Shown here one piece after another: positions 1-37,516 of a stretch of 37,516 nt of DNA. Each line of letters opens with the position of its first letter. Position 1 is the first letter of the stretch. The translations under genes were made by a program, and so were the position numbers. Source of the DNA: Neisseria sp. GTDB taxonomy: Bacteria > Pseudomonadota > Gammaproteobacteria > Burkholderiales > Neisseriaceae. The stretch spans positions 1 through 37,516 of the forward strand of contig NZ_JAUNHL010000027.1 of assembly GCF_030523955.1 (NCBI RefSeq). Reading direction: 5' to 3'. The notes beneath the pieces were generated by a model. The model was not told the DNA's origin. It was given only the letters and a program-made list of their open reading frames with translations, and searched no databases.

Positions 1-52
1 ACGCTTTGTAGAGGACTTTCGGACGGGGGTTCGATTCCCCCCGCCTCCACCA
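1..52 (+). ncRNA. ssrA: tmRNA (SsrA), 3' end only
   Basis: The window opens inside an RNA gene that ends with an encoded CCA. A T-arm with a 5-bp G/C stem around TTCGATT is followed by an acceptor strand CGCCTCC and then ACCA. The CTTTCGGACG just before the T-arm is typical of the 3' tRNA-like domain of beta-proteobacterial tmRNA, whose 5' end usually begins GGGGGCG and would pair with this acceptor strand. The rest of the gene, including the tag peptide frame, lies outside the window. A plain tRNA 3' half is the alternative, but the sequence before the T-arm does not look like a normal anticodon arm and variable loop. Confidence 0.72.
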
Positions 53-58
53 GATCCT

Positions 59-92
59 AAAAAAGCCGAACCTCAAAAGGTTCGGCTTTTTT
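59..92 (+). terminator. Rho-independent terminator after tmRNA
   Basis: AAAGCCGAACC and GGTTCGGCTTT form an 11-bp stem around a TCAAAA loop, followed by a T run. The A-rich left flank makes it usable from both sides, so it may also end the minus-strand cytochrome gene whose stop is at 107. Confidence 0.85.
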
Positions 93-106
93 ATCGTCAC
101 AACAGC

Positions 107-649
107 TTAATCACTGACGGATGTTTCGGTTTCGCCAACCGTTTTCTTACCAGTTACCATCGCACGCGCCAAATTGGTTTTGCTCAGGAAAGACATGATA
201 AATACAGCGGCCACGTGTAATCCGATCAATACCCACATCAGATTCGCTAGCAACTCGTGGACTCCCATCACCGTTTCATTACCCCAATAGGCATCGGTCT
301 CCATCATAAAACCGCTCACGCCCAAGCCCAAAATAGCTCCCCACAAGGCAAACATCATCAACGCACCGATCGGATTGTGGCCGACATCATGACCGAATTC
401 GCCCGCTTTCATAGAGCGGATATGCGACGCGATGCGCGAGGGCGTCGGGAAAAAACTGCTGAAACGGGCGTAACGGCTGCCGATAAAGCCCCACAGCAGA
501 CGCGAAACCACCAAACCGCAGGCGAGATAGCCGATATAGCGGTGGACAACCTCGCCCTCCTCCGTAAACAGCAGGTTGGCAAAAACAATGGCCGCCACTG
601 TCCAGTGTGTAAACCTTACCCAAATATCCCATACTTTTACTGTCTGCAT
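107..649 (-). CDS. Cytochrome b561-type membrane protein
   Basis: A 180-residue, four-helix cytochrome b of the b561/Ni-Fe-hydrogenase b-subunit type that would carry two hemes and pass electrons across the inner membrane. Candidate heme histidines are H15 (FTHW), H36 (VVHRYIGY), H131 (VHELL) and H145 (GLHVA), each in or next to a hydrophobic helix. The reading frame runs open to 760, but the ATG at 649 is chosen because AAGGAG lies 7 bases upstream and because the family starts with a xxVWDxxxRxxHW pattern. It lies downstream of, and probably in the same transcript as, the secreted PepSY-like gene at 800-1069. The electron partner is not known. Confidence 0.85.
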   Translation of the reverse strand: MQTVKVWDIWVRFTHWTVAAIVFANLLFTEEGEVVHRYIGYLACGLVVSRLLWGFIGSRYARFSSFFPTPSRIASHIRSMKAGEFGHDVGHNPIGALMMFALWGAILGLGVSGFMMETDAYWGNETVMGVHELLANLMWVLIGLHVAAVFIMSFLSKTNLARAMVTGKKTVGETETSVSD

Positions 650-799
650 ATTTTGACTCCTTGGCGTGCAGTCTGAAATCTTGGCAAAAATACCGATAAT
701 CTCACAGCATTTTTGCAAAGACACCAGCGCAATTGGTAATAAAAAACAGCGGGATAGCAATGCAAACAGCCAACCCGCCCGCTTTATAGATGCTGTCTG

Positions 800-1069
800 T
801 TAGTCAATTTCGGATTTTACCGGCTTGCCGGTTTTGGTGTCGAAATAAATCTCAACCCGTTTGCCTTCTTTATTTTTACCGTAGATTTCATAGCAATTAC
901 CATCGGTTTTCTTGAAATTACGGATTTGATAACCTTCGGCTTTCAATTGTTCTTGGAATTTTGCCGGCGGAATTTGTTCCGCAGCCGGGTGGTTTTGGCA
1001 TTGGGTTTCTGCGAAAGCAGGCAAAGTAACGGCGGCGGCGATTAAACCGAAAAGGGCTTTGTTCAACAT
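800..1069 (-). CDS. Secreted PepSY-like small protein
   Basis: An 89-residue protein with a Sec signal peptide (MLNKALFGLIAAAV, cleavage after AFA) and a mature domain of about 70 residues. The mature part has the PepSY-like pattern of an amphipathic helix (PPAKFQEQLKAEGYQI) followed by strands ending in VEIYFDTKTGKPV. There are two mature cysteines, one near each end. The open frame extends to 1117, but the ATG at 1069 gives the signal peptide at the N-terminus and has GGAG 8 bases upstream. PepSY proteins of this size are often found beside cytochrome b561 genes, which fits the gene 150 bp downstream. The function is inferred only; it may be a periplasmic accessory of the cytochrome. Confidence 0.75.
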   Translation of the reverse strand: MLNKALFGLIAAAVTLPAFAETQCQNHPAAEQIPPAKFQEQLKAEGYQIRNFKKTDGNCYEIYGKNKEGKRVEIYFDTKTGKPVKSEID

Positions 1070-1380
1070 GGTAGTTCTCCTAAAAATATCTGCGGTCAAC
1101 AGGACCGTGGAAACCATTAAAACAAAGCGAGCTTAATTGAAACTTAAAAAAATAATATTCACGCTCTATTAAGCCTAACCTATTATTAATACAAATTTTT
1201 CTGTTTCCGTATGCATTGTTTCATATGCAACCTGCTTTTTTCAGACAGGCATTGCGGCTTTCTTGTTCCTTTATTTAAGTTTATATCCCTCACGTAAAAA
1301 ACCTTCTTCCGTAATGAGATTAAGCTTGCTTTAAGTTTACCTCACTACACTGCGGCTTTTCCCCAAGCCAGCAGTATTCA
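1070..1380. other. Divergent intergenic region
   Basis: AT-rich spacer between the divergent PepSY-like gene and eptA. It must hold both promoters, but I see no convincing pair of boxes. It contains one DUS at 1240-1251. No ORF with a plausible ribosome binding site was found. Confidence 0.6.
1240..1251 (-). repeat. DUS, wad dialect
   Basis: Exact 12-base TTCAGACAGGCA (reverse of TGCCTGTCTGAA), intergenic and upstream of eptA. Confidence 0.9.
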
Positions 1381-3000
1381 ATGAAAACCTTTAAGCTCTC
1401 TTCCAATAAAATCATCCTACTGTTCACACTTTACTTTGTATTGGTGCTCAACATCGGCTTCTGGCGCAGCGTGCTGGAAAATGCCCCGATAAGTAATTCT
1501 GCCAACTGGTTGCTGCTGGCCACCATGCCGCTGTTCATCGTAGCAACGATGAATGTCTGCCTGCAGATTCTGTTTTGGCCCAAAGTTAACCGCGTATTGT
1601 TTCCTCTGATTCTGGTGATGGCCGCCGGCGCTTCTTATGCGGTAATGACGCAGGGGATTTATTTCAACTCCGACCAAATCCAAAACATTCTGCAAACCAA
1701 CCAAACCGAAGCCAGCGCGTGGATCAGCGTGAAATTTATCGCTTGGTTGCTGATCACCGGTATTTTACCCGCGCTGTTTTATATTGTTTTTGTGCGCGTC
1801 GAAGCCAACAAGCATTGGTTCAAAGGCCTGTTGTGGCGTTTGGCCAGCGTAGCGGTTTCCCTCGGCATCATTCTGGTGCTGGCCGCCACTTCTTATCAAA
1901 ACTACGCTTCTTTTTTCCGCAACAACAAAGGCATTAACCACCAGATTATTCCGGTGAACTTTATCGGCGCCAGCTTCAAAACCGCCTATAACTATTACGA
2001 CGCCCACCGCCCGTTCGAGCAAATCGGATTGGATGCCAAACGGCTGACGCCGCAAGGTGCCAAGAAAAACCTGATAGTGCTGGTGGTCGGCGAAACCACC
2101 CGCGCCGAAAACTGGGGTCTGAATGCCGGCGCGCCCGATACCACCCCGCAGTTGAAGCAGATAGGCGACGTTATCAATTATCCGCAAGTCAGTTCCTGCG
2201 GTACTTCCACCGCCATTTCCGTACCCTGCATATTCTCGCGCATGAGCCGCGAGGAATACAACGGCAATACCGCCAAACATCAGGAAAATCTGCTGGATAT
2301 GCTGCAACGGGCCGGCCTCTACACCTCATGGCGCGAAAACGACAGCGGCTGTAAGGAAGTCTGCAACCGCATCAAACACATCGATATGTATAAAACCATT
2401 GCCGATGCCGCCGCCCAATGTAAAGGTGATTTGTGCTACGACACAGTATTGTTGGATAAACTGCAGCAAGAAATCGATGCCATGCCCAACGACGGCATCA
2501 TCGTACTGCACAGCAACGGCAGCCACGGCCCGGCCTATTTCGAACGTTATCCGCCGCAATTGCGCAAATTCACGCCCACTTGCGACACCAACCAGATTCA
2601 GGATTGCGATTTAACCAAACTGGCCAACACCTATAACAACACCATCGTTGCCATCGACGACATGCTGGCTAAAACCATCAAGCTGCTCAAAGCCGACGAC
2701 AAAGTCAACAGCGCATTATGGTATTTCTCCGATCACGGCGAATCGCTGGGTGAAAAAGGTATTTTCCTGCATGCCGCGCCGTACGCCATTGCGCCCAGCC
2801 AGCAAACCCATATCCCGATGATTTTCTGGGCCTCGCCGGGGTTCTACAGCGACCGCAAGCTGGACGAAGCCTGTATGCGCCAGACAGCACAACAACCCAA
2901 ATCGCACGACAACGTGTTCCATTCGCTGCTCGGCATTTTCGATATCGGCACACAGGAATACAAAAAAGAGCTGGATATGTTCGCCGCCTGCCGAAAATAG
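1381..3000 (+). CDS. eptA: Lipid A phosphoethanolamine transferase
   Basis: Inner-membrane enzyme of 539 residues that moves phosphoethanolamine from phosphatidylethanolamine to lipid A, the EptA/LptA type related to MCR. It has about five N-terminal membrane helices (residues 8-175) and a periplasmic alkaline-phosphatase-fold domain (about 225-539). Zinc and nucleophile residues can be placed by comparison with MCR-1: E238 (VVGETTRAEN), T277 (CGTST, nucleophile), D451 and H452 (FSDHGES). Cysteine pairs typical of the family are present (C273/C283, C324/C328, C347/C352, C401/C409). Length matches neisserial EptA (about 544). The start has only a weak ribosome site (CAGCAG), but no better start exists. 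In Neisseria this modification confers polymyxin and complement resistance. Monocistronic by spacing. Confidence 0.93.
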   Translation: MKTFKLSSNKIILLFTLYFVLVLNIGFWRSVLENAPISNSANWLLLATMPLFIVATMNVCLQILFWPKVNRVLFPLILVMAAGASYAVMTQGIYFNSDQIQNILQTNQTEASAWISVKFIAWLLITGILPALFYIVFVRVEANKHWFKGLLWRLASVAVSLGIILVLAATSYQNYASFFRNNKGINHQIIPVNFIGASFKTAYNYYDAHRPFEQIGLDAKRLTPQGAKKNLIVLVVGETTRAENWGLNAGAPDTTPQLKQIGDVINYPQVSSCGTSTAISVPCIFSRMSREEYNGNTAKHQENLLDMLQRAGLYTSWRENDSGCKEVCNRIKHIDMYKTIADAAAQCKGDLCYDTVLLDKLQQEIDAMPNDGIIVLHSNGSHGPAYFERYPPQLRKFTPTCDTNQIQDCDLTKLANTYNNTIVAIDDMLAKTIKLLKADDKVNSALWYFSDHGESLGEKGIFLHAAPYAIAPSQQTHIPMIFWASPGFYSDRKLDEACMRQTAQQPKSHDNVFHSLLGIFDIGTQEYKKELDMFAACRK

Positions 3001-3023
3001 TGATATATAGTGGATTAACTTAA

Positions 3024-3068
3024 GAAAAAGCTTATGCGTCATGCCCGGGTTCAAGCCCTGCATGACGC
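3024..3068. repeat. Dispersed palindrome (CTCGGG family) variant
   Basis: The arms CTTATGCGTCATGC and GCATGACGCATAAG form a 14-bp hairpin around a CCGGGTTCAAGCCCT core. It resembles the CGTCATGCTCGGG...CCCGAGCATC units elsewhere in the window, and the stretch before it (TTAACTTAAGAAAAAG) matches the one before the unit at 37231. The stem followed by TTTTT could act as a terminator for eptA. Confidence 0.7.
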
Positions 3069-3121
3069 ATAAGTTTTTAAATACACCTGTCTAACTTAGC
3101 ATAAGTCTTTTCCGTTCATTT

Positions 3122-3133
3122 TTCAGACAGGCA
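3122..3133 (-). repeat. DUS, wad dialect
   Basis: Exact TTCAGACAGGCA in the eptA downstream spacer, unpaired. Confidence 0.9.
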
Positions 3134-3330
3134 TTCAGTTATGCATAATAAATAAATTACTGATTTTAAGATATTTATCCTAATTTATTACACATTTCAA
3201 ACGGAACTTGCCTGATAAAAAACACTCTATCCGGCATAAAAATACAAGAATGTATGTTTAACAAGCTTTTGTATCGCAGATTAAATTTAATAATCCACCA
3301 TACTTTGCAGAAACAAAAAGAGGATTCAAC

Positions 3331-3666
3331 ATGAAAATCAAAAATATTTTGTTGGCCACCTTGGTATCGGCGTCTTTAATCGCCCCCGTTAGCACGGCAC
3401 AAGCGCGGGGTACTACTGATCAAACCACCGCAACCATCGTCGGTGCAGCAACCGGAGCCATTATCGGCAATGCGTTCGGCAAGAACACCAAAAGCACGCT
3501 GATTGGCGCAACAGTCGGCGGCTTGGCCGGTAATGCTTATGCCTACCGCAATAAAAAAGCAGAAGCCAAAGAGCGCGATGAACGCCAATACGCTCAATAC
3601 CATAAACCCAAGCATCACAAACACAAACGCAAAAAGCATCGTGAACGCGATTGGGACGACGATTAA
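3331..3666 (+). CDS. Glycine-zipper envelope protein
   Basis: A 111-residue exported protein. Residues 1-25 are a Sec signal peptide ending STAQA. Residues 30-70 are a glycine-zipper pair (IVGAATGAIIGNAFG, then LIGATVGGLAGNAYA) like the 2TM domain of the 17-kDa antigen/SlyB family. The last 35 residues are highly charged and rich in His and Lys (HKPKHHKHKRKKHRERD), which suggests binding to an anionic surface such as lipopolysaccharide or DNA, or to metal. There is no lipobox cysteine, so it is not a lipoprotein as written. AGAGGA 6 bases upstream supports the start. It stands alone and ends in a DUS-pair terminator. Role unknown. Confidence 0.75.
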   Translation: MKIKNILLATLVSASLIAPVSTAQARGTTDQTTATIVGAATGAIIGNAFGKNTKSTLIGATVGGLAGNAYAYRNKKAEAKERDERQYAQYHKPKHHKHKRKKHRERDWDDD

Positions 3667-3709
3667 TCCGTTCTAAACCATTTAAATCCCATTCAATATT
3701 TACAATTAA

Positions 3710-3737
3710 TGCCTGTCTGAAACCGTTCAGACAGGCA
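3710..3737 (+). terminator. Inverted DUS pair as terminator
   Basis: TGCCTGTCTGAA at 3710-3721 and TTCAGACAGGCA at 3726-3737 form a 12-bp stem with a 4-base loop, followed by a T-rich tail. This is the usual neisserial use of a DUS pair; it ends the glycine-zipper gene. Confidence 0.88.
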
Positions 3738-3808
3738 TTTTATTTTTCCGATTCAGGTCGTGCTATATTACCGCCCCAATAAAACAAACTTTACTCCACT
3801 ATTTCACC

Positions 3809-3964
3809 TATAGCGGATTTAATTACTTCGATACAAGACAGCAAGCCGCAGACCGTACAAGTAGTACGGAACCGATTCTGTTGCCGCTTCAGCGGCTTAC
3901 AGAATCGTTCTCTTTGAGCTAAGGCCCAGCAACGTCGTAGCGAAAGTTAAGTTAATCCGCTATA
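3809..3964. mobile_element. Correia repeat element (CREE), full length
   Basis: A 156-bp element bounded by inverted TATAGCGGATT ends, with the classic internal blocks: CAGACCGTACAAGTAGTACG, GAACCGATTCTG, and TCTTTGAGCTAAGG. Length and content match the full-length neisserial Correia repeat enclosed element, an IHF-binding, transposase-less element whose transcripts can be RNase III substrates. It ends at 3964, just 19 bases before the start codon at 3984, so it forms the whole upstream region of that gene. Confidence 0.92.
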
Positions 3965-3983
3965 CATATTGCAGAAGGTTCCC

Positions 3984-4553
3984 ATGTCTGATCACGCTAC
4001 ATCTCCTCAAACTAAAATCGGTATTTTTCCCTATATCATCGCCGGCATGTCGTTTATCCCATTGATTGGCGTACTGTTTGGCATCATTGCCATCATCTGG
4101 GGACTGATCCTTTTAAAACGCGGCGGCAAACGTCTAATTATCATAGGATTACTGGGAATTGCCTTAACCGTTACCCTGTATGGCTCACTTTATTATTTCG
4201 GCTTTGTGCAACGCGGCGGCGTATATGACGACCTGCGAAAAGATTTGGCACAAAACAACTTAAATTCATTGGTACAAACCGTAGAATTTTATAAAACCCA
4301 AAACGGCAGCTATCCTGATTCATTGAAAACACTGGAAAGCGCTGCTCCTCAGGGCAGTTTTGTCTTCATTACCGACCCCACCGATGTTACCTCCCAGCCA
4401 CCGTGCGAATTTTATTATCAAACAGTGGGCACCGATAAATATTATCTGCGCGGCGTCGGCGCGGACGGCCAGCCGTTTACCGATGACGACATCGTGCCGC
4501 AAATCGCATCCGCTGCCGGCAGCAAAATCGGCTTGCTCACCGAGCACCAATAA
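3984..4553 (+). CDS. Membrane protein with GspG-like C-terminal domain
   Basis: A 189-residue protein. Residues 10-70 hold two or three hydrophobic helices with a short basic loop (LLKRGGKRL) between them. Residues 80-189 look like the globular part of type II secretion pseudopilin GspG: an amphipathic helix with NSLVQTVEFYKTQNGSYP, then a strand pair and an acidic ADGQPFTDDDI loop like the GspG calcium site. It lacks the GspG prepilin leader, so it is not itself a pseudopilin. The start is the ATG at 3984 with AGAAGG 5 bases upstream; a TTG at 3969 is less likely. No secretion genes lie nearby. The function is unknown. Its 5' flank is a Correia element, which may control its expression. Confidence 0.7.
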   Translation: MSDHATSPQTKIGIFPYIIAGMSFIPLIGVLFGIIAIIWGLILLKRGGKRLIIIGLLGIALTVTLYGSLYYFGFVQRGGVYDDLRKDLAQNNLNSLVQTVEFYKTQNGSYPDSLKTLESAAPQGSFVFITDPTDVTSQPPCEFYYQTVGTDKYYLRGVGADGQPFTDDDIVPQIASAAGSKIGLLTEHQ

Positions 4554-4559
4554 AACAAT

Positions 4560-4586
4560 ACCCGCACAAGCTGCGGGTATTTTTCA
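4560..4586 (+). terminator. Terminator with DUS in its tail
   Basis: TACCCGCA and TGCGGGTA pair around a short loop, followed by TTTTT. The T run leads directly into a DUS. Confidence 0.8.
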
Positions 4587-4594
4587 GACAGGCA
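4583..4594 (-). repeat. DUS, wad dialect
   Basis: Exact TTCAGACAGGCA overlapping the T tail of the terminator after the GspG-like gene. Confidence 0.9.
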
Positions 4595-4656
4595 TACCAT
4601 CTTGTCGATATTGGTCTTCCACACAGATTGATTCGGGCAAACACCCAAAAATGCTT

Positions 4657-4983
4657 TTAAGCTTCTTCTTCCAATGCGACTAATTTCAACTTCAGGTTTT
4701 CCTCTTTTACACGAAACAACAAATCGATATTCGGATGCTTACCCGGATGCGCCTCTGCATCGGCAACATGTTCGGCAAACCATTCCAAACCCCGTTCTGC
4801 AGCGGCTATCCCCAACTCGCCGTCAAACTGTTGTGCCAAAGCATGATAAACTTTGAGCGAACCGAGCTTACCCTCAATAGCCGGAATATGGTGAATCACC
4901 TCATCGTCTTGGCTACAAATATCCAACCCGCGTAAATGTTCTACAGATGGCATGTTCGCCAGATTTTCCTGAAAACTCATCAT
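4657..4983 (-). CDS. DUF2322-like conserved protein
   Basis: A 108-residue soluble protein, predicted alpha/beta, acidic, with no signal peptide or membrane segment. The N-terminal MSFQENLANMPSVEHLRGLD and the C-terminal region FAEHVADAEAHPGKHPNIDLL recall the short DUF2322 family of beta- and gamma-proteobacteria, but I assign the family from memory. Two adjacent ATGs (4983 and 4980) are possible starts; AAAGAAAG upstream suits either. It is convergent with the gene before it. Function unknown. Confidence 0.6.
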   Translation of the reverse strand: MMSFQENLANMPSVEHLRGLDICSQDDEVIHHIPAIEGKLGSLKVYHALAQQFDGELGIAAAERGLEWFAEHVADAEAHPGKHPNIDLLFRVKEENLKLKLVALEEEA

Positions 4984-5338
4984 GTTCTTTCTTTAGTCTC
5001 AAAAATATCCAAAACTCAAAATAAGGTTTTGCCCCAAATGCAAGCAAACGTCTTATTCTGACCAGCCGCGATTGTATCACTGTTTTCGCCCGGTCTACCC
5101 TACAAACAAGCTGTTAAGTCTCTGTCGCTTTGTGTAATATTTGGCGATTCGCTTGATTTTTCCACCCATCGCCCCCATACTGCTTCTTGTAGTTAGTTTG
5201 AAGTTTCCGGTTGCTGTATTTGCTTAGCGTAACCATCTGAATATTCTCTTGCAGTCTTTCAAGTGTTTGCCCTGATTTTCCAGTCCCCTAGCTTTAGTTC
5301 TGGCTATCTTTAATTTTATTTCAATAAGGAAAAATTCA
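4984..5338. other. Divergent spacer and long csp leader
   Basis: 355 bases between the DUF2322-like gene and the cold-shock gene. No ORF or repeat was seen. A candidate promoter at 5153-5181 would leave a csp leader of about 150 nt, and long structured leaders are typical of cold-shock mRNAs. Confidence 0.55.
5153..5181 (+). promoter_or_regulatory. Candidate sigma-70 promoter for csp
   Basis: TTGATT at 5153-5158, a 17-base spacer, and CATACT at 5176-5181. Both boxes are close to consensus, and the predicted start near 5188 gives a leader of about 150 nt before the cold-shock start codon. Confidence 0.4.
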
Positions 5339-5554
5339 ATGAGCAATCTGCAATACGGTTCAGTAAAATGGTTTAACGAAAGCAAAGGCTTCGGCTTCAT
5401 CACTCCGGAAACCGGCGGCAAAGATTTGTTTGCCCACTTTTCTGCTATCGAATCCGACGGCTTTCGCACGCTGAAAGAGAATCAGCGCGTCAGCTTTATT
5501 CCTGGCGACGGCCCCAAAGGCCCGCAAGCTTTAAATATAAAGGTATTATCATGA
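5339..5554 (+). CDS. Cold-shock domain protein
   Basis: A 71-residue single cold-shock-domain protein that binds single-stranded RNA/DNA and melts mRNA structure. RNP1 is KGFGFI and RNP2 is LFAHFS, with the usual [13 protein letters not shown] opening and the [10 protein letters not shown] ending. AAGGA lies 9 bases upstream of the ATG. Its stop codon overlaps the start of the 28-residue ORF at 5551 (ATGA), so the two are probably translated together. The long leader suggests regulation by RNA structure. Confidence 0.95.
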
Positions 5555-5637
5555 GTTCTGCAAAACGTCGCGGTCGTATCTTTTATATGCTGCAAAAGCA
5601 GAAAGAGTATAACGAACGCGGAAACAAAGCGGCTTAA
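5551..5637 (+). CDS. 28-residue basic microprotein coupled to csp
   Basis: An ORF of 28 codons that starts within the csp stop codon (ATGA overlap) and ends just before the shared terminator. The product begins [20 protein letters not shown] and ends NERGNKAA: about one-third Lys/Arg, with an amphipathic helix likely from residue 9 to 22. It has no signal peptide or cysteines. Stop-start overlap, position inside the transcript, and a clean codon pattern support expression by translational coupling. A nucleic-acid- or ribosome-binding role is a guess from charge and context. Confidence 0.6.
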
Positions 5638-5656
5638 AAAGCCCGGTTTCCAAAAT

Positions 5657-5684
5657 AAAAATCCCGCAACATTGCGGGATTTTT
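5657..5684 (+). terminator. Terminator of the csp operon
   Basis: AAAATCCCGCAA and GCGGGATTTT pair around CATT, followed by a run of T. It ends the csp/microprotein transcript. Confidence 0.88.
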
Positions 5685-5859
5685 TGCGTCTGAAATTCAG
5701 ACAGACCAAAGCTTTTTATGCCAGTGCTTGGCACTAGTATAAACGGGATACAAACGTTTTCAGGCTTGAACCGGCTTTTTGCAAGAGCCTTCGATTACAA
5801 TAAAACCAATCATCAACCAAGGCACTATAAAATCGTACGAAATCGCAACAATAAAAGAT

Positions 5860-6171
5860 TCAATCAACGGAGCTTGGTATTCCGGAAGAAGGTTGGCGGT
5901 TGATTTCGGTTTCCAAGCTGATAAAAGCACTGATCATGGCTTGCCAAATCGCTTCGGCCACATCAAGTGACAAACCGGCGGCAGATGCCTGTTGACGACG
6001 TGCCGCAATGACTTGGGCCATTCGCTCCGGTGCGGCAACTGCTTGAGCATCGTTTAGAGGTTTCAACTTGCCGGCTTGCTCGACTAATTTTTGCCTCTCG
6101 GATAATAAATCAATCAGTTGGCTGTCTATTAGATCGATAACTTGGCGAACTTTGGTTAAAGTTTTTGACAT
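5860..6171 (-). CDS. Chorismate mutase, AroQ type
   Basis: A 103-residue all-helical chorismate mutase (chorismate to prephenate, the step towards Phe/Tyr). The N-terminal helix LTKVRQVIDLIDSQLIDLLS carries the family Arg (R9) and the IDxxDxxLxxLLxxR pattern, followed by a basic RQKLVEQAGKLK segment. Residues 50-90 form the second and third helices, with PERMAQVIAARR. There is no fused prephenate dehydratase or signal peptide, so it is a cytosolic single-domain enzyme, like the monofunctional PchB/AroQ proteins. The last 10 residues are unstructured. It is separate from adk by a 168-bp repeat-bearing spacer. Confidence 0.8.
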   Translation of the reverse strand: MSKTLTKVRQVIDLIDSQLIDLLSERQKLVEQAGKLKPLNDAQAVAAPERMAQVIAARRQQASAAGLSLDVAEAIWQAMISAFISLETEINRQPSSGIPSSVD

Positions 6172-6186
6172 GTTTTTGTTTTCTAT

Positions 6187-6290
6187 AGCGAATTAACATA
6201 ATCATGCTCGGGCTGAGACCCGAGCATCTTGATTGTTTCGAAAGGAAAAACGGACACTTGGCTCAAGCACGCGGATAACGAAATAGCGTT
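6187..6290. repeat. Degenerate CTCGGG-family repeat
   Basis: ATGCTCGGGCTGAGACCCGAGCAT (6202-6225 approximately) is a clean palindrome like those at 12349, 27674 and 37231. The half that normally follows is decayed (ACTTGGCTCAAGCACGCGGATAACG in place of the ACTCGGGTCAAGCCCGAGTATGACG form). It sits between adk and the chorismate mutase gene. Confidence 0.6.
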
Positions 6291-6339
6291 TTCGAGTTTG
6301 AATCAACTTTTACCAAGGCTCTCAAGCCATTTCGATAGC

Positions 6340-7008
<669 letters not shown>

Positions 7009-7029
7009 TTACAAACTTCCCGAAGCGCT

Positions 7030-7041
7030 TTCAGACAGGCA
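7030..7041 (-). repeat. DUS, wad dialect
   Basis: Exact TTCAGACAGGCA in the kdsB-adk spacer. Confidence 0.9.
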
Positions 7042-7058
7042 TCGGGAAACCTAAAAGC

Positions 7059-7817
7059 TTACGAAAACAGTGCGCGCACCCGATCCAAGTCTTCCTGCGT
7101 ATCCACGCCGGCCGCCGGTGCCGTTTCGGTAATTTCCACGGCAATCGGATGGCCGTGCCACAATACCCGCAACTGTTCCAGCGATTCCACCGATTCCAGC
7201 GGCGAAGCGGCCATAGCTTCGAACTGCTGCAAAAAGCCTGCGCGGTAGGCATAAATCCCGATATGGCGCAGCGGCTGCGGCGAATCGGGCAACTCTTTCC
7301 TCTGATCGCGCATAATATCGCGCGGATAAGGAATCGGCGCCCGGCTGAAGTAAATGGCATTGCCTTGCGCGTTCAGTATTACTTTAACCACATTCGGATT
7401 GAAAAAATCATCGAAATCATGGATTTCATGGGCGGCAGTCGCCATCGGCGCACCGTTGGCAACCAATACCGCTGCGGTACGGTCAATTAATGCAGGATCA
7501 ATCAAAGGCTCATCACCCTGCACATTGACGACTACCGTCTCCGGCGGCAGATTCAGCAGACGTGCTGCCTCGGCCAAGCGGGTGCTGCCGCTCTCATGCG
7601 TATCGGCGGTCATCACCACCTCTATGCCGTGTAGACGGCAGGCTTGGGCGATTTCTTCATGATCAACCGCCACCACCACACGCTGTGCGCCGCTTCTTGC
7701 GGCCTGCTCGGCCACGCACACAATCATCGGCTTGCCGCCGATATCGGCCAATGCTTTGCGCGGCAAGCGGGAAGACGATAAACGCGCGGGAATAATCACG
7801 ATAAACGGGGTTTTCAT
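7059..7817 (-). CDS. kdsB: CMP-KDO synthetase
   Basis: A 252-residue 3-deoxy-manno-octulosonate cytidylyltransferase, which activates KDO with CTP for addition to lipid A. The nucleotide-binding start is [16 protein letters not shown] (residues 8-23), and NVQGDEPLI (98-106) holds the metal-binding aspartate. Length is usual (about 250). Its ATG overlaps the Trm112 stop codon (ATGA), so it is translated by coupling with the gene upstream. With lpxK just before, this is a lipid A/inner-core LPS operon. Confidence 0.96.
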
Positions 7818-7996
7818 TGTGCCAACTCTTCCTCGGTTAACACACGCGCTTCGTTTTCCAGCATATAAGGAATGCCGTCTTTAATCGGATAGGCCAGCTT
7901 GGCCTGGCGGCTCCATAATTCCTGTTTGTCCTGCTTGTATTCCAGCGCGCCTTTGGTAACGGGGCAAACCAAAATATCTAAAAATTTCTTTTCCAT
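7814..7996 (-). CDS. Trm112 family small protein
   Basis: A 60-residue member of the Trm112/UPF0434 family. It starts [18 protein letters not shown], with the family CPVTKG motif and an [10 protein letters not shown] segment near the end. Only one of the usual cysteines is left, as in many bacterial members, so it probably does not bind zinc. It sits between lpxK and kdsB as in other Neisseria. Eukaryotic Trm112 activates methyltransferases; the bacterial role is not settled. Confidence 0.9.
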
Positions 7997-8056
7997 AATA
8001 TGCTTTCGTTTTTAGACAGGCATGGCTGTCAATAAATAATCCATATCTAACGCGCA

Positions 8057-9106
8057 TCAACTGCTTTTCAGACAGGCATCCGTGAGATGCAAACGCTGCG
8101 CAACAAATTCGGCCAAATCCGGTTCGATTATCGCACAAACCGGCAGCACCCACACATTTTCCCCATGCCTGTCTGAAAGTTTTACCGCATCTTTTTCAGT
8201 AATCAAAACGATATCGGACGGCGGCCAATCCTGCGGATTCAAGGGCGCGTGATCGGGCAGCGCCAGCGTTTGCGCGAGCGGAATACCGAGGCTGAGCAAG
8301 CTGTTGAAAAAACGCTCGGGCTTGGCAATCGCTGCCACGGCGGTGATTTTTTTACCAACAAAACTTTGGCTCTCTAAGGTTTGTTGCGGCTGATTCAGTC
8401 GGTAAATTTTCCCCGTTTGCAACCGGGAAACAAACAGCGGCAGCGATGCCGGAAAATCCTGTGCGGAAACGGCAGCTTGGGCATCCGGCAAACCGCTTAC
8501 CACCACCGCATCCGCATCCTCCAACCGCGACCAAGGCTCGCGCAAGCCGCCGTTGGGCATCAAATCCAAATCCTGCCGTCCAATATCCGCCGCCGGGAAA
8601 ACCACAAGCTCCAAATCACGTTGCAAGGCATAGTGTTGCATACCGTCGTCGGCGACAATCAGTTGCAACCCGGGGTAAGCCGCCAGCAACGCCCTGCCCG
8701 CTTCGCCACGTTTGCTGCCTACCGCCATCGGCACGCCGGTTTGTCGATACAGCATCAGCGGCTCGTCACCCGCTTCGGCGGCTGTGCTGCGTTCGTTCAG
8801 CACATGAATCTCACGGCTCTCGCGCCCATAACCCCGGCTGATGATGCCGACCTCAATTCCTCTTTGCCGCAAGCCGTTCACCAAAGCGGCGGTAACCGGG
8901 GTTTTGCCGACGCCGCCGACGTGGATATTACCCACCACCACCACCGGCACCGGTAATTTTTCGCGCCGCAAAATACCGCTGCGATAAAGCCTGCGGCGCA
9001 ACAGAAAGCCTGTCTGAAACAGTCGCGACAGCGGCCATAACACCAGCTTCAACCAAGGATTCGGCCTCTGCCAGTGTTGTTCGATGATTTGATGTAACGG
9101 CGGCAT
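8057..9106 (-). CDS. lpxK: Tetraacyldisaccharide 4'-kinase
   Basis: A 349-residue membrane-associated kinase that phosphorylates the 4' position of the lipid A precursor. An N-terminal hydrophobic helix (about 19-36) is followed by Walker [13 protein letters not shown] (59-70) and the catalytic DDGMQHY (153-159). Start ATG at 9106 lies 4 bases past the ubiD stop, and no strong ribosome site is visible, which suggests coupling to ubiD. Three DUS copies or cores lie in the coding sequence; one makes up most of the C-terminal codons, so the last residues (TDACLK) are DUS-encoded. Confidence 0.95.
8067..8078 (-). repeat. DUS inside lpxK 3' end
   Basis: Exact TTCAGACAGGCA; contributes to the last codons of lpxK. 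Confidence 0.9.
8166..8177 (+). repeat. DUS inside lpxK
   Basis: Exact TGCCTGTCTGAA within lpxK coding sequence. Confidence 0.9.
9008..9018 (+). repeat. DUS core inside lpxK 5' part
   Basis: GCCTGTCTGAA 11-mer; the preceding base is A rather than T. Confidence 0.85.
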
Positions 9107-9110
9107 AGGC

Positions 9111-10610
9111 TTATAAACCGAGATTCGCCCACATGGCGTCCACCTTCGCTACGGTGGCGGCATCGCGCTCAATCACCCTGCCCCATTCGCGGTCGGTTTC
9201 GCCCGGCCATTTGTTGGTGGCATCCAAACCCATTTTACCGCCGAGGCCGGAAACGGGGCTGGCGAAGTCGAGATAATCAATCGGCGTGTTTTCGATTAAC
9301 ACCGTATCGCGCACCGGATCCATGCGGGTGGTAATCGCCCAAATCACTTCTTTCCAGTCGCGGCAGTTGACATCGTCGTCCACCACCACGATGAATTTGG
9401 TGTACATAAACTGGCGCAGAAAGCTCCAGCAACCCATCATCACGCGCTTGGCGTGTCCGGCATACTGTTTCTTGATGCTCACCACCGCCATGCGGTAGGA
9501 ACAGCCTTCGGGCGGCAGATAAAAATCAACGATTTCGGGAAACTGCTTCTGCAACAGCGGCACAAACACCTCGTTTAAGGCCACGCCGAGCACGGCCGGT
9601 TCGTCGGGTGGTTTGCCGGTGTAGGTGCTGTGGTAAATCGGGTTTTCGCGCATAGTAATGCGCTCGACGGTAAACACGGGGAAATAATCCTGCTCGTTGT
9701 AATAACCGGTATGGTCGCCGTAAGGGCCTTCCAGCGCGGTTTCGTCGGGATAAATCGCCCCTTCCAGCACAATTTCGGCACGCGCTGGCACCTGCAAGTC
9801 GCTGCCGATACATTTCACCAATTCGGTGCGCGAACCGCGCAGCAAACCGGCAAACTGATATTCGCTCAAAGTATCCGGCACCGGCGTAACCGCCCCCAAA
9901 ATGGTGGCCGGATCGCACCCCAACACCACGGCAACGGGATACGGCACGCCCGGATACGCTTTTTTATGCGCCTGAAAATCCAACGCACCGCCGCGATGCG
10001 CCAACCAACGCATAATCAGCTTGTTTTTGCCGATTAACTGCTGGCGGTAAATACCGAGGTTTTGGCGTTTTTTATGCGGGCCGCGCGTTACGGTCAAACC
10101 CCAAGTGACCAAAGGCGCGACATCTTCGGGCCAGCAATGCTGAATCGGCAGTTTGTTTAAATCGACTTCATCGCCCTCCCAAACAATCTCTTGGCACGGC
10201 GCTTTTTTCACCACATTCGGCGCCATACTCCAAATATCTTTCAGCAAAGGCAGTTTGGCAAACGCATCTTTTAAACCTTTGGGTGGTTCGGGTTCTTTGA
10301 GATAAGCCAGCGTTTGGCCGATTTCTCGCAATTTGGCCACGCTCTCCGCCCCCATGCCCATCGCCACCCGTTCGGGTGTGCCGAACAAATTGGCCAACAC
10401 CGGAAAATCATAGCGGCTGCCGTCGGCGTGCACGGCGTTTTCAAACAACAAGGCCGGCCCTTCGGCGCGCAACACGCGGTCGGCGATTTCGGTCATTTCC
10501 AGATGCGGCGAAACCGGGGATTGGATGCGTTTGAGTTTACCCTCACGCTCCAGCATCCGGATAAAGTCTCTTAAATCTTGATATTTCATCATCACGCTCG
10601 AAGAAGTCAT
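9111..10610 (-). CDS. ubiD: UbiD, polyprenyl-hydroxybenzoate decarboxylase
   Basis: A 499-residue prenylated-FMN-dependent decarboxylase of ubiquinone biosynthesis (3-polyprenyl-4-hydroxybenzoate to 2-polyprenylphenol). Recognisable blocks are [21 protein letters not shown] at the start, [11 protein letters not shown] near residue 290, and [17 protein letters not shown] near 415. The family normally starts MKYxDLRDF, so the ATG at residue 8 (10589) is a likely alternative to the ATG at 10610; neither has a strong ribosome site. It heads the ubiD-lpxK run. The cofactor enzyme UbiX is not in the window. Confidence 0.96.
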
Positions 10611-10624
10611 TCAAATATAAACAG

Positions 10625-10635
10625 GCCTGTCTGAA
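10625..10635 (+). repeat. DUS core
   Basis: GCCTGTCTGAA 11-mer upstream of ubiD, preceded by G. Confidence 0.85.
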
Positions 10636-10663
10636 AAAGCTTTTGCCGTTTATGCTTTGCTAA

Positions 10664-10823
10664 GGTCTGTCGACAATTAACGCAACGGCGGTATTTTTGG
10701 TCAAAAATCCCCGTCTGCAGCGTTAAAAATGCTCGCAAGGTGTTCAACCTTGCTGTGCTTTTTGCCTTGCATACGCGGTTTTTGCCTCAAAAAACCGCTT
10801 CGCCGGTTAATTGTCGACAGACC
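10664..10823. mobile_element. 160-bp MITE, CTAA target duplication (copy 1)
   Basis: Ends are perfect inverted repeats GGTCTGTCGACAATTAA and its complement. The element is flanked by direct CTAA repeats at 10660-10663 and 10824-10827, the 4-bp target duplication (YTAR) known for IS5-type transposases. It has no ORF. A near-identical copy lies reversed at 32179-32340, and a decayed one at 33718-33884. It was probably moved in trans by an IS5-family transposase encoded elsewhere. Confidence 0.88.
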
Positions 10824-11135
10824 CTAATAAAACGCTTGCTGCGGCTACTGTTTCAACGGCAGGGCTAATGTTTTATATTGTCTTTTGCGACAGGAACCGA
10901 CAACGCCGATTCCTCCGTCTGTCTGCCGGATTCTAACACTTCCGGCACGGTTTCGCAGTTGCTTCTTTGCCTATTTATTAAAAAAGTATTAACATTTTAT
11001 GCCGTATATTTATAAAATTTTGACGATTACAGAACTCAAATATTTAGTTCACTCGCTTAGATTGTCAGGACATTATGTCTGATTGTGCAAACAATGTGAC
11101 TGATAATGACGAGAACGAAGAGGAGAAATTTAAAA

Positions 11136-12224
11136 ATGGAACAATCAAAAGTCAGCATCGCTCGCGTGATTACCTATGCCGGCGCCTTTATCGCCTTCCT
11201 GATCGGCTCGGGCTTTGCGACCGGGCAAGAGGTGATGCAGTATTTCAGTGCTTACGGTTGGATGGGTATCGCCGGTATTTTGGTGGTATTTATCCTGTTT
11301 CTTTATGTGGGCTGGGATTTTGTGGTTACCGGTTACCAACATAAATTCTATAACAGCGGTGATATTTACCGATTCTTGTGTGGCAAATGGATAGGTGGTT
11401 TTTTCGACTACTTCTCCATTTTGTTTATTTATATGTCGTTTATCGTAATGATAGGCGGTACCGGCGCAACGGTTGAACAACAATACGGCATATCGCCTTG
11501 GATAGGTGCCATCAGCATGGGCATTATCGTCGCGACTACGGTGATTTTCGGTTTGGACAGAATTGTCGAAGTATTGGGCAAAATCGGCCCGGCCATTGTC
11601 ATCCTAACCGTTACGCTGGGTATTCTGGCGATTATGAAAAATCCTTCCGGGCTTGCGACCGTCGATTCCGTTATTCCCAACCTGCAATTGAAAACCGCTT
11701 CCAGCAACTGGTTCCTGGCCTCGCTCTCGTATGTCGGCTTTTGCATGTTGTGGTTGGCCGGCTTTATGAGCCTGATGGGCGCAACTTCAAAAAATCTGAA
11801 AGAAGTGACCTCCGGCGCTATGCTGGGCGCATTAGGCTTCAGTTTGGCACTGGCGATTATTGCGCTGGGGTTTATGGCCAACATCGAATTTGTGGCCGGC
11901 TCCATGGTACCGACATTGAAAATGGCCAATAGCATCCATCCGGCCTTCGCCACTATTTTCTCCATCATCGTACTGGCCGGTATTTACACCACCGCCGTTC
12001 CCTTGCTGTGGCAGGCCTCCGCCCGCTTCACCGATGGAAAATCAATGAGATTCAAAGTATTGACTTTGGTATTGATGGCTATCGGCGTATTCGTCGGCTT
12101 AAAGGTACCGTTTGACGATCTGGTTAACGTGATTTATGTGATTAACGGTTATGTTGGTTTTATCCTGTTGCTGTTTATGGTTATCCACACCGTGAAACGC
12201 ATCAAAAACAAAGCAGCTGCCTGA
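11136..12224 (+). CDS. YkvI-like membrane transporter
   Basis: A 362-residue integral membrane protein with about ten hydrophobic helices, of the YkvI/COG3949 family, which is related to the LeuT-fold amino acid/cation symporters. The first helix carries GAFIAFLIGSGFATGQEVMQY, with the unwound GSGFATGQE that in this fold contacts substrate and Na+. The ATG at 11136 is chosen over 11106 because AGGAG lies 11 bases upstream and the helix then starts at residue 10. It is convergent to glyA and next to the sarcosine genes. Import of an amino acid such as glycine or sarcosine is possible but only suggested by position. Confidence 0.75.
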   Translation: MEQSKVSIARVITYAGAFIAFLIGSGFATGQEVMQYFSAYGWMGIAGILVVFILFLYVGWDFVVTGYQHKFYNSGDIYRFLCGKWIGGFFDYFSILFIYMSFIVMIGGTGATVEQQYGISPWIGAISMGIIVATTVIFGLDRIVEVLGKIGPAIVILTVTLGILAIMKNPSGLATVDSVIPNLQLKTASSNWFLASLSYVGFCMLWLAGFMSLMGATSKNLKEVTSGAMLGALGFSLALAIIALGFMANIEFVAGSMVPTLKMANSIHPAFATIFSIIVLAGIYTTAVPLLWQASARFTDGKSMRFKVLTLVLMAIGVFVGLKVPFDDLVNVIYVINGYVGFILLLFMVIHTVKRIKNKAAA

Positions 12225-12245
12225 TTGCTTGGTTCACAACAAAGC

Positions 12246-12274
12246 AAAGCCCGTACGGAGAGACGGGCTTTTTT
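12246..12274 (+). terminator. Terminator after the YkvI-like gene
   Basis: AAAGCCCGT and ACGGGCTTT pair around an 8-base loop, with T run after. Confidence 0.87.
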
Positions 12275-12295
12275 GATGTGATGTCATCCCCTCTC

Positions 12296-12307
12296 TTCAG
12301 ACAGGCA
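12296..12307 (-). repeat. DUS abutting a MITE
   Basis: Exact TTCAGACAGGCA; its last base directly precedes the GAGACC end of the MITE at 12308. Confidence 0.9.
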
Positions 12308-12483
12308 GAGACCTTTGCAAAATTCTTTTCGATAGCTGGAAACACGTGCGTCATGCTCGGGTTTGACCCGAGCATCTGTTTGTTTGAGAAGAAAAAGCAG
12401 ATACTCGGGTCAAGCCCGAGTATGACGAGATATCAATAAATTCAGGCTTAATTCAGGATTAAAAAGTTTTTTGCAAAGGTCTC
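12308..12483. mobile_element. 176-bp MITE with GAGACCTTTGCAAAA ends (copy 1)
   Basis: Inverted ends GAGACCTTTGCAAAA and TTTTGCAAAGGTCTC enclose two palindromic CTCGGG-family units (12349-12425). Copy 2 at 27637-27802 has the same internal order. The ends are like those of IS5-family elements in Neisseria (IS1106 type, from memory). There is no ORF. DUS lie directly against the left end and 4 bases from the right end. Confidence 0.82.
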
Positions 12484-12487
12484 AGTA

Positions 12488-12499
12488 TGCCTGTCTGAA
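12488..12499 (+). repeat. DUS beside a MITE
   Basis: Exact TGCCTGTCTGAA, 4 bases (AGTA) beyond the MITE end at 12483. Confidence 0.9.
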
Positions 12500-12597
12500 A
12501 ATAATTTGACACGTTTATGGTGATGCAAATACCCCCGTTGTTTACTTAACATATACCTGTCTTACAAAACCGATTAAATATAAAAAACCAAACTATT

Positions 12598-12609
12598 TTC
12601 AGACAGGCA
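12598..12609 (-). repeat. DUS beside a MITE
   Basis: Exact TTCAGACAGGCA, separated by TACT from the GAGACC end at 12614. Read in reverse, this is the same DUS-TACT-GAGACC junction as at 12483-12499. Confidence 0.9.
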
Positions 12610-12613
12610 TACT

Positions 12614-12756
12614 GAGACCTTTGCAAAACCCTCAGATGTGGATACAGTTCAAGGCGTAGCAGCGCAGCGAGCGCAGACATAACATGGGGTTAGGCAAGCG
12701 AGCGAGCAGCACACAACGCAGAAATGCGCCGCAGATGCGGGTTTTGCAAAGGTCTC
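12614..12756. mobile_element. 143-bp MITE with GAGACCTTTGCAAAA ends, different core
   Basis: Ends GAGACCTTTGCAAAACCC and GGGTTTTGCAAAGGTCTC are 18-bp perfect inverted repeats. The core (GGCGTAGCAGCGCAGCGAGC, then GCAAGCGAGCGAGCAGC) is GC-rich and unlike the element at 12308, so it is a separate family sharing the same ends. No ORF. Confidence 0.8.
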
Positions 12757-12790
12757 TCTCTTTATTTCCGTTTTCCTACCAAACAAATAT

Positions 12791-12812
12791 CCCCATGCCT
12801 TGCGACATGGGG
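12791..12812 (-). terminator. Putative glyA terminator
   Basis: CCCCATG and CATGGGG form a 7-bp stem around an 8-base loop. On the minus strand it is followed by ATATTTGTTTG, a weak T tail. It lies 24 bases past the glyA stop. Confidence 0.5.
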
Positions 12813-12836
12813 ACAGCATCACATCGTGTCAAATCT

Positions 12837-14087
12837 TTAATCACCGTATACCGGGCGGCGGGCACACAAGACCTCTACTTTACCGGCAACTTCTTTCAAC
12901 ACCGCTTCGTTATCCGGCGCCTCCAATACATCGGCAATTAAGTTAGCCAATTCGCGGGTGTCGTTTTCATCGAAACCGCGGCTGGTGATGGCCGACGCAC
13001 CCAAACGCACGCCGGAGGTAACAAACGGTTTTTCCGGATCATTCGGAATCGCGTTTTTGTTCACGGTGATGTGCGCCTTGCCCAAAGCTTCTTCGGCTGC
13101 TTTACCGGTAATGTTTTTGGCGCGCAGATCCACCAGGAACATATGGCTCTCGGTACGGCCCGAAACAATGCGCAAACCACGTTGGGTCAATACTTCGGCC
13201 ATGGCTTTGGCATTGAGCTTCACTTGTTTGGCGTATTCTTTCCAAGAAGGCTCCAACGCTTCTTTAAATGCCACCGCTTTGGCAGCAATCACGTGCATCA
13301 ACGGGCCGCCTTGCAGGCTCGGGAAAATGGCGGAATTGATTTTTTTCGCCAACTCCTCATCGTTGGTCAACACGATGCCGCCGCGCGGGCCGCGCAAAGT
13401 TTTGTGGGTGGTCGAAGTGGTGAAATGAGCGTGCGGAACCGGGTTCGGGTATTCACCGGCAGCGATCAAGCCGGCGTAGTGCGCCATGTCGACAAACAGA
13501 TACGCACCGATTTTGTCGGCAATTTCACGGAAACGTTTGAAATCGATTTCCAAGGCGTAGGCAGAAGCACCGGCCACAATCATTTTCGGCTTGTGTTCCA
13601 ATGCCAAGCGCTCGACTTCATCATAGTCAATGGTTTCGTCGTCGCCCAAACCATAGGGCACCACTTTATACAGTTTGCCGGAAATATTCACCGAAGCACC
13701 ATGGGTAAGATGGCCGCCATGCGCCAGATTCATCCCCAAAATCGTATCGCCCGGCTGCAATACCGAAGTGTAAACCGCTTGGTTGGCTTGCGAGCCGGAA
13801 TGCGGCTGTACGTTGGCATACTGGGCGCCGAACAGTTTTTTAATGCGGTCGATCGCCAGTTGCTCGACGATATCGACATATTCGCAACCGCCGTAATAGC
13901 GCTTGCCGGGATAACCTTCGGCGTATTTATTGGTCAGTTGCGAACCTTGCGCCTCCATCACCGCCGGGCTGACATAGTTTTCGGAAGCGATCAGCTCCAC
14001 ATGGTCTTGCTGGCGCTCGACTTCCTGCGCAATGGCCTTGGCCACTTCGGGGTCAAAAGATTCGACTGTCACACTGCGTGAAAACAT
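12837..14087 (-). CDS. glyA: Serine hydroxymethyltransferase
   Basis: A 416-residue cytosolic PLP enzyme that interconverts serine + THF and glycine + 5,10-methylene-THF. The PLP lysine is K229 in [13 protein letters not shown], and [10 protein letters not shown] and [13 protein letters not shown] are the usual substrate and dimer motifs. Length is standard. AAGGAG is 7 bases upstream. It lies 88 bp downstream of purU on the same strand, divergent from soxBDAG. Sarcosine oxidase yields both glycine and 5,10-methylene-THF, the two substrates for serine synthesis here, so the placement makes metabolic sense. Pseudomonas sox operons carry their own glyA copy in the same way. Whether the genome has a second glyA cannot be seen. 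Confidence 0.97.
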
Positions 14088-14175
14088 ATTATTTCTCCTT
14101 CGTAAAAATCATGATGATACAAATCGGGTGCAGAATTAAGCGTCGCCGGAATCTCCGGCGGTTTTGACAGGAATA

Positions 14176-15033
14176 TCAGCGCAGCACCACAGTACGCTCT
14201 CCGTTGATAAATACCCGGCGCTCTAAAACTTGCTGCAATGCGCGCTCCAACACCACGCTCTCGCTGTGGCGGCCGGTGCGCAGCAAATCGGCCGGCGTAA
14301 ACGCATGATCTACGCGCTCCACATCCTGATCGATAATCGGACCTTCGTCCAAATCCGGCGTAACGAAATGTGCGGTGGCACCGATCAGTTTTACCCCGCG
14401 CGCATGCGCCTGTTCATAAGGCTTGGCTCCCCTAAAGCCCGGTAAAAACGAATGGTGGATATTGATGGCCTGCTTTTCCAGCATTTTGCTGGTTTGCGGA
14501 CTCAATACCTGCATATAGCGCGCCAACACCACAAATTCGGCATCCAATTGGCTCTTCAAGTCGATAATCTGCTGTTCTTGTCGTGCACGGTTTTCATTGT
14601 TCACCGGCAAATGGTAATACGGTATGCCGTGATGATCGGCAATCGGCTTCAAGTCCAAATGATTGGAACCGATGCCGACAATATCCATATTTAATACACC
14701 CAATTTGCTGGCCGAAATCAAGGTATTGAGACAATGGTCGGTTTTCGACACCATAATTAGCACTTTAACCGGTTCGTCCAAATCCCAAATATGGCCTTCA
14801 CCGTTTTGCTGCTGCAAAAATTCATGGTATTCGTCTTGCAGGCGTTTCAAATCAAAGCTTTTTTCCTCAATGTGAAAAACACTACGCAGATAAAAATATT
14901 GGCAAATTTCATCGTCGAACACCGAAAATTGTTCGATGTACGCCCCGTGATTCTCCAGAATCCGGGTCAACTCACCCACCTGCCCGCGTTGGCTGGGTGC
15001 GGAAAAATTCAATGCATAGCGCTGAAAACCCAT
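14176..15033 (-). CDS. purU: Formyltetrahydrofolate deformylase
   Basis: A 285-residue enzyme that hydrolyses 10-formyl-THF to formate and THF. Residues 5-80 form an ACT domain (ALNFSAPSQRGQVGELTRIL). The rest is a formyltransferase fold with the catalytic HHSFLPGFRGAKPY and DEGPIIDQD motifs. The frame is open to 15246, but the ATG at 15033 has AGGAG 5 bases upstream and matches the family N-terminus. Divergent from soxB and upstream of glyA. It would regenerate free THF when sarcosine breakdown floods the one-carbon pool, as proposed for the purU copy in Pseudomonas sox operons. Confidence 0.93.
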   Translation of the reverse strand: MGFQRYALNFSAPSQRGQVGELTRILENHGAYIEQFSVFDDEICQYFYLRSVFHIEEKSFDLKRLQDEYHEFLQQQNGEGHIWDLDEPVKVLIMVSKTDHCLNTLISASKLGVLNMDIVGIGSNHLDLKPIADHHGIPYYHLPVNNENRARQEQQIIDLKSQLDAEFVVLARYMQVLSPQTSKMLEKQAINIHHSFLPGFRGAKPYEQAHARGVKLIGATAHFVTPDLDEGPIIDQDVERVDHAFTPADLLRTGRHSESVVLERALQQVLERRVFINGERTVVLR

Positions 15034-15224
15034 GGTTACTCCTCTTAAAGTTATTGTGCAACCGGCCCGCCGGATAGCCAAGCCGAATGGATTATTCATG
15101 ATGGCATTGCTGCAAAAGCAAAGTATATCCAAATCGACACCCAGCATAACAAATACGACAGGCCCGACAGGCTTGTATTTAACCGAATAAACCTTGTCGC
15201 TTCCTGAACAAATTACGTCTAAGT

Positions 15225-15253
15225 TTGACGGTTTTACAACAATCAAATATCAA
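15225..15253 (+). promoter_or_regulatory. Candidate soxBDAG promoter
   Basis: TTGACG at 15225-15230, 17-base spacer, TATCAA at 15248-15253, with start near 15260 and a leader of about 38 nt. The -10 box is weak, as expected for an activated promoter. Just upstream (15194-15211) a split repeat TTGTC...GAACAA could be an activator site. The whole 15034-15297 spacer between purU and soxB holds no other gene. Confidence 0.35.
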
Positions 15254-15297
15254 TAATAGCTAGAATTTACAGCCTACCGCTGGATTTGGGAGAAGAA

Positions 15298-16572
15298 ATG
15301 AGTAACGGAACTTTTGATAAAAACAACTTCTACTCTTGGAAGTCGTTGCTGAAAAACAGCTTATCGCACAACCAGAACTGGCCGGAAGCACGCCGCATGG
15401 CAACCTTGCAAAGCCAGTATGATGTGATTATCGTCGGCGGCGGCGGCCACGGTTTGGCAACTGCCTATTATCTGGCAAAAAACCATAATGTCGGCAAAAT
15501 CGCCGTATTGGAAAAAGGCTATCTGGGCGGCGGCAATACCGCGCGCAACACCACATTGGTGCGCTCAAACTATCTATGGGAAGATGCCGCCAATTTATAC
15601 GAACATTCCATGAAACTGTGGGAAGGCCTGTCTGAAGATTTGAACTTCAATACCTTCTTCAGCCAGCGCGGCGTATTCAACTTGGGTCACAACCTGCAAG
15701 ACATGCGCGACATCGAACGCCGTGTAAACGCCAATAATCTCTTGGGCATCGATGCTTATGTTTTGAACGCCAAAGAAGTGCAAGAACGCATCCCCCTGCT
15801 CGATTGCTCGCGCCGTACCCGTTATCCGGTACTCGGTGCCAGTTGGCAACCGCGCGGCGGTATCGCACACCACGATGCAGTCGCCCGTGGTTTTGCCCGC
15901 GCAGCCAGCCATCTGGGCGTAGACTTGATTGAAAACTGCGAAGTCACCGGCATGAACATCAGCGAAGGCCGCATCCAAGGCCTGCAAACCACCCAAGGTT
16001 TCGTGCGCGCCAATCAGGTAGGTGTCGTCGCTGCCGGCCACACTTCGGTTCTGGCCAATATGGCAGGCTTGCGCTTCCCGATTGAAAGCCATCCGTTGCA
16101 AGCGTTCGTTTCCGAATCCATGCAAAAAGTCTTTGATACCGTGGTGATGTCGAATGCCGTACACGGCTACATGAGCCAGTCGGATAAAGGCGAATTTGTG
16201 ATCGGCGCCGGTATCGACAGCCATCTGGGTTACGGCCAGCGCGGCAGCCCGCACATCATCGAGCACACTGCCGCCGCCATTATCGAATTATTCCCGCAAC
16301 TCTCCCGCGTGCGCATGAACCGCCAATGGGGCGGTATCGTGGATGTTACTCCCGATGCCTGCCCGATTATCAGCAAAACGCCGGTTAAGGGCTTGTATTT
16401 CAACTGCGGTTGGGGTACCGGCGGCTTCAAAGCCACTCCGGGTTCCGGCCACGTATTCGCCCACACCATCGCCAACGACAATCCGCATCCGTTGAACGCA
16501 GCCTTTACCTTAGACCGCTTCTACACAGGCCGTCTGATTGATGAACACGGCGCCGCCGGCGTTGCTCACTAA
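15298..16572 (+). CDS. soxB: Sarcosine oxidase, beta subunit
   Basis: A 424-residue flavoprotein that carries the sarcosine-oxidising site of heterotetrameric sarcosine oxidase. The Rossmann motif is VIIVGGGGHGLATAYYLAKN (residues 43-62). GGIAHHDAV holds H192, the position of the histidine that binds FMN covalently in this family. The C-terminal WGGIVDVTPDACPII and YFNCGWGTGGFKATP are typical. The ATG at 15298, with GGGAGA 7 bases upstream, is preferred over a TTG at 15286. First gene of soxBDAG. A DUS core lies inside the gene at 15626-15636. Confidence 0.96.
   Translation: MSNGTFDKNNFYSWKSLLKNSLSHNQNWPEARRMATLQSQYDVIIVGGGGHGLATAYYLAKNHNVGKIAVLEKGYLGGGNTARNTTLVRSNYLWEDAANLYEHSMKLWEGLSEDLNFNTFFSQRGVFNLGHNLQDMRDIERRVNANNLLGIDAYVLNAKEVQERIPLLDCSRRTRYPVLGASWQPRGGIAHHDAVARGFARAASHLGVDLIENCEVTGMNISEGRIQGLQTTQGFVRANQVGVVAAGHTSVLANMAGLRFPIESHPLQAFVSESMQKVFDTVVMSNAVHGYMSQSDKGEFVIGAGIDSHLGYGQRGSPHIIEHTAAAIIELFPQLSRVRMNRQWGGIVDVTPDACPIISKTPVKGLYFNCGWGTGGFKATPGSGHVFAHTIANDNPHPLNAAFTLDRFYTGRLIDEHGAAGVAH
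15626..15636 (+). repeat. DUS core inside soxB
   Basis: GCCTGTCTGAA within soxB coding sequence, showing that the sox genes carry the local dialect. Confidence 0.85.
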
Positions 16573-16584
16573 GGAGCCCATCAC

Positions 16585-16893
16585 ATGCTTTATTTACATT
16601 GCCCGTTTTGCGGCGAAAAACGCGACGAACAAGAATTTCATTACGCCGGCGAAGCCTTTATTGTCCGCCCGAAAAATCCTGAAGAATTAAGCGACGAAGA
16701 ATGGGGCGACTATGTATTCATGCGTAGCAACCATAAAGGCTGGATCTGGGAACAGTGGGAACACACCTCCGGCTGCCGGAAGTTGTTTGTGGTTAAACGC
16801 CACAACGTTACCAATGAAGTAGAAGGCAGCTATACATTCGCAGAAGCCCGCAAAGCATCTGAAAAACAATCAGCAGCAGAGGAGTCGGTATGA
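16585..16893 (+). CDS. soxD: Sarcosine oxidase, delta subunit
   Basis: A 102-residue zinc-binding small subunit. Ligands match the family pattern: C6 and C9 (HCPFCGEK), H60 and C64 (EHTSGCRK). RGNHxxGWxxExWxHxxGC-like spacing is kept as RSNHKGWIWEQWEHTSGC. It lies 12 bases after soxB and overlaps the soxA start by 4 bases (ATGA). The last 12 residues are Glu/Ser-rich. Confidence 0.96.
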   Translation: MLYLHCPFCGEKRDEQEFHYAGEAFIVRPKNPEELSDEEWGDYVFMRSNHKGWIWEQWEHTSGCRKLFVVKRHNVTNEVEGSYTFAEARKASEKQSAAEESV

Positions 16894-19800
16894 GCGCAAG
16901 ACGCATTTTAAAACCATCGGTACAAGTCGAAGCAGGCAACACCGTTAGCTTTGAATTCGATGGCCAACAATACCAAGGCCTGAAAGGCGATACATTGGCA
17001 TCGGCATTGCTGGTAAACGGCGTTAAAGCCTTGGCCCGCAGTTATAAATACGGCCGTCTGCGCGGCATCATGAGCGCCGGTGCGGAAGAGCCTAACGCGC
17101 TGGTACAACTGGAAAAAGGTGCTTTCAGCACGCCTAACGTCAAAGCGACACAAGCCGAGCTCTACCAAGGCTTGATTGCGGAACGTACATCCGGCCGCCC
17201 CAGCCTGCATTTCGATTACAAAGGTATGATCGGATCGGTAGGCAAAGCCATGATGCCGCCCGGTTTTTACAGCAAAACCTTTAAATGGCCGCCAAAACTC
17301 TGGCCGACTTACGAAAACGTTATCCGTCAGTTCGCCGGCTTCGGCAGTACGCCTGAAGTGGGTGATGCCGAATGGTATGACCATCTGCATCATTATGTGG
17401 ACGTATTGGTTGTCGGCGGCGGTTTGGCCGGCTTGCAATCTGCCCTCAATGTTGCCGAAAACGGCTTGAAAGTGCTGTTGGTGGACGAGCAGGCACAATT
17501 GGGCGGCTGGCTGTTATCCGATGCAAGCAGCCGTTTCGACGGCATCAGCGGTGCCGAATACGCGGCCAGTCTGGCGGAAAAACTGAAGCAGCATCAAAAC
17601 GTAACGGTTTTAACCCGCACCACCGCCTTCGCCTTGCACGACCATAATTTGATTCAAGCGGTTGAACTGTTGCAAGATCACCTACCCTTAGGTCAACGCA
17701 ATCCCGACCAACCGCGCCAGCGTCTGCACCGTATCCGTGCCGATAAAGTCATTCTGGCCAGCGGTGCGATCGAACGGCCATTGGTATTCGGCAACAACGA
17801 CACCCCCGGCGTTTTCACCGTTTCGGCTGCGCAAACCTATCTGAATCGCTATGGCGTACTGTTGGGCGATAAAATCGTGATTTGCGGTAACAACGATGAA
17901 ATCTATCTGGCCGCCCGTGATTTGGCGCAGGCTGGCGCCGAAGTGATTGTTGCTGATGTACGTTCGCGCAGCAGCATCCCGGCCTATATTTCCAAACAAG
18001 TCAAAGTGCATCTGGCTACCGGGATTGCGCAAGTTAACGCCGGCAAAGGCCAAGTTCACGGTGTGGAACTGATAGATCTGAAATCCGGTGGCAAGCAAAG
18101 CGTAGCCTGCGAAGTGGTACTTTCCAGCGGCGGCCTGTCGCCTACCGTACACTTGTATTGCCACGATACCAGCCGTCCGCTGTGGGATGCCGAAAAAATG
18201 GCGTTTGTAGTACCCGATAAGTACGAGAACTGCAAACCGACCGTATGCAATGTAGGTGCGGTAACCGGCAGCAAAACTTGGCAGCAAACCCTTGCACAAA
18301 CCGCCGACATTCTGAAAGCCTTTTTGGCTGACCGCGGCATCCAAGCCGATATCGAGATGCCCAAAGTGGTTGAAGAAAAACATCAGGCTATGGAATTGGC
18401 CGTACGCCTGCCTGATGGCAAGCCGGCAGGCAAAGGTGCCAAAGCCTTTGTCGATTACCAAAACGATGTGACGGCCGAAGACATCAAAATCACCATTCAG
18501 GAGAACTACCGCCATATCGAACACGTGAAGCGCTATACCGCTTTCGGCTTCGGTACCGAACAGGGCAAGCTCTCCAGCGTCAACAGCTTTATCTTGACCG
18601 CAGAAGCCATGGGGGTTCCGGTAGAACAAGTCAGCACCACCACTTACCGCCCGGCTTATACACCGGTCAGCCTGGGTGTGTTGGCAGGCTTGGATGCCGG
18701 CGACACCTTCGACCCGGAGCGGATTACCGCCATGCACGAAAGCCATGTTGCGCGCGGCGCAGAATTCGAGCCGGTCGGACAATGGCTGCGTCCGTGGTAT
18801 TTTCCCAAAGCCAGTGAAGACATTCATGCCGCGGTTAACCGCGAATGCTTGGCTGCACGCAACGGTGTCGGTGTAATGGATGCCTCTACGCTGGGTAAAA
18901 TCCAGATCGACGGCCCGGATGCACGCGAATTCCTAAACCGCATCTATTCCAATGCTTGGTCTAAGCTGGAACCCGGAAAATGCCGCTACGGCCTGATGTT
19001 GGATGAAAACGGCATGGTTATGGACGACGGCGTAACAGCCTGCGTCAGCGAAGAGCAATTCTACATGACCACCACTACCGGCGGCGCCGCCCGCGTATTA
19101 AGCTGGCTGGAATTATGGCATCAGAGCGAATGGCCGGATTTGAAAGTCTGGATGACTTCGGTAACCGACCATTGGGGTACCATTGCCGTAGTCGGTCCCA
19201 AATCCCGCCAAGTCCTGCAAAAACTGTGTAACGACATCGATTTCTCCGCCGAGGCCTTCCCATTTATGGAATGGAAAGCAGGTACCGTAGCCGGCTTGCC
19301 CGCACGTGTATTCCGCGTATCCTTCTCCGGCGAATTGGCTTATGAAATCAATGTGGAAGCCGGTTACGGCCACTATCTGTGGGAGCAAGTAATAGCCGCA
19401 GGCGCCGAATTTGACATTACGCCCTATGGCACCGAAACCATGCACGTATTGCGTGCCGAAAAAGGTTTCATCATCGTCGGCCAAGATACCGACGGCTCGG
19501 TAACGCCGATTGATTTGGGCATGGGTTGGGCAGTGGGTATGAAAAAACCCTTCTCCTTCTTGGGCAAACGCTCTCTTGCACGCAGCGACACCGCGCGCAG
19601 CGACCGTAAACACTTGGTCGGTTTGTTCCCGCAAGATACGAACACGGTTATTCCCGAAGGTGCGCAGATTGTGGCCGATGCCAACATCAAAGTGCCGGAA
19701 GCCGGCGGATACGACCCGAAAGTTCCGCTGTTAGGCCACATTACTTCCAGCTATTACAGCGCCTTCCTTGGCCGGTCGATTGCCATGGCCGTAATAACCG

Positions 19801-19919
19801 ACGGTCGTAACCGTATCGGGCAGACCCTGTATGCCTTCAGCCAAGGCAAATTGATTCCGTTCACCGTAGCCGACAGCTCGGTATTTGTGGATGCCAAAGG
19901 AGAACGTCAACATGGTTGA
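16890..19919 (+). CDS. soxA: Sarcosine oxidase, alpha subunit
   Basis: A 1009-residue large subunit. Residues 15-110 form a ferredoxin-like domain without cluster cysteines. DVLVVGGGLAGLQSALNVAE (about 170-189) and a second dinucleotide fold (about 325-350, KIVICGNNDEIYLAARDLA) bind FAD and NAD+. Residues 620-1009 form a GcvT-like tetrahydrofolate-binding domain (REFLNRIYSNAWSKLEPGKC). This domain takes up the methyl carbon as 5,10-methylene-THF. Length is normal (about 1000). The start overlaps soxD, and the end overlaps soxG by 8 bases, so all four subunits are translationally linked. Confidence 0.97.
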   Translation: MSARRILKPSVQVEAGNTVSFEFDGQQYQGLKGDTLASALLVNGVKALARSYKYGRLRGIMSAGAEEPNALVQLEKGAFSTPNVKATQAELYQGLIAERTSGRPSLHFDYKGMIGSVGKAMMPPGFYSKTFKWPPKLWPTYENVIRQFAGFGSTPEVGDAEWYDHLHHYVDVLVVGGGLAGLQSALNVAENGLKVLLVDEQAQLGGWLLSDASSRFDGISGAEYAASLAEKLKQHQNVTVLTRTTAFALHDHNLIQAVELLQDHLPLGQRNPDQPRQRLHRIRADKVILASGAIERPLVFGNNDTPGVFTVSAAQTYLNRYGVLLGDKIVICGNNDEIYLAARDLAQAGAEVIVADVRSRSSIPAYISKQVKVHLATGIAQVNAGKGQVHGVELIDLKSGGKQSVACEVVLSSGGLSPTVHLYCHDTSRPLWDAEKMAFVVPDKYENCKPTVCNVGAVTGSKTWQQTLAQTADILKAFLADRGIQADIEMPKVVEEKHQAMELAVRLPDGKPAGKGAKAFVDYQNDVTAEDIKITIQENYRHIEHVKRYTAFGFGTEQGKLSSVNSFILTAEAMGVPVEQVSTTTYRPAYTPVSLGVLAGLDAGDTFDPERITAMHESHVARGAEFEPVGQWLRPWYFPKASEDIHAAVNRECLAARNGVGVMDASTLGKIQIDGPDAREFLNRIYSNAWSKLEPGKCRYGLMLDENGMVMDDGVTACVSEEQFYMTTTTGGAARVLSWLELWHQSEWPDLKVWMTSVTDHWGTIAVVGPKSRQVLQKLCNDIDFSAEAFPFMEWKAGTVAGLPARVFRVSFSGELAYEINVEAGYGHYLWEQVIAAGAEFDITPYGTETMHVLRAEKGFIIVGQDTDGSVTPIDLGMGWAVGMKKPFSFLGKRSLARSDTARSDRKHLVGLFPQDTNTVIPEGAQIVADANIKVPEAGGYDPKVPLLGHITSSYYSAFLGRSIAMAVITDGRNRIGQTLYAFSQGKLIPFTVADSSVFVDAKGERQHG

Positions 19920-20556
19920 TACAACACTGGTAGAAAAATGGGAAACGCCTTTGCACGTGCAATGGGCGGAGTTGAATGAACAAGCTGCCATCGACAGCGT
20001 CAATTACAGCAGCGGCAGCGCCTTGGGCTTTATCTATCTGCGCGGCATAGCGGATGATAAGGCGTTTAGCCAAGCGGTAGCCTCCGTTTTGGGCAGCGAT
20101 ATTCCCACCCAACCCAAACAAACGGTATACACCAAACCGGCCGCCGTATTGTGGCTGTCTCCCGATGAATGGCTCTTGGTATGCTCTTATGCAGAGAAAA
20201 ACGATTTGCTGCAAAAACTGCAAACCGCATTAAAAGGCGTATACGCCCAAGTGGTGGACAACAGCGGCGGCTTCATGCTGATGCGTATCCACGGCAATGA
20301 TGCCACTACTATTTTGCGCCATATCTCTCCGTACAATTTTGAGTCTTTACAGACAGGCCAATGCGTACAGACCATTGCAAAGAAAACCACCGTAGTGGTC
20401 GTAAAAGTAGCCGAAAACGATTACGCCTTCATTTTCCGCCGCAGTTTTGCCGATTATTTGTGGCGTATTTTGCAAAAAACCGCCAAGCCTTACGGCTATG
20501 CTTTGCAAAAAAAATGGCAGTTTTCAGAAACCGATTGGCAACGCTATACGGCTTGA
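19912..20556 (+). CDS. soxG: Sarcosine oxidase, gamma subunit
   Basis: A 214-residue subunit with a GcvT/YgfZ-like fold and no cofactor of its own. VLWLSPDEWLLV (about 82-93) is the family motif. The ATG at 19912 has AAAGGAG 9 bases upstream within the soxA end; an upstream TTG at 19885 is unlikely. It closes the operon and is followed by a strong terminator. A degenerate DUS (TTACAGACAGGCC) lies near 20346. Confidence 0.92.
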   Translation: MVDTTLVEKWETPLHVQWAELNEQAAIDSVNYSSGSALGFIYLRGIADDKAFSQAVASVLGSDIPTQPKQTVYTKPAAVLWLSPDEWLLVCSYAEKNDLLQKLQTALKGVYAQVVDNSGGFMLMRIHGNDATTILRHISPYNFESLQTGQCVQTIAKKTTVVVVKVAENDYAFIFRRSFADYLWRILQKTAKPYGYALQKKWQFSETDWQRYTA

Positions 20557-20590
20557 TTAAAGCTGGCCAACAGTAAAATCTCTGCTTATT

Positions 20591-20625
20591 ATCCCTGCGC
20601 TGCAAACCGCGCAGGGATTTCTTTT
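20591..20625 (+). terminator. Terminator of the soxBDAG operon
   Basis: ATCCCTGCGC and GCGCAGGGAT form a 10-bp stem with an 8-base loop, followed by TTTCTTTTG. Confidence 0.9.
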
Positions 20626-20636
20626 GTATAATCATG

Positions 20637-20650
20637 TCGCTTTTAAGCGA
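20637..20650. promoter_or_regulatory. Palindrome downstream of a TATAAT box
   Basis: TCGCTTTTAAGCGA is a perfect 14-base palindrome. A perfect TATAAT lies at 20627-20632, so the palindrome would sit at the start of transcription of the regulator gene at 20741. It could be an autoregulatory operator. No good -35 box is seen. Confidence 0.35.
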
Positions 20651-20740
20651 TCGCATGTCGAATTTATCACGCGCCATACCGCTGAAAGCCAGTAAGTTTA
20701 TGCCTGAAAAAAGGGAAAAGTCTGTACCAAGGAGAAAGAG

Positions 20741-21766
20741 ATGAGCATACCAAACCATTATTATCAACATAAAACCCAAAAAATCGGGTTTATTTTATTA
20801 CGCGGTTTCACCATGCTCAGCTTTGCCAGCGTGATTGAAGTAATGCGCATGACCAATTATTTAAGTCAAAATGAACTTTATTCTTGGCATATTTATCAAG
20901 ATCAGGAAGACATTTGCGCCAGCAACGGTTTACGCTTTGAAAATTCCATCAGCAAAGAAGAATTGTTCGGATGCGATATTGTTTTCGTTTGCGGCGGCAT
21001 TCACGTGCAAACCGCCACCACCGCATCGATCAAACAATTATTGCAACAGCTGGCGGCACAAGAAAATATCATTCTGGGCGGTTTATGCACCGGCTCCATC
21101 GCCTTGGCTCTGGCCAACCTGATGGACGGTTATCACAGCGCCGTGCACTGGGAAAGTTTGCCGGCAGCAAAAGAAGCTTTTTTGAAAGTGAAATTCGGCG
21201 AACAACTCTATGTAATCGATAAAGACCGCTATACCTGCTCAGGAGGCACCGCCTCTATCGATATGATGTTGCAGCTTGTCCGCATCCAGCATGGCAAGGC
21301 GCTGGCCACTTCGGTATCCCAACAATTCGTGGTCGAGAGAATCCGCGAAGCGTCTACCACCCAATATCTGGTTTATACGGAAAACATGGGGCCGGGCTAT
21401 GAATATGTGCGTGCCGCTATTGAACTGATGCAGGCAAATCTCGATGAAATCTTATCGATGCAGGAAATCGCCAATTTGATTCCGCTCTCTTTGCGCCAAA
21501 TGGAGCGTTTGTTTAAACGTTATTGCCATGTTTCACCGGCTCAATATTATTTGCGCCTGCGTTTGCAGCGCGCCAAAGAATTGTTGGCACAAACCAGCAT
21601 GAGCATCATGCAAGTAACGGTTGCCTGCGGCTTTTCGACTTCATCGCACTTTTCCAAAGCCTTCCGCAACTATTACGGCTACTCTCCGCGTGAACAACGC
21701 AAACCCACCGACCCTTCGCTGACTTATAAAGTAGCGGGCTCAGGCGGCGTAATCAGCAATCTTTAA
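20741..21766 (+). CDS. GATase1-AraC regulator beside sox genes
   Basis: A 341-residue transcription factor of the GlxA/GATase1-AraC type. Residues 13-195 form the DJ-1/PfpI-like ligand-binding domain, with GGLCTGS placing a cysteine (C116) at the nucleophile elbow and RYTCSGGTAS near 163. Residues 215-330 form the two-HTH AraC domain (MQEIANLIPLSLRQMERLFKR and FSTSSHFSKAFRNYYGYSP). AAGGAG is 7 bases upstream. This is the family of GbdR and SouR, which in Pseudomonas sense dimethylglycine or sarcosine and activate sox genes. Its position 185 bp behind soxG makes it the likely sarcosine-responsive activator. Confidence 0.85.
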   Translation: MSIPNHYYQHKTQKIGFILLRGFTMLSFASVIEVMRMTNYLSQNELYSWHIYQDQEDICASNGLRFENSISKEELFGCDIVFVCGGIHVQTATTASIKQLLQQLAAQENIILGGLCTGSIALALANLMDGYHSAVHWESLPAAKEAFLKVKFGEQLYVIDKDRYTCSGGTASIDMMLQLVRIQHGKALATSVSQQFVVERIREASTTQYLVYTENMGPGYEYVRAAIELMQANLDEILSMQEIANLIPLSLRQMERLFKRYCHVSPAQYYLRLRLQRAKELLAQTSMSIMQVTVACGFSTSSHFSKAFRNYYGYSPREQRKPTDPSLTYKVAGSGGVISNL

Positions 21767-21804
21767 CAGGCACAGTGAATCTGACAATATCTAAAATCGG
21801 CAAT

Positions 21805-21840
21805 AAAAAGGCTGCATCCTTATCGGATACAGCCTTTTTC
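21805..21840. terminator. Bidirectional terminator between regulator and BCCT gene
   Basis: AAAAAGGCTGCATCC and GGATACAGCCTTTTT pair with one mismatch around TTATC. A and T runs on both flanks serve both convergent genes. Confidence 0.88.
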
Positions 21841-21868
21841 ATCCAACCTCAAATTTCACAACTAAAGA

Positions 21869-23590
21869 TTAATCGGATTTAACCGTATTTGCAGGAGGGG
21901 CCAGCGGTATACCATGCTCATCCAGCAATAAATCTTCTTCACGGAAATTCGGATCGTTAATCTCTTTTTCCAGTTTCTTAATGGCTTTATTCCGAGTTTT
22001 CAAGCGTCGGAACAAATTGGCAATCATCAGCAGAATCACAAATGCAAACGGAAACGCACCGATAATAACGCCTGTCTGAACGGTATCGACTACGGCGTTA
22101 TCGCCCAGCGACAGCAACACAATCGCAACGGTGGCAATCGAGGCTACCAAAACCACGCGGAAGGCCGGGCTCGATTTACGCGGCGCGGATACAAACTCCG
22201 ACAAAGCGTAAGTACCCGAATCCAGCGAAGTAACATAATAAGTTGCTACCAAAATTGTAGCCACCACCATCAGCAAGCTGCCGCCGAACGGTAACAAATC
22301 GAGCATGGCAAACAAACCGCTGGAGCTGTCTGCCTTAATTGCCGCACTAATCAAACCTTTCGACTGTTCATCGTAATACATACCCGCAGAAGCAATGATA
22401 CCGATCCAGATCATCACGATCGCCGAAGGAATCACCGTTACGCCGATAACGAATTCGCGAATGGTACGGCCGCGCGAAATACGTGCAATAAAACCGGCCA
22501 CAAACGGGCTGAACGCAATCACCCAGCACCAAATAAAAATCGTCCACCAACCGTTCCAAGAATCTTTCCAAGAGGCCAAGGGCGACATGGTCAATTCAGG
22601 GCCGACATAGAAGCTCATGGTAATGAATTGGTCAAAGAATACGCCGGTGGTTTGCACCAAATTACCGAGAATGTAAACCGTCGGGCCAATCACCAATACG
22701 CTGAGTACCAGCACAATCGATAAGATGGTATTGGCCTCCGAAACGATTTTCATCCCTTTATCCAAACCGGCAAAGGCGGAAAATGAAGCCAGTACACCAA
22801 GCACCGCAATAATCACCACCCAAGTAGTGGTATTGCTGCCCAGCAAGCCCAAGGTCTGCAAACCGGATGAAAACTGGATGGATGCAAACGCAAAGCTGGT
22901 TGCCAAACCCAATACGGTCGCAATAATCGCCAGCATTTCAATCACCACGCCGGCCGGCCGCTGGGCCGCTTTGGGCAACAAATCGACGGTTGCCTCACGG
23001 AAAGTCAGCGTTTTTCCGAGGTTGTGGTGCGAATAAGCCAAACAGGCCGCAACGACACCGTACATCGCCCAAGCAGTAAAGCCCCAATGGAAATAGCCCC
23101 ATACAATGCCGCTCTCGCCGGGATTGCTGTTAATCGGCAAAATACCCGCATCATTTTTCAACATGATAGGCTCGGCCAGCGACCAGAAAATCAGGCCGAT
23201 ACCCTGCCCGCAGGCAAACAGCATCGAATACCAAGCAAAATTTGAAAACTCCGGTGCCGCCTTCGGCCCGCCGAGACGCACTTTGCCCAACTTGGAAAAG
23301 GTCAGCCAAATACACATGCCAACCGATACCAAGGAATAAAGAATAATAAACCAAGCCCAACCGCTGGTGATTTTCGTGCGCAGGTATTGGATGATGTCGG
23401 AAACGCCGGTCGGATTCATAATCACCGCAGCCACCACCAGAATAATCAATATCGGCGGCAACACTTTGATAATCAGAGAATCCAGCGGCGGAATCACCGT
23501 ACCCCGGAACCGGGGTAAGCTGGTTTGTATTTTTTGATCAGGCGGCATTGATTCTTTCTGATTTTGATCTTTGTTTGACGGGGTTGTCAT
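21869..23590 (-). CDS. BCCT family transporter
   Basis: A 573-residue betaine/carnitine/choline-type secondary transporter with 12 predicted helices, a polar N-terminal tail (1-35) and a charged C-terminal tail (KTRNKAIKKLEKEIN). Family signatures are GYFHWGFTAWAMYG (165-178) and WWTIFIWCWVIAFSPFVAGF with FIARISRGRTIREF. The glycine stretch in helix 3 is GQGIG. The ATG at 23590 with GGAG upstream is preferred over 23665. BCCT substrates are quaternary or N-methylated ammonium compounds. The setting between sarcosine and creatine genes makes sarcosine, creatine or betaine plausible, but the sequence alone does not tell. DUS core at 22070. Confidence 0.88.
   Translation of the reverse strand: MTTPSNKDQNQKESMPPDQKIQTSLPRFRGTVIPPLDSLIIKVLPPILIILVVAAVIMNPTGVSDIIQYLRTKITSGWAWFIILYSLVSVGMCIWLTFSKLGKVRLGGPKAAPEFSNFAWYSMLFACGQGIGLIFWSLAEPIMLKNDAGILPINSNPGESGIVWGYFHWGFTAWAMYGVVAACLAYSHHNLGKTLTFREATVDLLPKAAQRPAGVVIEMLAIIATVLGLATSFAFASIQFSSGLQTLGLLGSNTTTWVVIIAVLGVLASFSAFAGLDKGMKIVSEANTILSIVLVLSVLVIGPTVYILGNLVQTTGVFFDQFITMSFYVGPELTMSPLASWKDSWNGWWTIFIWCWVIAFSPFVAGFIARISRGRTIREFVIGVTVIPSAIVMIWIGIIASAGMYYDEQSKGLISAAIKADSSSGLFAMLDLLPFGGSLLMVVATILVATYYVTSLDSGTYALSEFVSAPRKSSPAFRVVLVASIATVAIVLLSLGDNAVVDTVQTGVIIGAFPFAFVILLMIANLFRRLKTRNKAIKKLEKEINDPNFREEDLLLDEHGIPLAPPANTVKSD
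22070..22080 (+). repeat. DUS core inside BCCT gene
   Basis: GCCTGTCTGAA within coding sequence. Confidence 0.85.
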
Positions 23591-23754
23591 TTCTTTTGCT
23601 CCATTTTTTGTGGTCCGGTATAAAAAATTCAAACAGATAATCCGATTTAAATTCCCCTTAACCATCCAAATATCGTCTACTTCATCTGCCCTTGATTAAC
23701 TCTGAAGGTTTTATTCTCGGTAAATACTCTATTTTTCTTTTAAGACTTTAAACC

Positions 23755-23795
23755 AAAGAGGCCTGTCTGAAAGTTTGTTTCAGACAGGCCTCTTT
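23755..23795 (-). terminator. Inverted DUS pair ending the MFS gene
   Basis: AAAGAGGCCTGTCTGAAA and its complement form an 18-bp stem with a 5-base loop. It contains DUS cores at 23761-23771 and 23779-23789. It lies 5 bases past the MFS stop, so it separates that gene from the BCCT gene, whose promoter must lie in 23591-23754. Confidence 0.9.
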
Positions 23796-23799
23796 CTTT

Positions 23800-25116
23800 C
23801 TAAAGCACTTTTCGGCTGTTATCTTTCACGCACAACACCGCCAGCATCGCCACCACCGCTACCGCCATCAAATACCAAGCAGGTGAGATTTTGGAGCCGC
23901 TTACACTGATCAGCCAAGTCGCAACCAGCGGCGTGGTACCGCCCATCAAAGCATTTGCGGAGTTAAAACTAAAGGCAAAGCCGGTATAGCGCACATCGGT
24001 CGGAAACAGCTCGGACAGAAAAGCAGGCAACGTGCCGTCGTTCACCGACAAAATCGCGCCGAAAATAATCTGAATCAGCAAAATCAAGCCGAAACCGCCC
24101 CAGCCGAATGCCATAAACAAAGGCACCGTCAGCACAACAAACAACACCGAGGCAGCAATCAGCATGGCTTTGCGGCCATAACGATCCGACAATTTGCCCA
24201 TAATGAAAATAAAACCGACATAAGACAACAGCGATACCGATGCCGCAACAAACGATTCGGTTTTACCTACGCTCATATTTTCCGAAAGATATTCCGGCAT
24301 GTAGCTCAAAATCAGATAAAACGCCACTGCATTCAGACAGGCCACCAAAAAGGCTACCAACAAGGCTTTCGGATGCTCCTTAAACAAGCGCTTAATCGGT
24401 ACGGATTCGGGATGGGCATTGGCCATGGCCGCCTGGAAAGAAGGTGTTTCTTCCAGCTTCAAACGGATATAGCGTCCCACCAAACCGAACGGTGCGGCCA
24501 ATAAAAACGGAAGCCGCCACCCCCATTCTTTCAATGCCTCCTCGCTCAGCAAGCCGTATAAGCCTGCCGCCATCAGTGAGCCCAGCAACAAACCTGCCGC
24601 AGTGGAAGCCGGAATCAGCGCAGTATAAAAACCACGCTTTTCGGGCGGCGCATATTCGGCCAGGAAAGTTGCCCCGCCGGCATATTCGCCTGAAGCGGAA
24701 AAACCCTGCGCCAACCTCAGCAATAGCAGCAACACCGGTGCCGCAAGACCGATAGTGGCATACCCGGGCAACAAAGCGATCAAAAACGTCGCTACCGTCA
24801 TAATCAGGATCGACCACGACAAAGCCGGACGCCGCCCGTATCGGTCACCGATATAACCCCAGAAAATACCGCCCAAAGGACGAACAATGAAAGATGCGGC
24901 AAATACGGCGTATGTAGACATCAAAGCCGTGGTTCTGTCGCTCTCCGGAAAAAATACCATTGCAATGGTTGCCGCTAAATAGCCGTAAGCACCGTAATCG
25001 AACCATTCTACAAAGTTACCGATGAATGTTGCCTTGGCGGCACGGTTTAAATCGCCATTATCTTGTTGCTGCGTGTGATGCGAAGAAGTTCCTGAAGCGC
25101 CAACGATTGTTGTCAT
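23800..25116 (-). CDS. MHS-type MFS transporter (ProP/ShiA-like)
   Basis: A 438-residue, 12-helix proton symporter of the metabolite:H+ symporter subfamily. NFVEWFDYGAYGYLA (about 33-47) marks the first helix, GDRYGRRPAL the loop 2-3 motif, and RLAQGFSASGEYAGG with APPEKRG the loop 4-5 motif. ProP in this subfamily carries proline and betaine, others carry organic acids. The ATG at 25116 has AGGAG 7 bases upstream; a TTG at 25122 is an alternative. It follows creatinase by 137 bp on the same strand, separated only by a 68-bp hairpin element, so the two may be co-transcribed. It is the best-placed creatine or creatinine importer. Confidence 0.85.
   Translation of the reverse strand: MTTIVGASGTSSHHTQQQDNGDLNRAAKATFIGNFVEWFDYGAYGYLAATIAMVFFPESDRTTALMSTYAVFAASFIVRPLGGIFWGYIGDRYGRRPALSWSILIMTVATFLIALLPGYATIGLAAPVLLLLLRLAQGFSASGEYAGGATFLAEYAPPEKRGFYTALIPASTAAGLLLGSLMAAGLYGLLSEEALKEWGWRLPFLLAAPFGLVGRYIRLKLEETPSFQAAMANAHPESVPIKRLFKEHPKALLVAFLVACLNAVAFYLILSYMPEYLSENMSVGKTESFVAASVSLLSYVGFIFIMGKLSDRYGRKAMLIAASVLFVVLTVPLFMAFGWGGFGLILLIQIIFGAILSVNDGTLPAFLSELFPTDVRYTGFAFSFNSANALMGGTTPLVATWLISVSGSKISPAWYLMAVAVVAMLAVLCVKDNSRKVL
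24332..24342 (-). repeat. DUS core inside MFS gene
   Basis: TTCAGACAGGC within coding sequence. Confidence 0.85.
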
Positions 25117-25155
25117 GATCAAGCTCCTTTTTTCTATCCGTATCAGAATAAGTAT

Positions 25156-25223
25156 GAGGTCTTTGCAAAATTCAGAGCTTCATTAAAAGCCCCGGATAAC
25201 TTGGGTTATTTTGCAAAGACCTC
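25156..25223. mobile_element. 68-bp hairpin element with GAGGTCTTTGCAAAA ends
   Basis: Perfect 15-bp inverted ends GAGGTCTTTGCAAAA and TTTTGCAAAGACCTC enclose 38 bases. The ends are a variant of the GAGACCTTTGCAAAA ends at 12308 and 12614. It lies between creatinase and the MFS gene, where its hairpin could lower readthrough, although it has no T run. Confidence 0.7.
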
Positions 25224-25253
25224 CTTATTTCAATGGTATTCCGTCAGTTGGGT

Positions 25254-26483
25254 TCAGCCTGCGGAGATGATATTGTGCTCCGGACCGTACGGGAACTTGG
25301 TGATGTTCTCAGCGCCGCCTTCTTTAACCACCAAGATATCGTGTTCGCGATAACCGCCGGCACCCGGCATACCTTCCGGCAGCATAATCATCGGTTCGAT
25401 GGAGATCACCATGCCCGGCTCCAGAACGGTATCGATGTCCTCGCGCAACTCCAAACCGGCTTCGCGGCCGTAGTAGTGCGACAACACGCCGAAAGAGTGG
25501 CCGTAACCGAAAGTACGGTATTTCAGCAAATCATATTCTTCGTAGATTTTGTTCAGTTCGTGGGCGATTTCGCAGCAGCGGATACCCGGTTTTACCAAAG
25601 CCAAACCGGCTTCGTGAACTTTCACATTGACTTCCCACAATTTCAGAGAGGCATCATCCACATGATCGTAGAACATGGTGCGTTCCAGCGCGGTGTAGTA
25701 ACCGGAAATCATAGAGAAACAGTTCAGGCTCAGAATATCGCCTTTTTGCACCTTGCGGCTGGTTACCGGATTGTGCGCACCATCGGTATTGATGCCTGAT
25801 TGGAACCAAGTCCAAGTATCCATCAGTTCGCTGTCCGGATAACGGCGGGCAATTTCGCGAATCATTGCTTGAGTGGAAGCCAGCGCCACCTCGTATTCCG
25901 GGATACCTTCGGTTACCGCATCGCGCAGCGCGAAACCGCCGATATCACACACATTGGCACCGTTTTTAATAAACTCGATTTCTTCGGCCGATTTCACCAT
26001 ACGCATGCGCATACAGGCAGCACTGATGTCGACAAACTCCACATCCGGCAGCGCCGCTTTCAATTTTTCCAAGCGCTCCAGCGGCAGATGGTCCATTTCA
26101 ACCCCGATGCGGCCTTTTTTCGGCAATTCCTGCGCACAGGCTTTGAAATAATTGTCGCGTTGCCAGTCGGTATACACCACATTGTAATCACCTACCGTAC
26201 GACGCCACGGTTGGCCGCCGTCGATGTTGGCGGAAATGGAAACCACTTTGTCCTGAGTAACCACCAAGCCGTAGAAACGGCCGAACGAGCAATACAAAAA
26301 GTCGGAGTAGTAGTTAATATTGTGATAAGAGGAGAACAGCACGCCGTCGATTTGCATCTCCGCCATTTTCTGGCGAAGCAGGCTTTGCCGGCGTTGGTAT
26401 TCAGCCAAGCTGAAGGTGGATTTGACTTTTTCACCGTTCTCAATGGTAATCAAGCTGGGCATTTGCATCGGGTTTGAGGACAT
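25254..26483 (-). CDS. Creatinase (creatine amidinohydrolase)
   Basis: A 409-residue cytosolic enzyme that hydrolyses creatine to sarcosine and urea. It has the pita-bread (aminopeptidase P-like) fold without metal ligands. By comparison from memory with P. putida creatinase the proteins align almost end to end with an offset of 5: general acid/base H237 (H232 there) in TDGAHNP, substrate residues R69, E267, R340 and E363. Blocks such as SYHNINYYSDFLYCSFGR, SANIDGGQPWRRTVG and ELMDTWTWFQSGINTDG are shared nearly unchanged. This makes creatinase, not a Xaa-Pro peptidase, the firm call. AGGAGA is 8 bases upstream of the ATG at 26483. Divergent from a GATase1-AraC regulator; probably co-transcribed with the MFS gene. 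Confidence 0.95.
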   Translation of the reverse strand: MSSNPMQMPSLITIENGEKVKSTFSLAEYQRRQSLLRQKMAEMQIDGVLFSSYHNINYYSDFLYCSFGRFYGLVVTQDKVVSISANIDGGQPWRRTVGDYNVVYTDWQRDNYFKACAQELPKKGRIGVEMDHLPLERLEKLKAALPDVEFVDISAACMRMRMVKSAEEIEFIKNGANVCDIGGFALRDAVTEGIPEYEVALASTQAMIREIARRYPDSELMDTWTWFQSGINTDGAHNPVTSRKVQKGDILSLNCFSMISGYYTALERTMFYDHVDDASLKLWEVNVKVHEAGLALVKPGIRCCEIAHELNKIYEEYDLLKYRTFGYGHSFGVLSHYYGREAGLELREDIDTVLEPGMVISIEPMIMLPEGMPGAGGYREHDILVVKEGGAENITKFPYGPEHNIISAG

Positions 26484-26535
26484 CTTTATTTCTCCTGATT
26501 AGATTCGAATATCAACTTTAATTTTGAAGCCACAA

Positions 26536-26564
26536 TTGACAATACTTCATGATTTAAGCATTAT
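26536..26564 (+). promoter_or_regulatory. Promoter for the creatinase-linked regulator
   Basis: A consensus -35 TTGACA at 26536-26541, 17-base spacer, and CATTAT at 26559-26564. Start near 26571 would give an 88-nt leader that includes the inverted repeat at 26622. It lies in the divergent spacer shared with creatinase. Confidence 0.5.
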
Positions 26565-26621
26565 CTGTTGCACATCATAATAAAACACAGTCGACCGAAA
26601 ATATGCTTAATACGACATATT

Positions 26622-26642
26622 CTTGTCACGCTTAGTGACAAG
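26622..26642. promoter_or_regulatory. Inverted repeat in regulator leader
   Basis: CTTGTCAC and GTGACAAG are perfect 8-bp arms around GCTTA, ending just before the ribosome site of the regulator gene. It could be an operator for autoregulation or an RNA hairpin over the start region. A looser TTGTC...GAACAA lies in the purU-soxB spacer. Confidence 0.5.
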
Positions 26643-26658
26643 CAAACAGGAGAATAAA

Positions 26659-27630
26659 ATGACGATGCCTGCAACCAAGCATCAGATTGGTTTTGTTTTA
26701 CTTGAAGGTTTTTCCATGATTGCCTTCTCCAACGCCATTGAAGCCTTCCGTATGGCCAATTACGTCAGCAATCAGGATTTGTACCATTTCTCAGTTACCG
26801 GCCTGACCGGCGCCCACACCTCGGCCAGCAACCATATTTCCGTCAACCACACCGCCCAAATGTCGGATTTGCTGCGGTGCGACTTAATCTTCGTTTGCGG
26901 CGGATTTGATTTGAACAAACTGAAAAATTCCGGTTTGCGCACTTGGCTGCAACGTTATGCGCAAAAAGGCGCAGCCTTGGGCGGCGTATGCACCGGTGCG
27001 TTTGCACTGGCCGATGCCGGCCTCTTGAACGATTACCGCGCCAGCATCCATTGGGAAAATATGCTGGCGGCCAAAGAAACCTTCCCGCAAACCCACTTCA
27101 ACACCTCGATCTACACCATAGACCGCAACCGCTATACCTGCTCGGGCGGCACAGCGGCGCTGGATTTATGCATTAATATCATCCGCCTGAATTATGACCG
27201 CAAGCTTTCCGAATCGGTGGCCGAACAATTCACACTCTCGACCTTGCGCGGCGAAGACGAACCACAGCATATCCCCTTATCCGCCCAATTAAACTCCGGC
27301 TACAACTATGTGGTGGAAGCCTTGGTATTGATGGACAAAAACCTCGAAGAGCCGCTGCCGATTCACGAAATTGCCCAATTATTAGGCATATCCGTACGCC
27401 AACTCGAACGTTGGTTCAACAGCTATTTCAACAAACCGCCGCAACTGTATTACATCGAAGTGCGCCTGCTGCACGCCAAGCGTTTGCTGAAACAAACCAA
27501 CAAATCGATTATGGACGTCGCCCTCGCTTGCGGCTTCTCCAATCCCTCCAGCTTCAGCAAAGCCTACCGCAGCCAATTCAGCTTAACGCCGTCGCAAACC
27601 CGTAAACAAACCATGGCCTCGGCCGGCTGA
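26659..27630 (+). CDS. GATase1-AraC regulator beside creatinase
   Basis: A 323-residue paralogue of the regulator at 20741. Residues 9-185 form the DJ-1/PfpI-like domain with C111 in GGVCTGA and NRYTCSGGTAALD. Residues 210-315 form the AraC DNA-binding domain (IHEIAQLLGISVRQLERWF and FSNPSSFSKAYRSQFSLTP). The ATG at 26659 with CAGGAG 8 bases upstream is chosen over 26623. It is divergent from creatinase with a 175-bp shared spacer, the classic place for its activator. CahR of P. putida, a GATase1-AraC factor, activates creatinase in this way (established knowledge, from memory). Creatine as ligand is inferred. Confidence 0.85.
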   Translation: MTMPATKHQIGFVLLEGFSMIAFSNAIEAFRMANYVSNQDLYHFSVTGLTGAHTSASNHISVNHTAQMSDLLRCDLIFVCGGFDLNKLKNSGLRTWLQRYAQKGAALGGVCTGAFALADAGLLNDYRASIHWENMLAAKETFPQTHFNTSIYTIDRNRYTCSGGTAALDLCINIIRLNYDRKLSESVAEQFTLSTLRGEDEPQHIPLSAQLNSGYNYVVEALVLMDKNLEEPLPIHEIAQLLGISVRQLERWFNSYFNKPPQLYYIEVRLLHAKRLLKQTNKSIMDVALACGFSNPSSFSKAYRSQFSLTPSQTRKQTMASAG

Positions 27631-27636
27631 ATGCCT

Positions 27637-27802
27637 GAGAGCTTTGCAAAATTCTTTTCGATACCTGAAAACACGTGCGTCATGCTCGGGCTTGACCCGA
27701 GCATCTGGTTGTTTAAGGAGAACGAACAGATACTCGGGTCAAGCTCAAGCATGACGAAATATTAATCAACTCAGGATTAAAACGGCTTTTTGCAAAAGTC
27801 TC
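27637..27802. mobile_element. 166-bp MITE with GAGACC-type ends (copy 2)
   Basis: Same order as the copy at 12308: GAGAGCTTTGCAAAATTC left end, AATTCTTTTCGATA, two CTCGGG-family units, and TTTTTGCAAAAGTCTC right end. Each end has one change from GAGACCTTTGC, so it is probably older. Its right end directly abuts a DUS. Confidence 0.8.
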
Positions 27803-27814
27803 TGCCTGTCTGAA
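27803..27814 (+). repeat. DUS abutting a MITE
   Basis: Exact TGCCTGTCTGAA starting on the base after the MITE end. Confidence 0.9.
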
Positions 27815-27863
27815 ACTTTTGAAAGTCTCATTACGCAATAAAACGGAAAAGGCGTTCAAAATT

Positions 27864-27875
27864 TTCAGACAGGCA
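27864..27875 (-). repeat. DUS, wad dialect
   Basis: Exact TTCAGACAGGCA, facing the DUS at 27803 across 49 bases. Confidence 0.9.
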
Positions 27876-27892
27876 TTTCCCCGCCGCATACA

Positions 27893-27927
27893 AAAAAACT
27901 GCTCCGCCAAATAACGGAGCAGTTTTT
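27893..27927. terminator. Bidirectional terminator before creatininase end
   Basis: AAAAAACTGCTCCG and CGGAGCAGTTTTT pair around an 8-base loop, with A and T runs on both flanks. It serves the convergent regulator and creatininase genes. Confidence 0.88.
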
Positions 27928-27940
27928 ATGCCGGAATATT

Positions 27941-28699
27941 TCAAGCCGGGAATTTCGGCAATACGCGCTTGCCGATGTTCACCAATACATTATCGACAAT
28001 CAGCTTGCCTTTGGCCGCCGTACTGGAGCGCGAGGTGCTCAAACAACCCGATGCGGGTACCATGCCTTCCAACGGTGGATAACTGTGGAAACTCAACACC
28101 TCTTCCACCTTATCGTTGGGAATCTTATCTTCCTGTACCAAATGCGGATAAAAATGCATCATCAGCGAAGTTTCGGTAATCGCCGCATGTTCCAGCGCCC
28201 AGCCGGGGAAAGGAATGCTGTCGAACACCTGTTCCACAATCTGCTGATCCAGATTATCCCACCAGTTCACGATGAAGGTGCGCACGTTCACATCCCGCTC
28301 TTTGGCCGCCAAATCGGCGCCTTCCAATACGAACGCTTCGTTTTCGTAGTGACAGTTGAAAATCATGATTTTCTTCCAGCCGTCGCGGGCGAACTCCACC
28401 ACGATGTCTTTCACCAGATTAATCAGCGTGGTGCCGTTCAAATCAATGGTGCCGGGGAAGAAAGGGCCGCCGCCGCTCATCGGCAAGGATTTGTAACCGT
28501 AATTGATGGTGGGCGCAACCACCGCACCGATTTGTTCGGCCAGCGCACGCGCAAACGATGTCGCCAACATCGCATCGACACCCAACGGCAAATGCGGGCC
28601 GTGCTGCTCGGTGGCACCGATGGGAATAATCAGAATTTTGTTTTGGTCTATCTGATCTTTATATTGAAACCAAGATAATTCTTCAATTAAATATGACAT
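27941..28699 (-). CDS. Creatininase (creatinine amidohydrolase)
   Basis: A 252-residue metal enzyme that opens creatinine to creatine. Metal and catalytic residues match the P. putida enzyme with an offset of 3: E31 and H33 (ATEQHGPH), D42, H117 and E119 (CHYEN). GYKSLPMSGGGPFFPGT and WALEHAAITETSLMM carry the active-site loops. Closely related families (mycofactocin MftE, FAPy deformylase ArfB) share the fold, but the GYKS...SGGG block and location beside creatinase favour creatininase. AGGAGA is 6 bases upstream. It is alone on its strand, separated from creatinase by the regulator. Confidence 0.88.
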   Translation of the reverse strand: MSYLIEELSWFQYKDQIDQNKILIIPIGATEQHGPHLPLGVDAMLATSFARALAEQIGAVVAPTINYGYKSLPMSGGGPFFPGTIDLNGTTLINLVKDIVVEFARDGWKKIMIFNCHYENEAFVLEGADLAAKERDVNVRTFIVNWWDNLDQQIVEQVFDSIPFPGWALEHAAITETSLMMHFYPHLVQEDKIPNDKVEEVLSFHSYPPLEGMVPASGCLSTSRSSTAAKGKLIVDNVLVNIGKRVLPKFPA

Positions 28700-29030
28700 C
28701 TACTTCTCCTCATGATTATCGGTGCTCTGCGGTCGGCCAGTTGATGTACGTCCTCTGCGGCTGTTTGCAATCGGACGGTCAGGTTGAAAAAGAATCTGCC
28801 TTTCAAAAATTGCAACTTCATATAACCAAAGCGCAGTTTCCAAAGCGGCAGACAAGAACGAAGAGTTTAAAAACAATACAACCGTCATCAACACGGATAA
28901 AGCGATATTATGCAGTAAGCCCCCGTTAAAATACCCATTATGCGAACTATTTCGTTCCAAATACGACAAAGTCGTTTGTCTTTTTGATTGTTTTTCAGCA
29001 GTTTTTATGATGGAACAGGCCATTCAAATC

Positions 29031-29050
29031 AAAACGGTGATACCGTTTTT
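29031..29050 (+). terminator. Terminator-like hairpin with no obvious gene
   Basis: AAAACGGT and ACCGTTTT pair with a 3-base loop, then more T. On the plus strand it would end a transcript from 28700-29030, where no gene is seen; a small RNA is possible. Confidence 0.5.
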
Positions 29051-29060
29051 TAACGAAAAA

Positions 29061-29088
29061 TGCCTGTCTGAAAACTTTCAGACAGGCA
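29061..29088. terminator. Inverted DUS pair
   Basis: TGCCTGTCTGAA (29061-29072) and TTCAGACAGGCA (29077-29088) with AAA/TTT extensions form a strong stem. It lies 10 bases from the minus-strand stop at 29098, as would suit the end of a former minus-strand gene. Confidence 0.85.
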
Positions 29089-29097
29089 TTTAAGCTA

Positions 29098-29215
29098 TTA
29101 TCGAAGCCCCAGAATGAATGCCGGCGGGTTGAAATTTTCCCGCCATACCCATTGCGCAAGGTAACGGTGTTGATAAATAAACGCCAACACGGCATTATTA
29201 GGCCGTATCCAATCA
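29098..29215 (-). pseudogene. Possible 3' remnant of a lost gene
   Basis: A minus-strand frame ends at 29098 with ...AVLAFIYQHRYLAQWVWR and then ENFNPPAFILGLR before the stop, directly followed by the DUS-pair terminator. Upstream it runs into antisense of the oppD-like gene, so only about 39 codons could be genuine. The protein-like composition and a proper terminator suggest the tail of a gene cut off when the oppDF segment arrived. I do not recognise the family. Confidence 0.25.
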
Positions 29216-29240
29216 CTTTTACCAGCAAAACCACCCCGTA

Positions 29241-29252
29241 TGCCTGTCTGAA
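29241..29252 (+). repeat. DUS, wad dialect
   Basis: Exact TGCCTGTCTGAA 11 bases before the oppD-like start codon. Confidence 0.9.
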
Positions 29253-29263
29253 ACGGAAAAACG

Positions 29264-30244
29264 ATGAACACATCTCCTTTGCTCCAAGTTAAAGACTTAG
29301 AGGTCACCTTCCACACCGAAGACGGCGACATCACCGCCGTCAACCGGCTCAATTTCGATTTGTACGCCGGCGAAACACTGGGCATCGTCGGCGAATCGGG
29401 TTCCGGAAAATCGCAAACTGCCTTTGCCATCATGGGCTTATTGGCCAAAAACGGCAAAGCGCGCGGTTCTGCACTGTTTGATGGCCGCGAGATTTTAGGC
29501 CTGTCTGAAAAAAGATTAAACGCCATCAGGGCCAAAGAAATCGCCATGATTTTCCAAGACCCGATGACCTCGCTCAATCCTTATATGAAAGTCGGCGACC
29601 AGCTGGCCGAAGTCTTGATGCTGCATAAAGGCATGGGCAAACGCGAGGCTTGGAGCGAAGCGCAAAAAATGCTCGATGCGGTTAAAATCCCCGAAGCGAA
29701 AAAGCGTATCGGCATGTATCCGCACGAATTTTCCGGCGGTATGCGCCAACGCGTGATGATTGCGATGGCCTTGCTGTGCCGCCCGAAACTTTTGATTGCC
29801 GACGAGCCGACCACGGCGCTGGACGTTACCGTACAAGCGCAAATCATGGCGCTGTTAAACGAACTCAAACGCGATTTCGGCACCACCATCATCATGATTA
29901 CCCACGATTTGGGCGTGGTGGCCGGCATTTGCGACCGCGTGCTGGTGATGTATGCCGGACGTACCATGGAATACGGAGCGGTAGACGATATTTTCTACCG
30001 CCCCACCCATCCTTATACCATCGGCCTGCTTGGCGCCATTCCCCGCTTGGACGACAAGCAAGAGATGCTGGCCACCATTCCCGGCAATCCGCCCAATCTG
30101 GTACGGCTGCCGGCCGGCTGCCCTTTCCAAGAACGCTGTCCGTATGTGCACGAAGAATGCCGTCAACACGCCCCCGCTCTGCAAACCAACGCCAACGGCG
30201 GCCTGCGCGCCTGTTTCTGGCAACCACAAGGAGATGCGGCATGA
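29264..30244 (+). CDS. Peptide-type ABC transporter ATPase, OppD/DppD-like
   Basis: A 326-residue ATPase of the oligopeptide/dipeptide/nickel importer family. Walker A is GESGSGKS (43-50), the ABC signature FSGGMRQR (156-163), Walker B LLIADEP (176-182), and the H-loop ITHD near 215. The C-terminal region (about 285-320) has the [14 protein letters not shown] cluster typical of the OppD/F extension, which can bind an iron-sulphur cluster. GGAAAAACG is a weak ribosome site. It overlaps the OppF-like gene (ATGA). No permease or binding-protein gene is adjacent. DUS core at 29499. Confidence 0.9.
29499..29509 (+). repeat. DUS core inside oppD-like gene
   Basis: GCCTGTCTGAA; encodes GLSEK after the D-type REIL stretch. 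Confidence 0.85.
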
Positions 30245-31227
30245 GCCTGTTAAGCGTAAAAGATTTGCAAGTCGAATTCAAAATCCGCGATGCGCAAAGC
30301 TGGTTCTGGCAACCCGCCGCCACTTTGAAAGCGGTCAACCGCATTTCCTTCGATTTACAGCCTAGCGAAACACTGGGCATCGTCGGCGAATCCGGCTGCG
30401 GCAAATCCACCCTCGCACGCGCCATCATCGGCTTGGCACCCATCCAAAGCGGCAGTATTTTATGGAACGGCGAAGAGCTGGCAGGCCTGTCTGAAAAAGA
30501 GATGCGCCTCAAGCGCAAAGACATCCAAATGATTTTTCAGGATCCGCTCGCCTCGCTCAACCCGCGCATGACCATAGGCGAAATTATTGCCGAACCGCTG
30601 CGTACCTTTCACCCGCAAATCGGCAAAGTCGAAACCGAAGCGCGGGTAAAAGCCATGATGCAGAAAGTCGGTCTGCTGCCCAACCAGATCAACCGCTATC
30701 CGCACGAATTTTCCGGCGGCCAATGCCAGCGCATCGGCATCGCCCGCGCACTGATCGTCGAACCTAAATTGATTATCTGCGACGAACCGGTATCCGCCTT
30801 GGATGTCTCCATTCAGGCGCAAGTTGTCAACCTATTGAAGCAGATACAAAAAGAAATGGGTTTGGCGCTGATTTTCATTGCCCATGATTTATCGGTGGTC
30901 AAACACATTTCCGACCGCGTATTGGTGATGTACTTGGGCCACGCGGTGGAACTTGGGGATTACGATGAAATTTACGCTACGCCCGCCCACCCCTACACCC
31001 GGGCGTTGATGTCGGCCGTACCGCTGCCCGATCCTGAGGCCGAACGCAACAAAACCATCCAACTGCTTGCCGGCGATCTGCCTAGCCCGATCCATCCGCC
31101 CTCCGGCTGCGTATTCCGTACCCGCTGTCCGCAAGCCGATAGCGCTTGTGCCGAGGCCAAACCTGCGCTGTCCGGCAACATCCGGCATCAGGTGGCCTGT
31201 CTGAAAAACAGCGTAGCCGCCCTATAA
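30241..31227 (+). CDS. Peptide-type ABC transporter ATPase, OppF/DppF-like
   Basis: A 328-residue partner ATPase. Walker A is GESGCGKST (49-57), signature [15 protein letters not shown] (157-171, with Cys where QQQ is usual), Walker B LIICDEP, and C-terminal [14 protein letters not shown]. The frame is open from 29776, but the ATG at 30241 in the OppD-like stop (ATGA) is clearly the start. OppD and OppF form the heterodimeric motor for OppB/OppC permeases, which are missing here. DUS cores lie at 30485 and 31195; the first encodes the same GLSEK stretch as in the OppD-like gene. Confidence 0.9.
30485..30495 (+). repeat. DUS core inside oppF-like gene
   Basis: GCCTGTCTGAA; encodes GLSEK at the position equivalent to that in the oppD-like gene. 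Confidence 0.85.
31195..31205 (+). repeat. DUS core near oppF-like end
   Basis: GCCTGTCTGAA in the last codons; faces the DUS at 31250 to form an inverted pair with a 44-base loop. Confidence 0.85.
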
Positions 31228-31249
31228 ACCGATACAGCCGGATTAAGCA

Positions 31250-31260
31250 TTCAGACAGGC
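31250..31260 (-). repeat. DUS core
   Basis: TTCAGACAGGC in the spacer before the amidase gene. Confidence 0.85.
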
Positions 31261-31300
31261 CTATCAGCAAGAAACACTTAACCCAAACAGGAGCCAGTAT

Positions 31301-32104
31301 ATGCAAACCATCAAAGCCGCTACCATACAAATGGTTTCCTCTACACGCCCTTCTGACAACATCGCCACCATGCAACGCTTGGTAGCCGAAGCCGCCGCCC
31401 AAGGTGCGCAATGGGTATTGCTGCCCGAATACTGGCCGATTATGGGCGTTTCCGATACCGATAAAATCGCCCATGCCGAACCCTTCGGCAGCGGCGTTTT
31501 GCAGCAAGCGCTCAGCGACACCGCCCGCCGGCACCAAATTACCTTGTTCGGCGGCACCGTTCCGCTGCAAAGCGACAACCCCGATAAAGTGCTGAACACC
31601 TTATTGGTATACGATTCCGAAGGCAACTGCCGCGCCCGCTACGACAAAATGCACTTATTCGGCTATTCCGGCTTGGGCGAACACTATTCCGAAGCCGATA
31701 CCATCCAGCCCGGCGGCACCGTTCCCCATTTCGAAATGAACGGCTGGGGCATCGCCCAAGGCGTGTGCTACGATTTGCGCTTTCCCGAATTTTTCCGTGC
31801 CCAAAGCCCTTTTGACGTACTGATGCTGCCGGCCGCCTTTACCTATAACACCGGCAAGGCACACTGGGAATTGCTGCTGCGCACCCGCGCGGTGGAAAAC
31901 CAATGCTATGTCATCGCCTCCGGCCAAGGCGGCACCCACGAAAGCGGGCGGCGCACTTACGGCCACAGCATGATCATCGATCCTTGGGGCGACATCTTGG
32001 CCGTACTGCCCGAAGGCGAAGGCGTGTTGTTGGCCGAACTGAATCCTGCCCGCCTCGCCAGCGTACGCAGCCGCCTGCCGGCTTTGCAACACCGTTTATT
32101 GTGA
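31301..32104 (+). CDS. Carbon-nitrogen hydrolase, Nit1-like
   Basis: A 267-residue cytosolic nitrilase-fold amidase. The catalytic triad is E43 (LLPEYW), K116 (YDKMHLF) and C156 (GVCYDLRFPE). The CYDLRFPEFFR and KMHLFGYSG blocks point to the Nit1/NitFhit group, whose bacterial members act as deaminated-glutathione amidase. CAGGAG is 8 bases upstream. It follows the oppDF genes by 73 bp on the same strand and could be co-transcribed. A link to creatinine metabolism is not shown: the known N-carbamoylsarcosine hydrolase is of another fold. Confidence 0.85.
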   Translation: MQTIKAATIQMVSSTRPSDNIATMQRLVAEAAAQGAQWVLLPEYWPIMGVSDTDKIAHAEPFGSGVLQQALSDTARRHQITLFGGTVPLQSDNPDKVLNTLLVYDSEGNCRARYDKMHLFGYSGLGEHYSEADTIQPGGTVPHFEMNGWGIAQGVCYDLRFPEFFRAQSPFDVLMLPAAFTYNTGKAHWELLLRTRAVENQCYVIASGQGGTHESGRRTYGHSMIIDPWGDILAVLPEGEGVLLAELNPARLASVRSRLPALQHRLL

Positions 32105-32178
32105 ACAGTAAGCAAAACTCATCACCATCGTTAACCGTTTGTTTAGTCACACCCCCGCCAATTTCGGGCTTGACCTTA

Positions 32179-32340
32179 GGGGCTGTCGACAATTAACCGG
32201 CGAAGCGGTTTTTTGAGGCAAAAACCGCGTATGCAAGGCAAAAAGCGCAGCAAGATTGAACATCTTGCGAGCATTTTTAACGCCGCAGACGGGGGATTTT
32301 GACCAAAAATACCGCCGTTGCGTTAATTGTCGGCAGCCCC
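32179..32340. mobile_element. 162-bp MITE, CTAA family (copy 2, inverted)
   Basis: Ends GGGGCTGTCGACAATTAA and TTAATTGTCGGCAGCCCC. Read in reverse it matches the element at 10664-10823 almost base for base. Flanks TTAG and CTAA both fit the YTAR target but are not identical, so no clean duplication remains. It sits downstream of the Nit1-like gene and may act as its terminator hairpin. Confidence 0.85.
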
Positions 32341-32404
32341 TAAGTATCTTGAGCTCCAGTAAATCTTGTGATACCCGGTTCAAGCCCAAGTGTGACGTAT
32401 TATT

Positions 32405-32416
32405 TTCAGACAGGCA
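32405..32416 (-). repeat. DUS, wad dialect
   Basis: Exact TTCAGACAGGCA upstream of the DUF819 gene. Confidence 0.9.
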
Positions 32417-32495
32417 TTGGCCATGCCGCCCAAACTATTCGGTTCCGAACCGGCCAACCCTTATCCTTCACTATGCCGCAGAAAGGAGAACCACC

Positions 32496-33704
32496 ATGCC
32501 GTTGATTGCCGCCGATAACCATTTGCTACTATGGGCGTTTATCATGCTCGCCGCCGCTGCGGCGATCGTTATCGAGCAAAACGTGCGCTGGGCGGCAAAA
32601 GTGCCCGGTGCCGTAATTGCGCTGCTGATTGCGCTCGCCGCTTCCAACCTCGGCCTGATCCCCACGGAATCACCCGTTTACGATGCGGTGTGGGGCTATA
32701 TCGTGCCGCTGGCGATTCCCCTGCTGCTGTTCCAACTGGATCTGCATTCCGTGTTGAAAGAAAGCGGCCGGCTGCTGCTGATTTTCCTGATCAGCTCCGT
32801 CGGCACCGTGTTGGGCGTGTTGTTGGGCTTTGCCATGCTGCGCCGCCATATTCCCGAGTTGGATAAAATTTCCGGCATGATCGCTGCTTCTTATACCGGC
32901 GGCGGGGTCAATTTCGCCGCCATGACCGCAAAACTCGAACCCAGCCAAAGCATCACCGCCGCCACCATCGTGGCCGACAACCTGATGATGGCCTGTTATT
33001 TCTTTATTCTGATGACGCTGCCCGCCCTGCCTGCCGTGCGCCGGTTTTGGGGCAGCCCGCATCAGGATGCACTTGAAAACAGCAATAAGGGCTCAAACCA
33101 AAACCAAGCCGCCGCTTATTGGCAGCCGAAAGCCATGTCGCTGCAAAGCATCGCTTTGTCTTTGGGTGCGTCGATACTGTTGGTGGCGGTGTCGTTCACT
33201 GCTTCCAAATGGCTGAAAACCGTGTTGGGCGGCAGCGAACATATCGTATTGGATATGCTGATCGGCTTGGTAACGGACAAATACCTCTTGCTCACCACCC
33301 TCACCTTCGCCGTTATTGTGTTCTGCCGCAAAGGCGTAGCCAAACTCAGCGGCAGCCAAGAGCTCGGCACCTACTGCATCTATCTGTTTTTCGTTGTTAT
33401 CGGCATTCCCGCGTCGATTCCGCTGATTATCCAAAGTGCACCGCTGCTGTTTGTATTCACCCTTACCGTGGCGCTGACCAATCTGCTGGTTACCCTCTTG
33501 GCGGGCAAGCTGTTGAAATTCGGCATCGAAGAAATCATGCTCGCCTGCAACGCCAATATCGGCGGCCCCACCACCGCCGCCGCGCTGGCCATCGGCAAAG
33601 GCTGGCGCACACTGGTGGGGCCGATTTTGGTAATCGGCACGGTGGGTTACATCATCGGCAACTACATCGGCACGATGGTGTATGCGCTGGTGGGCAATAT
33701 GTAG
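32496..33704 (+). CDS. DUF819 family integral membrane protein
   Basis: A 402-residue membrane protein with about ten to twelve helices, of the DUF819/YjcL family (COG5505). Recognisable parts are the SYTGGGVNFAAM loop (about 131-142) and CNANIGGPTTAAALA near the end, the paired glycine-rich re-entrant regions of this family. A polar loop (HQDALENSNKGSNQNQ) divides it into two halves. The ATG at 32496 with AAAGGAG 7 bases upstream is chosen; the open frame from 32256 runs through a MITE and is not coding. The paired halves suggest a transporter, substrate unknown. Confidence 0.8.
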   Translation: MPLIAADNHLLLWAFIMLAAAAAIVIEQNVRWAAKVPGAVIALLIALAASNLGLIPTESPVYDAVWGYIVPLAIPLLLFQLDLHSVLKESGRLLLIFLISSVGTVLGVLLGFAMLRRHIPELDKISGMIAASYTGGGVNFAAMTAKLEPSQSITAATIVADNLMMACYFFILMTLPALPAVRRFWGSPHQDALENSNKGSNQNQAAAYWQPKAMSLQSIALSLGASILLVAVSFTASKWLKTVLGGSEHIVLDMLIGLVTDKYLLLTTLTFAVIVFCRKGVAKLSGSQELGTYCIYLFFVVIGIPASIPLIIQSAPLLFVFTLTVALTNLLVTLLAGKLLKFGIEEIMLACNANIGGPTTAAALAIGKGWRTLVGPILVIGTVGYIIGNYIGTMVYALVGNM

Positions 33705-33717
33705 CAACAAAGGCCTA

Positions 33718-33884
33718 GGAGCTGTTGGAAATTGGCCGGCGAAGCGGTTTTTTGAGGGAAAATCCGCAGCAAGCTCCTAACATTAACTCTGATGAAAAAT
33801 GCCTGTCTGAAAGCTTTGGCTTCGCCAAAATGCGCAAGCTTGTTTTCAGACAGGCATTTTCTAGGGCATGTATGCAACAGCCCC
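33718..33884. mobile_element. Decayed CTAA-family MITE carrying a DUS pair
   Basis: The left end GGAGCTGTTGGAAATTGGC and the next block GGCGAAGCGGTTTTTTGAGG match the left part of the MITE at 32179. The right end CAACAGCCCC also fits. The middle differs: it holds inverted DUS at 33800-33811 and 33845-33856. It is flanked by CCTA on the left and TAAG on the right. Its right end supplies the stop codon region of the gene at 33884. Confidence 0.6.
33800..33856 (+). terminator. Inverted DUS pair, likely DUF819 terminator
   Basis: TGCCTGTCTGAA and TTCAGACAGGCA, each extended (AAAAATG.../...CATTTT), and an inner AGCTT...AAGCT match make a long hairpin with T tail on the right. Confidence 0.7.
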
Positions 33885-34678
33885 TAAGGCAGCATCGGAC
33901 GCTTTTCCGTTAAATACCGCCAATAACGTTGCGGCATCATTTGCCGGTGTTGGCGCAGGTTGATGCGCGAAGTGATGGTGGTGCTTTTGAAATAGCGTTG
34001 CCACAGTTTCTGATAATACTGCTCACGCTCGGACAAAGCGGCATGTTCGCCGGAAATATCTAAATCATGAATTCGATATAGCTCGGTTTTATCAAAATAC
34101 ACGCCATAATTGCGACCGATGTCGAAAATCAGCCATTGCTGGTCGGCGTAACGGTTACGGAAAAAGCGCGTAATCAGCGGCAATATGTCAAACTGAGGTT
34201 CGATGCAGGCGATGTAGGTCGGTTCGGTTTGATCGTGAACATGATATTCTTCAAAACGGACAAAAGCCTCCATGTGGTGTTTTTCACGGCCGACGGTTTT
34301 CACCCATTGTGCCCACTGCATCACATCCGGATGGCCATAGTCACTGAGAATATTCGGTTTATCCGGCTGCGCCAAAGCAAGGCGGACGATGCGCAAGAAA
34401 GTGTCGGGCATATCTTTGTCGTCAATGAGAAAACCGTAAATCAATGTTTGGATGCCACGCCTGCCCAATTGGCGTTGCAAGCGCTCAAGCACGCGGGTGG
34501 CGTGTTCGGCGCTGCTGCTTACGGAAATCGTGCTGCCAAACAAATCGCCGTCATTCGGATCGGCACTGATGTGCACGCACTCGGGCGGATATTTGTTGGC
34601 ATATACCGCAAATACCGCGCTGAGCAAGCCGTCGAAGCTACCGTCGTAAATTAAGGTGTATTGCTCGGGTGTGCTCAT
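33884..34678 (-). CDS. TIGR03915-type partner of radical SAM protein
   Basis: A 264-residue soluble protein that resembles the TIGR03915 (DUF4130) family, found next to a radical SAM protein linked to uracil-DNA glycosylases. It begins YTLIYDGSFDGLLSAVFAVY and ends with MMPQRYWRYLTEK, both typical. FGSTISVSSSAEHATRVLERL and YADQQWLIFDIGRNYGVYFD are further conserved parts. Its function is unknown; a DNA-repair or DNA-modification role is inferred from partners in other genomes. The stop codon is formed at the edge of a MITE, but the end looks complete. No strong ribosome site. It is 75 bp downstream of the radical SAM gene. Confidence 0.8.
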   Translation of the reverse strand: MSTPEQYTLIYDGSFDGLLSAVFAVYANKYPPECVHISADPNDGDLFGSTISVSSSAEHATRVLERLQRQLGRRGIQTLIYGFLIDDKDMPDTFLRIVRLALAQPDKPNILSDYGHPDVMQWAQWVKTVGREKHHMEAFVRFEEYHVHDQTEPTYIACIEPQFDILPLITRFFRNRYADQQWLIFDIGRNYGVYFDKTELYRIHDLDISGEHAALSEREQYYQKLWQRYFKSTTITSRINLRQHRQMMPQRYWRYLTEKRPMLP

Positions 34679-34752
34679 AATTTTCGGGTTTGTCGCCTAT
34701 TGCCGGAAAAGCTTAGTTGAATGAGAAGAAAGGCTTACTTTTATTTGTTTGC

Positions 34753-36012
34753 TTATCCAAACAAATCACCTTGCACGGTGTCGCTTTGCATAAATTTGGA
34801 ACGCGTCTGCTGCAACAGTAAATTCGGCAGGTTCGGGCTGTCGATTAAGGAAGCGTAACGGTTGGGTTCGGGCAAGGTGATGAAATAACGTGCGCGGTTG
34901 AGAGCAATGCCCATTTTCACCAACTGCGCCCAAGTGAGCATGCGGAAGCGGCGCGCCTGCACAATGCGTTTGGCCGATTTCACACCGATACCGGGTACGC
35001 GCAAAATCATTTCCAGCGGCGCATGCTGCAAGGCCACCGGGAAATAGGCACGGTGGCGTAGCGCCCATGCCAGTTTCGGATCGAAATCCAAATCGAGAAA
35101 CGGCTGGTCGCGATCAAGAATTTCATGCTCGGCAAAGCCGTAAAAACGCATCAGCCAATCGGCCTGATACAGGCGGTTTTCCCGCCGCAACGGAACTTGC
35201 GCCGATAAAGGCGGCAGGCGGCTGTCTTCCAGCACCGGCACATAGCCCGAGTAATACACGCGTTTGAGGCCGTAGTTTTGATAAAACCGGCTGGCGGCGT
35301 GAATGATTTGGCGGTCGTTTTCACCGCTGGCACCGATGATAAGCTGCGTACTTTGCCCCGCCGGTGCGAATTTCGGTGTAGATTTGATGGTCTTGCGGCT
35401 ATCGGCGGTAGCGGCGATTTCATGTTTGACAAACAACATGGGCCGGGTGATATCGGCATGTTTTTTCTCGGGCGCAAGCCGCTCCAAGCCCGATATGGTG
35501 GGAATTTCCATATTGATACTCAGTCGGTCGGCATAGCGTCCGGCCTCCTGAAGGATTTCCTCTGAAGCTTTGGGAATGGCCTTAAGGTGGATATAACCGT
35601 TGAATCGGTGTTCAGTACGCAGTTTTTTGGCAATACGCACCAAGCGTTCCATGGTGTAGTCGGCGTTTTTGAAAATACCCGAACTCAGAAAAAGCCCTTC
35701 GATATAATTGCGCCGGTAAAAACTGATGGTTAAATCAACCACCTCTTCAACGGTAAACGCAGCGCGCGGCACGTCATTGCTGCGACGCGATACGCAATAA
35801 GCGCAATCATAAATACAATGGTTGGTCAGCAGGATTTTTAAAAGCGATACGCAGCGGCCATCTTCGGTAAAGCTGTGGCAAATTCCGGCGCGCGACGAGT
35901 TGCCCAAGCCGCCGTTGTTTTTGCGCGAACCTCCGCTGGATGAACAAGAAACATCATATTTGGCCGCGTCCGCCAAAATCGCCAGCTTGCGGTTGATTTT
36001 ATCGTAATCCAT
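34753..36012 (-). CDS. Putative DNA modification/repair radical SAM protein
   Basis: A 419-residue protein of the TIGR03916 type. The radical SAM cluster motif CX3CX2C is C66, C70, C73 (CIYDCAYC). Further cysteines at 23, 45 and 54 could bind a second cluster. An SSGGSRKNN loop (25-33) precedes it. A helix-hairpin-helix DNA-binding motif (MILRVPGIGVKSAKRIVQAR) is at about 335-354. The C-terminus ends QGDLFG, which resembles the QxxLF beta-clamp-binding peptide. The ATG at 36012 is chosen over a TTG at 36018. The reaction it catalyses is not known; the motifs point to DNA. Confidence 0.85.
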   Translation of the reverse strand: MDYDKINRKLAILADAAKYDVSCSSSGGSRKNNGGLGNSSRAGICHSFTEDGRCVSLLKILLTNHCIYDCAYCVSRRSNDVPRAAFTVEEVVDLTISFYRRNYIEGLFLSSGIFKNADYTMERLVRIAKKLRTEHRFNGYIHLKAIPKASEEILQEAGRYADRLSINMEIPTISGLERLAPEKKHADITRPMLFVKHEIAATADSRKTIKSTPKFAPAGQSTQLIIGASGENDRQIIHAASRFYQNYGLKRVYYSGYVPVLEDSRLPPLSAQVPLRRENRLYQADWLMRFYGFAEHEILDRDQPFLDLDFDPKLAWALRHRAYFPVALQHAPLEMILRVPGIGVKSAKRIVQARRFRMLTWAQLVKMGIALNRARYFITLPEPNRYASLIDSPNLPNLLLQQTRSKFMQSDTVQGDLFG

Positions 36013-36329
36013 ATTCAATATTAGAGCCTTTTGGCATGAAATCGACCGTATCAGATACCACCGTTTTTTTTTGCTTAAACACTTTTTCTACCCGCATATG
36101 TTCTGCGGTGTTTTTTCGGCAGTAGTATTCTACTTTAACTATTTTTTTCTGCCTTGCCAATCATCCGTCATCAGGAACATTTTGCTGCTATTTTACCTTT
36201 GGATTTGCCAATAGCTTAGGTCGTATTAATTTTAAAACGTATCAAGACTGCTTTTCTCAAACACAGGCCGTCTGAAAGCAAACGGCGCAGCTTCTGCGCA
36301 GCCAAAACTTTCAGACGGCCTCAAGCCTT
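36013..36329. other. Spacer with poly-T tract and foreign-dialect DUS pair
   Basis: 317 bases between the radical SAM start and the LysR end. It holds a run of nine T (36064-36072) about 50 bases upstream of the radical SAM gene, AT-rich promoter-like DNA, and the AG-dialect DUS pair at 36265-36321. No gene was found. Confidence 0.65.
36265..36321 (-). terminator. Inverted AG-DUS pair ending the LysR gene
   Basis: AGGCCGTCTGAA (36265-36276) and TTCAGACGGCCT (36310-36321), plus an inner GGCGCAG...CTGCGCAGCC match, form a hairpin just past the LysR stop. This is the dialect of other Neisseria species (AG-DUS), unlike the rest of the window. Confidence 0.85.
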
Positions 36330-37208
36330 TCAAACGGCCGACTTCAGCAACCAGTTTTTCACCGTTTGCACCGCCGCGCCAACCTGCCGTTTGTCGGGCA
36401 TACACACATAATAAAACTGGCCGTGCAAAACCGGCTCTGTAACCACTTCCAACAAATTCAAACGCAATTCTTCGGCCAGCAGCGGCAGGCCGAGCAAGGC
36501 CACGCCATGCCCGGCCACCGCTGCCTGCACGGCATGCGTGCCGTCGGAATAACGGGTACCGTGACGGAACAGCGCCGGCGGCAATCCCGCCTGCTCCGCC
36601 CATGCCGGCCAATCGAACACCTGCTGCTGCGGCAGATACCAGTTTAGGTGGATTAACGGCCATTGCGCGGCATCTGCTGGCAATTTCCGTTTCAGCCACG
36701 GCGCAGCCACCGGTGCGAAGCATTCCTGAAACAACGGCTCGGCCGTTGCACCTGCAAACGTGCCGCTGCCGTAGCGTACGGCCAAATCCGCCGCGCCGCC
36801 GTTCAAATCTGCCGCAGCATATGAAGCGTGAACATGCAAATCGATGCCCGGGCAAGCCGTCTGAAAATCCGCCAGCTTCGGCACCAGCCATTTGGCGGCG
36901 AATTCAGGCGTTACCGACACCGTTACTTTGGTACGGCCGACGTTGCGGATGCGCTCGATGGCGGCGGAAATACCGTCCAAACCCTCCGTTACCGCCGCCA
37001 GCAGCAGCTCTCCTTCGGCAGTCAACGCCACTGCGCGCACCTTGCGCACAAACAGCGCGCACCCCAAAGCCTCTTCCAGCGCACGGATACGGTGGCTGAC
37101 CGCGGTAGCGCTCACCGATAAGGATTCGGCCGCCGCTTTAAAACTGCCCGAGCGTGCGGCAGCCTCGAATACATAAAGGGCATCGAGCGAAGGTAGGATT
37201 CTGGCCAT
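36330..37208 (-). CDS. LysR-type regulator, GcvA-like
   Basis: A 292-residue transcription factor. Residues 5-65 form the winged HTH (ALYVFEAAARSGSFKAAAESL and VSATAVSHRIRALEEALG), closest in feel to the GcvA/AmpR group. Residues 90-290 form the substrate-binding domain (VTVSVTPEFAAKWLVPKL; GHGVALLGLPLLAEELRLN). It is more GC- and Ala-rich than its neighbours. The gene contains GCCGTCTGAA at 36856-36865 and ends in an AG-DUS pair. Divergent from an azoreductase-like gene, which is its likely target. No ribosome site is evident. Confidence 0.88.
   Translation of the reverse strand: MARILPSLDALYVFEAAARSGSFKAAAESLSVSATAVSHRIRALEEALGCALFVRKVRAVALTAEGELLLAAVTEGLDGISAAIERIRNVGRTKVTVSVTPEFAAKWLVPKLADFQTACPGIDLHVHASYAAADLNGGAADLAVRYGSGTFAGATAEPLFQECFAPVAAPWLKRKLPADAAQWPLIHLNWYLPQQQVFDWPAWAEQAGLPPALFRHGTRYSDGTHAVQAAVAGHGVALLGLPLLAEELRLNLLEVVTEPVLHGQFYYVCMPDKRQVGAAVQTVKNWLLKSAV
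36856..36865 (+). repeat. Standard-dialect DUS core inside LysR gene
   Basis: GCCGTCTGAA, the 10-base core shared by the AT- and AG-DUS dialects of other Neisseria. Confidence 0.85.
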
Positions 37209-37218
37209 CTATTTGATC

Positions 37219-37317
37219 AACTTAAGAAAAAGTACACACGTCATACTCGGGCTTGACCCGAGCATCTCAAGTTTCAGACAAGTTCGGGATACTCGGGTCA
37301 AGCCCGAGTATGACGGA
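37219..37317. repeat. CTCGGG-family repeat in divergent spacer
   Basis: Two palindromic units in opposite orientation: CGTCATACTCGGGCTTGACCCGAGCATCT (two blocks from 37231) and GATACTCGGGTCAAGCCCGAGTATGACG (to about 37314). The lead-in AACTTAAGAAAAAG matches that at 3014-3030. It separates the LysR promoter from that of the azoreductase-like gene. Confidence 0.75.
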
Positions 37318-37461
37318 ACTGTTACGAAAATTTAATGGTTCTGCCATCACAACAGATGAATAGAAGTTATTTATCGCTTGAGAATATATCGTTTGTTTGC
37401 CTGTTTGGCAAACCGGATAATACCCAAACAATCAAGTTATATTCATCTGAAAGGATTCATC

Positions 37462-37516
37462 ATGACCACCCTGCTCCATCTTGATGCCAGCGCCCGCAGC
37501 GGCCTTTCCGGCACCG
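37462..37516 (+). CDS. Azoreductase-like flavodoxin-fold gene, 5' end
   Basis: Eighteen codons before the window ends, reading MTTLLHLDASARSGLSGT. The LHLDASARSGxS start matches FMN-dependent NADH-azoreductase/NAD(P)H oxidoreductase (AzoR type), where it forms the first strand and FMN phosphate loop. GAAAGG lies 7 bases upstream. Divergent from the LysR gene, a common arrangement for this family. Confidence 0.6.
   Translation, partial: MTTLLHLDASARSGLSGT

Follow-up and report, generated by a model that had tools for sequence, protein, structure and literature searches.

A predicted creatinine and creatine catabolic island, probably horizontally acquired, in a Neisseria genome

A 37,516-nucleotide stretch of Neisseria sp. 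DNA (assembly GCF_030523955.1, contig NZ_JAUNHL010000027.1, positions 1 to 37,516, forward strand; here called the window) carries genes for creatinine, creatine and sarcosine breakdown (Table 1). The region first described from sequence alone was 12837..28699, where the original prediction reported intact genes for creatininase, creatinase, the sarcosine oxidase subunits (soxBDAG), glyA and purU; all eight are intact and open. It missed the BCCT and MFS permeases, both AraC genes and the gene of an orphan membrane protein (11106-12224). PurU translation probably begins with the ATG at 15033 rather than with the TTG at 15246; for the creatinase-side araC, the listed open reading frame starts at a TTG (26623), and an ATG at 26659 follows a purine-rich stretch. 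Sigma-70-like promoter matches between 12000 and 29300 showed no excess (15 versus a shuffle mean of 20.6).

Table 1. Genes and elements of the locus (window coordinates)
Feature	Coordinates	Strand	Basis
Orphan polytopic membrane protein, 372 aa, candidate sarcosine/creatine permease	11106..12224	+	Homologues in G051 and Peptoclostridium
Apparent dispersed repeat, left copy, 144 nt	12308..12451	+	88% identity to 27637-27780
glyA2, serine hydroxymethyltransferase, genome's second copy	12837..14087	-	Profile matches, tree
purU, formyltetrahydrofolate deformylase	14176..15033	-	Profile matches; ATG start predicted
soxB, sarcosine oxidase beta subunit	15298..16572	+	Profile match; start predicted
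soxD, delta subunit	16585..16893	+	Profile match
soxA, alpha subunit	16890..19919	+	Profile match
soxG, gamma subunit	19912..20556	+	Profile match; start predicted
araC1, AraC-type regulator with DJ-1/PfpI domain, sox-side, GbdR-like	20741..21766	+	Profile match; 65% in G051
BCCT-family permease	21869..23665	-	Pfam BCCT, 443 bits
MFS permease adjoining creatinase, CreT-like	23800..25122	-	Profile match, neighbourhoods
Creatinase (creatine amidinohydrolase)	25254..26483	-	Similarity, residues, tree
Divergent intergenic region, creatinase/adjoining regulator	26484..26622		Position
araC2, AraC-type regulator with DJ-1/PfpI domain, creatinase-side	26659..27630	+	Profile match
Apparent dispersed repeat, right copy	27637..27780	+	88% identity to left copy
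Creatininase	27941..28699	-	TIGR04448, residues

The creatinase is similar over its full length to Pseudomonas putida creatinase (1chm; 675 bits, residues 7-406), and its best match not named creatine amidinohydrolase scored 82 bits. None of its 11 NCBIfam matches was a creatinase model, the best being ectoine hydrolase (88; cut-off, 575). Creatininase passed the TIGR04448 equivalog cut-off (312.7 bits; cut-off, 235). The key residues originally named for both enzymes (in creatinase, H237, R69, E267, R340 and E363) are at those places, with equivalence read by eye from the alignments to 1chm and 1j2t. Creatinase also has F67, H329 and H381, and we take its listed residues to be the catalytic histidine and substrate-binding arginines and glutamates; creatininase, aligned to 1j2t, has E31, H33, D42, H117 and E119, presumably metal ligands. 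A plasmid search with creatininase found no close relative (422 records, each <60%).

The four adjacent sox genes form a complete soxBDAG set. SoxA (1222.6; cut-off, 1164) and SoxB (652.3; cut-off, 529.45) scored above their NCBIfam cut-offs, while SoxD (106.6; cut-off, 116.5) and SoxG (107.7; cut-off, 143.95) fell below theirs and above those of Pfam; C6, C9, H60 and C64 of SoxD presumably form a zinc site. GlyA2 exceeded the PRK00011 cut-off (665.1 versus 335), and PurU, of which a second copy lies elsewhere in the assembly, was above that of PRK06027 (331.1 versus 223) and just below that of TIGR00655 (279.1 versus 285.95).

Both AraC proteins scored below the cut-off of the GbdR equivalog NF052371 (354.9 and 329.8; cut-off, 480), sharing the GbdR architecture only. 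Of the 79 named creatinase loci, 37 contained a homologue of the MFS permease (at least 50% identity), and in 34 it lay no more than 6 kb from creatinase. A transporter, CreT, has been proposed for creatine (part of PMC8864220), and the permease here adjoins creatinase in the CreT-type manner, a likeness of neighbourhood. It may be a CreT-like creatine carrier; this substrate, that of the BCCT permease and the ligands of the two regulators are predicted from neighbourhood only. Trees of araC2 and of the MFS permease had long branches and were left out of the argument.

The orphan membrane protein matched no Pfam or NCBIfam family at cut-off, a PDB sequence search returned nothing up to an E value of 10, and no homologue was found in the 79 creatinase loci. 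We assume it to be YkvI-like. It is 61% identical to a gene product adjoining glyA in G051 (a genome from a different genus of Neisseriaceae) and 62% identical to that of the next listed gene after grdG-grdF (sarcosine reductase) in Peptoclostridium. Because of this second match beside sarcosine reductase genes, we propose it, from neighbourhood only, as a candidate sarcosine/creatine permease, through which bacteria might import sarcosine or creatine. We see an even chance that it is the first member of a subfamily of sarcosine (or creatine) permeases common to two unrelated routes of sarcosine breakdown, SoxBDAG oxidation in Neisseriaceae and GrdFG reduction in Peptoclostridium, in which case the island would be a whole uptake-to-serine unit. 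The kinship to the Peptoclostridium neighbour is the newest point of this analysis.

What the analysis shows directly is the genes themselves, the families they belong to, their residues and order, how they are distributed and where they fall in trees. We regard it as very probable that they form a catabolic island, gained horizontally by a wadDUS-type Neisseria, which would use it to take up creatine/creatinine and feed glycine, serine and one-carbon metabolism. From family knowledge, creatininase would convert creatinine to creatine, and creatinase would split creatine into sarcosine and urea. The heterotetrameric sarcosine oxidase would then yield glycine and H2O2 from sarcosine, with tetrahydrofolate (THF) accepting the methyl group; the dedicated GlyA2 would make serine from glycine and methylene-THF, and PurU would release formate, freeing THF. 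The CreT-like MFS permease would mediate uptake, the BCCT and orphan membrane proteins being further carriers, and one GbdR-like AraC regulator might serve the creatine half and the other the sarcosine half. The route from creatinine to serine, with urea and a one-carbon unit released, had been proposed in the original prediction and, as a predicted pathway, is supported by the sequence. Urea probably does not serve as a nitrogen source, because a search of this genome gave no match to urease alpha (PF00449); in a control, 4 of 14 genomes had matches, 3 of them over cut-off.

Betaine/sarcosine loci resemble the soxBDAG-glyA-purU run with GbdR-like regulators and a BCCT permease, and creatininase lies outside the shared block, with no match in 40 kb of G051. 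The main substrate might accordingly be sarcosine, betaine or another N-methyl compound, with creatinase and creatininase as minor or decayed additions. We consider this quite unlikely: creatinase keeps all checked residues, its arrangement with a regulator and MFS permease recurs in five Acinetobacter loci and others, and G051 keeps creatinase together with sox.

The interval 12837-27630 was set by the gene coordinates once the genes had been identified. It contains no copy of the 12-base uptake sequence, where the remainder of the window would predict 12.4; the 11-base core is depleted there but still present (5 versus 16.3 expected). In the glyA tree, the partner of glyA2 is the island copy of glyA in G051 (SH-aLRT, 97), and the pair falls outside a 30-row Neisseria clade to which this genome's other glyA belongs. 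These two observations, with the presence of SoxA in only 1 of 46 Neisseria genomes, count against an ancient trait of the family that almost every Neisseria has since lost. Such a history would fit the finding of the closest relatives in the same family (G051; SoxA in G050) and the ordinary G+C content, and is in our view unlikely; horizontal acquisition, judged from sequence features, is probable. Foreign origin is not visible by G+C content, where the island genes overlap the flanks. The 144-nt direct repeats were considered as island borders, a view weakened on two counts: the membrane protein gene beyond the left copy also adjoins glyA in G051, and further copies occur elsewhere in the genome, including one after oppC on contig C17, so that the element looks like a dispersed repeat. 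An empty site was not found in near relatives; in one genome (G011), ubiD is next to a gene that by eye resembles secA, with the opp genes at another location.

The genus Neisseria, as first assigned, is borne out by an uptake-sequence dialect (TGCCTGTCTGAA) that flanks the island and occurs often on contigs C3 and C17 of the same genome. A contaminating or chimeric contig from another Neisseriaceae is a highly improbable source. The assembly does have a contamination estimate of 3.8, against 0 to 3 in 45 other listed Neisseria genomes, and second copies of glyA and purU. Besides the shared dialect, however, flank 6300-12836 matched only its own place among the own-genome matches listed (18 counted), oppB/C on C17 and oppD/F on contig C60 complement each other, and none of four dialect cores tested was present in 40 kb of G051. 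The contig is thus no obvious contaminant.

Neisseria are usually described as nutritionally narrow, whereas animal tissue and fluids are rich in creatinine and creatine; the original prediction accordingly suggested that the region may be a host-nutrient adaptation. If functional, the island would mean that a Neisseria gained creatinine/creatine use through a set of metabolic genes that includes a second glyA of its own, and it offers a clear genotype-to-growth test. A survey of other Neisseria for creatinase with a sox run, as originally suggested, found SoxA in 1 and creatinase in 2 of 46 genomes, and creatininase in 3 (own genome included); across 83 Neisseriaceae genomes, SoxA occurred in 4 and creatinase in 3. 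The pathway looks rare in Neisseria among the 46 genomes examined. The novelty claimed for the cluster stands in part: no account of it in Neisseria was found in the open-access literature by titles and abstract openings (most subscription journals lay outside this scope), but similar neighbourhoods occur in other proteobacteria, creatinase is carried with an MFS gene on Acinetobacter plasmids, G051 has most of the module, and the pathway itself is already known from other bacteria.

In G051 the shared genes (araC1, soxBDAG, purU, glyA, the membrane protein, MFS permease, creatinase and araC2) make up most of the module and are 61-90% identical; its creatine half, however, sits on the opposite flank of the sox half, and the 40 kb examined gave no creatininase or BCCT match. 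The creatinase tree pairs the two creatinases (99), then joins five from Acinetobacter (93). Seven loci compared from Crenobacter oryzisoli, Paraburkholderia/Burkholderia, Piscinibacter and Pseudomonas thermotolerans (L027, L021, L024, L034, L048, L068 and L073) each have both soxA and glyA close to creatinase, and L048 (Paraburkholderia podalyriae) also has creatininase. In these loci, however, creatinase is 75-80% identical and the other enzymes 25-70%, the gene order is different, and the orphan membrane protein has no homologue. Pseudomonas has GbdR/SouR-controlled sarcosine genes, likewise with an AraC/PfpI-type regulator adjoining sox, but both regulators here fall below the GbdR equivalog cut-off. 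The creatine/creatinine genes of Corynebacterium glutamicum share a CreT-type permease and creatininase, but employ CrnA, HyuB and CshA under AmtR control where creatinase and GbdR-like regulators are found here (part of PMC8864220). Acinetobacter plasmids (CP119202; pAbe229-15, from part of PMC6863613) carry creatinase (~80% identity) followed by an MFS permease, with a ProP transporter and a GlxA-family regulator described nearby on pAbe229-15; unlike the island described here, five Acinetobacter contig loci (L004-L008, 9-21 kb each) had no sarcosine oxidase match. The island links Neisseriaceae to a creatinase module that is also found on Acinetobacter plasmids.

The assembly comprises 2.81 Mb in 107 contigs, of which the window is contig C60; the contig begins with a tmRNA 3' end (window 1-52). 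Every gene named in the original prediction was found with an open reading frame, and the key residues listed there are present in the proteins. Creatinase matched P. putida creatinase 1chm (675 bits, aligned residues 7-406), creatininase scored above the TIGR04448 cut-off and matched 1j2t (187 bits), and soxA and soxB matched heterotetrameric sarcosine oxidase chains (729 and 541 bits, respectively). SoxD and soxG were below NCBIfam cut-offs and above Pfam cut-offs.

Gene order on contig C60, left to right
Position	Feature	Coordinates	Strand	Remark
1	Orphan membrane protein gene	11106-12224	+	
2	glyA2		-	
3	purU		-	
4-7	soxB, soxD, soxA, soxG		+	Genes overlap or sit 12 bases apart
8	AraC regulator 1		+	
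9	BCCT permease		-	
10	MFS permease		-	
11	Creatinase		-	
12	AraC regulator 2		+	
13	Creatininase		-	
14-15	oppD, oppF			Right of creatininase

By the reactions typical of these families, creatinine would be converted to creatine, creatine to sarcosine and urea, sarcosine to glycine, methylene-THF, and H2O2, and glycine and methylene-THF to serine, with PurU giving back THF and formate. The finding of such a region is real, and its earlier reading as a creatinine-to-serine pathway is well founded. Because a search for urease alpha had no match in the genome, urea from creatine cleavage would more likely be waste. The genome has two purU genes (40% identity) and two glyA genes, the window copy being 82% identical to that on contig C3. 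In a glyA tree of 58 rows, built by a quick method with SH-aLRT as the sole support measure (Neisseria supplied 30 rows, fewer than the 46 genus genomes), the C3 copy fell inside the 30-row Neisseria clade, and the window copy fell outside it, paired with the island glyA of G051, a Neisseriaceae genome of another genus (SH-aLRT, 97).

Distribution was examined in 46 Neisseria genomes including this one (41 at least 90% complete), with E-value limits of 1e-60 (creatinase, SoxA, and glyA), 1e-20 (purU), and 1e-10 (creatininase). Creatinase was found in this genome and G038 (76% identity), SoxA in this genome only, creatininase in this genome, G002, and G028 (both 36%), purU in 4/46, and glyA in 45/46. 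Among 83 Neisseriaceae genomes, creatinase occurred in 3 and SoxA in 4, one of these (G081) at only 38% identity; our genome alone showed the complete set. Among the Neisseria genomes examined, the neighbourhood is rare (SoxA, 1/46; creatinase, 2/46); it is of a kind already known. Titles and opening abstract lines of the open-access papers among the matches listed, a set mostly outside subscription journals, described no such neighbourhood in Neisseria.

The G038 creatinase (L092:17246-19595, L093:1-986) lies with an MFS permease and an AraC regulator in a genome with no SoxA match, flanked on one side by a grpE-like gene and on the other by an EamA-type gene followed by an aceK-like one (the two flanking names were assigned by eye). 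G028 (L136:6202-13063) and G002 (L137:5585-12444) carry a different cluster of AraC regulator, CreT-like MFS, EamA-type gene, creatininase (TIGR04448, 340 bits in G028), another EamA-type gene, and an amidinotransferase for which arginine:glycine amidinotransferase was the top PDB hit (7e-81). Neither genome had a creatinase or SoxA match at 1e-60, and a creatinine route via transamidination is conceivable there.

Among repeated words in the window, those of the core GCCTGTCTGAA are the most frequent (30 copies, 19 as TGCCTGTCTGAA). Frye and others (2013, PMC3630211) describe wadDUS, the uptake-sequence (DUS) dialect of Neisseria wadsworthii, as AT-DUS with an inserted T; since the window dialect fits that description, we assign the genome to the wadDUS Neisseria. 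Uptake sequences give evidence that the island was acquired: across 12837-27630, the 12-base sequence was absent (12.4 copies expected from the rest of the window), and the 11-base core occurred 5 times (16.3 expected), with copies located inside soxB as well as within or next to the BCCT and MFS genes. The orphan membrane protein gene lies left of this gap, with copies at 12296-12609 between it and glyA2. A G051-type donor would explain the gap, since 40 kb of G051 held no copy of the four dialect cores tested; G+C content was no help in judging acquisition. In a creatinase tree (81 rows, quick method), the window and G051 paired (99), five Acinetobacter sequences came next (93), and the G038 creatinase was placed elsewhere on a long branch (88). 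Judged from these sequences, Neisseria may have gained creatinase twice.

Elsewhere in the window, ubiD (9111-10610) shares 94-95% DNA identity with G011 and G012, two genomes with the AG-DUS dialect in the stretches concerned, whereas kdsB is about 74% identical in both, a contrast that suggests recombination across dialects. AG-DUS sequences (AGGCCGTCTGAA; two exact, one near) beside a LysR-type gene at 36265-36865 in this wadDUS genome are possibly an import. At 3006-3964 lie two oppositely oriented repeat ends that match the Correia-like pattern exactly. A 144-nt direct repeat occurs at 12308 and 27637 (88% identity), and a further copy (87% across 199 bases) immediately follows oppC on contig C17; it is plausible that dispersed repeats near the island recombined with each other. 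The opp genes are split between C17 (oppB, oppC; L163:7393-9273) and C60 (oppD, oppF; window 29264-31227), with the repeat copy at the break after oppC; all four lie together in the stretches read of G011, G012, G017, G041, G002, and G028.

The orphan membrane protein had no Pfam or NCBIfam family above cut-off, and a PDB sequence search was empty up to E 10. Its gene adjoins glyA in the window and G051 alike. It matched 18 plasmid records, and gene surroundings were examined in 7. The best match is a Peptoclostridium acidaminophilum hypothetical protein (62% identity). In an incomplete gene table, its gene is the entry that follows the sarcosine reductase genes grdG and grdF, 135 bases downstream on the same strand. 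Going by gene neighbourhood, the simplest reading is a sarcosine or creatine permease. Against it counts the relative at 46% identity, found on a plasmid of P. putida near chemotaxis genes without a sarcosine link. The neighbours of the five other relatives (27-29%) were an aminotransferase gene (one), a serine ammonia-lyase (one), an oxidoreductase group about 3 kb from a gene annotated as solA (one), and, in two loci that are nearly identical, genes for peptidase and siderophore functions.

Creatinase neighbourhoods elsewhere were surveyed in 79 named loci from the best 80 of 585 confirmed, many of which end at contig ends. An MFS permease homologue (at least 50% identity) was present in 37 loci, in 34 within 6 kb of creatinase; counts for the other genes were 26 loci with glyA, 28 with creatininase, 7 with soxA, 2 with BCCT, and one with creatininase and soxA together (Paraburkholderia podalyriae L048). 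PMC8864220 proposes that a permease of this type, CreT, carries creatine, and notes homologues adjoining creatinase or creatininase in further genomes. Unlike the window, 40 kb of G051 had no match to creatininase or BCCT; like it, G051 carries on one contig the sox block, purU, glyA, membrane protein, MFS permease, creatinase, and both regulators (61-90% identity). Acinetobacter plasmids also carry creatinase (PMC6863613), and in one record examined an MFS gene adjoins it, as in the window.
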